Shown here in pieces: positions 1-64,000 of a stretch of DNA of 64,000 nt. This DNA is from Trichostrongylus colubriformis (Eukaryota > Nematoda > Chromadorea > Rhabditida > Trichostrongylidae). The DNA lies in the NCBI GenBank assembly GCA_963978905.1, contig OZ022258.1, positions 48,840,591 through 48,904,590 on the forward strand, written 5' to 3'. Positions within the stretch are counted from its first letter, which is position 1, and every line of letters begins with the position of its first letter. A model generated the notes under the pieces. It worked only from the letters and a program-made list of their open reading frames with translations, made no database searches and was not told the DNA's origin. The position numbers were made by a program, and so were the translations under genes.

Positions 1-118
1 CTATTTATTACATTACCAAGTCCACACGCTGTTTCTCTCAGCATATATCAGTCTATTAATTTATCTGCATATTCGTCCGAATACATCTTCAAAGCGTTTT
101 AGGACAGGGTTTTGTGTA

Positions 119-271
119 CAGTCCATTCCACAGCGCAAGGTAGGGCGTGACCTGAGTGGCCAGAGCGAGAGTGTGTGGCGAGAGTGAGAGTTTGTGGCGG
201 GATGAGAGAGTTTGATACACTCTCATCCAAGTCCGTACGCCATGCCCTATCAAGCGCTCCGAAATGGACTG
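119..271. repeat. Short palindromic inverted-repeat element
   Basis: The left end reads CAGTCCATTCC followed by CAGCGCAAGGTAGGGCGTG. The right end reads CATGCCCTATCAAGCGCT and then TGGACTG, so the two ends are imperfect inverted complements about 30 bases long. The middle is low-complexity GAGAGTG sequence. This is consistent with a small MITE. The small open frames across it are shadows. Confidence 0.5.
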
Positions 272-554
272 TGAGTCTTATTTTTTTGTTTCCATTCATT
301 TATTTGAATGTTTTCTTTCCTCTATGTATAGACGTAATTACCAGCATAGAAAAAATCATATAAAACATTCTCTTTTCACTTCCTATTGTCTTTGTTGTCC
401 TGAATTCTCATAGATGTGTAGCAATGTAGGCGATACAAAACATCTCGAATAGTTTGACCAACGATGGTGTATTCGTAGCAATCGTTCCCAATGGTGTCAA
501 AGATTTCAATCCAAAACGAGAAGAGGGAGCGAAATTTGGTTGGTTTTTAATTAG

Positions 555-1097
555 ATTTGTACAATTCGGCTGCGGCTGAGTTTTCTCGAAAAATGAAAGT
601 ATGGGCAAAAAAACATTTAGGAGCTGCTATAAATTTGGAACCGTACACGGAACTGTATGATGGCCTTCGAGTAGATGTGGAGTTCTTCGATGGTGGAGGT
701 ACCACTTACTTTTATTTTTTCTTTTCTTTTTTTTTGTAATCAGCAATCAAACTCATTGCTCGATACATTCCAGGAAGATATAGTCAACTTTTCGATTTTT
801 AAAGGGAGAAAAACCTTTATTGCTATTTTATTTCTAGAAATCGTTGGAAAATCGAAAGTGACCTTCTTTTTCAATGAAACTTACGAGCGAATATTGCGAA
901 GTGCAGGCTTTCAAACTGTGTGAGATTGCTTCATACTATTTACTTGATTTCCAGTCCTTTAATAATCCCTGTTTTAATATCAGGTTGAGTTTCTACGACC
1001 AGTTATCTCAGAAGATGGACTGAAGCTTTACGGAGAAGAGTTCTTTCATTCATATCTTAATCCACCGAAGGACATCATTATCAGAGCTAGCAAATGA
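555..1097 (+). CDS. Methyltransferase-like protein, 3' exons (partial)
   Basis: Three exons join in one frame: 555-698, 838-917 and 984-1097, ending in TGA at 1095. The acceptors are TTTTAATTAG, TTTCTAG and ATATCAG. The donors are GTACCA and GTGTGA. An AATAAA lies at 1136-1141. The translated C-terminus contains ETYERILRSAGF-type and DGLKLYGEEFF-type segments followed by NPPKDIIIRASK. From family knowledge this resembles the end of nematode SAM-dependent methyltransferases, where an AGF motif is followed by a G-x-E-[FY]-[FW] motif and a final beta strand. The SAM-binding motif I is not in these exons, so the 5' part must lie upstream, probably outside the window. The assignment rests on remembered family shape. 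The exon chain itself is better supported than the function. Confidence 0.5.
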
Positions 1098-1135
1098 TAA
1101 TCATATATTGGTATCTCTATGATATTCTGCAGGGA

Positions 1136-1141
1136 AATAAA
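1136..1141 (+). terminator. Poly(A) signal AATAAA
   Basis: AATAAA lies 38 bases after the stop codon of the methyltransferase-like gene. Confidence 0.5.
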
Positions 1142-1273
1142 TATCAAAACACGAATACATTATGCCTATTGAATGTCGCAATAAGTATCGATTATGTGAA
1201 TCTATTAGGTCGAACCATAATTTCTCCTACACAATGACGAAAAATTTCAATTTTTCTTAATTTATGTCTAACT

Positions 1274-1870
1274 TCAGTCAACAAAATATGTACCATTATA
1301 ATCAACAATATATTGCCAGCGAGTAGGGAGATAATAGATGCCTTGCTTGTAGAAGTCTGAGGATTTCTCGTCGAAGAAATTTTGGAGGTCGATCTTGAGA
1401 TCATCGTCATCTTTGAACTGCCGTCCGTCGAGAAAATGGGTCAGAGATCGGAACAGGTGGTAGTCAGATGGGGCCATGTCTGTAGAATACGGTGGATGGG
1501 GGAACTTCGTCCAACCAAGGTCCTGGATCCTTTGACACGTCAACATTGCCGCATGTGGGCGATCGTTGTCGTGGAGGAAGAAGTCTCGGTCTATTTTCAC
1601 GGTAAGTTTTGCGGCTACGGTGTCCAATTGCTGTAGTGGAGATCGGCAGTGACTGTCGTGTTGGATGGTAACAGTTCCCTTTTTTTTTGAAAATTCAAGA
1701 AAAATTTTCTCTGTGCAATTTTTTGAAATTTTTTTCTGTTTCAACTTGAGTCGATCAAGCCATCGGGTTGCTGCCATATGAGAGACAGTACCTGGGCCCA
1801 TCGACTGGTTGTTCGGTTAGTGGCCTTGCGTGCTGAGGAATCGGCGCGGTGTTCGTGAATTTCGTACCTC
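1274..1870 (-). mobile_element. Decayed mariner transposase, C-terminal half
   Basis: The minus-strand frame 1801-1274 carries HDNDRPHAA, then PHPPYSTDMAPSDYHLFRSL, then FLDGRQF. These are the second and third catalytic-region blocks of mariner (DD34D) transposases. The frame ends close to the usual C-terminus (LPTRWQYIVDYNG). Upstream, 1802-1870 has an in-frame stop, and no helix-turn-helix domain was seen. The first catalytic block is poorly preserved and an A-rich insertion (KKKISK) interrupts it. I found no convincing terminal repeats. It is a dead fragment and not a host gene. Confidence 0.75.
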
Positions 1871-4204
1871 TCGTGAAATTGTCGTAAATTCACTGCTAAT
1901 TGAAGCCATAGAGAGTATGAATGTGTTAATGAGTAGTCTCACTCGCTTCATATAGCCCCAACTACCAAATATTCAGGAAACTTCCACAGTTTTCCCTAAG
2001 AAATATAAAAAGTGTAACAGAAATTATGGTTCAACTTAATATTTAAAAATTGTGTGCGCCTGGCAGCTCGGCTAGAAGGTGGACGCTGAGCTAGTCTCGG
2101 TGATAAGAGTACAGTGGGCGGTGTTTCGGCCACACCCACGGCGTGTCGAGCGCGTGCTGAAAGGTGTGGCAAGAACGTTGCCTTCTTTTACCGCTGACTA
2201 TCTTTACAACTTCCACCCCCTCACCGAGCGTATGACGTCTTTCTGAAGCTGAATAGGAGGGTTACTGACCCAAAGAAAATCAAGGGCCTCAATTCATGAT
2301 AATGTAACTCTGTCGCCTTCCTAGACGTGGAGGACCTGATGAAATCGGATGCCACTCTGTAGGTCTTTGAAAGAAAACGTGCGGATGGATTATGGACTAT
2401 TCGAGAGTGAAATCAAATTAGACAAATCAATCCACAAATCGCTGATTTGACAAGCTCCTTCTGAATCCTCGACTTCTGTAGTACAGCAAGGAAATTTAAA
2501 ACCTCAGAGCCGCTATAACAACAACTTTTCTGACAGGAATTGTAGTTCCATTGAGCAATCAGGAGCTATTGTGATGTTAAATGCATGGCGCACTCCACAA
2601 AACACCCCACAAATGTATCAATCATTACTTATCCTAACGAGCCCTGAATTATTTTGGAAAATTTTTCGCCCACAAATAACTGAGTACTTTTCTTCCTTTC
2701 GTTATAAGATCAGTGACAACATCAACCGGACGACCGCTACCCGACCGCCTCGCACCGGATGACCACTCTCACCATCTGGTAATGCAGTGGGGTGGGCACA
2801 AAAGCCGGCTGCCACCAATGAGCCTGTCAGCATGTTTTAACGGAATTGAACACGAAAAAACGCGTACGCTTATGGGAAACCAAATAATACTGAAAATAGC
2901 CACGTAAACACATGTTAGATGCATAAATTCCCATGGTCTTGCAAAGTGCATGAGGGTGTCGAATCGATTCCTGGGTGCACACAGCTTCATCGATTGAGGT
3001 ATGTCTTTAACTATATGTAGAATTCTTCGTTAACTATAAATTTGTATTTTATCAAGTACCTTAGCTTGTACATATATCTGATATTCCTTATATTATAGAG
3101 GTTATTTGAGCAATTTCTAAAATTTGTCCGCATGTTCCCAAATAATTACTGCCTACTTCCCTGCTTTGTCACCAGTCTTCACCCCCAACCATCTTGTTTT
3201 TATTGCCTCATGTGGTCAATTTATTCGAAATATATGAAAACGTTATAATTTTGTGAGCGCATGATGTTTCCCTCCTTGATGAACTTTCTGAAACCCGGAT
3301 GAACTATTCAAAATCGCACCATATGATTCATTCGCTAAAAAATACTCAAAAAATTGCTTATCGCACGATAATTGTTCGATATTTACTTATTTTTGCATTA
3401 TTTATTGCGCACTGAAGGTATCTTATTGTCTGTGCCGCAAGCGGAAGGGGCTCCTTTTTTTTTCTGAGCTTAGGCAATAATGAGTCCAAAGTGGGACTGA
3501 CCCCCTCTCATCATTGCAATGAGCGATCATTCTGCAGTTGAATCAATGATTGAACTGATAATTTATCTGCTGTATAAATCACTTTTTTTGGATTTCTGTC
3601 TATGTGGACTGCGATCGGTTTGTCAGTTTGTATGCGAGGCTGTTCGCAAAATAGTGATTGTGGATGGATTGTTCAGAGTACGCGATTCAAGCGGAAAAGA
3701 TAACATAGCAGCAATGTCATGAGGGTTATCAATTAGGTGAATGATACGTCTGATCGCGTCAATCGCCTGATCACCCAAATCGCTTGATCGACATGCCCTT
3801 TTTCTTTCCGCCTGAGTCGCGAACTTTTAAGATTGCTTTGGGAAAGCAATAGTGAAGAATAACCATTCTAAAGATGCAAAGCTGAATATTCTCGCAGCAA
3901 CAATTTTTCACCAAGTCTGTGCACGCTAAAACCGCAAGAGGAATCAGCTCAGGGAAAGTGCGCAGAAATAAAGTTTGTCGGGGATCAGTGGAGTCTATCA
4001 CAACGGTTGCGTGAAAGTTGTGGGAAAACCAGCAGAAAGCTGCAAATCTATCACAAATCGTAGTCAGTTTAGGTAGCCATCCGATTGTGCGCAGAAGGCC
4101 TGCGAACGTGTGATAGGCTCGTCATCTTGAGAGTATAATTCCAAAACTTTAAATTCTACGACTAACGGGGATTACCAATGTATGTCGGCTGGCATGGCTG
4201 CGAA
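1871..4204. other. Intergenic region, no gene supported
   Basis: Only short open frames without splice support were found. A patch at 3640-3830 rich in GCGATCAGGCGA-like words resembles 17740-17960 and is probably a dispersed repeat. Confidence 0.4.
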
Positions 4205-4400
4205 TTAAAGGGGCATTCCAGGATTATAGGGGTATTATAGCTCCCCGTGGTCAGATAGTTCAACACACAGCCAATAGGCTGTACATTTACCGAGGCGTAA
4301 GTGTCATTCGCTGGAGCGTGCAGAGCCAAAGAAGCGAGCGCGATTCCACCAAGCAGCCCAGCCCCGCCCATCTTAGAGGTGGTTGTTTTTCCATTGCATT
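4205..4400. repeat. TTAA-family inverted-repeat element, partial copy
   Basis: The sequence starts TTAAAGGGGCATTCCAGGA and continues with GTGTCATTCGCTGGAGCGTGC and then CCAGCCCCGCCCA. It matches the left part of the element at 46045-46535. The right end was not recognised, so the boundary is approximate. Confidence 0.5.
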
Positions 4401-4960
4401 GACGGTGGCAACGGTGGCAACAGCGTCGCAGATGAGGCCTACGATTTGTGTGATAGGATAAGACAAGAAGAGATGCCAATGATAAAGAAGACGTCGATAT
4501 GAGGGAACAGGTGATATCCCAGAGTTCCTTATGATACCATCCAGCGGGAACTGATTCGAAGGCTCTTTTTCACGCGGCAATCTCGTCCGAGGCCAGATGT
4601 CAAGATGCCTCATTTTTGCAATTTTCGGGGAATTTTTTCGGATTTTTCTTTGTCTGCATATACCTCAGCATCTCTAACTTCATAACTTAGCGCTTCATCC
4701 CACTCAAGGTAATCCTGGCATGTGCTTTTGAATAATGTTGTGGCTATCCTGTCTATAGCACGATTGAGAATTCACAGAATGGTGGTGTAGTCTCGATAGA
4801 GGCCGTGACAGCACAGAAGCCACGCCCGAGCCCGGATGTTTTGACCATGGCTCAACGTGAAATCTTCTATTTTTCAACTCTGAAGATGGCTTCGACATGA
4901 GTTCTGTGGTGGCCGTTGCCCTTTGTACGTTTTTTTTTCTACAAAACCGAAGTAATAGCT

Positions 4961-4968
4961 CTTCAGAA
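4961..4968 (+). promoter_or_regulatory. Splice acceptor before the UQCRH start, possible SL site
   Basis: CTCTTCAG sits seven bases before the start codon. An ATG at 4897 upstream would run into a stop across any 47-base intron here, so the acceptor probably receives a spliced leader or a non-coding 5' exon. Confidence 0.4.
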
Positions 4969-4974
4969 TTGAAG

Positions 4975-7900
4975 ATGCCAGAGAAAGACGAGCCCCTGGA
5001 ACCAGGAAAGGATCAACTGAAGCAGTGGCGTGATCGTTGCGCTGAGAAATATCCTGAATTGAAGAACGCTCTCGATGAATGCAACGAACGGGTCAATTCA
5101 CGTAAGAAAACCGAAGAGAACTGCGTTCAGGTGGGCAGCCACACTTAAACCTGTTTTCTTAGACAATTGAAAGACTACCAGACATGTGGGTTTGATCCTA
5201 CCATACTTTATATGCTAATTTGGGCAATGATGAAGCTCGCGAATCAAGTCATTCAAACGAAAACTGGTGGTCCAAGAAAACTATACATGTGGCGCATTTT
5301 CCTGTGAAAAGCGCGCTCCTGAAACTTTCGAGGGCAATGTTTTTAACAGACTCCACCTTTCCTAAAAGTTCCTAAGAGGCCGCCTCCTAGGATTGACTGT
5401 GCCGAGGTGTAGAGTAATGAGCATGGTAGCGGAATGGTACTTATTTTATCACACCAATGCCTGATTGGTTGAACTTGCGCGATGCTTGACGTGGCCGTTT
5501 TTTTGGTGAAAACGTCAAAACGTCCACCGGTCAATATGAAGGTATGGAATGAATGAACTGAATAATCCCTACCACTGCCTTAAAGTGCGTGGAGAGGGAG
5601 TGAGGGAGCGGGGGAGGGGGGCAGTTGCCACCCGCACCAGGTGTTGTCGAATGCGAGACCCATGGTGCATAGAGTGCATAGAGGGCACACCAAAGACACC
5701 GGGAGGGGTAAAGACAAAGTGAGAACTGTGAATACATGTTCTCCGAAACAATCAGTCCAATTTAAAAGACGTGATGTGTGGGGAAACTCGCATTTAAAAA
5801 ACGCGGCTTGGGATATTTTCACGATCCCGCATACTGCGAGTCACGCTATCACTCATCCGCCGGGTGCTGACTGTAGTCCCACGGAAAAACTCACCGACGC
5901 GCGCATACAGCTTGTGCTGAGTGACGTCACAGCCACTGCGCAGCGCGATAGTGAGTAATGGCCCGCGCTTCCTTTCCACTGCAATGAGGGAGAGCTTGCT
6001 GTGACTCTGCTTATATGCTTATACACTGAGGGCCAGCATTGATGATGCGGCAAGTTTTGCTGCTTTGACAGGCATACAACAGCTGGGAGAGTTGGCCTTT
6101 GTGTAGCTAGACTGTCCAGTCGTATGGATTCGCCTAAGCCGAGTGATGTAGATGTTTTAGGAGACTGCGTGTGCTCCGTCCGATGCATAACGATGTGGGG
6201 AGACACAGAGTAGAACAGTGTCACCCATCTGAAGACTTTGGTGAAGTCTTGAGAGCTTCATTGAAGTCTTTGGTCATCGTCTTTGTTAGAGTGACAACAA
6301 GGTTTCCTCATTGAGACATAATGTTCGCAGTGCAGACCATTGCTCACCGTCGCGTCTCGCGGTGGCTATGTCGCCACCAAGCACGCGTCGCATGAGCGCC
6401 AGTGAGTTTTTCCCTCTTCCCGTCGCCTGTAGGGAGAGAGGACCTTCGCAGCCACTCGGTTTTTCCCCTCGTCCGTCTGCAGTCTGCCTCCGCTAGTGAT
6501 GCAGAGAGGCGCAAATGAGCAGGGAATTTCGGGTTCTTATTTCTCGGGTTTTTTACCGTTTAATTTTGTTATTATTCTACTGCTACGCAGCTGAGCACCC
6601 CTAATTTCGCATTCCACAATCTGCCGAATTCGCTACCCGGTTCTTTCAAAGCCCATTCCAAGCTCCATCTCATGTTAGGTTGTCCCGAAAGTCTTGTAGG
6701 ATTTTTTCGATCACCACTTTTTATTATTTTTTCTTCCAACAAACAATTAGGCAACAACGTATTCACCATCGTTGTCGACAGCACTCTGCCACCTCATAGG
6801 TAGATCGTTGATTTCCTCCGCCCAGAACTATCGCTTCTGAGGTCGAAGAAGTCAGCGATCGCCTGTGCAAGCAAGTCTAATCAACGAATTTTCCCTTGGC
6901 CAGGAAGGATTTCAGAGGATGGGAAAGGTGGTAGTCAGAAGGGGCAATGTTTGAAGAGTATGATGGGTGGGGCAGGACATACCAGCCGAGCTCGTGTGGC
7001 TTGGCCTGGATACGCTTCGCGATGTGGGAGCTGGCGTTGTCATGAAATAGAGTGACTGCGGACCACTCCCGGCGCTTTTCTCGAACAGCGACGGCGAGCT
7101 GCTGAAGCTATGGGTGCATAGGCAGCGGTGACTGCCTCGTATTGTACCAGCACTTCTTGGATCCTGTGCATGGTTCGTCTTCCATGTCAATATCGCCGTT
7201 GCTGAAGCTGATGAACCAGCGGCGCACGGTCTCGTAGCTCACACATCCCTTGTCCAATGCAGCGTTGATGGAATGGCAAGCTTCCGTCGCCTTGATGCCG
7301 CAAGACCACTCATAGTAGATGACACCTCGTGTGGGGTGGGTATCGACTACGGGCACTGTAGCTCTCTCCACGGAATCTGGTGGGTCGATATATACTTTGT
7401 TAGGAAGCTTAGAGAACCTTCTACCATATTTCTGAACGGCCCAGATCTCTCGAAGTACACAAGTTACTGATTTTATTTGAATGATCCTACAAGACTTTTG
7501 GGACGCAATCGGTTTAGTTGCATTTCTGTGCGACCGAAGATGCTCGTTTGTGTGGCGACAGGTACAATGGCGCTGTTGACAGCAGCAACTAAGGCACTTC
7601 CTTCCTTTGCAGAGGGTGTAGGAGCAACACCGACATCTTGCGTGGTATTTTCACGATGGCGCGCACGTATCCACGGCCGATTAGTGGCATTTGCATTGTA
7701 TGGACGGCTGAGGCGCCAGTCGCGCTGCACGGCCTCGAGCCGAGATCGCTCTTCACTAATATTTACATCCCTACCGATTGAAAAGCGATGGAGGATGTGG
7801 TCTTTGCCGCAGAGCAATTTTCTGATAAAAGTAAGGGTATCAGTGGTGATGACCAGTAAAGGTGCTTCTGCATTGAAATGATCAGTATGGGAGCATTCCG

Positions 7901-8510
7901 TCGAGTCAAAGGTATCGTCCACGGTATCTTTTGTAACCCATATATTAACCTTGCACTTGCTTTCCATGGGCTACATGCAAAGTTTCGCACGAAAAAACAA
8001 GAGGTCGACTAGACAGAGCTCCTCAAAGTGACGTCCGATGGGGGTGAGGCTTCCGAGGAGACGCAGACACGAGGACTCCAGTAGCAAAGGGGCAACGGTC
8101 GCGTGGTCAGGAACGCACGGTAACAAACCAACCAAGTGGGCGCGAAAATTCGAAGTGCGCTCTTCTCTCCGACAGCTGTTATAATGTTGCTCCGCGGAAA
8201 GTTGAACGAGTTACAGCTTCTACAGTTTTTTGATTCCCGTCCTAGAACAAAGGAGATTTCTCGCTTTTCTCCCGCTTCGTGTGTTGTATACAGCAGAGTG
8301 ATTTTGAGAAGATTAGAATCATGGAATTTCATTGGACGGTTCCTTCAAGCAAAGCGAAGTAGCAGTAGCGGTCAAGTTATGCCATAATATCGCAATCCAC
8401 GAACAATACGATAAAATCAATTCTATAAACCTTGTTTTCAGGAATTCTGGGACTTTATTGAGAAAGTCGATAAATGTGCCGTGCCCAAAGCATTTGCGGC
8501 GCTCAAGTAA
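4975..8510 (+). CDS. Cytochrome b-c1 complex hinge subunit (UQCRH / QCR6-like)
   Basis: The product is the small acidic hinge subunit of mitochondrial complex III, which sits next to cytochrome c1 and helps its contact with cytochrome c. There are two exons, 4975-5130 and 8442-8510, joined in phase 0 at CAG|GTGGGC and TTTTCAG|GAA, giving 74 residues. Exon 1 contains DRCAEKY, ALDECNERVNSR and KTEENC. Exon 2 contains FWDFIEKVDKCAVPKAF. The four cysteines (two per arm) and the family pattern C-x-E-R-V-x-S-R...C...DF..x-D-x-C match UQCRH. ATG 4975 was chosen because CTCTTCAG ends at 4968, a likely trans- or cis-splice site, and upstream frames close. The N-terminal acidic stretch is shorter than in mammals. 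The intron is about 3.3 kb and full of repeats. An AATAAA lies at 8557. Confidence 0.82.
6675..7506 (-). mobile_element. Decayed mariner-like element in the UQCRH intron
   Basis: The left end begins TTAGGTTGTCCCGAAAGTCT, a typical mariner terminal sequence. The right end carries TCCTACAAGACTTTTGGGAC, the degenerate complement. The minus strand first encodes YEWSCGIKATEACHSINAA and TVRRWFISFSNGD with DMEDEP, the N-terminal helix-turn-helix and linker of mariner transposase. It then encodes, in another frame, HDNASSHIAKRIQ-type and PSDYHLSHPL-type catalytic blocks. The element is about 830 bp against ~1.3 kb for a full copy, so the middle is deleted and the frame is broken. Confidence 0.8.
7960..8330. 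repeat. Dispersed repeat, family V
   Basis: GGCTACATGCAAAGTTTCGC, a GAGGAGACGCAGACACGAGG patch and GGGCGCGAAAATTCGAAGTG recur in the same order at 63100-63360, with a more distant relative at 31773-32133. This copy fills the 3' part of the UQCRH intron. Confidence 0.5.
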
Positions 8511-8556
8511 ATTAAGTACAAGGTTTCAATGATTACTGAATGTTTTCGCTAATCTT

Positions 8557-8562
8557 AATAAA
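8557..8562 (+). terminator. Poly(A) signal AATAAA of the UQCRH gene
   Basis: AATAAA lies 47 bases after the stop codon. The next gene starts about 215 bases further on, on the same strand. Confidence 0.6.
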
Positions 8563-8776
8563 TATACTTCTTTAATGTTTCTTGTGTAGTGTTTTATTAG
8601 TTCATCACAGACTAAATAGAGACGAAAGTATTGCGGGAACCCGCCGACAATTTTTTGTCGAACTATGCACGGCTCGGTGAGGCACTCAAGAATTTATTGG
8701 GGAATGTTCATGCATTCATAAGTGGCGAAAATGGCCTGCGTGTTTGTAACATCTCTTCTGCACTTATTCTACGAAG

Positions 8777-11700
8777 ATGGCTTCGAAAGCGATACAGAAG
8801 TCGGCTGCAAAGAAGAAAATTCTAGCTGCTTCTAGCACAACATCAAGCGCTAAAACAAAGGTGGAGATAGCTGGCGAGAAGAAGGAAAATGTCGCACCAG
8901 AGAGTGTGGAAGAGGTGAGTGCTACTGGATAAATAAAATTAATGGAACTATAATTTCGTTACTCTCGCTTCTGTACAAGATGTGATGAATACGTGTATAA
9001 ATGGCTGCTGAACTATGTCACCCTTCAATAGTTTTTTTTCACACTGTTTTCCTGATGAGACCGTACTCGTGCCGTCCTTGTAAACGCTGGAAGTTATATG
9101 AGCTTTAATAAATTTACTCTGCGACTCCTGGAAAATACAAAGGACAAAGTCAAGAATATTGTGCAGGAAATGGCCATGCAAGCAGAGTCAAGCGTGGGTC
9201 GTGGGGATTCTTCACGAAATTGTGCTGTGGATTGGAATGTAGAAGGGGGGAGGGGGTCGTTGCTCTCAAGAAAGTTCCCTCAGAACTCGACCCTGCACGG
9301 CTGTGGGCCCATACCAACTATGAAAGGCCTGACCGTACAAAATCAGGACTGGAGCATGTACGACTTCCCTTATTCTTCCTATATACGTAAAGAACACGAA
9401 AACTGGATGAGTATAGCTCTTAAAAATCGATAGTTCCCAATTTTTTCCTTGATAATGACCATTTTCCGCTCCCCACCGCACTCTTCGACCAGCACGTCCT
9501 CGCCTTGTTGAATACGGCCCAATCCGACCATCGCTTGACCCTGATGAACAAACCTAACAGTGGCAGAAAGGCCACGATCATAACTTCCCACATTCAATCA
9601 CTTCAGCTGTCTCACTTCTCAAAGGCGGGCGTAGTGGCTGTGCTTCTTTTTAAAACCGAGTTTTATATTTCCAAATGATATTCAGAGAGCTGTGGCTGCA
9701 AGTGTTAAAAGGAAAAGTTGGAACGGAAAAACCGAATACTATCATTAAAAATAAAAAAGTATGTTAGTGCAACGTTAATCAATCTTGCTCAGGTAGTTGA
9801 ATTATTAATATCGGCAGTGATCTCAAAAGTTGAAGCTGAACAAGTTAACGACCCGACGAAGATCGGAGCCACCACCAATCCACGAAGACGATCAGTGAGC
9901 GCTTTTCAAAGACAATTTGTAGGGTAATGTAATAGCGCATACGCTCCTGGGAGTTTTTATCAAAATAAAGTCGCATTGTTTTTTTTGTGAAAGTCAGTGT
10001 TAAGTCAGAACAATCGCATCGTCACAACGAAAACAAGGCAGATGAAGCAAAGGGTCGTTGCCGTATGTAAGTTCGTTTATTCAAAATTAGAAGCCACCTA
10101 GGATGAATTTTTATACAGATGATAAAAATGCACTTGTAAAATAGTGAAGCCCAAAAATATTCTGGGCTGTTAGCTATGCATAGATACGATCACTGAGACG
10201 CTTCTCCACGCGGGCATTTCACTTTTTTCCTTGGTTATTTCCTTCTGCATTTTGTTGCTGCAATCGCTATTCATATATTTGTTGAATACGTCATTTACTT
10301 CCCGTCATTACACAATCACGTAAAGGAACCGTCTACGGAAATTTGAGTTTTTCTCTCCCCCCCCCTTTCCCCCTCCCTCTCCCCACTTATTGTTAGTATT
10401 GTACCTGTTCACTACGGGCTACCTGCATGCAAGAAAAACAAAGAAAGCCAAGAAATCACGAAGAGTTTAAAGATGGCTGGAATGAACCCCTTTACGTTTC
10501 GTCCGCGTATCGTGAGCTGAGCTACGAAGGAGCAAAGCTGCGGAGGCCACGTGATCAGGGACGCAGTGGGGGAGTAAATCAACTCAGGGCGCGAAACTGT
10601 GCACTGCGTCACTCACCGCTGACAATCGCTGAAAGGTTGTTCGGAATCTTTCAGTTTTTTTTTTTGCGTTTCTGTATCTCCTGTATCTAATACAGTGATT
10701 TTGAGAGGAATTGAAATTTTCGTGCATGATTTCTTGGACAACCCAGCCTTCCATGAGTTGTGCCAAATCAATGATTAGTCAGTATAATGACTGAAACGTG
10801 ATTGTCCGTGATGATATGGATGCTGCACACCGCACATGGGCAAGCCTGTTATCTATAGTAACTTTAAAACTCTGTTTATGTTGCGAACGTTGTGAGAAAT
10901 ATTCCTACTGAACACGTACGCATATTTTGCAATCTTTCAATACATTTACTCTGCTGCCATTTCAGCGAAAGTGGTGATTCAGACGCTCAGATCGAAGCGT
11001 TTCTTCAGCAAGCGTTTACTGCTCCGCTAACCCTTACACATACTACTAGAAGGAGAAGGTCAGCTGAGTTCTAATTCTGAGACCTTGAAATAGCCTTTTC
11101 AATCGGAAGATTCTGGCATATTACAAGCCATACCATTCTCAGCCGGTTTGAAAACAGTGATAGGGGTAATGTCGGTAACGAGATCTCCTATAATGAGTCA
11201 CGCAAATGAAAGGGGGCCAAGAAGGTCAAATGTGGCGAAACTCCGGATGAGAAAGAGTGCCCCGGGCTTTATAAGAGCCGTTTTCTTTAACACCCTCCAT
11301 TGTTTTATGCTAGCTCGCCCTTTTTCCGGGCCGGCCCGCCTCTTTTCAGAATGAGCGGTGGCAAGGGGTTCTTCCTCGGGTTTTTGATCTTCATTCCATT
11401 TCTCTTCATTTTCTCACTGCTAAGCACGACTACCTTTTATTTGATGATCTTTCCATATACGGCCCGAATTACCCTATCACTGCCTTTGAATTAGCAGTCG
11501 AATAGAAAAGTGAGTCCCACCGATGCTGAGTCAAATTTTGTGAGAAGGACTCAATTCTGTAAGCACCCGTCCCCCAAATTAAACCAGTCCTTTCATCTAA
11601 AAGGGATAGTGGGAACCTAGGCACCGAACCGAATCTGTAAGCATATCTGCTCTAATCTCCATATATTATGGGCAATTTTGCTGGTAATGTCCTACAGTGC

Positions 11701-14700
11701 TGATTCAAGCTCCCGAATAATGTGAATATTGTCCTGCTGAGTAGTAGGTATTTTGATAGTACGGTAGCAGAGGGAGCGAAACGGCTGCGAAGAAGGACCA
11801 GGGTTTGAAGAAATGTGTGCGACAAAACTCGACGTGAAAAGCGTGCTCCAAGCTCTTGAGAGGGCAGTACTATGTCTGCGTGGCTCATCGTTCCGCCCAC
11901 ATTCGGACGGTCACGGCAGATGGATTTGTGCCGAAATTCGCGTCTCGATGTGCGGGGCGTAACACAGCGTATTCAAACTTTCGCCAGTTCCACTGTAATC
12001 GACCCAGAGCCCAACCAATCCGAAATGCCTCGTTCGCGTTCACTGCGTCGCTCGCCGCACACGGCCACGCAGATTTTCTGCCCTAATGGCCACACCCACG
12101 GTGTGTGTGCGTTCGCGACACATCACATATTCATGTGGTTCTGGCTTATACATTGACAATAGGATGCTTTCGCAAAGATCTACCCCGAAAAACAGGAAAG
12201 TGAAGTGTGTCGTTTCTTTTGATATTTGGCAATTCCATTTTGATTCCGCTTCTTGTCGCACTGCATTTCACTTCTGCTTTCACTATCAGAAATTATTGCA
12301 GCGTCTCCAACGGCATTATTAGCAAAAGCCACCACATTATTAGCATAACACACTCGCTGTCTAAACATTTTCGACATTGAATTTCTCTAAAAAAATTTCA
12401 ATTATTCCGTCATTTCAGTGCCACATTAACTGCTGTGAAATCTACTTCTTCCGTGTTGTCATCGAAGACGCCCAGGCCGACGAAAATGCAAAGTTAGTTC
12501 TGCAGAATGCTAATCTGAGCATTTTGTGCTATCAGTATTGTATTTGGACATTAGGAAATTACACAAAATTGAAATTAATTCAGGATCAAAGGCGGTGAAC
12601 CCTGTCAAGCCTTCAATAAAAGCTTCTCCCAAGAAGCTGGATACAACGAAAGCGGATGTGTTCGAGAAATGTGTATGCAATCCAGGATTACCAAAGTCGA
12701 CCTCTGCTTCTGCTGCCATCCAAGAGCACGAACAGAAGCAGCCTCCAATCAAAACGAAGCTTTTTAAACCATCTCCGAAAGCCAATGTAAAGAAGCATCC
12801 ATCAGCACCCGAAAGGCAGAAGAGCGAGTCAGCTCTTCTCCTACTGAAGCAAGGCAAAAGCGATGCTGATCGGGCAGGGCCGCCCATTCTGAAGGTAGTG
12901 CAATATATTCGTAACCAGTCGCTTGATGATCAGGTACTTTCTATGGTTAAGGCGTCTGCACGGCAAATCAGCTTGAATAAGTTGCCGCTGAATTCTAGCA
13001 ACAGGAAGCAAGATGTGGACGATCAGAAAATCGTTGAAACAGGTTGGGGCCTAGCACCATTTTTGGATATTCTGTGTTATTGTGTTTTCTGTGAGGAGTT
13101 CAATACACATAAAATAATGTCAGCGTTACTCCTGGTGCTTCAGCAGAGATAGCCGTAACTTCATAGTATTCACATTTATTCATTCATTGATGAGACCCAA
13201 TGGGTGTGGGCACATATGACGTAAAATCGCGCGGCCGCCCGCAGCGAGCGGTTCGGCGAGTGCCAGTACCAGTGGCAGGGCATGGCAGCCTCCAAGCGAG
13301 GCAGTGTGGCATGGGTGGAAGTGCAGAGGTGGCGCAGCCACGCTCTGCCGGGCTCCCAAGAGCAATCGATTCGGCAAGTCGTGCTGATGACGCCGCGAGT
13401 GTGACGCCGCGAAGCGATTTTCCTTCATAAGTGCACACACCCAGACCCGACACTCCACTCTTTTAGTGATGTAGCTGAATACTTTTTCCGACCCTCTGCC
13501 CACGATGCGATGAGTGGCTCGGCTGACTATGACATCCTAGAAGATTGCGATCGCTCTCATGCGCTCAATCCCACATTCTTAGCCTGTCCAGGATCAAATG
13601 AACTCGGGGAAAGGGGGAGACCAACTTTGCGTCGACTTCGAAGCTCCTTTCCCTCTCTGGGTTAGGCTGAAATCCATACTCCCTCCCCCACCATGAAAAT
13701 GCATTTGCCAAAGCATCTGTCTCAACTGCTTTCGCCTAAGCCTAGGGAGGACAAGGTGCTTCGACGTCGGTGAAAACTTTGCGGCGTCTCCCCCCCCCCC
13801 CCCCCGACTTGATTTGACCCTCTGTCGATCCTAACCGTAGTGTCTTGCCGAAAAACATTTTATCTTCATATTTCCTCTGTAATGCCACCTAGTGCAACGT
13901 CAGCATCTGGCAGATTGACAACGAACATATACGCAGACTACGCAAACACTTATGCGTAATATGTGGAAGGTGGTATCACAGTGATAGCGTGGGCCTAAAG
14001 TAATTCAATCAATCATTTTCCCCTGCACTGAGCGGTCAATTTTCTCCGCTTCCCCTCCCTATCACAATCACTCACCTGTGGACGAACAGATATACAGGGG
14101 AGGCCAAAAAAATAAAGTAATTTTTCTCCTCCACTTTCAACCCCACATTAGTCGAACTTCTGCAGATTTTGACCACGTATTTTCATCCCTCAAGTGAAGG
14201 GCAGACCTCACTCTATCACTATTCTCCGTAAGAGCCTTCTGCACGAGCAGGAATGGGAGCTTGTTCCTAGTGAAGATGATGTGTCGCCTCAACTGGGCAA
14301 AATTCGAAATTCCGTCGTCCTGTTCACAACCTTGCTAAGGTCCGTTCACTCTGGGTACCTAAGGGGATTCATTGGGTAGTGTTCTTGAACATTCGGCCTT
14401 TTTCGGGATCCCAGCGCTCTTCGTTCCTAAGAACCAAAATGTACCGATACCAATGAAACCCCTCCGGAGGAGGTTTGAATCATGAAAAATGGTATTTCGG
14501 ATTATAGCATCGTTGTGCAAGTAGCAGGGGCTGTGTGACTTCCATGAACCGAAGGGCCTGTGGGAAGCTGCCCATGAAATACCTACCCTGGAACTGGCTT
14601 CACTGTTTTAAGCGGACCTTGATAACGGGGTGCTCAGAAACGCGATTGCGTCGACTGAAGGCTTCGTATTTTAATGAAGCTGAAAGTAGTGAGTCTCAGC

Positions 14701-16438
14701 TCGCTCCTGTTTTTAGAGGAACGTTTCGAGGATATTGTGCCTCAATACTTTTTTCCCCTTTGTTTTGTATACTATGTTGGCGGATCTAAGCCGTGAGCAA
14801 AATTACTTTATTTTCTTGGCACCCCCTGTATAGACCGACAAACAGAGCGGCAAACGACAGGCAGCCAGCCACACAAAGTCAATACTTCATGTAATGGGTG
14901 GATAAGGGAGAGAAGAATCGGATATCAATAGCGAACGAGTCTTCATATGTACTGAACACTCATCTTTATTATTGAAATCTGAACTCTGAACTGATGCCAT
15001 GGGCAGAACACACTTGAAAGGTGTTGCCTTGATCGAGCAATTTTAGAATTCTTTTGAGGTATTCTTTGAGATTTTTAAGCCACTGAGTCAACTGTCCCAC
15101 CGAAATTGGAAGACAAAGGGAACAAAGCTGAGCCCAAGCCGAAGACACCAGTGAAGTCAACTTCGAAGTCGACTGCTGCCGCAAGTAAAACCAATGTCAG
15201 GAACCCTGTATCTGTCAAAAGTGAGTTAGCCACTGATCTTTTGTAATACAGGGAAATATAAGCCAAATAAGGAAGCTTTCAATGTATCCGCTAGCTCACC
15301 TGCTCCTTCAATGGTGTTCGAAAGTCGTACGCACGACACACGAAAATTTAGGCAAAAAAGTCAATTAGCCAATCCCTCCGCAAAACTTTCTTTCTTCTTC
15401 TCAATTTGTGAAGTGGATATCTTCCTAAATTCATAGTTATGCTCGAAGAATAAGGAAAGTTCCATGATTGGAAAACTGCACACGCGACGTCGCCTCATCC
15501 TGTCACCGCCCTCATTTGTTGTCACATAGTCTGGGGAGCGTGTTATTGCCAGCATAGGATTGCGCCATGAGTAGTAGGGTAGGGTCCTAAAACGATATCA
15601 TTTCCTACAAGGATGCTGAGTTATGGGCAAAAGCTTCGGTGTCGGACGGGACTCGAACTCGCACTTCGTCCTTTCCGGGGATATGTGCTAATCCATTACA
15701 CTAACGACACCCCCTTCACCTTCACTCAGCTTCTGAATAGTATATTTACCATAGCTTATCAGCACTCACAGGTATAACGTATAGAACCGCTTGGAGTATC
15801 GGCATCGAAACGTGATCCTGAAAGTTTGAGTATATACGGATTTTGATATTTGTTAGCTGCTGATTATCACAATTAGCGAATTAATGGAATAGCACATATG
15901 TCCGGAAAGCATGAAGTGCGGGTACAAATCCCGTTCAACACCGAAGCTTTTGCCCATAACTCAGCATCCTTGTGATAAATTTTTCATCGCGGGCTGCGGA
16001 TAATCAGCAGCTATCAAAAATCAACATATATCGAAATATCGTTTCCTGATCCTTTTTAAGGCGGAATCGCTTTATGAAGAAATAGCACGTACCACGTCGC
16101 TTTGCGACACTCCGCCTTCATACACTGCGATGCCGGCGGCAGGGCGTGGCTGCGTCGTCTCTGCGATATCACCCGTGCCTTTCTGTCTCACTGCCTGTGA
16201 AAGTAGCCATGTCCTACCGGGCAGACACGCGGCACCATCGCAGAGTATAAAGGCGGCCGACTAAGTGATGGTTGATGTCACGGTTTGCCTGATACCACCA
16301 AATCGAGGCTCTGCGCTCCTCTAATATGTGTTTTGTCACTTCCTCAACTTCATTATCTGTGATTATTCGGTTGTAAATCCAGCTATTTGTTTAATTTCAG
16401 AATCTGCACCACTCACGAAGGCATCAAAATCCACGTGA
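8777..16438 (+). CDS. Lys/Ser/Pro-rich protein of unknown function
   Basis: Seven exons keep one frame through every junction: 8777-8914, 9793-9923, 10966-11058, 12419-12492, 12584-13042, 15080-15220 and 16401-16438, giving about 357 residues. An alternative small exon 9686-9716 fits if the next acceptor is taken at 9796. The product starts MASKAIQKSAAKKK. A helical stretch (VVELLISAVISKVEAEQ) follows, then a mostly disordered Lys/Ser/Thr/Pro-rich body (SIKASPKKLD, KLFKPSPKANVKK). It ends in TPVKSTSKSTAAASK and KASKST. There is no signal peptide, membrane segment or recognised domain. Basic SPKK-like words suggest nucleic-acid or cytoskeletal contact, which is inference only. It lies just downstream of the UQCRH gene on the same strand. 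An AATAAA lies at 16566. Introns hold families W, X and tRNA-like repeats. Confidence 0.65.
9170..9600. repeat. Unresolved intronic sequence, probable dispersed repeat
   Basis: A G-rich block AGAAGGGGGGAGGGGG is followed by long open frames on both strands without splice signals matching the host gene's phase. No second copy was found in this window, so repeat status is a guess. Confidence 0.25.
13202..13442. repeat. Inverted-repeat element, family W, copy 1
   Basis: The left end is GGGTGTGGGCACATATGAC and the right end is TTCATAAGTGCACACACCC. The interior is GC-rich and contains GGGCTCCCAAGAGCAATCGA, found in the opposite orientation in the copy at 20112-20382. The element is non-coding and sits in an intron. 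Confidence 0.65.
13790..13805 (+). repeat. Homopolymer C run
   Basis: Sixteen consecutive C bases. The run length should be treated with caution in any assembly. Confidence 0.8.
14093..14830. mobile_element. TA-flanked non-autonomous transposon, family X, copy 1
   Basis: The ends are TACAGGGGAGGCCAAAAAAA and TTTCTTGGCACCCCCTGTA, about 25-base inverted repeats flanked by TA. At ~738 bp it encodes no transposase. A short frame (SLLHEQEWEL...DVSPQLGKI) also occurs on the other strand of the copy at 37156, but that similarity probably follows the DNA. The TA target suggests a Tc1/mariner-superfamily source. Confidence 0.7.
15607..15973. repeat. Inverted pair of tRNA-like SINE copies
   Basis: The left arm 15607-15711 and right arm about 15871-15973 are inverted copies. 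Each contains a tRNA-like head and the tail CGAAGCTTTTGCCCATAAC followed by TCAGCATCCTTGT. The left copy, read on the minus strand, has acceptor-like ends GGTGTCG/CGACACC, an A-box-like TTAGTGTAATGGATTAGCAC and a B-box-like GAGTTCGAGTCC. The anticodon arm pairs poorly. The right copy is more decayed. Both sit in the last intron of the Lys/Ser-rich gene. Confidence 0.55.
15638..15711 (-). pseudogene. tRNA-like sequence, head of the SINE copy
   Basis: A seven-base acceptor stem and both internal promoter boxes are recognisable. The T stem has a mismatch and position 33 is C rather than T, so it is unlikely to be a working tRNA. Confidence 0.45.
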
Positions 16439-16565
16439 TACACGACTCACAGTCCTAACATGTTACAGATTGAACTACAAAATACTTCAAAGCGAAGTAA
16501 TGCTTTTTGTTCTGTATAATCAATCCAACTTGTCATTCTTTTCTCAAAGTGATATTTATAGCACT

Positions 16566-16571
16566 AATAAA
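16566..16571 (+). terminator. Poly(A) signal AATAAA of the Lys/Ser-rich gene
   Basis: AATAAA lies 127 bases after the stop codon at 16436. Confidence 0.5.
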
Positions 16572-16667
16572 ATGAGTTTGCCATTTGCTGAAGAAAGATT
16601 GATATAGCTGGAAAGCTCTCAAGAGGACGCTACTCCTGAGAGGGGATACTTAAAAACAAATTTTATC

Positions 16668-17149
16668 TTAAAGGCACAGTTCACGATAATTTTCGTGCGT
16701 CGTCTCGCTCCATAAGGACTCTGGAGGTGCAGAAGAACATATAAGTGAAGAAAGAGCCGAATAATCCTTTCAAAAACCATGGTGATTAGGTGCCCCTGAC
16801 CTCTGGCATCGACGAGCCTTCAGACCACAGTCAAACATTTCGGCAAGTTTTTGCGTGATAATATCATCCGATAAGATTGCTGTTCCTATGGAACTTTTCC
16901 CTATCTTTTCTTATCGCAGTCGATATCGTGCCTCTTATACTCGTATATGCCACCGCTTCCCTGCTGGCAAATCGTAAGATGGGTGTGGGTCATCTTGAGA
17001 CGGTGGCCGCCATCTCATTTACGGGTTCTTCACGCGTTTAGCACTCACCCTCGCGCCGCGGTGATGGCACACATGTTGCTCTTGTGGAGGCGGCTATCTA
17101 CTCGGGGATGGAATCAAGATAATCATATTATCGTGAACTGTGCCTTTAA
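16668..17149. mobile_element. TTAA-flanked inverted-repeat element, copy 2
   Basis: The left end is TTAAAGGCACAGTTCACGAT and the right end is the exact complement ending TGCCTTTAA, so the inverted repeats are 22 bases and near perfect. The element is 482 bp with no transposase frame. The TTAA at both ends may be a duplicated target, as in piggyBac-type elements. That link is inference. Confidence 0.65.
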
Positions 17150-18342
17150 TGAAATTAAAGTCACACCGCTCAAGACCTCACCCACCCATGAAAGGGTGCT
17201 ATTTCTCGTTATCGTAAAGAGGATCATTATCAGTGCATCATTACTAGGAGCGATCAGCATCACTCGGGGTGATGGGCATGTGAATCAGTCGAATTAGGCA
17301 AAATTTGAGTAATGGAAATTTGTGACCATAAAATTAGGTTGAATGAAACCCTCCATAGCAACAGAAGCAGTCATGGAGTCGCCACAGTATTATCCGCAGA
17401 AATTTCTGTGATAGCACGTAGGGTCAAGTATAAAAACCGCAGACACAAACACTTATACCATTTGAGTCACGCACTTGCCATTCATGGGTGAGTCCTCTAC
17501 TTTCTGCACCCGTACATGCACCCGTACAACACAAAGAAATCCAAATGTTGAAATTCTCGCGGGATGCTGTGGATGGTAGACGTGATTTTCCACAGTAATC
17601 AAATCTGAGGATTAAACATGTATGAACCGGCTCCGATGCAGTAAGCTCGTGGAATGATTACCTTGATAGGCGATAGATCGCTCATTTGGCTCTCAACCAC
17701 CAAAAATGACCAGTCTATGTTCAGACTTGGCGATCGCGCTGCGTTTTGGGCGGTCAGGCGATTAGGTGACGGGGCAAAACGAGTAAAATACAATTGATTA
17801 GGCGATTAAACGATCAGGTGATAAGGTAATCAATCAATCATTGCTCGGAGAGAAAAGATAAGAAACGTCCGTTTGTATGAGTGATACACCTGGTTACTTG
17901 ATCGCTCGATCGATATGTATATTTTCGTTTGCGCCTGATCGCCTGAATCGCAAACTCTGAACAATGCCTCATCCGTGTGAAAGGACAGTGGATTGTGGCT
18001 TGGAAGCGGTGTATGTGTGACAACCACGGGATGAGGTTGCTAGTTCTCATTTTTCATCCATTCATCCTTGCAACAACAGATTGCCTTGTTTCAGTGGTCC
18101 CATAACCGTAGTAAATTTGAATTTGAGTTGCATGCCAGCAATGTCTTGGTTACTGAACCGAGAAGAATGGCTACAGAAACCCACCGCCCCTTCCAGTTTT
18201 CTTTCACAGAGGAGCACTTATCCCAAGAAAAAACTTTTTCTGAAGAAGGGCGAGCACGTTTCTGTGAGTGGGATCAATGTAGTCACAGGTGACATTTTCT
18301 GCACATTTGGAGCAGGTGTACTCCATAATCCTTCAGACAAAC
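17150..18342. other. Intergenic region, no gene supported
   Basis: The region holds GCGATTAGGCGATCAGGTG-type repeats at 17740-17960, related to 3640-3830. Short open frames here lack splice or codon support. Confidence 0.35.
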
Positions 18343-18997
18343 TACAAAGGCTGCAAAAGAGTAATTTTGTTCATGGCTCACATACACCAAGTGTTTAAGA
18401 CAAGGGTAACGAAAGGTATAAAAGTGTTGAGGCAAAATATTCCTGAAATGCTCCTGTATGAGCCGAAACAAACTAAAGCTCCCTACTGTCACCGTCATGA
18501 AAATATGAAGCCTTCAGTTGGCACAGTCGGTCTATGGAGCACCCACGACATTAAGATCCGCCTAAACAACAGAATTAGTTTCCGTGGAAAGTCTTCCGTG
18601 GGATGCTTCTCAGGGACTGATCCATCGGTTCATAAAAGTCACAGAGCTCTTGCTGCTTGAACAACGAACGCTGCTATGATCCGAAGTGCCATTTTTTCAT
18701 GCCCCAAACCCACCTGTGGAGGGGTTTCAATGGTAATAGCACGTTCTAGCTCTTGAAAAGAAGGACACTGGGAAATCGGAGAAAGCGGAATGCTACACGA
18801 GTTGAGTTGACACATCATATTCACTCGGAAGAGGTTCCCCATCCTGCTCGCACAGAAGGTTGTTACGGCGCTAGTGATGGTTTAGGTGTGCCTTCAATTC
18901 GAGTATGGGAGTACCTCGTCAGAATCTGCTGAAGAATGACTAATTTGTATAGAGTTGAAAGTCAAGGAGAAAAAATTAATTTTTGGCACCTTTTGTA
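18343..18997. mobile_element. Non-autonomous transposon, family X, copy 2
   Basis: The body aligns by eye with the copy at 37156. Shared words include AAAGAGTAATTTTGTTC, GGCAAAATATTCCTG and GCTATGATCCGAAGTG. The left end TACAAAGGCTGC is decayed and the right end is TTTTTGGCACCTTTTGTA. At about 655 bp it is older than copies 1 and 3. Confidence 0.6.
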
Positions 18998-19241
18998 TAG
19001 AGAAACAAGTCTATACAGACAATCAAGTATATGAAATTTTCTGCCATGAACTACTCTTAGCAGGTTTTCGCCTTCGTTTTGAACCGCCAAATGAAAAACA
19101 GTTCTTGGGATAAACTGAACTGATCAAGAAGTATCATTTACGTGCAGGCTGAACTCCTAAATTTGAAATGCATTAATTACATGATCTGAGCAAAGAGAAT
19201 AATCCGGCGGATCAGCACTGTGTTGCGCAGATCAAGCATTG

Positions 19242-19604
19242 CATGAATAGCAAAAAGTGTCAGTTTATTTCAGAGGAGACCCTGCCAAGCGTATGGCATT
19301 TTATTGCCTTCTATGTTCTCGTTCCACTTATCACAGCTGAATTGGCAATGAAATGGCCTTCCACTGCAGCATATCTGGAAGATGCTGGTAAGCCTATCCT
19401 TCTCAGTAAATGAAAGCAAATACGGCAAACTTCATCAAATTCCTGATACCTGTCTTTGTAGGCTCAACACCCTCTATGGTTGACGCAATGGAGCGCAGTT
19501 CTCTGCTTTGCGGCGTTGTTGAGGTAAATTTTGCAAAAGATCATTCTGGGCCCGAAATATTGTTTCTGTAGAAGATTTTTATGAGTTCCGATCTGAATGT
19601 CTGA
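19242..19604 (+). CDS. Small membrane protein, 3' exons, unrecognised
   Basis: Three exons join in frame: one ending at 19387, then 19462-19523, then 19572-19604 with TGA. Junctions are G|GTAAGC, TTTGTAG|GC, GAG|GTAAAT and CTGTAG|AAG. The first exon starts either at an internal acceptor TTTATTTCAG (19273) or at ATG 19242, whose frame is open. The product has a hydrophobic segment (VWHFIAFYVLVPLITAELAM) that should span a membrane, followed by a short polar tail ending MSSDLNV. I do not recognise a family. It could be a small mitochondrial or ER membrane protein, but nothing shown here decides that. Poly(A) signals lie near 19692. More 5' exons may exist. Confidence 0.5.
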
Positions 19605-19691
19605 TCTGCCATTTGTAATTTGATGATATTGTTACTGATAATTTTCTAACACTGACTTCATATTTATTCATTGAAGTCTAATAAACAGTGT

Positions 19692-19697
19692 AATAAA
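19692..19697 (+). terminator. Poly(A) signal AATAAA
   Basis: AATAAA lies about 90 bases after the stop codon of the small membrane protein gene; a second AATAAA lies just upstream, near 19680. Confidence 0.45.
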
Positions 19698-20111
19698 TAA
19701 ACTGTTTCAATACCGTGTGATAGACCTCGTGGGATAAGTGTGTTTATGTAGCAGTGGTGGTCAATGTAAGAGCTGGTGTGCATGTCAAACATCAATACGT
19801 ATGAAAAACTCGCTGAAGAGCGATTCTGGATACCAACCATTTGCTGTCACTGGACCGAGCTGAAACTGATGGACGGCATAAATCGAAGCAGGAGAAGCAC
19901 GCTGGGTTTCTTGAGGGTACAGTTGAAGACACTGCTAAGAGTAATTTCATTGCTTACTGAAATAATTGTAAAATATGAAAGCCGAGATTCCCTTAGCGCA
20001 TTAGTAAAGAAAGAACGGAATGAAATGGACAGAAAGAAGAAATACGAGCCCTACAACCCTCCTTCCCACTTCTTCCTTTCCGATATTTCTGATAACTAGC
20101 CGCCCAGAGAT

Positions 20112-20382
20112 GGGTGTGTGCACTTATGACGGAAAATCGCTTCGCGGCGCCATCAGTACGACTTGCCGAATCGATTGCTCTTGGGAGCCCGGCAGAACGT
20201 GACTGCGTCACCTCTGCACTTCCACCCATGCCAAACTGTCTCCTGTACGCTGCCACTCTGCCTCTTCCACCTATGCCACACTGCCTCGCTTTGAAGCTGC
20301 CATGCCCTGCATTTGGTACTCGCACCCACCGACCCGCTCGTCGCGCGCGGCAGCACGAAAATCTGTCATAAGTGCACACCCC
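20112..20382. repeat. Inverted-repeat element, family W, copy 2
   Basis: The ends are GGGTGTGTGCACTTATGAC and GTCATAAGTGCACACCCC. The interior carries GCTTCGCGGCGCCATCAG and the CGATTGCTCTTGGGAGCCC word shared with copy 1, inverted. Confidence 0.65.
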
Positions 20383-20889
20383 TTGAAGATAGATGCAGAC
20401 AGAGAGAGCTCAAGCCAAATAGCCGCGAACGCTGCTTCACTCTCACAGCAAGTCGCAAAGGCGCAACGAGAAATGCAGGAGAACGAGCAAGCGAAAAAGA
20501 AGACGCGGTTTTTCAATGCGAAAACCTCACAGCTCATCCTTTCTGACTGTAATGCCATTTTCAGAGAACATATCTTCCCAGTTTTTTTTTGCCTACTCCT
20601 AGGGAGTCTCCAAGTTGGTTAAAGGCAACACTAGGGAAAGGAAGAAAAGTGGCGCTTGAGGACTCCATGCAAATGCATTCGATTCGAAGAAATAGGAGAT
20701 TAAGATGTCACTGTCACCTGCAGAAGCATGGGAAAGTTCATATGGTCTTGACGTGCACACTTATGCTTAACCGTTGGATGGAGTAAAAAGCGTGCTGCCA
20801 AGGTTTCGGATGCATCTCACCATAGACGTGCTCATCCTCAAATGAATCATCTGTCTTGAACACACTTTTCATATGTTGCCACGCAACGC

Positions 20890-21460
20890 TTTTATTAGAA
20901 AAATCGGCACTATTTACCCAAAGCTACCCCACTACTTCTTCAACCGATGTGGTCGAAGAGGTGATCTTTGGAAAGCTATTCAATTTCGCTGCAAACTTCT
21001 ACCCATTGGTATTTCGACCCGTAGAACACGAACATGACATTTGTTTGATGCGAAACCGCTTGGCGCCCGCGCCAAAATGGGGTGGATCACCAAACTCGCT
21101 CAAAATTTGACGCAAGGGGTACTTTGACCCGTAGAACACGGAGGATTCTGATTATGTTCTTCAATGCGAAGTGAACGCAAAATTTTCACTTAGGAGGTCA
21201 AACTACACCTTGGGACAAATTATAAGCGAGTTTGGTGTTCCACCCCAATTTGGCGCCTGCGCCTATGGCACAGGCGCCAAGCGGTCTCGTGTTAAACGAC
21301 TGTCATATTCGTGTTCTGCGGGTCGGAGTATCCCTGGGTAGAAGTTTGCAGCGAAATCGAACGGTCTCCCAAAAATCAACTCTTCCACCGCATCGGTTAA
21401 AGGGGTAGTGGGGTAGCTTTGGGTAAATAGTGCCGAAAAATCTGGTTTTTCTGTTAAAAT
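20890..21460. repeat. Large imperfect foldback
   Basis: The left arm 20890-21095 is repeated as its complement in 21230-21460. Landmarks are CGGCACTATTTACCCAAAGC with CTACCCCACTAC, TTTCGCTGCAAACTTCTACC and GCCAAAATGGGGTGG. Short frames of about 60-90 codons occur in each arm (TQSYPTT...FAANFYP), but the arms mirror each other and I take them as repeat DNA. Confidence 0.65.
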
Positions 21461-22169
21461 GTAATCTTGGAGCAAGCCACTTCTGATCTTTCAGAGATCG
21501 GACATCGATGCTGACTGCGACGCCAGGTTGGAGAGGAAGGACGCAAATTCGTCTTGTGAAACCCTTCACAGAACAAATATGCCTTCAAAAGCGCCACTAA
21601 TGGCTTCTAATGATCGACTTGAGCACCTAAAATGAGCTTCCTGAATAAAAGCTTGTAACAGTACTGCGATTCACACAAAGTGAGACATCAGGAAAAATAG
21701 TGCATCGGCATGCATAACAATGCAAGTGCGCCGAGCAAAATGCAAGTAGTGTAGCGAGTAGGAAGGTATGGTACAGGCGATAGTGTTGGTTTTTTGCTGC
21801 AGTGTCCAAACTTATCCACAAAGATTACTGAAAGCTCTGAGTTCGTTCGTAACTTGGAGTTCCAGCACTTTCATGCTCTTATTGTATGGAGCGGTGTGCG
21901 ACAGGCACTCCAGATGGGTCGGGATCACCAGAAAAGCTGGCGGCCACTACCCTTAGCGCGAGTTCGGTTTACGACGCGACCAGCAAAACACTTATCGCTC
22001 AAAGCGAAACCATTCGTGACTGCGTGATGACTCGCTTCGAGTGTCCTGGCGCACAACCTGATACAGCGTTCAAAACCTCGTAAGCAGTGCGTGTTGTTGT
22101 ATTAGTTTTTGGAGGAGTGGAAGGGCTGGTTAATATTGATCCGGAATTTGATAGCTGAATCATGCTATA

Positions 22170-22557
22170 GTGCGTTTCATCACTATACGTCCGTTCGTTA
22201 TTTTAACGGAATCAGTCCTAAACGCCTCAGGTCAACTCTGCATTGTATGCCATCAGATTCGGCATGTAAGAAAAAGATCATAAACACACTTCCAAGGTTT
22301 TGGGTGCTCGGACTCTTTTTCACATTTTTTTAAATATTTTTAGCCGTTTCACCCTATACGTCTATAAGAGTGCGATCATGGACGCTTGGAGTACCATGGA
22401 CTCGAAATCCTCAAAAGCTTTACAACGAACATGCCATGCCGACTGATGGAAGTGGCTCCAAGAGCACCAATTGACTACTAATTTTGTCACTTTGCCTTTT
22501 TTAATTATGTGAATTAGCTATTAATTACAGTGGACGTATAGCGTGAAGGTGGACGCA
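22170..22557. repeat. Inverted-repeat element next to family Z
   Basis: The left end GTGCGTTTCATCACTATACG and the right end CGTATAGCGTGAAGGTGGAC followed by GCAC are imperfect complements. No coding content was seen. It abuts the element at 22561. Confidence 0.45.
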
Positions 22558-22560
22558 CAT

Positions 22561-23055
22561 TAGCGCTCAAAAGTATTCGGCCAAAAACCCTTTTTGTCAT
22601 GACTTCTTTTCTACTTGACCAAATTGGACAAAATTTTAATATGTGGTGCCTGAACCTATTGTCAACATTTCCTTCTACTTGAGTGCCGCTTGACTCTTTT
22701 CATGGTTTTTTACAAGAATTTACTACAAGACCACCGAAAAAAAAGAAAAAAGGCTTGGTCAAGAAAAACGGCTTTCTATACAAAAACAAAACGAGCACAC
22801 ATCAGTATTTTGTAGAAAGACCACTACTTTTTATGACAGCGGCACAGCGGGACGGCATAGCGATGGCACTCCAAAAACAAAAAGTTGCATTTAACCACGT
22901 AACATACACCCTTATATATATAAAATAGTATATTTAGTATGTAGTGTCTCCAAACACAACATACTAAAATTTCGCTTAGATCGGTCCAGTCGCAAAAAAG
23001 TTGCAAGTGAAAAACCAAAGTGAACAACCATTTGGCCGAATACTTTCGAGCGCTA
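22561..23055. mobile_element. TA-flanked MITE, family Z
   Basis: The ends are TAGCGCTCAAAAGTATTCGG and CCGAATACTTTCGAGCGCTA, complements over about 25 bases with one mismatch. TA at both ends and the AAAAGTATTCGGCC core suggest a Tc1-type source. The element is 495 bp and has no transposase. Confidence 0.65.
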
Positions 23056-23382
23056 CTGTATATAATAGTGAAGCGCACTGTAGTGAGAGCGACATTTGCC
23101 CATGCAACGAATTGTACGAAAAAAGCCCTTCATCTGTTCGCAGGTTTTTGCAATAAGTACCTTTTCACTTTCCTCACAAGTAATCCTGCAGAGTGATTTT
23201 TGATGGCTGACTGTAAATGTCTCGCAGGGTTACATCATCTGAAATATGAAATTTAAATGCACATATAAAGTAGTCAACAGCTCTACGCTGATGTTTTCCC
23301 TGCAAACATCAAATAAAGCATTCAATATGGCAAGTAAATATGGAGATTATTCAAGCGACTCATTTATTATGTCAGTCAGCAG

Positions 23383-23390
23383 TATAAAGG
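23383..23390 (+). promoter_or_regulatory. TATA-like box of gene A
   Basis: TATAAAGG lies 48-55 bases before the gene A start codon. Confidence 0.4.
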
Positions 23391-23437
23391 ACATGAATGG
23401 TACTGAAAAATAACAAAAGGGTGCACATACTTTCAAA

Positions 23438-24101
23438 ATGCTCCACCTGGTCCTACTTTTCCTGTGTGAGTTTTCATGAGTCATTTTTTTCCTGATGATT
23501 ACCGAAAAGATGGAAAGTGATAGGTTTTTAACAACCGGATTGTATCTGCAATTAATGCCGTTGTTTCAGCTCTCACCTCTGCCATGGAAATGAGAAACGG
23601 CACCGGCTCGGGTTAGTAAGCTTTTATTAGCACATCTTATACAGTTTTACAATATGAATCAAATCATCGTAATCATTAAAATAAAGATGAATTGATTGTC
23701 GTTCAACGACTGAAAATGGGCAGCGACTTTAACCTCAATATCATGACCATTCATACCCACTGAAAATATTTTAGGAAAATTGTCACCGGCAGGAAAAACC
23801 GACAAGGCAATTTTTTCGAGAATGTTCCAATTAAGTAGCTAGCTAATTTGACTACAGGAAACGGAACCATGACAAATGGAACAACGGCAGCAAGTACTGG
23901 AAACGGTACCACGCCGAGAAGTGGCAACATGACGAACGCAACAATGTCTGGAAGTAGTGGAAACGTCACTACGCCCACTACTGGAAATGGAACGATGTCT
24001 GGGTAAAACACCAATATATTATATAGCAATAATGTGGTGGGTGCTTCTTATCTTGCAGCTCCTGCATGTATCCCCCCCCTGAGCTTATTAAAACTGTTTA
24101 G
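23438..24101 (+). CDS. Gene A: secreted NGT-repeat protein
   Basis: Four exons, 23438-23465, 23570-23611, 23858-24002 and 24059-24101, keep one frame and give 85 residues. Exon 1 is a hydrophobic leader MLHLVLLFLC. Exon 2 gives SLTSAMEMRNGTG, where a signal peptidase site after the Ala is likely. Exon 3 is built on N-G-T, N-A-T and N-V-T triplets separated by Ser/Gly/Thr, so it has many N-glycosylation sequons. Exon 4 is a short tail with one Cys (SCMYPPPELIKTV). Leader size and phase match genes B-F, and MEMRNGTG is shared with gene C. The product is probably secreted and heavily glycosylated; its role is unknown. Acceptors are TTTCAG, CTACAG and TTGCAG. An AATAAA follows at about 24227. Confidence 0.65.
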
Positions 24102-26540
24102 GTGGTCAAGATCTGTCTGCGTTATTCACATCAATGCTCGTCAGTTCTAGAATCTCAAAAGTACCTTCTCCGTAGCTGTGTTGTGCTTGTTTAGCGATGC
24201 AAGCATTGGTATCCCTCTATATGGCTTAATAAACATTGATACTCATTTTATCCATGTAACAGCAGCTTTGAAATAGTGTGCCAGCCGAAGACATCGGACG
24301 GGAGCGATTCTAGCTTACGGTAAACACTTGCAGCTTGTTCATATTACTGCAATTGCACACACTACACTTGACATCGCGCCAAGCGTAATTTGTCATAATG
24401 TGTATTTCACACCAAATATTTTATGAAAATGGAATTTTCTCGCCGTAAAGACATTTTTCATGCCTGCTCTTTCCTTATTTTCCCTTTCATTGCTTCACTT
24501 AATCGTTTCTGTTTGTTATTTCATTGTTTCACATCATCATGAATGAACGAGAATACGTCCTACACGACAACTAATGACGATTTAATTAGTCTGTGGCTTC
24601 TTTCCTACAGCGAGCAACTCAGAAAGGTGATATGTGCAGTTTGCCATGGTGCGCGCTAGATCGCGAATAGAAACCGAAACGTTTTTCTCAATCCGAGCTC
24701 CGCTACGGATTACGCTTCTAACGTTGGATATTCGATTTAGGCCGAAAATTTCTTCCGTTTCCCTTTATCTCCATACCCCTCCCGTTGTCTCTAGTGCCCT
24801 ACTAAGATTACAGTTTTTAGCGTGCCAGAAGAGTTCGCTGTTTCTTCTGGGGGAAAAGTGAGTGATTTTTTACGAAATCCGATTCGATTATCCATTTCCG
24901 AGCTAATAATTACCCATTCGGACCCATGATGGGGGGCAGTGCTGCGGAATCGCGATGAAATCTCAGAGCACTCTTTTTCCTTTATTTTCCTCCACTAATC
25001 TTCTCATCTGGACAAGAACAAAGGACATCTCCTCCCGGTTCTCCTCTTGTTCTTATCGTGAAACGGAAAAACGATGACACATCGATAGCCTGCCAGCGCC
25101 GAGCATATCAATTGGAGGCGGGCATCCTGCGGGCTTGGAGAGTGGAAAGAGCCGGCGGCTCTCCTTGGTAACCGGCGTGACGGCGACCTCAGTGGATCGC
25201 CGCTACTAGATTACGGTAACAGGCGGTATAGAAAGAGGGTGCACGGCAAGTCTGCGTGCCTCTCGCGGACCCACATTAGGGGCAAAGTACTTATAGAAAG
25301 TAAGAAATGGAAACAATAGAAATAAGCTCAAGCAATTTCGTCGTAACAGAATTAACCTTTGTATGTATGTTGTGACCTGCCTTATTGAATGTATGTAAAT
25401 TGTAGTAAAATAAAGCTGTGATAGAATGAAAGTTTAACAGACGAAAGAACCATAATACTAGAAACCTTTGAGACAGTTATGCAGTATCAAAATTTCCTAC
25501 CTCTGGCAGTGCCTTCAAACCACCCCTGGCGGTGGTTTTGAACGCAATTCTGAACGCAAAGGACATTCCGCGATGGTTGCACAAAACCGTCTTCAACCAG
25601 AACACTACTATGGCCACTGCTTGCCAAGTCACTGTAGTCACTATACACAAGGTTTAGCAAAGGTTGAGGAATCCTCGAGAGCGGCTAATGGTAACCATTA
25701 ATAATACAATATTTAAATCATTCTAATATGTAGATGCCTTATTTAATACTGACCAAAAAAAAGTTCAATTTGTGGAGCGGTCAATTCTTAACGACCGACC
25801 GCCGTTTTTAAATGATTTTTAGGTACGGGGGGACGTCTTCTCAATTGATGACCTTTTTCAGTGATACCACTTTACTACAATACTTTACCTTATTGTAATA
25901 CTAGGTCGTTTGAAAATCCTTGCGGTTTCGAATGCTCCACTATAATTGTTTTTTTTTTGGTTCGTATGGATGCTTATACTATACATTGAAGCCCGCTTCC
26001 CGCTCTATTCAAGCAGAGTAACGCTAACCTCAGAATGACTTTCGAATTTTTTAAAGTTACTAGGATAAATGGACTAACGATAGCCCACAACGTGTCTCGT
26101 ACATCCTTCTTGCCACAAACGGACAATAGCTTAACCGCATTGTGACACATGATAAGAAACCGATTCTGTAGAGCAATCAAAAACGATCGACACAATGGTT
26201 GGATAACGGTCAAGCTGCTGTGGCCTTGTCAACATGGTGATGGTGTGGTGATCTGCGCTTGGTCTAGTCCACGATAGAGGTATGGGTATCGGCGAGACTA
26301 TTGCGTCTGGAAAATACTGTGATGAGCTCACGAGATGCATCGCAAACTGCAGATCATGAGCCCAGCTTGAGGTAATGAAAAGGGCCTACCCCTTTCCACG
26401 ATAACGTATCGCTCCTTGTCGCACAAGCAGCCCAAAAAAAAGTTGAATTAGCGGGGCTACAAAACACTGCGACGTCCACCATACTCAAATGACCTACCGA
26501 TCACCAATTCTCTAAGCTTGGGCAGCTTACTTCGGGATAC
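24102..26540. other. Intergenic region, no gene supported
   Basis: A GC-richer block at 25080-25290 stands out from its surroundings but shows no open frame with splice support and no RNA fold I can name. The remaining short frames look random. Confidence 0.3.
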
Positions 26541-26544
26541 ACGC

Positions 26545-26990
26545 TTTAAAGGAACCGGAAGGGGTCCGAAACAAGAGAAAAATACAAAGAAATGAGCATT
26601 TTGTAACGAACGCAGAAGGTTAGAAGCGATAATCGGTGAAAAAACCCGAATTCAAAAGTGCATCGCTGCGGTGTGTATTCGCGCCTCATTCGCACCATCG
26701 CACTGACTTTCCGAGTTGCCCGCTGTAGGAGACGGGTCGCGGGCCAAAGTTAGTTGTAGCACCTGACTCCCAGCACAGTGGAATGCCCCTTCCCGCCTAC
26801 ATTAGCATCCATGTAAGTACATCTAGAAACAATATAAGAAAGAACAACGGAAAAAGTAAAAGGAAAAGACAAATCTGTAATAGAAACATCGTCTCTTGGC
26901 ACACGCCAAGGCGTCAAATCGGCGAGTTTGTGTAATGGCGGCCACTTTAACTCGTCCACACTACGTCTGTTCTACCGTAAGCCAAAATTA
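26545..26990. repeat. Dispersed repeat, family R, copy 1
   Basis: About 440 bp match 44310-44755 in the same orientation. Landmarks are GAAATGAGCATTTTGTAACG, CTGACTTTCCGAGTTG and TACATCTAGAAACAATATAA. On the minus strand both copies start a frame MDE[LF][KR]W.PLHKLA...LSYIVSRCT, but indels break it in at least one copy, so it may be a dead gene fragment spread by a transposon. Confidence 0.6.
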
Positions 26991-27504
26991 CCCCCCTCCG
27001 GTGTCTTTAAAGCCCAACACGATGCTAAAGCGACCTTCAACGAATCATTAAATCTAGATCTATACAGTTCTGGGAAACCAAACTAAGCCAGCTCGTGTGT
27101 TGCTGGCAAAAATCTGTTGGTCCCAATGGTTCTTATCCCGACTTATAAATTTTTACGAGCCGGAAATATTGGCTTTTGAAATTAGAGCTCGAAAGCTGCA
27201 AGGGTCTCCAAACGATTTGACAGCTATTCCGTCATGGGAGGAGGATGGGGTCATATCGCTAAGGGTTAGTTTGGAATAGTATTTCTCTGAATTTCCTCAC
27301 TTCAATGCTTGTCCTCAGCTGCACCCCCTAGACATCTCTTATAAATATCATTTGCAAGCAGAGCTGTGTAGCCCTGGTACCTGCCATTGCTTCAGTTAAG
27401 CTGTTCAATATGTGGAAGAATATAAAGGGAAGAATTTATTGGGCAACATGGACTAACATCGATGACCACACATTTGCATTGCATTTGCAAAAGTCGTCAA
27501 TCAG

Positions 27505-27532
27505 TAGTAGTAGTAGTAATAGTAGTCGTCGT
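27505..27532 (+). repeat. AGT/GTC trinucleotide microsatellite
   Basis: Repeated AGT units run into AATAGTAGTCGTCGTC. Confidence 0.7.
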
Positions 27533-28476
27533 CAGGGTATTGCTGCAGGGTTCTATTACCAGTAAAACCCGTGCCTGAAAAAGAAATCATAGTGCTACCA
27601 GAATTTTGCACTATCAACTGAGTTATAGCGACCTTACTGACTATTGTTTCAATTCCTTACAAAAACTAGCCTGCTGGGTACCGGGGTTTACATGAGGTGT
27701 TTCATTGTCCAAGAAAAAAGCACCACCACCGCTCATATGGTCTGAGGGTCGAATTTTGGACCAGCACAATATCAGTGCAACGAGATTATATTACTCTTGA
27801 GGAGAATGTGTACCATACTTGTTCTGAGAGTGGCGCTCATCGGCAGATTCTATGATTCGGGGTCGAATCACATTGAAATTCCACCAATGGATGAGAACGG
27901 ATGAGTGGAGCATTTCAAAAAAAAATCTACAGCCACCGGTTTTATACCTTCACTGATTGCTATACTCGGTTGTGAAGCCCTACCACAAGAGTGGAAGTTC
28001 GTTTTATGACATGCAGCGTAAAGCGTGGGATGATAGGTGAACCGAAAGCACTGCGATTAGATGGGTTCAGAGACGATTACCGTATCCTATGCATGAAATA
28101 TGGTGTAGCACACGTTAATCACTTTGGTACACAACACATACGGTATCCTAGCTCGCACGCTGCTTGTTGAAGTGCGGATGTGACGCGGGTGAACTGATTC
28201 CAAAATCAAGTCGTCATTATATCCAAACAAAAGGTCATTACTTTGGAGGAAACTCAATCCTGTCCTTTCAGATTCCTCAGTCATGGGCATTGACGGAGTC
28301 TTTATAATAACGTGTCAATGTGGATACTGCAAAGCCTACTTATCCCTGAATCCGTGTCTAGTTAATGTCTGAAACTGATTCATGCAGATATCCCCTTAGG
28401 CTGCGGAACTGAATTTCAATTTGGCCCCATTTTTGACCATCTGGTAATACTTTGAAGTGCAGAGAAAAGATCTCAC

Positions 28477-29743
28477 CAGTTCCATTCCCCCTAGTACCGT
28501 TCGTCGCTGTCCCATTTCCACCGCCTCCAACCATAGTACCATTCGTCATGGTACCGTTTCTTCCACTACCGACCATGGTTCCATTCATGGTCCCGTTTCC
28601 ACTGCCACCGAACATGGTCCCATTCGTCATGGTACCGTTTCTTCCTCCTCCGACCATGGTTCCATTCATGGTCCCGTTTCCACTGCCACCGAACATGGTC
28701 CCATTCGTCATGGTACCGTTTCTTCCTCCTCCAACCATGGTCCCATTCATGGTCCCGTTTCCAGTGCCACCGAACATGGTTCCGTTTGTCATAGTGCCAT
28801 TTCCTGAAAATTCTGTTCACCTGAGAAAAATTTTTTATGCTTCCTTGCACTGGGTCAATGTCGATGTATGTGGGTAATTCCATTGAGTTAATAAATAAGT
28901 GACAATAACGTATAAACAAACAAATAATTTCACTTGAAGTAATTGCTTTGTAGATACATGAAATACGTGTTGAACTTCGCTATTTGCAGGCAGGACACCT
29001 TTAACATTTTTAAGTCAAAGTAACAAAAATAATAGCGCACAAAGGGATAATAACTCAGTCAAAAAATTACCATCAAGAGCTGTATACAGCGCAGGGATGG
29101 AGAATACCTGTGTTGTTATTTTGTAACGTTATTACATACCTGAATGTTCAACAACAATTGAGACTCCAAAATATTTATTCAGAAAACTCAAAAGTCCCTT
29201 CAAAAGTCATGAGAGTTTATCGGAATATTTTTGCGATATTTCGGTGTTTAAAACCTTCTTCAGTCTTGAAAGAGTGGAAGTTAAAATATATGATACTATC
29301 ATAGTATCACATACTATCAGCTAACTATCACAGTTTCAGGCCTGAAGAAGGTGTTAAACACCGAAATAAATTATTACAAAAAACTTTCGAGACTTTTAAG
29401 GGGTCTTATGGGTTTTTTGTATGAATATTTTGAAGTCCCCATTGTTGTTGAACATTCAGATAATCATGAGACTTCGGAACAGCACAATATTAAATCATTA
29501 CATATCGTTTTCTCATTTATATCATGTGCCTACTGACCTGTACCAGTACCGTTTCGCATCTCCAGGGCAATAGTAGCACCTATAAAGTATTGGCATAAAA
29601 AAGGAATCCTATTACTAAAATATGTATGGTAGATGTATCGTTGCATGCTCGAGAAAAAATCATATCAAAATTTTCCAAAATGCTCTAAAAGTATCACGAA
29701 AAAACTTACTAAGAAGGAGGAGCGAAAAGCTTATCGGAAGCAT
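28477..29743 (-). CDS. Gene B: secreted NGT-repeat protein
   Basis: Three minus-strand exons are supported: 29743-29710 (leader MLPISFSLLLL, 34 nt), 29579-29538 (SATIALEMRNGTGTG) and 28803-28477. All junctions are phase 1. The large exon consists of near-identical units of about 24 residues, reading NGTMTNGTMFGG, SGNGTMNGTMVGG and GRNGTM, so it holds about twenty N-x-T sequons. If the last donor (CTG|GTGAGA) is not used, translation runs on to a stop at 28358. A downstream exon was not identified. The tandem units are strongly homogenised at DNA level, which suggests recent unequal exchange. The opposite-strand frame rich in PFPLPPNMVPF is a shadow. The likely role is as a secreted glycoprotein or surface-coat peptide (inference). 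Confidence 0.62.
29145..29465. repeat. Foldback element in gene B intron 2
   Basis: TGAATGTTCAACAACAATTG near 29145 returns as CATTGTTGTTGAACATTCA at about 29440. The inner arms GTGTTTAAAACCTTCTTCAG and CTGAAGAAGGTGTTAAACAC also pair. Confidence 0.6.
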
Positions 29744-31689
29744 TATGTGGATGGTGGATGTGGTTGAAATGATGGGGAACAACGGTTTTATTCTGCTCTA
29801 CAGCCATCATGAATAACAACTTATTCAATTGTTCTTGTTATTTATTTTTGATGCACTGCATAATAGGCTTATTTAGCTGAACAATGTATTCTGTACAGCT
29901 GGTCGAACTTGCATTATTTGCCTGCAGTAGGTGTGAATAAGGTGTGAATGCCAGGAGTTTCATGGAAGATGTAGAAAAAGGCTTTCTCGATTGGAGTGCG
30001 CTATGCACTCCAGCTCTTCTCAAAGTTTCAGGAATACAGAGCTTGGTTTTTCCTGTACCATGACATGCGTGATGAGCCATGTACAATCAATGCTTTTGGC
30101 GTTCAACTCGATTAGTGAAGAGTTCGGTTGAGCTAGAAAACTGGTCTGATTCGAGAATTGATTCCCCTAATCAAGTAAGTGTTAACGACGATATTTGCCA
30201 CAGCACCATCATGGACACTGCGATGGCTTTCACTTCTCGTAATTTATGTATTTGCCCATTTTATTACTGTGAAAACAATTGCTGTAAAGCATATAAAATT
30301 ATATAAAAAACCAGAAATGGAACCGACAAAGCTTTTCGCATGATCACTTCATTACGGAATGCGCCATACACTCTAGTTCCACCCGTAATGGTGGAAATCG
30401 GTGAATGTGACATGGCTTCTACAGGACTTGCAGTACAGAGCAGTGCTTTTGTCCGTGCTTTTATCCTCCCGGACGAGTCTGGCACAAATTCACATGTTAT
30501 CATTCATTGATTAGAATTTGAAGGTTGAGTGATTTGCACGCCCCTCTCAATACACCACCTCTGCGCACCGTAAAATATACAGCAGTAACATCATAAAAAT
30601 CATTACAAAAAGGAAAATATATACTACTTGACTACAAAATGATTTAGAAAATTCGTTTGCACTGTAAACAATGTCCATACACAGGAGTGTGAGTAGTAGC
30701 TTTCAAGTTGCATCACAGATCTCAGTTTGGACCTCGAAGCTATGAGATTACGTAGGCCATTTAGCAGTGAATAAAGACTAATCCACAAGGGTCTTATGTA
30801 TTTACAATAATTGTTTGAAGTAACAGCGGTGCGGGGATTATACGCGATGAGCACATTCACCGTAATCTCGTCCTGAGCGTAAAATAAGCCGTTTTTGTCT
30901 ACTGTGCCCACAGCATGCCCTATTATACGTCAAACATCGTTTCATACCTATCACATAGCGCCATGTGCCCCTGCGAAATCATGTTATCCGACATCCTTTT
31001 AATGAGCAGAATTTTGGAAGACGGCCCTTCTCGAGAGGCAACAAGAAGCCATGCGCGCGACTGCAATGCCTTTCAGAGTCTCAGAGGAGCGGAGCGACTC
31101 GTACTGTCCCTTTGCTGCTGACGGCAAAGTGACATTGCTACACACCAACTTTTTTTTAGCGATTGACGTATAGGTGACTATTGGCCTCCATTCTGCAGGT
31201 ACTGCAGGGGAACTCGACGACAAAGGTTACTGCAGGAGTCTACTGTGGCGGTGGTGGGGCGGCAAGGGTTACTTTGGTTTTTTTGTATCAGTGTAAATTT
31301 GGTAAAATGGCGAATCTGACGACACCTATCAGGATAAAATTGGTGATTTCCAAATCTCACGCTTCTCTACCTGTATCCATGGTTATCGAACACCGAACCA
31401 TTTTATAATATACATATATGCTTAGTATATCATTTATGTTAACATCCAGAGAACTGTTCAAGTTCACTTTCGGATTGGCTTGCTGAACCAAACTTTCACT
31501 TTGTCCAGTGACAACAAGTGACGAAACCATGGACCGGACTTGAGCATACAAATGTTTTTTAACTTTACCACTTCACAACAATATAGTAACAAACAAATGG
31601 ATTGTTTGAATAATTTATTATTCATGAAGTCAGAAAGTAGAATATAAGCATCAGACACAATAGAAACAGACACACCACACCTTTCCACA
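29744..31689. other. Divergent intergenic region between genes B and C
   Basis: No splice-supported gene was found. The stretch 30350-30490 (GTGCTTTTATCCTCCCGGACGAG) resembles 36280-36330 and is a dispersed repeat. Genes B (minus) and C (plus) point away from each other across this interval. Confidence 0.4.
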
Positions 31690-33001
31690 ATGGGCCCCCC
31701 ACAGTTCCTTTTCGTTCTGCTTGGTGAGTTGCTTCACAGCTTAGAGGAACCGTCCACGAGAAAATTAGCACCTTTGTTACCCTTATATTTATGTTGTATT
31801 TGCCTAATAAGGATCGCATGCAAAGTTTCACATGAAAAAGTGAGAATTTCGCTGAGGTACAGCTTCCCAAAAAATTCTTGGTCGGGTAGGCGGGCCCTCC
31901 AAGTAAAAGCCCCTGGTTGAGAACGAAAAGTGGGACTGTTAACGTATGTTTCTCTTCCTACAATGCATCTTCGACCGCGGCGGACTACGGGGTGAGCACT
32001 TGGTTGGAGGTCAGGCCCTGCCCACCCGGCCAAGTGTTTGTGGTGCTGTATCTTAGCGGGATTGACATTTTTCGCGTACATTTTTGCATGCGGTCCACAA
32101 TAGGCAAATGCGACATAATATATGGGTAACATAAAAATTCATTTTTTCCGTGGACAATTCCTTCGAGTAAAGGCTACTGGAAGCTGTTGAACTTTTTCTC
32201 GCATTTTTCAATCTCTTCATTTTAGGTATCACTTTGGCTATGGAAATGAGAAATGGTACAGGTCAGTACCTACATGTTTATTATACTTCACCTCATAAGA
32301 CTAATCGTTCCTGCCATGCCGGCCTCGGATTGGCAAGCACGGAGCGGAACGGTGTTAATTGAGAGGTATTATCAAGTTCTGAAGTGAGATCAACTAGGGA
32401 TTCATGTCGGTGCAAGCCTAATTGTTGTTAATGTATGTGCTGAGTCAAATGGGTTATTGGGCGCTCAGGTGATGACAGGCTCAACAGGGTGATGACAGGT
32501 CCTTCTGGTAGTCATTCTATTACTCCAGAATTCAACTACGAGGAAATTTAACTGTAATGTGATTTTATAAGCTCATATTAACGACAGTTTGGTTACCAGA
32601 AAGCAGGGTACAATAGCAGCTATGGGTAAACAAGATCGATTCTGATAAAAGCATCAGTTAATTTATTATTCACTTTATTTGCAGCAGGCAGCGGAAATGG
32701 AACTATGACGAATGGGACCCGACCAGGAGGTGGTGGAAATGGAACCATGACCAATGGCACTATGTCGGGAGGTAGTGGAAATGGCACCATGCCTGTCAAC
32801 TGTGGAAACGGTACCATGTCGGGATACGGTGGAAATGGAACCATGTCGGGCGGTGGCCGAAATGGTACCATGCAAGGATATGGTGGAAACGGAACCCTGT
32901 GTGGTAATGGAACGATGACGAATGGGACTATGTCAGGAGGTGGCAGGAACGGAACCGTAATGGGAGGAAATATGACAAGCGGTGAGAGAAATTTATTATA
33001 G
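31690..33001 (+). CDS. Gene C: secreted NGT-repeat protein
   Basis: The exons are 31690-31723 (leader MGPPQFLFVLL, 34 nt), 32226-32261 (GITLAMEMRNGT) and 32685-32981, or to the stop at 32999-33001 if read through. All junctions are phase 1. The main exon alternates NGTMTNGT, SGGSGNGTM, GYGGNGTM and GGGRNGTM units, giving about a dozen N-x-T sequons, and it includes two Cys (VNCGNGT, LCGNGT). A tandem CAGCAG acceptor makes a one-residue choice at exon 3. A GTGAGA donor at 32982 may lead to a further exon I could not place. The first intron carries a family V element. Repeats are more diverged than in gene B. Confidence 0.62.
31773..32133. repeat. Inverted-repeat element, family V, in gene C intron 1
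   Basis: The left end TTTGTTACCCTTATATTTAT, then GTTGTATTTGCCTA and GATCGCATGCAAA, pair with the right end TTTGCATGCGGTCC, TAGGCAAATGCGAC and TATGGGTAACATAA. Confidence 0.6.
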
Positions 33002-33071
33002 TTCCTAAAAATCAGAGTTTCTGAGAATCAACAGTATAGTGACACACAAATGGATTGTTTGAATGATTTCT

Positions 33072-33289
33072 GGGTGTGGCTACTTACGCCGGAATATCGC
33101 TTCAGAGGTGTCGCACTCGCGGCGCCACCTGTACGACTTGCGAATCAATTGCCCTTCGGTCACATCTGCGCTCTCACTCATGCTACACTGCCTCGCTTGA
33201 AAGCTTCCATGCCCTGCCACTGGCATTCGCACTCGCTGCGCCGCTGCCGCGGGCGGCTACGCGGTTTCCCAGCGTAAGTAGCTTCACCC
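33072..33289. repeat. Inverted-repeat element, family W, copy 3
   Basis: The ends are GGGTGTGGCTACTTACGCC and AGCGTAAGTAGCTTCACCC. It shares the CACTGCCTCGCTTGAAAGC interior with copy 2. Confidence 0.6.
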
Positions 33290-34600
33290 ATAAATTCTTA
33301 TTCATGAACGACAGCAACTATTATATAAATGCAAAAACCAATTGGAAGGGTGGACAGCCCTCCCAGTTGGTTTTTGAGCTACTCAGTCCTTTTCCTGGGC
33401 CCCTCAATGACAGCGCTATCATGCTGTAGACTGCTGATCGATTCCTTATATAGTAATGGATGGGCGAAATTGGATTCACTACCATTGAAGCTTCCATTCA
33501 AAAAGTTTCCGGAAGCAGTCAAAAAACCTTCATTTCAGGGAACAGAAGTCTCAGACTCGTTGAGGACCAGTATCCATTCCCGTATCCTTATTATTACTAT
33601 TATTATTATTATTAGCGTAAGTTGCTGGATACCACACAATGCCTTGTGTTTTATGAATACTCACGCATGTATGTTCTCTTTGAATAAATCACGGCTCATT
33701 GTTTATCAGGGTTTTCGATCACTCGCCTCATGTTCATGCGCTTTGCGCATGAACATGAGGCGTTCAAATCTCATCTACGACAGGTTTTTCATGCTTTCAT
33801 ATTCCCACAATGGTGAGGTGCTCAATGATTACGCATTTTCTCTAGGGACCGTGGAAGACCCGCTGCTCTTACTAGACGAGGCCCTTCTTCTTCTCCTAGC
33901 GTTAGTCCCGCACCATCACAGGGTCCGCTGTGCTTGTCAGACTTCGCCACTTCCTCCTATAGAAGACATTCTCAGCCGTGGCCTTCATTCCGGTGAGGTC
34001 GCTCTTGAACGTCTCTCCACCTCTTCTATGAGGCTCCACGTGATCACTTTCCTTGTGATTCGAACTCCAGGGCTTTTTCTATGGGGTGGTTCTCTGATCT
34101 CCTCAGCACGTGTCCATACCATCGCGGACGTTGCTCTCTCAACTTCAGCTGGGCAGGAGCCGTCTGTGTTATCGCTCTGACGTCCTCGTTCCTGACTGTC
34201 CAGTCACGTCCAGCCACCTGCCCATCTCAACATCCTTATTTCAGCTGTGTGCAGCTGTCTTTCATGTATTCTAGTTAGGGGCCAGCACTCACTTCCTTAC
34301 AGCATTGCGAATCTCACCACCGCTCGCTACATCTTACCTTTGAGCGTTCTGGAGCACCGCGGTTCGCACAGTATTCCAGAAGACTCTCGCCACTTTATCC
34401 ATGCCGCGTTAATCCGGCCTTCACTGCCTTGTCTACCATACCACTTACCAGACGAGACCACAACGATTAATCCCTTTGCCCCCACCCCTTTCTCATGTCT
34501 AATCTCACCTTTCGAGGCACATCAAAAAAATCTGCCCTATCCCTCCGCCACCTCCTCTATACATTTGTCTTGTATTTGTGCATGACGTGGCAAAAGCGAA
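33290..34600. other. Long open frame region, origin unresolved
   Basis: An 851-base open frame (33329-34180) runs here, but its composition is irregular (IIITIIIIII, LLLLDEALLLLLALV). It crosses a TTA microsatellite and a perfect hairpin and has no motif I recognise. I do not call it a gene. The C-rich half may be an old transposon fragment. Confidence 0.3.
33724..33762. repeat. Perfect 18-bp hairpin
   Basis: CGCCTCATGTTCATGCGC, a three-base TTT loop, then the exact complement GCGCATGAACATGAGGCG. Confidence 0.9.
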
Positions 34601-35701
34601 AATTTCAGGCAAAAATAAATAAAACTCGAGAGACATACCGCTTAAAGCTATCTCCGTCCAAACGGGTTACGTGGGCGGGGCCGCGAATGCTATGAGTCAG
34701 AACGGCTACTGTAACCAGTTTGAGACGCAATATAGGAAGCGGATGCCAAACTATGAGGTGTGTATATCCCCGCTAAGAACACTCGACAATTTGTTTAGAT
34801 GGAATTCGAACAGGTTGTGTTTTTTTCGAATGCCGGGATTTTTATCGGGATAAAAGCTTTGCATTCGATCCCTTTTAACTGTGCATAGAACAGTGGTCTT
34901 AAAATAACAGAGTTTCTATGCACAGCTTCGAGTGTAGTCTTTGTTACATCGAATTTGCTTATAACTCTACGATAAAGAGAGCAGTCCGAGTGAACAAGCT
35001 GAGGTGTGCTGAGGAGCACGGGTTACTAATTCAGGTAACTGTTAGTACAGTGCACTAAAGCATGTAGCACTCATGACAAAGGACGACTCTTCGAAAATTT
35101 GTTGTTTATCCATTGAGCTATCCGGGCTTCTACGGGATCTACGTTTACAGCCTACGCTCACCCATATATCACACTTTATATGTCAAAATGGCTACTGCCC
35201 CTCCACTTTAGTCATTCTTATTACAACCTGATGTTTTATACCAGCCGACACCCTGCTTTTACCGTCGAAAAATCGCTTAGAAATAAATTAGTGAGGCTGG
35301 TAGCGATTCTCGAAAAACCTTCATAATACGGATGATAATACAAAGTCGGGGTCAATGTTGGTTGGGGAGGAGGGAGGGAGAGAGAAAGAGGTTGACCCAG
35401 TCAACTTAACATTTGTGTATTGTGCACTGGTACACCATACACACGCAAAATTTATAACGGCTGGGATAGAAATGGAGCTTCACTATTCCTCTTCTTACGG
35501 CAGTGTCAGAACCCAAATGTGTATAACACAAATTCTTTGCACTTATCGGGGCTGAAAGTTCCAGAAAAAGTCGCATTCATGCAGCGGACACGATTTGATG
35601 ACTCAAACGTTGCCCGTCGAAAAGTAACTGAGTGAAGGGATTATTGGCTGACGCACTTATTCAAAGTAGTCCGTGTTCATGACGTCCGTACGGACAATGA
35701 G
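34601..35701. other. Intergenic region upstream of gene D
   Basis: No gene is supported. The last 120 bases (from about 35590) form the gene D promoter region, a copy of which recurs at 36600-36700. Confidence 0.35.
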
Positions 35702-35738
35702 CATATAAGGCTCCTGATTTCACCCAGGCTTCAGAACA
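35702..35738 (+). promoter_or_regulatory. TATA box and start region of gene D
   Basis: CATATAAGG at 35702-35710 is followed about 28 bases later by TCAGAACACTACA and then ATG at 35744. The same layout precedes genes E and F. Confidence 0.6.
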
Positions 35739-35743
35739 CTACA

Positions 35744-36873
35744 ATGCTTGCCATCTACCTCATGCTCTTCCTCATTGGTGAGTTGTTTGAGAACCCTTTT
35801 AACTTGTTTCCAGTTACTGTAAAATTCGTACAAAATGAATTCATTTCAAAGCCATCATTTTCTAGCTTCCACTGCAGCAAGAACAACTGTAAACAACGAT
35901 GTTGATTCAGGTGGGTGATATATAACAACTTATGATCTTTATTAACTTCAATGGGTTGTTTATAAAATAAATAAGCACCATTCCAGCTGAAACTGATGGA
36001 CCGTCAACAGGTGCAGGTTCAGGCGCAGAGGTCAGTTCGTTTTTCATATCCACTTAATCAGCCCTACTGACTAAGAAATGATTGATAGAAATCCCAAATA
36101 TACTATCTGATCGATTCTGTCAAAGCCCGTTGAAGGAATGAAGGGATAAAGTTTTTGGCATTGAAAAATCTCTCCTGTGAAATGCACCGCGCCTCCTACT
36201 ATAGTTCCATTCAGAACAGTGGCGGCAGTGGGATGCAGTTTTACTTATACAATATTTTGCGGGGCTCAGACGCTGTAAAATTCAGTGCTTTTATCCTCTC
36301 GGACGAGATTGATACCAATTCACTAATCCCGGAGGGATGGAGGGCTTGGCTGTTGGCATCCCGCACCATGAGGAAGGAAGTGTGCTCCATCTGTCACCAC
36401 ACCACCTCCGCCCTCTGGGTAGGTTATATATGTGAGAGTCCGTTTCTATACCTGTTCCTCCCGTGAACCGTGAGAGGTGGGGCTGCTCTTCCTTCCACTG
36501 CGTCACCTCACGGCTTCAGCAAACATGTTGTCGACCCAAGACTAATGCAAAGAAAGTATCGTTCCCGAAATGTGATGTAGAAGACATTACATAAAATTAC
36601 GATTTGATGACTCAAACCTCGCCTGTCGAAAAAACCGCGAGTGAAGGGATTATTGACTGACGCACTTACTCCAATGAATTCATGGTCATGGCATTTGTAG
36701 AAGGATCAAAATTTAAAAGCGCTTGTCAGCGCTTATGAGGATTATTTCAGACTCAAAGTCTATGTTTTTTACAATGTTCATTGCAGAACTTGAATCGCTC
36801 CCCGGAATCACCGGAATCGGCGGAATCGCTGGAAACTCCAGATGAGCGAAGTGGTAAAGCTGTGTTGTTATGA
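35744..36873 (+). CDS. Gene D: short secreted Ser/Pro/Glu-rich peptide
   Basis: Four exons, 35744-35777, 35866-35910, 35987-36030 and 36787-36873, give 69 residues in one frame. Exon 1 (34 nt) encodes MLAIYLMLFLI. Exon 2 encodes ASTAARTTVNNDVDS with a plausible cleavage site after the Ala-Ala. Exon 3 encodes AETDGPSTGAGSGAE. Exon 4 encodes LNRSPESPESAESLE and stops at TGA 36871. Exons 1 and 2 end in phase 1 and exon 3 in phase 0, exactly as in genes E and F. The tail resembles the repeated terminal exons of gene E (LNRSPESPESPE). No known peptide hormone or toxin motif was recognised. An AATAAA lies at about 36977. Confidence 0.65.
36600..36700 (+). repeat. Duplicated gene D promoter segment inside its third intron
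   Basis: GATTTGATGACTCAAAC, GTCGAAAAA, GAGTGAAGGGATTATT and CTGACGCACTTA recur in the same order as at 35590-35660. The copy stops before the TATA box. Confidence 0.6.
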
Positions 36874-37155
36874 ACACCAGAAAACTACCTGGAAACCTAA
36901 TGGTCTTATGTGGTGGAATTTGCTGAATGCTGTTTCTGCGGATGATTAAATATTTATTATTTTACACGAGAACCTCAATAAATCGTGCCATGGTTTCTTC
37001 TTCGCGAAGTGCATTGTATGAGACATTGTTCAAAATGATTCACTCAGACATGTTCTAGTTTGGGCACGATGCCGTTGAAGTTGGCAGGATCCTAAATAAG
37101 GGCCGCTGAGGTGTGACACGCTCACGGGGGAGCCTTGGCGCACATATCCCATGTA

Positions 37156-37896
37156 TACAGGGGGTGCCAAAAAAGTAATTTTGTTCAAAGCCTACTGCCA
37201 CTATGTATACAAAATAGAGGGTAATGAAAGCGATGAAAGCATTAGGGCAAAATATTCCTGGAATGTTCCTCTCAAAGCAGGAATAAGCTGTGGCACACTG
37301 CCTTCACCGTCGCAAAAATATGGATTCTCTAGCCGGCACAGTCGGGCTATAGAGCACCTACGCCATGAAGGCCGCCTAAAACAGCACAGCCAGCACCCGT
37401 AAGAGGTCTCTCGTGGGGAGCTTACTGAGGATTGACCCATCGGCTCGTAGAATCACACGGTTCTTGCTGCTTGGATAACCCTGCTATGATCCGAAGTGTC
37501 ATTTTTCAAGCCTCAAATCCCTCTTCGAATGGTTTTCAGTGATAATGGCACGTTCTGGCTCTTAGAAACGGAGGGTGTTGGGAGCTCGGAAAAAAAACGG
37601 AATATTCAAGACGCCATCCAATATGAATCTCCTTAAAAACCCACAGTGAACAGACCTCAGCAAGCATTGAACGAACGTGATGAAATCTCCGATTTTGCAT
37701 TGCTGAGGTGATACATCATGTTCACGCAGAAGAAGCTCCCGATCCTGTTCGTGAAGAAGGCTGTTACGGGGTTCAGTGATGGTATGAAGTGAGCTCTTCA
37801 ATTTGGGGATGGAAATGCATTGTCAGAATTTTCTGAAGTTCGACCAATGTGGGGTTGGAAGCTGAGGAGAAACATCATTTTTTGATAGCCCCTGTA
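37156..37896. mobile_element. Non-autonomous transposon, family X, copy 3
   Basis: The ends are TACAGGGGGTGCCAAAAAAG and TTTTTTGATAGCCCCTGTA, flanked by TA. At 741 bp it is almost the same length as copy 1 in inverted orientation. Confidence 0.7.
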
Positions 37897-38149
37897 CATG
37901 GTAAACGAAGAGCATAAGGAATTCGCGCAAAAGATCTATTTCCACAAAACATGTAACAGACAAAAATTTTGTAGTTTCTGCTTCTCGGAATATAATGGTA
38001 CCGGTGAAGATGTAGAGGTGAAGTTCGAAGGAATTGTCCACTGAAATTCCATGATTCCAATTTCTTTTGCAATCTTTCCGAGAAATGCAGTACACGAACC
38101 GAAACGTAAGAAATAAGGTGAAACACATATCACCCAACTCGCTTTTGAA

Positions 38150-38470
38150 CGTCTATTTCAAATATTTGCATTCAGAATCTGCGAAACGGTTATCTGAGTT
38201 ATCTCGGTTTTTCTGTATAAATAACACTACCTCATGGTCCGTCCGGGACATTTCTAGCGAGCCACGGTGGCCGTTTTGAAACCGCGCTAGTCGTGCTAAT
38301 GGGAAAGGCCCTCGCAAATGGGGCACCACGGCAAACTTTGACCCCTCCTGACTCGCTTCAGAATGACATTTTGCAATTTTGGTTCTCACAGTTACAATCA
38401 GTGCTCAGAGCTCTATCGATCCATCTAGGTCTCAATTTAAAGGTCATAAGAAGTTGCAACCTGTCATCTC
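38150..38470. repeat. Dispersed repeat related to the 40.8-41.9 kb foldback arms
   Basis: CAAACTTTGACCCCTCCTGA, TCGCTTCAGAATGACATTTT and AGAGCTCTATCGATCCATCT match the right arm at 41740-41938. Confidence 0.55.
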
Positions 38471-38589
38471 TATTTTCTTCCATTAATCCTTCAGTTACTC
38501 TTGGTTTGACCTTCAACAGCCTATCCAAAGGTGAGTCCTTACTTCTATCGTATAGTAAAATGTTGAGCACGAGATGAAGCAAAAACAGA

Positions 38590-38595
38590 TTTATT
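38590..38595 (-). terminator. Poly(A) signal after gene E exon copies
   Basis: TTTATT on the plus strand reads AATAAA on the minus strand, about 67 bases past the last copied exon. Confidence 0.5.
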
Positions 38596-38661
38596 ATGGA
38601 AAAGACGATTCACATGGAATAAATATCGAGGATTATTGCCAGGAATCACAATGAACAGCTT

Positions 38662-39519
38662 TTACAAGGTAGGAAGAATAAAAACCCCATCTTTGCCGGT
38701 TTCAGTACTTTCCGGAGATTTTGGCGATTTTGGAGAGCTGTTCAGTGCCTCTAATAAACAAGATCATGAACACATGAACTGCGGTTGTCTAGTGAGTAAA
38801 TCAATGACTTACAGCAGCTCTACGGCTACGGCCGGTTTCTAGACTTTCCGGCGAATCAGGTGATTCTGGCGATTGTGGCGATTCTGGAGAGCGGTTCAGT
38901 GCCTATAATAAGCAAGATAAACAGTTGAATTGCGGTCGTCTAGTCAACCAACGACTCACAGCAGCTCTACGGCCACGGCCGGTTTCTCGACTTTCCGGCG
39001 AATCAGGTGATTCTGGTGATTCTGGCGATTCCGGGGAACGATTCAGTGTCTGTAAACAATATGTAAGATCACATGCTCTTAAAAAACGGCTATTTAATCA
39101 GGAACAAACTGCTCTACGCCGTCGTGGGTTTTCTTGGCTTGCTGCTGAATTTGGAGATTCAAGGGAGCGATCCTAAAAACAACATCACGAGTTCATGAAA
39201 TGTCGCTCATTCCTTTGAACATGTAAATGCTGAAAACTAAGCTCACTTCGGTAGACTGCACACCGGTTTCAACTGTAAATAAAAGATATTTATTCCGAAG
39301 AGTAACTCAGAAGCTGCCCAGGAGTAACTAGAGGTGCTCACCTGAAGCAGGACTGTTCTCTACACTTCTCGCTGTAGTGAGAGCTAAAAAAAGAAGTGTT
39401 TTAGAATGTAAAGGATATTTTCCAGAACTTCTGGGGTGATAAAAGTCGAGTGAGAAGAGCTCTCAAAGACATTCAGGCAACATACCGATGAGGAAGAGCG
39501 CAATGTAGATGGCGAGCAT
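38662..39519 (-). CDS. Gene E: short secreted peptide with four tandem terminal exons
   Basis: On the minus strand, exons 39519-39486 (leader MLAIYIALFLI, 34 nt), 39383-39342 (ALTTARSVENSPAS), 39272-39247 (VETGVQSTE) and 39172-39098 (DRSLESPNSAASQENPRRRR then AVCS) give 58 residues. Exon phases are 1, 1, 0, as in genes D and F. Downstream are three further copies of the last exon: 39049-38903, 38902-38811 and 38748-38662. Each has an AG acceptor, an open frame in phase 0, an LNRSPESPESPE-like, LNRSPESPQSPE-like or LNSSPKSPKSPE core, and its own stop. They look like mutually exclusive alternative 3' exons, or like recent exon duplications. The only AATAAA seen lies after the last copy (38595-38590). 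The Arg-rich ends (NPRRRR, TGRGRRAA, TGRSRRAA) could be processing sites. Confidence 0.65.
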
Positions 39520-39524
39520 TGTAT

Positions 39525-39560
39525 TGTTCTGAGTCAGCGTTTGGCCAACAGGTATATATG
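39525..39560 (-). promoter_or_regulatory. TATA box and start region of gene E
   Basis: CATATATACC on the minus strand is followed about 28 bases later by TCAGAACAATACAATG, almost identical to the gene F start. Confidence 0.6.
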
Positions 39561-39619
39561 AGCGTCAAAACTTGCCTCCATGGATTAACCCGGACAATAC
39601 ATCTGCCCTTTTCCTTGTT

Positions 39620-40830
39620 TACCCTACATTTAATCCATCGATCTTTGATGTATATCATTAGAATGGGTTTAGTTTGAAACATTCACAGCTTAATGCGTAT
39701 TTACTATTTTAGATGAATCGCGGTTGCCTGCTAGTTGCATGAAGAGTGATTACGTTTTCTGACAAACATCGCCTTTGGAGAGCAGAATATGGCCAACACC
39801 TCATGATTGAGGCCTGCGTGATGTTTGCGTTGCAGTTCATTCAGGGAGCATACCAGGCTTTGGACATATCGCTGACTTTTTCGGTTTTTAAAAACAAGGT
39901 ATCGTCAAATAGGGGAGTTACTGGAATGACTAAGAGCGTTCGATCACCACATCATAGCCCAAAGCCTACAAAAACAAAAGTGCGAAAGTATTTTATGTAG
40001 TTTGAAATGAGTGTTTTATAGAGATAGCCCGGAATATGATTCACAAAAGCGCACAACAGAGGTGAATATGTGGAAATAGCACCTTCAGACAGATTTAAAC
40101 AAGTCATGCATTTACTTACATTTCATGAACCTTCGGTGATTTTCGACCTACCGCCACCGCGTATGTGTCATCAAATAAGCTCGTTTTCTTAATCGTGTAT
40201 GGTACTTAATCCCTATTAATTACGGTATCTCAGCACAGCGAACATTAAAAGAGCCCGTTCAGATTCATAGCTTACTGCGAGGGAAACGGCGACATTTTCT
40301 GGAGATTACTTTTACCTTGATTTCTCGTTAATAGAACGCGGAGCAATAAGTTGTGCTATTTATTTATTTGTTTATATATTTTATTTGTTTTATTTACTTG
40401 TATTTTATTTCTTTCATTTATTTGTATGCGCCAGAAGACGCGCCAGAGAACAGGAGAAAAGTAAATTGGTCGAGAAGACTGACACCCAATTCTTTGCAGT
40501 TACAAGCAGTAGTATAAAAAAAGTACACACGTCTTTAGTCGCTCAACCAACGGATTAGGGTAGAACTCAATAATCAAGAAAAAACATGCGCATTATTCTC
40601 GATGGGAAACAGATCCTCCTTCGAGCCAGACGCAACCACGAATCGGATCCAAGTCCTATACCTGCACCCGTCGGCAGCGCTCACGCCACCATAGGAGGTC
40701 ATGGGAGTTTTTCTGAACTCCGAAACAGAGTATACCGACAGCCCTCGTGGTACAGACAGACCACGCAAAAGCTGGATAACCAGACTCGGGGACCTCAAGA
40801 GCGAAGGGTATGTTCAGAATGGGGATGAGA
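39620..40830. other. Intergenic region, no gene supported
   Basis: A frame at 39746-40000 ends in a basic Ser/Pro tail (SVRSPHHSPKPTKTKVRKYFM without the first S) and could be a stray exon, but no partner exon was found. A T-rich ATTTATTTGTTT tract lies at 40355-40430. Confidence 0.3.
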
Positions 40831-40837
40831 AGAACTC

Positions 40838-41938
40838 CTCTCACTAGGGAAGGTATTTTACTTCCCATGGAACTTTGAAATGAGACCCGGGGGGATCGAT
40901 AGAGCTTTGAACGCTGATTATAACTGTGAAATTCGAAACTGCCAAATGGCATCCTGAAGCGAGTTACGAGGGGTTAAAGTTTGCGTGTGACTTGCCTGTG
41001 ACATCTCAATGGCGAGGCGCTTCGTTATCAGCATGACTAGCGCATAACCAGATATGGCCGCCGTGGTTTGGTGGTAGTGCTCCGGTTCCGTAAACGCGAG
41101 GTCGTAGTCCCGCCGGTGCGGTTATTTTTGCATTTTGTGTTTCATTGTCAGTAAGTGCTTTTGTTTCACTTCTAAACGTTCCCTTGTATGATATTCGCGC
41201 GTAGGGGGTCGAATTACCCTTCTGTGCAAATTTCCAGCCGGATCCAGTTTTTGGTCCAACTTCGGGAAATGAGGGGTGGCCAGGTGTTAAGTAGGAGTTT
41301 TTGAGTTTCCTTCCACAAAAAATCCTGCAAGCTGAACAAGATAACCTAAACATACCTATTACACTTGCCCATCACACTAAACGCCCGTGACAAGCGCCAA
41401 ATAAGAGCATTTGCTGGGGAAGGGTGAACGACTACTCCTTTGTCAAATGGATTGCAGGCCAGCTCATCAATTTTTCCGAAATTTGGTCAAATTCTCGAAT
41501 TAGCTGAAAACTTGTCCCATAGGGTAGTTTGATCCCCTGAACACGAAAATCACAATGGTTTTGCGTGAAAACGTATGGCTGCGCGCTATGGGCTCCCAAA
41601 CATACCATGAAATGGTATTACTCTTTTTTTCAGAAAAACCTTCATAACTTCATTCAGGTAATTGTTTGACAGATTCTGAATACAGATTTGAGATCAGCAT
41701 TTAAAAGCGCGCACAGTGGTATGTGTCTCATTGCAAATGGCCATTTTGACAAACCGTCTGATGGCGAAGTGCCTCGCCAATGAGGTGTCACAGGCAAACT
41801 TTGACCCATCGTAACTCGCTTCAGGATGCCATTTGGCAATTTTGGTTTTCACTGTTATAATCAGCGTTCGAAGCTCTATCGATCCCCCCGGGTCTCATTT
41901 CAAAGTTCCATGGGAAGTAAAATACCTTCCCTAGTCAG
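40838..41938. repeat. Foldback with ~200-bp arms
   Basis: The left arm 40838-41040 (CTAGGGAAGGTATTTTACTT, GAGACCCGGGGGGATCGATA) is repeated as its complement at about 41740-41938. The roughly 700 bp between the arms contain a tRNA-like sequence and no transposase. Confidence 0.7.
41057..41122 (+). pseudogene. tRNA-like sequence (Thr-CGT-like)
   Basis: GCCGCCGTGGTTTGGTGGTA looks like an acceptor strand plus D arm. TTCCGTAAA resembles a CGU anticodon loop. GAGGTCGTAGTCCCGC resembles a B box, and TTATTTTT follows. Stem pairing is imperfect and the B box is off consensus, so it is probably a tRNA-derived repeat head. Confidence 0.35.
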
Positions 41939-42736
41939 AGACGGTAAAATGAAACTCAACAAAAGCCCATATGTTTATACTCTCTTGTTCTCGAGCTATA
42001 AGTGAAGTTATGCCAGGGCGGTTGCCTTGGCACATAAAAATCGCCAATCCAGATTAATTGTTCTAGAATGCGAAGCCCACTAATTAGTCAATACGGATGC
42101 GGTAGTCCGGCGAGGGGCAATAAATCCAACATCTCAATGTCACCTATGTGCTGTGTACTCATTTATCCCAGCCGCTCCGGTCTCGTCTCCACCCCTGCAA
42201 TCTGATTTGCAGATCGGATTCGGTATCTGGTTTCGGATTACGGTATCTGGCCTTCATGAGTTTACCCTTCCTGCACCAGACCTCCAACAAATATAACTAT
42301 ACATCCACAGTCTCAGAGCACGCGCTTCACAACCATTAGCAAGATTATACAAACTCCCATACAACCAATAAGGTATTTCCGACTTTCAAATTTTTAAAAT
42401 TTATGTAACCAAGACCCTTCAACCACTTGTAACTTCCATAATTTTCGGTACAAAAAAACCCAAACCACAAACCCGAATCCATTAAAAACAACAAAAAGGA
42501 CAACATAATCCAAGCCTCTTTCTTTTTCACTAGAGACGTTATTGCTGTAGTGCCCCTCGATTTCCCCGCACAGTCAGTTCTTTGCTGGGGTAGTCGAAAA
42601 TTTTCAGGATATACTGCTCGTTTCCCAGAGCAACTCAAAAATTAAAAATTTGAAAAAGGCGTAGCCTGTGTTGTTCGTACAAAGCGATTCCGAACTTTGC
42701 AAAAATATAATAATAATAATTAAGCAATAATTTTAG

Positions 42737-42967
42737 TTGACCAAATCTACATTTTTTGTTTACCCATCTCAAGATCTTCTTCCACTAGATCCAGAGCACG
42801 CCTCTGGTATCATCACAAGTTTGCTGGATTTTTCGTTTAATTCCACAATATCGTCCGCCAGCAAGAGAGCTTCAGCTCCCACTGCAGCCATGCGTGCGAG
42901 AATCTATCGCAAGAAAGTCCTCACTTCCCAGCGAGAACAGTCAGCTTCGGGCGAAACGAAATTTTAG
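42737..42967 (+). CDS. Possible lone exon
   Basis: An acceptor-like ATTTTAG precedes a 77-codon open frame ending in TAG. It reads as ordinary coding sequence: Ser-rich, with an aromatic-poor C-terminus and a basic RARIYRKKV block. I found no matching upstream exon, donor or family resemblance. It may be the last exon of an unseen gene or chance. Confidence 0.25.
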   Translation: MTKSTFFVYPSQDLLPLDPEHASGIITSLLDFSFNSTISSASKRASAPTAAMRARIYRKKVLTSQREQSASGETKF

Positions 42968-43444
42968 GTGGTTTCAGGGGTTTGTGCTTAGAAAAATTAT
43001 CATTTCTTTTTTTCTTCAATCTATTCAGTAAAGGAAAAAACTCACATATGCTAACGTTACCAGAGGAAACGACTGAGTGTGATCTCACAGAGCTAATCTA
43101 CTCCCCCGTAGCATACACAATTCAATACAATACACGGCCTGTTTGGCTTAGCCATCGAGGCCAATCTAAATGTCCCAATAGGTGCGACATATCCCTACAT
43201 CAATAATCTTCAACCCCACTCAATAGTCACCAAGGTGTACAAAAACTCCACAGAAGGTCCTACGTGGCATAGTCCTAATTAACTCAAGTGATATCAATTA
43301 GCCCAATTCAAATATGCCCCTTCACCCATTTACATAAATTCTCAAAGGTAGAAATTATAATAAACGTTCACAGCATATTACTCATACCATCATAAGGAAA
43401 CAACATATCGCAATCCCATACCATGCGGTATCAATTTCCTTAAT

Positions 43445-43888
43445 CAACATACTACCCTCTCCCTTCGCTTTGGAGAAGCACTGACTTCCTGCTATGCGGG
43501 CAATGCTGTTATAATCCGCAATCCTTTTTTCGAGCACTAAGGGGATGTAATGGTAATGTCACAACGACATAGCTTGAAAACCAGGACATTGGGAGCTGGA
43601 AAATAGAGTGTCGAAGAGCAAGCGAGTCTCCCAATATCAGCCCGTCGACTACCGTGCAGAGCTCGCCAGGGTTGTATGCAATGATGAAACCGAGGATCAC
43701 GGAGAGTCGTCACGTCGCATCACGTTTGTGTATCAGAGGTTGTCCATCATTTGTGCAGAAGGGTTAAGGTTAAAGTCAACGTAAGTTTGAGCCTGACAGT
43801 AGAAACATTCAATCAAAATTCAAATAGTATGATTGATATGTGTTGAAAGTCGGAGAAGAATTCGAATTTCTTGGCATCCTTCTGAGTA
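43445..43888. mobile_element. Non-autonomous transposon, family X, copy 4 (truncated)
   Basis: GCTGTTATAATCCGCAAT, GGTAATGTCACAACGACATA and the end TTTCTTGGCATCCTTCTGAG follow the order seen in copies 2 and 3. The left third is missing. Confidence 0.5.
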
Positions 43889-44309
43889 CAGGAGCGTAAT
43901 GTTCACCCGACATTTCACACTCGGCAGCAAAATTGAAAGTCCTTTAGGTCCATAACTGAGGCGCATTACCTCATAGTAAGTCCATTGACAACACAACAAG
44001 ACAGTGTAGCGATATGAGCTATACTAGATTCATCGCTCTACAGGCGAGAAGAAAGCTCGATGGAGGCTTGATCCTAGATGGAATGAGCCCGTGCATAGGT
44101 GCGGCTCTGGGCCCTTTTGATATCAGAATCTTGCACTGAATTGCTTTTAGGATGGAATCCCGGTCAGTCTTATATCAGCAGATAAGCACTCACCAGTAGT
44201 AAACCAGGTACTTCGCTCGTCTCGAATATGATCTAAAAGATGTGGATCCTATCGGCTTCCATGTTAAAATTCTATCAGATGTTACAACTCGACATTTATG
44301 TTACTTGCA

Positions 44310-44755
44310 TCCAAGCTTATTACGTGTTTGAAGGAACCGGAAGGTCCGAAACAAGAGGAATTTGCAAAGAAATGAGCATTTTGTAACGAATACTCAAGGT
44401 TAGAAGCGATAATAGGCGAAAAATGTGGATTCGAATGCGCGACGCTGTGCTGTGTATAGCATCCAATTCGCATCCACACACTGACTTTCCGAGTTGTCCG
44501 CTGTAGGAGCGGGCCGCGGGCCAACGTTAGTTGTAACACTGACTCCCAGCGCAGTGGAGTGGCCATTCCAACTACTTTAGTATTCATATGAGTACATCTA
44601 GAAACAATATAAGAAAGAACATAGTAAAAGGGAAAAACAAATTTATGATTGAAACATCTCCTTTGGGCACCATGCCAAGGCGCCAAATTGGCGAGTTTGT
44701 GCAATGGCAGCCACCTAAACTCGTCCACACTACGTCAATTCTACCGTAAGCCAAA
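44310..44755. repeat. Dispersed repeat, family R, copy 2
   Basis: This is a same-orientation match to 26545-26990. The minus-strand frame is longer here, running into upstream sequence at 44728-44282. Confidence 0.6.
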
Positions 44756-44759
44756 AATT

Positions 44760-45870
44760 TTGCGCCTATCTTGAGCGCTAATACACAATACTGAGTGCTG
44801 CGAAATTTTTAAAAGTATCCATCAAGTGCTTGATTAAGAGATTACTGCATGGTAGTGATGGAAAGTGCATAGCCATGTCGTAGCTATGTGAAAAGAGTCA
44901 GCGTGTCACGAGTATAAGTCTTGAGTCTACGAATTGATTTATTTGTTATGTGTGTTACTAGAAGGTTTGTATATTCTAGGTCAGACTTATCTTCCTAAAA
45001 ACTTACTTTTTCTCAAGAATCACTACCAACGTACCCAAAATTAAAAAAACTGGTTGAAAAGATGTAAGTGGACCATGTATACCCTAGAACCCTTGTGCGT
45101 AATGATCAAAACTGATTATCTGTGGATTTCAAATCAGTTGATAAAAGGAATTTACTGTGCTGCATCCCACCAGTGGAACGCGTTGCCCCACGCGGCAGAA
45201 AGCGTGCTTACCAGCATTGGACTGTCGGCAACCGTTAACTATACACATAGCTACCTTCATTCCTTCACATTTACCTTTGACATAAGTAGACCAGCTAAGC
45301 AGCCAGGCTCGAAATCAATAGTATGTATATTTCTACGTGTTCTGTGGTGAGCTCACTCACTACCGACCTCATCCCTCACCATCCATTCTAACACTTGCCA
45401 CACACCACACGGAATATGCGATGTGGCACACTGCCACACGATTTCGACCATGTTTCCATCTGCCACTCATAGCTTATGCTATTTCGTAATCAAAAATTCA
45501 TACACTCTTATTTTTGCCTCACTCTGTTAGGCTTTATACGGGATCGCGAAGTCGAAATTATTCCGCTAATATCTGTTTTTGATATTCAATGGTTTCCTAA
45601 CGCCATTGTAACTGAGGAAAGCAGTACGCATAATAAATGTAGAGGATGTCATCATGCCTATCTGGGATGAGTTTGATTTTGGGATCCTGGCTTCGGTTCC
45701 CTTATACCAATCTCTGAAACCCAACTGAATGTGAAGGGCATCAAAATCAAAATTGAAAATTTTGTGATGTTAGTGAATGCAGGAAGTGTGAAAAGATTAA
45801 GCATAGCATGTTGAAAACAAAGGGAGGGCTCAGGTATTATTCGAGCCACTTTATCACTGACGTCGTGGGC
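44760..45870. other. Intergenic region upstream of gene F
   Basis: No gene is supported. The open frame at 45054-45350 has no acceptor or partner exon consistent with it. Confidence 0.3.
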
Positions 45871-45908
45871 CATATAAAACTACTGATCAACACATAGACC
45901 TCAGAACA
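45871..45908 (+). promoter_or_regulatory. TATA box and start region of gene F
   Basis: CATATAAAAC at 45871 is followed by TCAGAACAATACAATG at 45901, leaving a leader of about 13 bases before ATG 45914. Confidence 0.6.
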
Positions 45909-45913
45909 ATACA

Positions 45914-47409
45914 ATGCTCGCCCTCTACCTTATGCTATTACTCGTAGGTGAGTAAGAGCTCTTGGCAGATTTCACTGGTTCTTGTAAACCTAATCGTAAA
46001 ACAATTTTTCGAGAATTATTAAACGACTTCAGTTTCACAGGGTCTTAAAGGCACATTGCAGGACTATCAGGATATCACATCTCCTGCCGTGAATAGATAG
46101 TTTGGCCCAAACCACGTAGGCTGTACCTTTACCAAGGCGTGGGTGTCAGTTCCTGGAGCGTGCAGAGCCAACGAATCTAGCTCGGCCCCGCCCACCCCAG
46201 CCGGGAGTCTGCCTTTCCTCTTCGACTCTTATCTTTGACATCTAGACAGGTAGACCAGCTACTAGCCAAGATCTTGAAATTGGCAGTAAATCAATCGCAT
46301 CGTGAAGAAAACCCACTACTGAGTGACCTGACCCCACACTAGGCACCGGAACACTTGCAGCACACCCCCGGTTGGGATGGGCGGGGCCGAGCTTTTGCGA
46401 CAGATGCTTTGGCTCTGCACGCTCCAGGAACTGACACCCACACCTTGGTAAAGGTACAGCCTACGTGGTTCGGGCCGAACTATCTATTCACGGCAGGAGA
46501 TGTGATATCCTGATAATCCTGCAACGTGCCTTTAATAATGCACTCCATGCACTACTGGCACAATTGCTACTCCATTGCACTACCAAACCTCATTTCACTA
46601 CTTCTCAGCTTCTCGAAACTTTTTCACAAGTCAACATCTTTATAGCAGCTCTCGCATCGTAAGCTGCGGCGAGAATCACCAGATATAACAAATCAAAAGC
46701 CAAAATCGAAAAATCGTTTTGTTTCATTCAAAGCAATTACAGTTTCCTCTGCAGCAAGGTCCGCGACAACCGATTACGATGGCCTCGTCGGTGAGTGAAT
46801 TATCAGCATATCCATCCTTTCAAAGAATTGTTTATGAAGTTCACAATTTCAGATGTTGGTGGGCTGGGTGTCGGCGTAAGTTCAATTACTTCCTTATTAT
46901 GAAGCATCCAAAAAAATAACACAAACAGCAAATATGGAAAAAATCCAATCAGAAGTTGAAAATACGAGTTATTAAAGAAGCTCTCAAGTATACAGTTCAC
47001 CAAATTTTAATTAGAAGTGATTTGAACTATATATAAAATCTGTTTTCGTCTTACAAAATCACTGCATCTTTTGTGCCGGAACTCCTAGCTGAAAAGGCAC
47101 GTGGATTAGAAAATAAGGAGGTCTTTCTCTCGGGGTCTGCCAATATAGCCGTATATCCCAAACTCTCTGGGTTGAAGCTTTTCAAAAGATTCAAGCCGTA
47201 AGTTACAAAAGAGATCCACTCTTCCCAGGGCATGCATGCGAACAGAAGAGAAAAATAACAGTTCGATGTGGGATATTTTATTTCCTTCCTCCTATCCCCA
47301 TACCCATCTCCACAACCCATATTATTATCATTTACAGGTAGATCACGTTGCAGACGTCACGGCAGATCCAATTAGAGTCGGTCGTCGCCGTAGGAATATT
47401 GTTACATGA
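45914..47409 (+). CDS. Gene F: short secreted peptide with basic C-terminus
   Basis: Four exons, 45914-45947 (leader MLALYLMLLLV, 34 nt), 46743-46790 (VSSAARSATTDYDGLV), 46853-46875 (DVGGLGVG) and 47338-47409, give 58 residues. Phases 1, 1, 0 match genes D and E. The last exon encodes VDHVADVTADPIRVGRRRRN and IVT, then TGA. The tetra-arginine next to a Gly is the kind of site cut by proprotein convertases, so a processed peptide is possible (inference). No Cys is present. A TTAA-family element fills much of intron 1. An AATAAA lies at 47491. Confidence 0.65.
46045..46535. mobile_element. TTAA-flanked inverted-repeat element in gene F intron 1
   Basis: The left end TTAAAGGCACATTGCAGGAC and the right end TGCAACGTGCCTTTAA are complements with small differences. 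The arms extend about 160 bases each, including TCCTGGAGCGTGCAGAGCCA. The element is 491 bp, non-coding, and related to 4205-4400. Confidence 0.65.
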
Positions 47410-47490
47410 TTGCCAGAAGCTGGCTCGTCCAGGCTCTTCGAGCCATGCCTGTCATCTTCGGCAAGAATCGTTCCGTGTTGTCCTGTGCAT

Positions 47491-47496
47491 AATAAA
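47491..47496 (+). terminator. Poly(A) signal AATAAA of gene F
   Basis: AATAAA lies 82 bases after the gene F stop codon. Confidence 0.5.
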
Positions 47497-47499
47497 TTT

Positions 47500-48193
47500 T
47501 GACTTCCACAGCTTCCTCAATTTTAAAGACACAATGGACCAACTGAGACATTGAGCAATGCGCTACGTACTTTCTCACTAACAGAGCTCGCATATCGACA
47601 GAACGTAAGGCAGGAATTGGTCAGTCATTAACATGCACTCAATCAGGCCATTCATTCGTGGACTGCGATGTTTTGCCCAAAATTCCTTAAGGGTTCTCCC
47701 ATCACTCACACGTTCTCGTAAGCTACATGGCACAGTTAAAGCTATCAGACCAACATGATTCTCTTTTCTGCGATTCCAAGCAGTGCAAATGAACTTCTCT
47801 TACCAATATCAGCCAGATGAGAGGCGGTTTATAGTTTGATAATTTCGATGAATTATCAAACCATGCATCATTTATCAAGCCAACAATATAGTCGTGGTTG
47901 GAAGGATTCAAAGAAAGCTTCCACACTTTCCAAATGCTTTCTTTGTGTAGAGCAGCCGCAAAAGATGTTTTTAAACACATCAGAAACGAACTCTTGTGGT
48001 ATCACTTGTAATAGCATTTATGTCAAAACTCAGGTTACTAAACCCCAAAAACCTAGGTATGATACATGGGAAGCTGATGCGGTGCCACGTGATTTTTGTT
48101 TTGAATTTCTTTGCAAATGTCGTATGAACGCATTTTCTCATCGCGACGTTGCACCAGATCTCTAATCCACCGTGGTCGCTGAGCACGACGTGA
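47500..48193. other. Spacer between gene F and the tRNA array
   Basis: No gene was seen. The last ~90 bases, from about 48105, already match the array spacer (GCAAATGTCGTATGAACGCA). Confidence 0.4.
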
Positions 48194-48265
48194 GCGTTCG
48201 TGGTGTAATGGTTAGCATGGATGCCTTCCAAGCATTCGACGGGGGTTCGATTCCCCCCGAACGCA
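48194..48265 (+). tRNA. tRNA-Gly(UCC) 1
   Basis: Consensus sequence; type A spacer follows. Confidence 0.9.
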
Positions 48266-48354
48266 ACACTTTTGCAAATGCCGTATGAACGCAGTTTCTC
48301 GTCGCGACGTTGCACCAGATCTCTAACCCACCGTGGTCGCTGAGCACGACGTGA

Positions 48355-48426
48355 GCGTTCGTGGTGTAATGGTTAGCATGGATGCCTTCCAAGCATTCGA
48401 CGGGGGTTCGATTCCCCCCGAACGCA
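48355..48426 (+). tRNA. tRNA-Gly(UCC) 2
   Basis: Consensus sequence; type A spacer follows. Confidence 0.9.
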
Positions 48427-48515
48427 ACACTTTTGCAAATGCCGTATGAACGTAGTTTCTCGTCGCGACGTTGCAACAGATCTCTAACCCACCGTCGTCG
48501 CTGAGCACGACGTCA

Positions 48516-48587
48516 GCGTTCGTGGTGTAATGGTTAGCATGGATGCCTTCCAAGCATTCGACGGGGGTTCGATTCCCCCCGAACGCA
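48516..48587 (+). tRNA. tRNA-Gly(UCC) 3
   Basis: Consensus sequence; type B spacer follows. Confidence 0.9.
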
Positions 48588-48676
48588 ACACTTTTGCGAA
48601 CGCTGTATGAACACCGTTTCTCATCCCAATGTTGCACCAGATCTCTAACCCACCGTGGTCGCTGAGTACGACATAA

Positions 48677-48748
48677 GCGTTCGTGGTGTAATGGTTAGCA
48701 TGGATGCCTTCCAAGCATTCGACGGGGGTTCGATTCCCCACGAACGCA
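48677..48748 (+). tRNA. tRNA-Gly(UCC) 4
   Basis: One change, CCCCA for CCCCC, in the 3' T-stem strand breaks the outermost T-stem pair. Confidence 0.8.
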
Positions 48749-48837
48749 ACACTTTTGCGAACGCTGTATGAACACCGTTTCTCATCCCAATGTTGCACCA
48801 GATCTCTAACCCACCGTGGTCGCTGAGCACGACGTGA

Positions 48838-48909
48838 GCGTTCGTGGTGTAATGGTTAGCATGGATGCCTTCCAAGCTTTCGACGGGGGTTCGATTCCCC
48901 CCGAACGCA
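48838..48909 (+). tRNA. tRNA-Gly(UCC) 5
   Basis: GCTTT replaces GCATT in the anticodon stem, giving a central T-T mismatch. Confidence 0.75.
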
Positions 48910-48998
48910 ACACTTTTGCGAACGCTGTATGAACACCGTTTCTCATCCCAATGTTGCACCAGATCTCTAACCCACCGTGGTCGCTGAGCACGACGTGA

Positions 48999-49070
48999 GC
49001 GTTCGTGGTGTAATGGTTAGCATGGATGCCTTCCAAGCTTTCGACGGGGGTTCGATTCCCCCCGAACGCA
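48999..49070 (+). tRNA. tRNA-Gly(UCC) 6
   Basis: Same anticodon-stem change as unit 5, so the two share a recent ancestor. Confidence 0.75.
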
Positions 49071-49159
49071 ACACTTTTGCGAACGCTGTATGAACACCGT
49101 TTCTCATCCCAATGTTGCACCAGATCTCTAACCCACCGTGGTCGCTAAGTACGACATAA

Positions 49160-49231
49160 GCGTTCGTGGTGTAATGGTTAGCATGGATGCCTTCCAAGCA
49201 TTCGACGGGGGTTCGATTCCCCACGAACGCA
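49160..49231 (+). tRNA. tRNA-Gly(UCC) 7
   Basis: Same T-stem change as unit 4. Confidence 0.8.
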
Positions 49232-49320
49232 ACACTTTTGCGAACGCTGTATGAACACCGTTTCTCATCCCAATGTTGCACCAGATCTCTAATCCACCGT
49301 GGTCGCTGAGCACGACGTGA

Positions 49321-49392
49321 GCGTTCGTGGTGTAATGGTTAGCATGGATGCCTTCCAAGCATTCGACGAGGGTTCGATTCCCCCCGAACGCA
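49321..49392 (+). tRNA. tRNA-Gly(UCC) 8
   Basis: GAGGG replaces GGGGG in the 5' T-stem strand. The following spacer is a hybrid that starts as type A and ends as type B. Confidence 0.8.
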
Positions 49393-49481
49393 ACACTTTT
49401 GCAAATGCCGTATGAACACCGTTTCTCATCCCAATGTTGCACCAGATCTCTAATCCACCGTGGTCGCTGAGCACGTTGTGA

Positions 49482-49553
49482 GCGTTCGTGGTGTAATGGT
49501 TAGCATGGATGCCTTCCAAGCATTCGACGAGGGTTCGATTCCCCCCGAACGCA
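49482..49553 (+). tRNA. tRNA-Gly(UCC) 9
   Basis: Same T-stem change as unit 8; type A spacer follows. Confidence 0.8.
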
Positions 49554-49642
49554 ACACTTTTGCAAATGCCGTATGAACGCAGTTTCTCGTCGCGACGTTG
49601 CACCAGATCTCTAACCCACCGTGGTCGCTGAGCACGACGTGA

Positions 49643-49714
49643 GCGTTCGTGGTGTAATGGTGAGCATGGATGCCTTCCAAGCATTCGACGGGGGTTCGAT
49701 TCCCCCCGAACGCA
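49643..49714 (+). tRNA. tRNA-Gly(UCC) 10
   Basis: GGTGAGC replaces GGTTAGC in the D loop. Confidence 0.85.
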
Positions 49715-49803
49715 ACACTTTTGCGAACGCTGTATGAACACCGTTTCTCATCCCAATGTTGCACCAGATCTCTAACCCACCGTGGTCGCTGAGTACGACA
49801 TAA

Positions 49804-49875
49804 GCGTTCGTGGTGTAATGGTTAGCATGGATGCCTTCCAAGCATTCGACGGGGGTTCGATTCCCCCCGAACGCA
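49804..49875 (+). tRNA. tRNA-Gly(UCC) 11
   Basis: Consensus sequence; type A spacer follows. Confidence 0.9.
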
Positions 49876-49964
49876 ACACTTTTGCAAATGCCGTATGAAC
49901 GTAGTTTCTCGTCGCGACGTTGCACCAGATCTCTAACCCACCGTGGTCGCTGAGCACGACGTGA

Positions 49965-50036
49965 GCGTTCGTGGTGTAATGGTTAGCATGGATGCCTTCC
50001 AAGCATTCGACGGGGGTTCGATTCCCCCCGAACGCA
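49965..50036 (+). tRNA. tRNA-Gly(UCC) 12
   Basis: Consensus gene, but the following T run is TTT, so this unit is 160 bp and its terminator is weakened. Confidence 0.88.
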
Positions 50037-50124
50037 ACACTTTGCGAACGCTGTATGAACACCGTTTCTCATCCCAATGTTGCACCAGATCTCTAACCCA
50101 CCGTGGTCGCTGAGCACGACGTGA

Positions 50125-50196
50125 GCGTTCGTGGTGTAATGGTTAGCATGGATGCCTTCCAAGCATTCGACGGGGGTTCGATTCCCCCCGAACGCA
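50125..50196 (+). tRNA. tRNA-Gly(UCC) 13
   Basis: Consensus sequence; type B spacer follows. Confidence 0.9.
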
Positions 50197-50285
50197 ACAC
50201 TTTTGCGAACGCTGTATGAACACCGTTTCTCATCCCAATGTTGCACCAGATCTCTAACCCACCGTGGTCGCTGAGCACGACGTGA

Positions 50286-50357
50286 GCGTTCGTGGTGTAA
50301 TGGTTAGCATGGATGACTTCCAAGCATTCGACGGGGGTTCGATTCCCCCCGAACGCA
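50286..50357 (+). tRNA. tRNA-Gly(UCC) 14
   Basis: GATGA replaces GATGC, breaking the pair that closes the anticodon loop. Its partner unit 27 has the consensus base. Confidence 0.78.
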
Positions 50358-50446
50358 ACACTTTTGCAAATGCCGTATGAACGCATTTTCTCGTCGCGAC
50401 GTTGCACCAGATCTCTAACCCACCGTGGTCGCTGAGCACGACGTGA

Positions 50447-50518
50447 GCGTTCGTGGTGTAATGGTTAGCATGGATGCCTTCCAAGCATTCGACGGGGGTT
50501 CGATTCCCCCCGAACGCA
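50447..50518 (+). tRNA. tRNA-Gly(UCC) 15
   Basis: Consensus sequence; type A spacer follows. Confidence 0.9.
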
Positions 50519-50607
50519 ACACTTTTGCAAATGCCGTATGAACGTAGTTTCTCGTCGCGACGTTGCACCAGATCTCTAACCCACCGTGGTCGCTGAGCAC
50601 GACGTGA

Positions 50608-50679
50608 GCGTTCGTGGTGTAATGGTTAGCATGGATGCCTTCCAAGCATTCGACGGGGGTTCGATTCCCCCCGAACGCA
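50608..50679 (+). tRNA. tRNA-Gly(UCC) 16
   Basis: Consensus sequence; type B spacer follows. Confidence 0.9.
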
Positions 50680-50768
50680 ACACTTTTGCGAACGCTGTAT
50701 GAACACCGTTTCTCATCCCAATGTTGCACCAGATCTCTAACCCACCGTGGTCGCCGAGCACGACGTGA

Positions 50769-50840
50769 GCGTTCGTGGTGTAATGGTTAGCATGGATGCC
50801 TTCCAAGCATTCGACGGGGGTTCGATTCCCCCCGAACGCA
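50769..50840 (+). tRNA. tRNA-Gly(UCC) 17
   Basis: Consensus sequence; spacer carries the marker GAACACTG shared only with unit 30. Confidence 0.9.
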
Positions 50841-50929
50841 ACACTTTTGCGAACACTGTATGAACACCGTTTCTCATCCCAATGTTGCACCAGATCTCTA
50901 ATCTACCGTGGTCGCTGAGTACGACATAA

Positions 50930-51001
50930 GCGTTCGTGGTGTAATGGTTAGCATGGATGCCTTCCAAGCATTCGACGGGGGTTCGATTCACCCCGAACGC
51001 A
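50930..51001 (+). tRNA. tRNA-Gly(UCC) 18
   Basis: CACCC replaces CCCCC in the 3' T-stem strand, one internal mismatch. Confidence 0.8.
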
Positions 51002-51090
51002 ACACTTTTGCGAACGCTGTATGAACACCGTTTCTCATCCCAATGTTGCACCAAATCTCTAACCCACCGTGGTCGCTGAGCACAACGTGA

Positions 51091-51162
51091 GCGTTCGTGG
51101 TGTAATGGTTAGCATGGATGCCTTCCAAGCATTCGACGGGGGTTCGATTCCCCCCGAACGCA
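51091..51162 (+). tRNA. tRNA-Gly(UCC) 19
   Basis: Consensus sequence; type B spacer follows. Confidence 0.9.
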
Positions 51163-51251
51163 ACACTTTTGCGAACGCTGTATGAACACCGTTTCTCATC
51201 CCAATGTTGCACCAAATCTCTAACCCACCGTGGTCGCTGAGCACGACGTGA

Positions 51252-51323
51252 GCGTTCGTGGTGTAATGGTTAGCATGGATGCCTTCCAAGCATTCGACGG
51301 GGGTTCGATTCACCCCGAACGCA
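51252..51323 (+). tRNA. tRNA-Gly(UCC) 20
   Basis: Same T-stem change as unit 18. The following spacer is a hybrid that starts as type B and ends as type A. Confidence 0.8.
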
Positions 51324-51412
51324 ACACTTTTGCGAACGCTGTATGAACGTAGTTTCTCGTCGCGACGTTGCACCAGATCTCTAACCCACCGTGGTCGCTG
51401 AGCACGACGTGA

Positions 51413-51484
51413 GCGTTCGTGGTGTAATGGTTAGCATGGATGCCTTCCAAGCATTCGACGGGGGTTCGATTCACCCCGAACGCA
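51413..51484 (+). tRNA. tRNA-Gly(UCC) 21
   Basis: Same T-stem change as units 18 and 20. Confidence 0.8.
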
Positions 51485-51573
51485 ACACTTTTGCGAACGC
51501 TGTATGAACACCGTTTCTCATCCCAATGTTGCACCAAATCTCTAACCCACCGTGGTCGCTGAGCACGACGTGA

Positions 51574-51645
51574 GCGTTCGTGGTGTAATGGTTAGCATGG
51601 ATGCCTTCCAAGCATTCGACGGGGGTTCGATTCCCCCCGAACGCA
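51574..51645 (+). tRNA. tRNA-Gly(UCC) 22
   Basis: Consensus sequence; type A spacer follows. Confidence 0.9.
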
Positions 51646-51734
51646 ACACTTTTGCAAATGCCGTATGAACGCAGTTTCTCGTCGCGACGTTGCACCAAAT
51701 CTCTAACCCACCGTGGTCGCTGAGCACGACGTGA

Positions 51735-51806
51735 GCGTTCGTGGTGTAATGGTTAGCATGGATGCCTTCCAAGCATTCGACGGGGGTTCGATTCCCCCCG
51801 AACGCA
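51735..51806 (+). tRNA. tRNA-Gly(UCC) 23
   Basis: Consensus sequence; type A spacer follows. Confidence 0.9.
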
Positions 51807-51895
51807 ACACTTTTGCAAATGCCGTATGAACGTAGTTTCTCGTCGCGACGTTGCACCAGATCTCTAACCCACCGTGGTCGCTGAGCACGACGTGA

Positions 51896-51967
51896 GCGTT
51901 CGTGGTGTAATGGTTAGCATGGATGCCTTCCAAGCATTCGACGGGGGTTCGATTCCCCCCGAACGCA
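51896..51967 (+). tRNA. tRNA-Gly(UCC) 24
   Basis: Consensus sequence; type B spacer follows. Confidence 0.9.
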
Positions 51968-52056
51968 ACACTTTTGCGAACGCTGTATGAACACCGTTTC
52001 TCATCCCAATGTTGCACCAGATCTCTAACCCACCGTGGTCGCTGAGTACGACATAA

Positions 52057-52128
52057 GCGTTCGTGGTGTAATGGTTAGCATGGATGCCTTCCAAGCATTC
52101 GACGGGGGTTCGATTCCCCCCGAACGCA
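52057..52128 (+). tRNA. tRNA-Gly(UCC) 25
   Basis: Consensus gene with the same TTT-only terminator and 160-bp unit as unit 12. Confidence 0.88.
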
Positions 52129-52216
52129 ACACTTTGCGAACGCTGTATGAACACCGTTTCTCATCCCAATGTTGCACCAGATCTCTAACCCACCGTGGTC
52201 GCTGAGCACGACGTGA

Positions 52217-52288
52217 GCGTTCGTGGTGTAATGGTTAGCATGGATGCCTTCCAAGCATTCGACGGGGGTTCGATTCCCCCCGAACGCA
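52217..52288 (+). tRNA. tRNA-Gly(UCC) 26
   Basis: Consensus sequence; counterpart of unit 13. Confidence 0.9.
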
Positions 52289-52377
52289 ACACTTTTGCGA
52301 ACGCTGTATGAACACCGTTTCTCATCCCAATGTTGCACCAGATCTCTAACCCACCGTGGTCGCTGAGCACGACGTGA

Positions 52378-52449
52378 GCGTTCGTGGTGTAATGGTTAGC
52401 ATGGATGCCTTCCAAGCATTCGACGGGGGTTCGATTCCCCCCGAACGCA
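52378..52449 (+). tRNA. tRNA-Gly(UCC) 27
   Basis: Consensus sequence; spacer has GCATTTTCTCGTC as after unit 14. Confidence 0.9.
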
Positions 52450-52538
52450 ACACTTTTGCAAATGCCGTATGAACGCATTTTCTCGTCGCGACGTTGCACC
52501 AGATCTCTAACCCACCGTGGTCGCTGAGCACGACGTGA

Positions 52539-52610
52539 GCGTTCGTGGTGTAATGGTTAGCATGGATGCCTTCCAAGCATTCGACGGGGGTTCGATTCCC
52601 CCCGAACGCA
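52539..52610 (+). tRNA. tRNA-Gly(UCC) 28
   Basis: Consensus sequence; counterpart of unit 15. Confidence 0.9.
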
Positions 52611-52699
52611 ACACTTTTGCAAATGCCGTATGAACGTAGTTTCTCGTCGCGACGTTGCACCAGATCTCTAACCCACCGTGGTCGCTGAGCACGACGTGA

Positions 52700-52771
52700 G
52701 CGTTCGTGGTGTAATGGTTAGCATGGATGCCTTCCAAGCATTCGACGGGGGTTCGATTCCCCCCGAACGCA
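52700..52771 (+). tRNA. tRNA-Gly(UCC) 29
   Basis: Consensus sequence; counterpart of unit 16. Confidence 0.9.
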
Positions 52772-52860
52772 ACACTTTTGCGAACGCTGTATGAACACCG
52801 TTTCTCATCCCAATGTTGCACCAGATCTCTAACCCACCGTGGTCGCTGAGCACGACGTGA

Positions 52861-52932
52861 GCGTTCGTGGTGTAATGGTTAGCATGGATGCCTTCCAAGC
52901 ATTCGACGGGGGTTCGATTCCCCCCGAACGCA
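52861..52932 (+). tRNA. tRNA-Gly(UCC) 30
   Basis: Consensus sequence; counterpart of unit 17, with the GAACACTG spacer marker. Confidence 0.9.
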
Positions 52933-53021
52933 ACACTTTTGCGAACACTGTATGAACACCGTTTCTCATCCCAATGTTGCACCAGATCTCTAATCTACCG
53001 TGGTCGCTGAGTACGACGTGA

Positions 53022-53092
53022 GCGTTCGTGGTGTAATGGTTAGCATGGATGCCTTCCAAGCATTCGACGGGGGTTCGATTCCCCCGAACGCA
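53022..53092 (+). tRNA. tRNA-Gly(UCC) 31
   Basis: One C is missing at the T-stem/acceptor junction (71 bases), which costs one stem pair. From here on the spacers are a third, diverged type. Confidence 0.65.
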
Positions 53093-53181
53093 ACACTTTT
53101 GCGAATGCCGTATGTACGCATTTTCTCATCGCGACGTTGCACCACATCTCTAACCCACCGTGGTCGCTATGCACGACGTGA

Positions 53182-53253
53182 GCGTTCGTGGTGTAATGGT
53201 TAGCATCGATGCCTTCCAAGCAATCGACGTGGGTTCGATTCCCCCCGAAGGCA
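53182..53253 (+). pseudogene. tRNA-Gly(UCC) 32, probable pseudogene
   Basis: Mismatches occur in the anticodon stem (GCAAT), T stem (GTGGG) and acceptor (GAAGGC). The UCC anticodon remains. Confidence 0.65.
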
Positions 53254-53342
53254 ACACTTTTGCGAATGCCGTATGAACGCATTTTCTTATCGCGACGTTG
53301 CACCACATCTCTAACCCACCGTGGTCGCTGAGCACAACGTGA

Positions 53343-53413
53343 GCGTTCGTGGTGTAATGGTTAGCATGGATGCCTTCCAAGCATTCGACGGGGGTTCGAT
53401 TCCCCCGAACGCA
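53343..53413 (+). tRNA. tRNA-Gly(UCC) 33
   Basis: Same one-base deletion as unit 31. Units 31-32 and 33-34 are a duplicated pair 321 bp apart. Confidence 0.65.
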
Positions 53414-53502
53414 ACACTTTTGCGAATGCCGTATGTACGCATTTTCTCACCGCGACGTTGCACCACATCTCTAACCCACCGTGGTCGCTATGCACGACGT
53501 GA

Positions 53503-53574
53503 TCGTTCGTGGTGTAATGGTTAGCATCGATGCCTTCCAAGCAATCGACGTGGGTTCGATTCCCCCCGAACGCA
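53503..53574 (+). pseudogene. tRNA-Gly(UCC) 34, probable pseudogene
   Basis: The first base is T instead of G, and the stem changes of unit 32 are shared apart from its acceptor defect. Confidence 0.6.
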
Positions 53575-53663
53575 ACACTTTTGCGAATGCCGTATGAACG
53601 CATTTTCTCATCGCGACGTTGCACCACATCTCTAACCCACCGTGGTCGCTGAGCACGACGTGA

Positions 53664-53735
53664 GCGTTCGTGTTGTAATGGTTAGCATGGATGCCTTCCA
53701 AGCATTCGACGGGGGTTCGATTCCCCCCGAACGCG
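53664..53735 (+). tRNA. tRNA-Gly(UCC) 35, variant
   Basis: GTTGTAATGG replaces GGTGTAATGG in the A box, and the discriminator base is G instead of A. Confidence 0.55.
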
Positions 53736-53824
53736 ACACTTTTGCAAATGCCGTATGAACGCAGTTTCTCGTCGCGACGTTGCACCAGATCTCTAACCCA
53801 CCGTAGTCACTGACACCAATACAA

Positions 53825-53895
53825 GCGTTCGTGGTGTAATGGTTAGCATGGATGCCTTCAACAATTCAACAGGGGTTCGATTCCCCCCGAACGCA
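53825..53895 (+). pseudogene. tRNA-Gly 36, decayed edge copy
   Basis: CCTTCAACAATTCAACAGG replaces the anticodon arm, so both the stem and the UCC anticodon are lost. The ends and B box survive. Confidence 0.75.
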
Positions 53896-54223
53896 TCTGT
53901 TTTGCGAATGCCGTAAACGTCGATACACTTTCACATGTGAAGCATGGGTATGCCAACCTCATTATCTCAGGTTCAAACAATGGAAGCCTGCACATTCTTC
54001 GAATTTGTTGTTGGTGTTCTTGGTTTTTCTTTTCCTTTGGTGGTTCTGAGTTTTGGGGTTGATACCGCTTCCCTCATAGCATTGTCCTCCCAGTAATTGT
54101 GACGGATCATGTTACGCATCTGGCGCTTTGTTACGTTCACTGCTCAACGAGGGTTACGATCGGCTTCGTCTGGCGTCAACGTCATATAAACAACGCTCTG
54201 GCTCTTCTATCCGCATTTCTGCG

Positions 54224-57200
54224 ATGCCCTATCGACTTTTTCTTTTACTGCTTTCATTACTGGTTTTCTGCTGTTGTAAATCTGTGATTCCTACGAGAAA
54301 TGCTGGTATTTATTTCCGTCTTAATCAGAGAGCAGTCGACTACATCACAGGTAGGTTCTATTCTGGCATGATAAACATATACTTTTATAAACTAAAATCG
54401 TATTGTACTGCTGTATATCTTGTGGCTTGTAAGTGCTGCTACTCCCTTATGTCTACGCATAAGCCATTTGTAGTTCCATCCATGTCAACGCACCACCCTA
54501 ACCTGGTGCTGAAATGCATGAGTTGCCCATTACATTGACGGTAGTTTTCAAAATAGGTTGACTGTGTTGAAAAAAGCCAGCATCATTGGGACATATGGCG
54601 TTAGGTTAGGATTTCGCAATGCGACTTTTTTCGCGGACGCCTCCAGTGCTTCAAAGAAAGAGAAAAAAGAGTACAGTAAAATTAACAATAGGGCAATGTA
54701 CGCATTCACACCCCAAAAATTCAAGTCACACTCACCTCAACGTTCGCCGCGTGCGGTCGAAAGATACAGTTCTTCAAAGAGGAGAAAGGGTGGGGGCAGA
54801 GCCTCCGAGTATGTGCCCCGCCCCGTCGTCCGCTGCAGTTTCGGGGGGAGCGCGGGACTGTTTATGCAAATCTCTGTGCCCATTATACGTCACCGCGGCG
54901 GACGGAAGGGCGGGCAGTTATTCAGAGACCTCACCACTACGCACAGGTCCGAAACCGGTCCACTTTCCATTACTTCTCATCCGCTTCGAAAGCATTTTGA
55001 AAGTTGAAACTTATAGAATTGGCTAGTGAAGCGATGCCAAAAATACTGAACAATATGCACATACCTGACGTCACCATGAGCTCAGCCACCATATCGAAAA
55101 TTCATGTCAATCGAGTGGAGAAGCCGTCTATTCAAGCTAAATTTATACGGAACCAAGGTATTGCTTCATAGTGCAGGACCAATCTATGAATGTTGCGAAA
55201 AGGAGTTTGTGATATTTCCTTGCATTTTTCGTTTGTTGTATATGGGCTCATAGATTGCACAATTCTAGGGCATTTTTTCAGCGCTTGTGTTTTTCAGGTG
55301 TACGAGCAAATGTCAGCCTTCCATTTCTGCGTATAAGTGCCGACTGTACCGTTGATTCGTTTTTCCCTCTTGACGGTCAGTTTCTTTAACTTCTATTGCT
55401 CTGTTTTCAATTTAAATTTGGAAATATCAAACTAAATATGCTCTCTTCTATAGATCGGGTTTCGTTTCACTAATAAGAGACCATGAGCGTTTGAATTTTC
55501 GTGGTTGCTACCACTTGGAATAAGTTTGCGATTCAATTGCTCCATTCACTAATGTTTGTTGAGATTCGATGTTTAGTCTTTCGATGTAAACCTCTTCTTC
55601 TCTATCGTACATACATAGAGAGTGGATCCTGTTCAAGACAATACGCCCTATCCGTTATCTCCGTGAAAACGAATTCTTTTGTATTCGCTGCAACGGCTAG
55701 GCTATCTCAACGACACTACTTTCCGTCGAGAAACAAACTGTTTTGATTCCAAATTTGATGAGTCATACGTAATTTGATAGGATGAGGCTATACTTCGATC
55801 TGAAAACACTATTTATTAGGCAGCTTCGCCGTTGAACTCCATAACTTCACCATCGATCTACAGCTAAACATATGGCGCAATGAGACATCTGGAAGAAACG
55901 TTTTTGAGGTTGGTGTTATTGCAACAAAGAATGAATAAATAAATAAAGTCGACTCGACCCTCAAAACACAAATTTACTACTTGGATTGCTAAGAGGCAGG
56001 GATAGCCGAGTGGTTAAGAGTGTCGGCTCAAGTCTGCACAGTAAGAGCACTCCTTCCATCCCAGCCGAGGCACAAAACCATACCTTGCAAGAAATTGCAG
56101 AAATGGTGACGTTACCAGCGTTAGGTCCACGTTGGCAGGCCGAATGAAGGATCCCAGTCACAACAAGAATGTCTGAAATTGCACAAATTGGTGGAAATCT
56201 GTTACATATCGTGTGAAAATGGAGAAAACGAGCGCCCTCTCGTAAGAACGATCTCCTCTGTATTCGCTGCAAAGGCTGCCCCAACAGCACTGCTTTCCAC
56301 CCGAGAGGAACGACGTCCAAAATCACATGGGTATAGCCTTGAGAAGCCTTGAACCTGGATCTCACGAAATCTACCAAACGGTTCTGGGAGCGAAACTTCC
56401 AAGGAGGTCTTAAGGGACTGATGATACACACCTTTTGCAATCCGGTATCCTTGGCTATTGAGAGTTCCACACTGAATGAATGTGACATTCGTATTTTACA
56501 AGTCACTCAACCGCAAGTACAACGATGCAGCCAACTTGAGATGTTTCCGTTTGTTCACCTCCTCTTCGCCATCATAGTCAGAGGAGGGCAGGTTTCTAAG
56601 GGTGAAGCTTTGGAAAATTTTCTATTGCAATCATTTCTTACCGATTCACCATGACATTTAGAAAAAGAAGCAGGTGATTCAAATGGAACCACGACCCCAA
56701 TGGCCTGTAGAGTTTCGAATCAAAAAGCAATCCGCAGAGCCTATAATGCACCGATAAGTGGTAGGAGTATTTACTTCTATGGAGGTGTAGAAGCGTTTTC
56801 CAATCTCCCATCCAAGAGAAAAAGCAATGCACACGCATCAAAAACGAATCCCCATTTCACCTACGCCATCCCAACATAATACTACCTGCTGCTCTATCAA
56901 GCTCTGCCAACGTTCGGTATCCACTCGAACACGCTTACACCATATGCCACAGACCTCCGTAACTTCGCTCCCGGAATCGTTTTAGCAGACTTCGAAGAAA
57001 GAGCTGACTGAGATCTACATCATCGATTGCCAGGCTTACCCTTTCCCTCTTTCTTCTCAACTTTTTTCCAATTTTTTTTTTCAAACTGTGATTAGATTCT
57101 TTGCTGGCCTTAAATTTACAGTATAGGCTATCAAATAGCCAGTTACTAATGGCCTAACCCTTTCTCTTGAATCATAATTGATCCTCGAGTTGTTTCAGGT

Positions 57201-60200
57201 TCCTCAATGCGAGACCACCCACTCGGATGTGATCCTTCTACTGGAGGAGAACTCACTACTGACGATTATTCGTGGAACACTACAGGACACGGTGACCTTT
57301 CTAATGTCGCATTCATTCAGTAGAATCGAGCTTTCAGATCAAGTTGAAAACGTACATCCTGAGCAGAGAGATACACTCGGAAATGCCTAATTTCCATTAT
57401 CTTCCTTTTTGCCTAAAACAGCTCAATCTGAATTCCTGTAATTGGAATTTTTCGAATTCTTTTATCACTGTTCCCAGAGCTTACATTAAAAGGAATAAGC
57501 GAGATTAATAGGGACAATACAACACTGATGACTTTCAGATTTCGGGTATCCTTAGCTGCATGCATTTGTGGTATAAATATAGCATGGCCAACTGTTTGGA
57601 AGCATGAATTCCTCCAAGCAGGGTACACCGATAGTCAAGAACCTCCACAGGGGGATCGTATTTGATCGGACGAAAGGGAGGGGGGTCGTTCCTGCAGAGG
57701 TCTTCTCGCTGAAATCCGACTTTCAATAAGCAAGTGTGAAGAGAAGGGTACTTCGCAGCTCACTCGTGTGAGAAATTGTGAAATGAATATATTTTTGCCT
57801 CAAGTAGGAGACATAAGTAATACACACTGCAACTATACAATCCGACAACAGTTACTGCTATTGTACAGGTCACAAAAAGGGGGTTTGTATTTGATACTCG
57901 TGAAGGAGGGGAGGGACGTACTGGAGCGGCTATTTTCTTCGACACCTGAGAGTACCCTGCTTCCAAGCACCAGGTGGGTGTTCGATTTTTCCCGAACGCA
58001 CACGTATATTTTGAAATTGTCGAACTTATTTCAGGGCACTTCGGATAACAGAATATGATTATGTTATAATTTTAGAATTTTTCCTCTTCAATCCAAAATC
58101 AGGTTTGAAAGTACGGGGATTATTTAGATGTCGAACGTGGTAAAATCACAGATATGTGAGACAATTCTGGATGCGGTTAAATTCATGGACTCGCAAGAGC
58201 TACAGGTAGCCTTCGCATCTCTATTAATTTACTTTCGATATTTCCGAGTTCTGCCTACCAATTTTTCGTTGTACAGCAAAACTGAATTTGATTTCAGCCA
58301 ATGGACAGGCCCACTACCACAACTGTCGCCTCGTCAAAAGCTTCCGACGAATTAGGTTTCGACCCAGCTGAATTTGGCGCTAGTCTCTGTGAAGTTTGTC
58401 TTGTAGTTATATGTATCCTGATCATTAGTTCAAGCACGCAGTTTCACAGAGTGAAAGAGCCTCCTTCCAGATTCAACAGCTCAAGGAAACAGCTTCAACG
58501 GCCGCCTCTTCAACGACGTCCTCTAATGAAGTGATGTCAAGCGGAACATGGAACGCCAACCTTGACCTAGTCTATCCTCCGAGATTTAGCGATGAGGCAG
58601 AGTCACATTTAATTATGGGCTGTCTTGAAAAATAGTTATAATGATATCAAAAAAATTAACCCTTTATTTTGTGCCATTGGCGTGTTGCGTTGCTACCGAA
58701 ATTGGTGAAGGGGATGGTGGTTGAACAGGACAACAATGGCCGGTTTCAAAGCAACACCTCATGATATTCAGATTAATTGACCTACTTTTCTGATCCTTAG
58801 GAAGTAATCGAGGTTGCACCCATTCCTGTAGCCACGGCACCATTACGGCGCTACACCTTCTCCAACACGCACCGACCAAACCAATTTTGCTCAGCTGAAC
58901 ATGGATCGAGCGGGTAAAACACCTCGTGATAATCACATAACTCGACCTTTAATACCCTTGAAAAGCTATCCAGTCGGAGTGAGTCGAGCAAGTATAGTGC
59001 CGTGTAGAGTGGCGGCGCAAAAAAGGCGCAGTCTGGGGGGGTGTATATCGCTAGGACAGAAACGTCGCGTGGCCGTGTTCGGCACGCGACGTTTCTGTCC
59101 TAACGATGTACACCCCAGTCTGGGGTACCAATAGTCCGAAAAAAGGCTCGCGAAATGGGTGGCATGGCTCACCTTGAGTGCCATTGCACACGCTCCTACT
59201 TATGCAAAATATTACAGGATGTGGTGTTCGGTGTGGACGGAGCCTTACTCTTCAACGGTGCCCCAGCCGACAACGTTGAACATCCACCAGCGCTCAACGC
59301 GAGCGTTCTTAACACGAAGGTTGGTTTAAGATCCTAGCCGAAAATCCGGCACACACTAATACTGTGTTCTTCACCAACCGACAGAATATGGGTGAACATT
59401 CCAATTTAGAAAATGATGACTAGGCGAAGTAGATATGTAGCATTACTATCACATGCGGTGACCAATCACACTAGTGGAGTTGATTTTCGACGTTGGCCGA
59501 CGTAACTGTGTGCCATATGACTCGAAAATATGAAAATTAACAATAATTTCAGATGGTTGGAATTCTGATCAGTGACTCCATACCGAACACCTTCTTTGCT
59601 CATATCTTCAAGAACAAATTGGGAAGTTTGATCGAAAGGTGATCCAGTCATCATTACCTTAAATAATTAATCTTCTAATCAAAACAATTGACTGTGACAT
59701 AGTGTACCCATGATTTCGCCCACGATGTCATTGACCCCTGATTTTTTCCACGTTAGTCGAGAAGAGAATATGCAGGGTCATTGTTGGCAAGGAAAAACTG
59801 AGAGCCGTGTTATCTCCGTTTTTAGGGTGTTCGGCGATTGGTCGAATTATCGCGCGGCCGCCCGCGGCAAGCGGCGGCGAGTGTGAGTCGTTTGCAGCTT
59901 TATCTGTCAACAACATAGGCGTATTTCCGCAGCCTATCTGCAATCTCTAAAAATTCTTCGAACCAATCGCATCTAGAGTGGAATTCGAAACTACTGCGGC
60001 AAGTCGTAGTGACGGCGCCGCGAAGCGAATTCGACCAATCCCATACACCCCCGCTCCTCCTTTGCCTTACTCCGGTAGGCGTGGCACAACCCGTTATGCC
60101 AATAGCATCCCACCAATGACAATATAGGATCATCATGTTTATAACATGCCTTATATGATTTGATTTCTGTCTTCCATTTATACATATATGTACATGAAAT

Positions 60201-62982
60201 AGACACTATTACCTGCTCTTGTATAGATAACCAGTAATCACAGACCTAATCGATGTTTCATTGAAGTTAGACTGTGAATTATCCCTTATATTGTTTGCAT
60301 TCCAAAATGCCAAAGGGCGATGATGTCTGTAAGCATTCACTTTCTGGGATTCTTTCAGGCAATGCAATAGGTATGCATAAATAAAAACGGCTTTTTTAAT
60401 GATGGCCTATTAAGCTCGACTATCCTGAGATGCTTTTTCGATTACTCATTCTTTCACTATTCACTTTCATTTTCACCATTTTACCATAGGCAGTTTTTCC
60501 AGGATCGAATCTCAACATCTTCCCAGGCCGTTCAGGAAAATTGCTAGTATGATGTGCTCGAAGTGCTTCCTGGAAATTTCTGCAAATCTTACAGAGTGCG
60601 TCATAGTCTCATCGATAAAATTGTATTTCTAAGCTGGTTTGCATAACAGATGCTGTGAAATGGAACTTTCTGCTATTTTAGCAGTTTTATTTCATTTCAG
60701 TTGCTAACAGTTTTCCTCATATGAGTCATTTCCAGACAACCACGCGTAGAAATTAGTGCAAAAAGTGGTGCTCGAGTCGAATTGGCAGGAGATGTACTTC
60801 TTCAATTCCAAGGTCGCGAAGAACTTCACAGCTTGATTAACGCCACCACGCGACTTCATGTTACGGTAGGTGTACTGTAACTATTCGTGCATAAATGCTG
60901 AAATGTCGTGCTTTCACGCCTTATGAATGAGTAGAAAAGGGAAGACAATGGATTCTGCAAAAGCCTTCGATCTGAATTAGATGACTTTTAGCATAACACG
61001 AATGCGTTGAAGGTAAATACCAATCTAAGCGATATCGTTGTGCTTGTAAGAAAGAACTTGCAATGATGTTCCTGGATTAGTTTTTTTCAGCTGAAACCGA
61101 CTATCAGACACTCGCGACTTTATGGTGATATCGCTCTTACCAACGTTGATGTGAAAGTCTATAAAGTAAGTGAACGCGTAAGCCACTGAACTTATTTGTG
61201 GGTTACCGACACCTATTGTTAGTTTGCCCTCTCGAATGGTTTGTCTGCACTCGTGACCAGGGTATCCCGAGAATCGAGGATACTTCGATAGGGGGTCGTA
61301 TTTGACTGAATAGGAGGGTGGGGGTTCGTACCTTCAGAGGTCAGCGATAAGCACTGAATCATAAATTTTCAATAAACAGATGAGAAACAAAGGGTATTTC
61401 ACCGCAAATTCGTGTGAAGAAATGTGAAATAAGTATTTTTTGCTTCAGGAAAGGATATATGGCATAACTAGGCACTATGCAAACATATTGCAACTATGCA
61501 ATCCGGCAACAGTTACTGGTATGTAGAGGTCAAAAAAGGGTCGTATTTGGTTGCCGTAGAGGGGGGGGGGGGGTTTGTACTGAAGCGGCTACTTTCCTCG
61601 ACACCTGGGAGTGCCCTGCTCGTGACATTCGGTGAATCTTAATTTCCGCTTTACTCTGAGGGCTGAGGGGAAGCCTCCCAATTACGAATCGAAAAAAGCA
61701 CACCTCGCGATAGTTAAATTATTTGACCTATCGCCTTGGAGCAGTAGGCCCTTAGATCATTATCCATACTGCACCCTTTTTGGGTCGCCACGATACGCCA
61801 TAACGGCGCTACATCTGCTCGATACAAAACCGTCTACGCGATTGTTGCTCAGTTGACGAAGAAGGAAGCGCTATTGGGCGGGGCGGCATTGGTCCAAGCG
61901 GGTATGCTGCGTGTGTGGCGGTGCAAAAGGCGGAGCAAAAAGCTGCAACCTGAATAGGTACGTGAGGATCATTTGCCCAGAGAAAGCATTTCAAATAACC
62001 TGAATAATGCGAAGCGCGCCTCGATAAGAAACGCTAAATCTATATTCAACCCTTTTTCAATGTTAGCATAGATACACTCTCTGGCTACTTTTGTTGAAGC
62101 CTTCGAAAATTTACGATTTTATTCATTCGAGGCTAACGTTTTGGCGTCTTCGACTTCTTCAGACCTTGGTTTTTTGTGACCGAGGCGTAGGATGGGCCAC
62201 AGTAGGACAATTTCTCAATAGAAGAGCATTTATGGTAAAATTACGCTCACGATGCTGAGCGTCATTGTGCAACGCAGTCGAGGTCTCTAAAACCATGAAA
62301 TAGAACCGAATTTTTTTTGATTTTACTCAGAACTGTTAGGATTGAGGCATAATAGTTTTCATCAACACAACTAAACTGGAACACTCTGAATAACAATACT
62401 GTATGCTTCTCTACCCTTCTCATTATCGCTAACTACTTTAGCTGGCCGTCGGAGGAGTTTTATCGAAACCAATAGAAAAGCTCCTCTCTTTCATTGTGCC
62501 CCGTGTACTATGGCCCCAGGTCAAAAAAAGAATTCGATTTGCATTGAATAAAAGAGGTACGTTCATGCATTCACTTCCCGTTAGACCATTATCTATTACT
62601 GGCAGCAACAACAAAGGAACAAGGTGAGGACAACAAAAGCATATGTGAATGTCTACTTTATGTGAACGTACGTATATTTATGCACCGCTAGTTCCCCACT
62701 GTACATGATGCTTTCAATATGATTTGAAAAAATGAAATCAGTAGTTGTCTCACAGTGTACCTCATACCTTTGCCATCATTAAAAATTCTACACTCAGGTA
62801 TTCAACTACCGGTTCTATGCGGTGTCGAACTTGAGCATCTCTCACTGTCCTACATTGATCGAGCTGCCGTTATCAATACCGACTTTCGTTTTGATCTGCC
62901 GTTGTTCATACGAAAATTCAAGCTCTATCTTATCCATAAATCAATGACTGTTCGTGGTATTCCTACGTATGTTGAACGTTAA
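54224..62982 (+). CDS. Secreted BPI/LBP/CETP-family lipid-binding protein
   Basis: Fifteen exons give about 544 residues: 54224-54350, 55017-55157, 55298-55375, 55820-55908, 57199-57291, 58128-58205, 58298-58393, 58450-58596, 59218-59319, 59553-59638, 60503-60595, 60736-60865, 61091-61165, 62442-62556 and 62798-62982. Phases agree at every junction. The start was chosen for its signal peptide (PYRLFLLLLSLLVFCCC). Next comes the N-terminal barrel (GIYFRLNQRAVDYIT, then ELASEAMPKIL and FAVELHNFTIDLQLNIW). A Ser/Thr-rich linker leads to the C-terminal barrel (VGILISDSIPNTFFAHIFKN, CFLEISANLTEQP, LYGDIALTNVDVKVY, GIQLPVLCGVELEHLSLSYI). Length and two-barrel order fit the family, which binds lipids or bacterial lipopolysaccharide. 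The exon 8 donor is uncertain: only a GC at 58597 keeps the frame and the expected sequence. Introns hold several repeats. Confidence 0.85.
55961..56510. repeat. tRNA-like head and repeat in the BPI gene's intron 4
   Basis: GGCAGGGATAGCCGAGTGGT at 55995 followed by TAAGAG is a good A box of the Ser/Leu type. No B box follows at the right distance. The stretch GTATTCGCTGCAAAGGCTGC near 56260 recurs at 55682, so this looks like SINE-type debris. The long minus-strand frame here is a shadow. Confidence 0.4.
57618..57962. repeat. MITE in the BPI gene's intron 5, copy 1
   Basis: It begins GCAGGGTACACCGATAG and ends GACACCTGAGAGTACCCTGC. The body includes CAACAGTTACTG and GGCTATTTTCTTCGACACC, also found at 61258-61620. 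Confidence 0.6.
58760..59140. repeat. Repeat with strong palindrome in the BPI gene's intron 8
   Basis: CACCATTACGGCGCTACA and TTGCTCAGCTGA recur at 61745-61930. Arms at about 59031-59071 and 59083-59123 pair as GGACAGAAACGTCGCGTG with CACGCGACGTTTCTGTCC around an 11-base loop. Confidence 0.7.
59825..60050. repeat. Inverted-repeat element, family W, copy 4
   Basis: The ends are GGGTGTTCGGCGATTGGTCG and CGACCAATCCCATACACCC. The interior GCGCGGCCGCCCGCGGC matches copy 1. Confidence 0.55.
61258..61620. repeat. MITE in the BPI gene's intron 13, copy 2
   Basis: This is a same-orientation copy of 57618-57962, with a run of 13 G at 61561-61573. Related TTACGG/GCTCAG repeat debris follows to about 61930. 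Confidence 0.6.
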
Positions 62983-63075
62983 GTCATGTTGTAAGTTCGT
63001 CGTTTTTGTGATAAATCTCGTTCGTTACTGTTCGTTTGATACTTATTTATATTATTTGAAGGAATCGTACGGTCC

Positions 63076-63360
63076 GTGTTTCTGAGTTCTTCTGTTTCCC
63101 ATGCATTTATGTTGAATTTGCACACTACACCTACAAAGTTTCACGCGAAAAAAAAACGAGACTTTGGCATCCGTCAGAGATACAGCCTCCTCGAAATAAC
63201 GTTCGATGGGGTGTGGAGTCCGTGGAGACACAGACGTGAGGGCTTCACGAGAAAAAGGCGATGGTCATATGTTCAGAGATGCAGAGTGGGAAGCAAGCCA
63301 ACATTGGGCGCGAAATTTCAAACGGCATTCTTTCTGCTGTTGGCTCTAACTTTAGACAGC
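63076..63360. repeat. Dispersed repeat, family V, copy
   Basis: ACAAAGTTTCACGCGAAAAA, GGAGACACAGACGTGAGGGC and GGGCGCGAAATTTC follow the order seen at 7960-8330. Confidence 0.5.
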
Positions 63361-64000
63361 CTGTAAATGACTGCAGCAGTCACTGCTGTAGGCGTTTGTT
63401 GTCCAAGTTTTGCGCGGCAGGAATTCAGCCGCAATTCCTCTGTTCCTTCATTCTCGGTTCCTGTCGTGTTTTCATGCACTACATGAATTACTGTTTTTAA
63501 CCCTTCCCATTGTATCTCTTTATTCGTCCTACTTTATCATCCGTCATGAGGGACGGCTGGAGACGGGTGAGGGAGTAGAACAGGGTGAGCGAAAAACTTT
63601 AGCGAGACTAGAAACAGCGCTCACCTTTGCCATCGACTTCACGAACACCACCTCTCCGCCTGAGCCATCCTGCAACTAGCCCCTAGACGACGGTTCCTTT
63701 CACCTGACCAGTCATCCAGTCTGCAAAACGACCGAATCCGCATTGAGGATCAGAGGATTTTGCCAAGTGTGCGTTTGTCCACCCTACCGCTTCGCTACCG
63801 TTCGCGGCACACCTCTTGACAGTATAGCACCGTCGTTTTTATCATGTCTGTATACAAAAAGCATGTTCAATCCATAGACTTTACTATCGATTTCAATTAC
63901 ATTGATGGGCGGTAATACAATTAGAATTAGCATGTTATCACATCACTGAATCGGAAGAATTAAGTTGGAAACGTATTCGATGCTCTTAATTTCAACTCTC
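63361..64000. other. Distal region, no gene supported
   Basis: Short open frames (63410-63679) have no splice or motif support. Confidence 0.3.

Follow-up and report, generated by a model that had tools for sequence, protein, structure and literature searches.

Six genes predicted to encode tiny secreted proteins lie in two adjoining groups of three, A/B/C and D/E/F, within the window, the whole stretch of 64,000 nucleotides analyzed here (Table 1). Their structures can be read directly from the sequence: all exons of the six models are open in frame, and GT-AG bounds all 19 introns as well as the alternative splice to exon 4a of gene E. An earlier note on this DNA had described one cluster of six genes built on a common leader exon, an observation that is confirmed in part. 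The leader exon measures 34 nt in B, C, D, E, and F and 28 nt in A, and ends in phase 1 in all six, but the leader exons mark two families of three rather than a single set. Second exons proved short (42, 42, 36, 45, 42, and 48 nt in A to F) and end in phase 1 throughout, where the note had claimed this for most of them. The proposed cleavage motif, x-T-x-A-[RM], holds strictly in four genes (LTSAM in A, ITLAM in C, STAAR in D, LTTAR in E) and fails in B (ATIAL) and F (SSAAR). Tails said to diverge completely do not, as A, B, and C have a common cargo and D and E another. On this evidence we consider it somewhat better than an even chance that the six genes form two tandem families, A-C and D-F, of small, cysteine-poor, low-complexity predicted secreted proteins that act as scaffolds for modification.

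Table 1. Exons of the six gene models, by position in the window
Gene	Exon	Position	Strand	Features
A	1, leader	23438..23465	+	28 nt, phase 1; TATA-type word at -55
A	2	23570..23611	+	42 nt, phase 1; signal-peptide end and MEMRNGTGS
A	3	23858..24006	+	N-x-T array, stop; Asn of mature A in sequons 8/8
B	1, leader	29710..29743	-	34 nt, phase 1; TATA-type word at -49
B	2	29538..29579	-	42 nt, phase 1
B	3	28477..28803	-	N-G-T array on 81-bp tandem repeat, phase 1
B	4	27501..27574	-	TGFTGNRTLQQYPDDD and 7 Tyr, stop; AATAAA 61 nt on
C	1, leader	31690..31723	+	34 nt, phase 1; TATA-type word at -47
C	2	32226..32261	+	36 nt, phase 1
C	3	32685..32981	+	N-G-T array, phase 1
C	4	33539..33615	+	GNRSLRLVEDQYPFPYP and 8 Tyr, stop; AATAAA 68 nt on
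D	1, leader	35744..35777	+	34 nt, phase 1; TATA at -40
D	2	35866..35910	+	phase 1
D	3	35987..36030	+	phase 0
D	4	36787..36873	+	NLNRSPESPESAESLETPDERSGKAVLL, stop
E	1, leader	39486..39519	-	34 nt, phase 1; TATA at -39
E	2	39342..39383	-	phase 1
E	3	39247..39272	-	phase 0
E	4a, possible alternative terminal exon	39098..39172	-	PRRRRAVCS at end, stop
E	4b	38960..39049	-	Ser-Pro-Glu unit, RGRRAA at end, phase 0
E	4c	38813..38902	-	Ser-Pro-Glu unit, RSRRAA at end, phase 0
E	4d	38662..38748	-	last unit, stop; AATAAA 67 nt on
F	1, leader	45914..45947	+	34 nt, phase 1; TATA at -41
F	2	46743..46790	+	phase 1
F	3	46853..46875	+	phase 0
F	4	47338..47409	+	IRVGRRRRNIVT at end, stop; AATAAA 82 nt on

The flanking signals of these models are consistent. 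Every gene has an upstream TATA-type word, at -39 to -41 in D, E, and F and at -47 to -55 in A, B, and C; such a word falls between -60 and -35 at 77 of the 2429 ATGs in the window (3.2%). AATAAA starts 61-104 nt past the stop in B, C, D, E, and F, and is found within 110 nt of 6.8% of window positions; in gene A, ATTAAA follows the stop by 81 nt and AATAAA by 222 nt. Both control rates were computed after the patterns had been seen. A strict leader scan, which required an ATG, 11 codons of which L/I/V/F/M/A/W/C make up at least 70%, and a donor after 34 nt, returned four matches in the window (B, D, E, and F), whereas 60 dinucleotide shuffles averaged 0.22 and never gave more than 2; this is a post hoc test because the length of 34 came from the finding itself; the leader of gene C falls below the hydrophobicity cut. 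Further members were sought in the window by tblastn with all six proteins and E4a as queries (E up to 1); of the 100 matches, five lay outside the six loci, at E 0.44-0.92, and none of these was a convincing gene.

The earlier interpretation of these genes is supported in part. Small secreted proteins remain the prediction: the leaders span 14 residues in A and 16 in the others, the cleavage sites, read by eye, show T/S at -3 and A at -1, the cargo behind them is short and of low complexity, and a Pfam scan of C, D, E, and F gave no match at the curated cut-off, the sole listing being E against PFF1_TM (E 0.12). Conserved delivery of a diversified cargo across the whole cluster is not borne out, as the leader is the least conserved part in A-C, where exon 2 and cargo are kept, and is conserved only within D/E/F. 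Cysteines number 0 in A, B, D, the long form of E, and F, 2 in C, and 1 in E4a, with no conserved even set of the kind that marks cysteine-stabilized effectors or antimicrobial peptides, and this near absence speaks against such peptides.

Genes A, B, and C have in common a conserved exon 2, which carries EMRNGT, and an array of N-G-T, an N-glycosylation sequon. Their relatedness is written in the coding sequence, with three to four synonymous and no non-synonymous differences among EMRNGT codons in each of the three pairs, unlike the leader exon, where identical bases (13/28, 15/28, and 16/34) are no more numerous than in random leaders from the same codon pool (mean 16.35/34). Among the Asn of the mature proteins, 42 of 43 lie in N-x-S/T (8/8 in A, 19/19 in B, 15/16 in C), against means of 2.9, 4.1, and 2.9 and maxima of 8, 10, and 8 sequons in 2000 residue shuffles of A, B, and C, with the caveat that shuffling alone gave gene A its 8 sequons at least once. 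The third position is Thr in 41 of the 42 and Ser once; the x residue is G in 36, M in 2, R in 2, A in 1, and V in 1, a free-x pattern that rests on six units, and the exon 3 in-frame units one base off N-G-T (NAT and NVT) are both altered at x. Because x varies, the sequon rather than the N-G-T word seems to be conserved; selection of N-G for itself (e.g., for deamidation) is disfavored, as substitutions at x (M, A, V, or R) leave the T (once S) in place. All three genes combine a predicted signal peptide with N-x-S/T denser than composition gives, as befits an N-glycan scaffold. The Pro/Thr/Ser-rich tandem repeats of a classical O-glycan mucin were not found, the arrays of B and C being mainly Gly/Asn/Thr/Met with few Pro/Ser, and gene A, richer in Thr, Ser, and Pro, is less clear-cut in this respect. 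We propose that A, B, and C would enter the ER via the signal peptide of 14-16 residues, where oligosaccharyltransferase would load 8-19 sequons with N-glycans to yield a compact glycan-display protein. The sequons stand 3-5 residues apart, and may not all be used.

Promoter, start region, leader exon, and intron phases (1-1-0) are common to genes D, E, and F, whose leaders are identical at 26-28 of 34 bases, where 26 is reached by 0.05% of random pairs. From this separate conserved TATA/leader cassette they would secrete short peptides, the tails of which have plausibly evolved fast. Gene E has three further Ser-Pro-Glu exons (4b, 4c, and 4d) on a 147-bp tandem repeat; 4c differs from 4b by five synonymous and four non-synonymous codons, the acceptor of 4d (tattagag) is less typical than any other in the set, and exon 4a has no AATAAA, ATTAAA, AATGAA, or TATAAA within 400 nt. 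S-x-E is formed by 5 of 8 Ser in D (shuffled mean 1.05), 14 of 22 in E (2.85), 5 of 9 in E4a (1.01), and 0 of 1 in F; three of those in E come from exons 2-3, beyond the repeats, and recur in E4a. Clustered S-x-E in a predicted secreted protein, the mark of a Fam20/FAMK-1 substrate, is therefore present in D, E, and E4a and absent from F. Among 25 hand-picked Ser-Pro-Glu units S is kept in 24, the middle P in 17, and the +2 E in 17, and the latter two each depart in 8 units, so that these units do not single out S-x-E as conserved above its middle residue. The C. elegans Fam20, FAMK-1, has a preference for S-x-E in the excerpted account of PMC7948968, and the dense sites of D and E could be targets of such a secretory kinase.

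R-x-R-R, where furin-like proteases could cut E and F, lies between repeated units in E (4b and 4c, where the change from RGRR to RSRR leaves it intact) and occurs singly in 4a and F. Possible, if on balance unlikely, is that D, E, and F give rise to processed signaling-type peptides, with furin or a prohormone convertase cutting at R-x-R-R to release repeated acidic peptides (E) or a possibly amidated peptide ending IRV-G-RRRR (F). The sites do stand at unit ends in 4a, 4b, 4c, and F, and exon duplication in E multiplies the units along with their sites; however, the site is absent from D and lost from 4d, and repeats are confined to E. Moreover, a lone site is not strong evidence, because 7-8% of the sequences made by shuffling the residues of E, E4a, and F contain one or more R-x-[RK]-R.

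The fourth exons of B and C, with their poly-tyrosine ends, were overlooked by the earlier reading. The tail is DDD and seven Tyr in B and YPFPYP and eight Tyr in C; gene A stops in exon 3, and a Tyr exon looked for there was not found. Placed after a sequon array, such a tail could be cross-linked or sulfated, or poly-Tyr could be a drifting microsatellite. One may accordingly ask whether these proteins are cross-linked components of an extracellular matrix or surface (cuticle, eggshell, or seminal material), with dityrosine links and glycans that hydrate the layer. We regard this as doubtful. In its favor, the runs of seven and eight Tyr that end B and C are coded by different TAC/TAT mixtures, and A-C have no Lys and Cys in C only; against it, the Tyr exon is missing from A, and the papers listed by a targeted literature search name no such family.

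A similar degree of doubt attaches to the descent of all six genes from a single ancestral secreted gene, with leader and exon 2 kept and cargo exons swapped by exon shuffling. The geometry of B-F is indeed alike (an intron splits codon 12, the predicted cleavage follows residue 16, and a second intron is also in phase 1), and exon 2 identity across families exceeds both permutation nulls (p 0.0004 when independent; p 0.007 with D-F relatedness kept). The last introns of C and D, furthermore, carry duplicates of sequence from upstream of the same gene, a trace to be expected of unequal duplication (33029-33069 against 31576-31616 in C, 90% over 41 bp; 36599-36690 against 35590-35681 in D, 82% over 94 columns). 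Against this, exon 2 matches more closely across families at its signal-peptide end (52%), where shared function can account for the likeness, than over the mature portion (38%); leader identity across families is at most 21/34, a level met by 7% of random leader pairs, so that no similarity between A-C and D-F leaders was found beyond that of random ones; and the third intron is in phase 1 in B and C but phase 0 in D-F. A phase-1 intron at the signal-peptide end, a hydrophobic leader, and small -3/-1 residues recur in all six genes, but phase-1 introns are in excess at that place in vertebrates and arthropods (PMC1626468, in whose excerpted text nematodes do not appear), and a common phase is consequently weak evidence of shared descent on its own. 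Very improbable is that orphan ORFs with repeats, or decaying gene copies, have simply drifted neutrally, with some of the repeats mis-assembled, for although C and E lack a homologue at E 1e-3, tandem repeats are unstable, and the last exon of B and C is missing from A, the promoter, splice, and poly(A) signals are concordant across genes and above window rates, the EMRNGT changes are all synonymous, the model exons are all open, and nearly all Asn remain in sequons.

A protein search with C (4006 candidates) and E (234 candidates) gave no relative at E 1e-3 in a collection that includes strongylid proteins, some of which were found there with a control ORF (4861-5145). Missing homologues are nevertheless weak evidence, because low-complexity queries may be scored harshly, candidates were length-limited, and the queries were C and E only. 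An exact-peptide literature search gave no paper, and the matches listed for such a gene family named nothing similar. Mucin-like, heavily glycosylated secreted or surface proteins are a general class of glycan carriers. A-C resemble them as short secreted low-complexity repeats that probably bear glycans, but where mucin-like repeats are Ser/Thr/Pro-rich and O-glycosylated, A-C have N-linked N-x-T, Gly/Met spacers, and, in B and C, a Tyr tail. D and E similarly recall Fam20C/FAMK-1 substrates such as casein in their dense S-x-E within a low-complexity secreted peptide (PMC7948968, in excerpt), but in E the Ser-Pro-Glu triplets form short runs and furin-type sites separate the units, and phosphorylation of D and E is putative. 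A single marker gene assigns the window to Trichostrongylus, probably to T. colubriformis, a species that offers two comparisons. CarLA, its 35-kDa larval surface antigen, is a carbohydrate, but is described in the excerpts of PMC2742895 and PMC5006967 as glycolipid in nature with no protein component, which rules out A-C as its carrier. The 30-kDa secreted glycoprotein (Savin et al., 1990, via PMC4867787, in excerpt) is secreted and glycosylated, as A-C are predicted to be, but has a homologue, TDP00713, named in a T. circumcincta vesicle study (PMC4867787), whereas the search with gene C gave no relative; the two are set apart by description, not by sequence.

Returning to modification scaffolds, we tentatively suggest, as a conjecture more apt to fail than to hold, that A-C and D-F converged: their peptides would have been selected as dense arrays of secretory-enzyme sites rather than for a fold, with activity residing in glycans and phosphates rather than in the polypeptide surface. 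The arrays in question would be N-x-T for oligosaccharyltransferase (A-C), S-x-E for a Fam20-type kinase (D/E), R-x-R-R for furin (E/F), and Tyr for sulfation or cross-linking (B/C). Any host-facing role would likewise be presumptive. Should A-C prove to be expressed and glycosylated, this parasite of sheep would have in them N-glycan carriers of unusual purity. Host antibodies target the surface carbohydrate CarLA of T. colubriformis (PMC2742895 and PMC5006967, in excerpt), and defined protein carriers of worm glycans would therefore be of use as handles. A sequon that is constrained except at its middle residue would, moreover, provide a simple genomic signature for scaffolds that homology searches miss, as they did for C and E.

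The architecture and motif content of genes A to F, six small predicted secreted-protein genes, can be read directly from the DNA. The region from 23.0 to 48.5 kb of the window was read, scans were made for leader exons (exon 1) and for missing exons, and exon borders were set by exact match together with a read-out of frame and splice sites, which bore out the positions proposed in the earlier note for all six leader exons and their second exons. Hydrophobic leader exons of 34 nt with a donor site occur four times in the window, compared with 0.22 per shuffled window (n = 60, at most two matches in any).

The earlier note had also described the six genes as one cluster sharing a signal exon. 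Within D, E and F the leader exons are identical at 26-28 of 34 positions, but those of A, B and C agree at about the level of leaders drawn at random from the same pool of codons (mean 16.35 of 34), with 16 of 34 for B/C, 13 of 28 for A/B and 15 of 28 for A/C. Exon 2 similarity across the two groups does exceed each of two permutation nulls (p 0.0004, and p 0.007 when the relatedness of D-F is kept), with 52% identity at the signal-peptide end vs 38% in the mature part. A shared phase 1 is reported to be expected in the secretory genes of vertebrates and arthropods (PMC1626468, in which no figure for nematodes was found). Given the leader identities, an exon 2 signal that is stronger at the signal-peptide end and an expected phase, A-C and D-F are taken here to be two distinct families, a view that relatives could overturn. 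In both C and D the last intron holds a partial copy of the gene's own upstream DNA, hinting that their last exons may have been joined through unequal tandem duplication.

Positions of features in and around the two gene families
Feature	Position	Strand	Detail
Open frame	1277-1816	-	180 codons
ORF/exon of UQCRH-like gene	4861-5145		PF02320, E 9.9e-9
Dispersed repeat	26545-26987 and 44327-44756		82% identity, 444 columns
Palindrome upstream of B and C	29810-29827 and 31607-31624		TGAATAA-N4-TTATTCA
Last intron of C, partial copy	33029-33069		90% to 31576-31616
Last intron of D, partial copy	36599-36690		82% to 35590-35681
Exon 4a of E	39098-39172	-	Possible alternative terminal exon
Inverted repeat, F intron 1	46045-46535		89%, arms ~170 bp
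tRNA-gene tandem array	48122-53915		36 units, ~161 bp each, one tRNA gene per unit

The first family (A, B and C) is built around N-G-T, the canonical N-glycosylation sequon. Exon 2 encodes EMRNGT and the signal-peptide end, and in every pair of copies these six codons carry three or four synonymous and no non-synonymous changes. Exon 3 holds the N-G-T array; A stops within it, and B and C continue by a phase-1 splice into an exon 4 reading GNR[TS]L ... QYP ..., of which the last 7 or 8 residues are Tyr, with AATAAA following the stop at 61 nt (B) and 68 nt (C). The mature products have computed masses, before modification, of 5.5, 14.2 and 13.3 kDa, and 42 of their 43 Asn lie within N-x-S/T, 41 of these with Thr. 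When exon 3 was scanned in frame with up to two mismatches to NGT, 48 units were returned: 33 exact, NAT and NVT at one mismatch, NMT twice at two, and 11 spacer words (SGN, TGN, GGT, SGR), the final Asn of nine overlapping a sequon and the remaining two (GGT and SGR of B) being read as spacers. No loss of N or T by a single base was seen among these 48 units and their third codon positions vary, suggesting selection on N-x-T; the case goes no further than suggestive because x is other than Gly in only six units across A-C. B and C lie next to each other in divergent orientation, and the TGAATAA/TTATTCA palindrome (spacers 3-8) occurs in the window only upstream of these two genes, possibly as a common control site.

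The second family (D, E and F) shares its start region. The alignment of D with F runs from the TATA box on into intron 1 (78% over 83 bp); those of D with E and of E with F begin just upstream of the start codon (84% in both, over 55 and 50 bp respectively). At the start codon the genes carry TCAGAACAATACAATG, D differing at one position. The TATA box lies at -39 to -41 in all three genes; 12 of the 2429 ATGs in the window have one at -42 to -38. Intron phases are 1-1-0, and the terminal exons in D and E consist of Ser-Pro-Glu units. Exon 4a of E ends RRRRAVCS-stop, and three further units 3' of it (4b, 4c and 4d, of which 4b and 4c differ at five synonymous and four non-synonymous codons) have frames and splice sites compatible with skipping 4a. 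The long form (4b-4c-4d) is better supported, since 4d has AATAAA at 67 and no match to any of four poly(A)-type words falls within 400 nt of the stop in 4a; the two endings may be used alternatively. S-x-E is enriched in D and in both forms of E, and by motif count is absent from F. FAMK-1, the Fam20 of C. elegans, reportedly prefers S-x-E (PMC7948968).

Intron 1 of F contains an inverted repeat resembling a short inverted-repeat element, and a dispersed repeat is also present. The tRNA array, beginning 0.7 kb beyond F, comprises 35 tRNA-Gly(TCC) calls and a final tRNA-Glu(TTC), with 12 distinct bodies (19/36 identical); across the first 30 units, bodies are 99.0% and spacers 91.1% alike. The 180-codon open frame, which by eye we take to resemble a mariner transposase, gave no Pfam match at E 1e-3.

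Relatives were sought with C and E as protein queries, and neither C (4006 candidates) nor E (234 candidates) gave a match at E 1e-3. The collection does contain strongylid proteins, as the UQCRH-like ORF (cytochrome bc1 hinge) demonstrates: among four matches in all, the best was from Trichostrongylus, read as T. colubriformis (98% identity, covering 55% of the query), followed by Haemonchus, Teladorsagia and Cooperia (75-81%). On this single gene the window belongs to Trichostrongylus or a near ally, most probably T. colubriformis, with a sister species as the less likely alternative.

The six genes do not account for CarLA, a known T. colubriformis surface antigen, because two papers report no protein part in it (PMC2742895, PMC5006967). 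We are most confident that the products of A-F would be secreted; with confidence falling at each step, A-C would be N-glycosylated, D and E phosphorylated, E and F cleaved by a furin-type activity, B and C cross-linked or sulfated at Tyr and, least confidently, the products might serve a host-facing or matrix role. On a bold reading of these sequences, both families would be primarily substrates, with peptides that selection has favoured as arrays of sites for modification.
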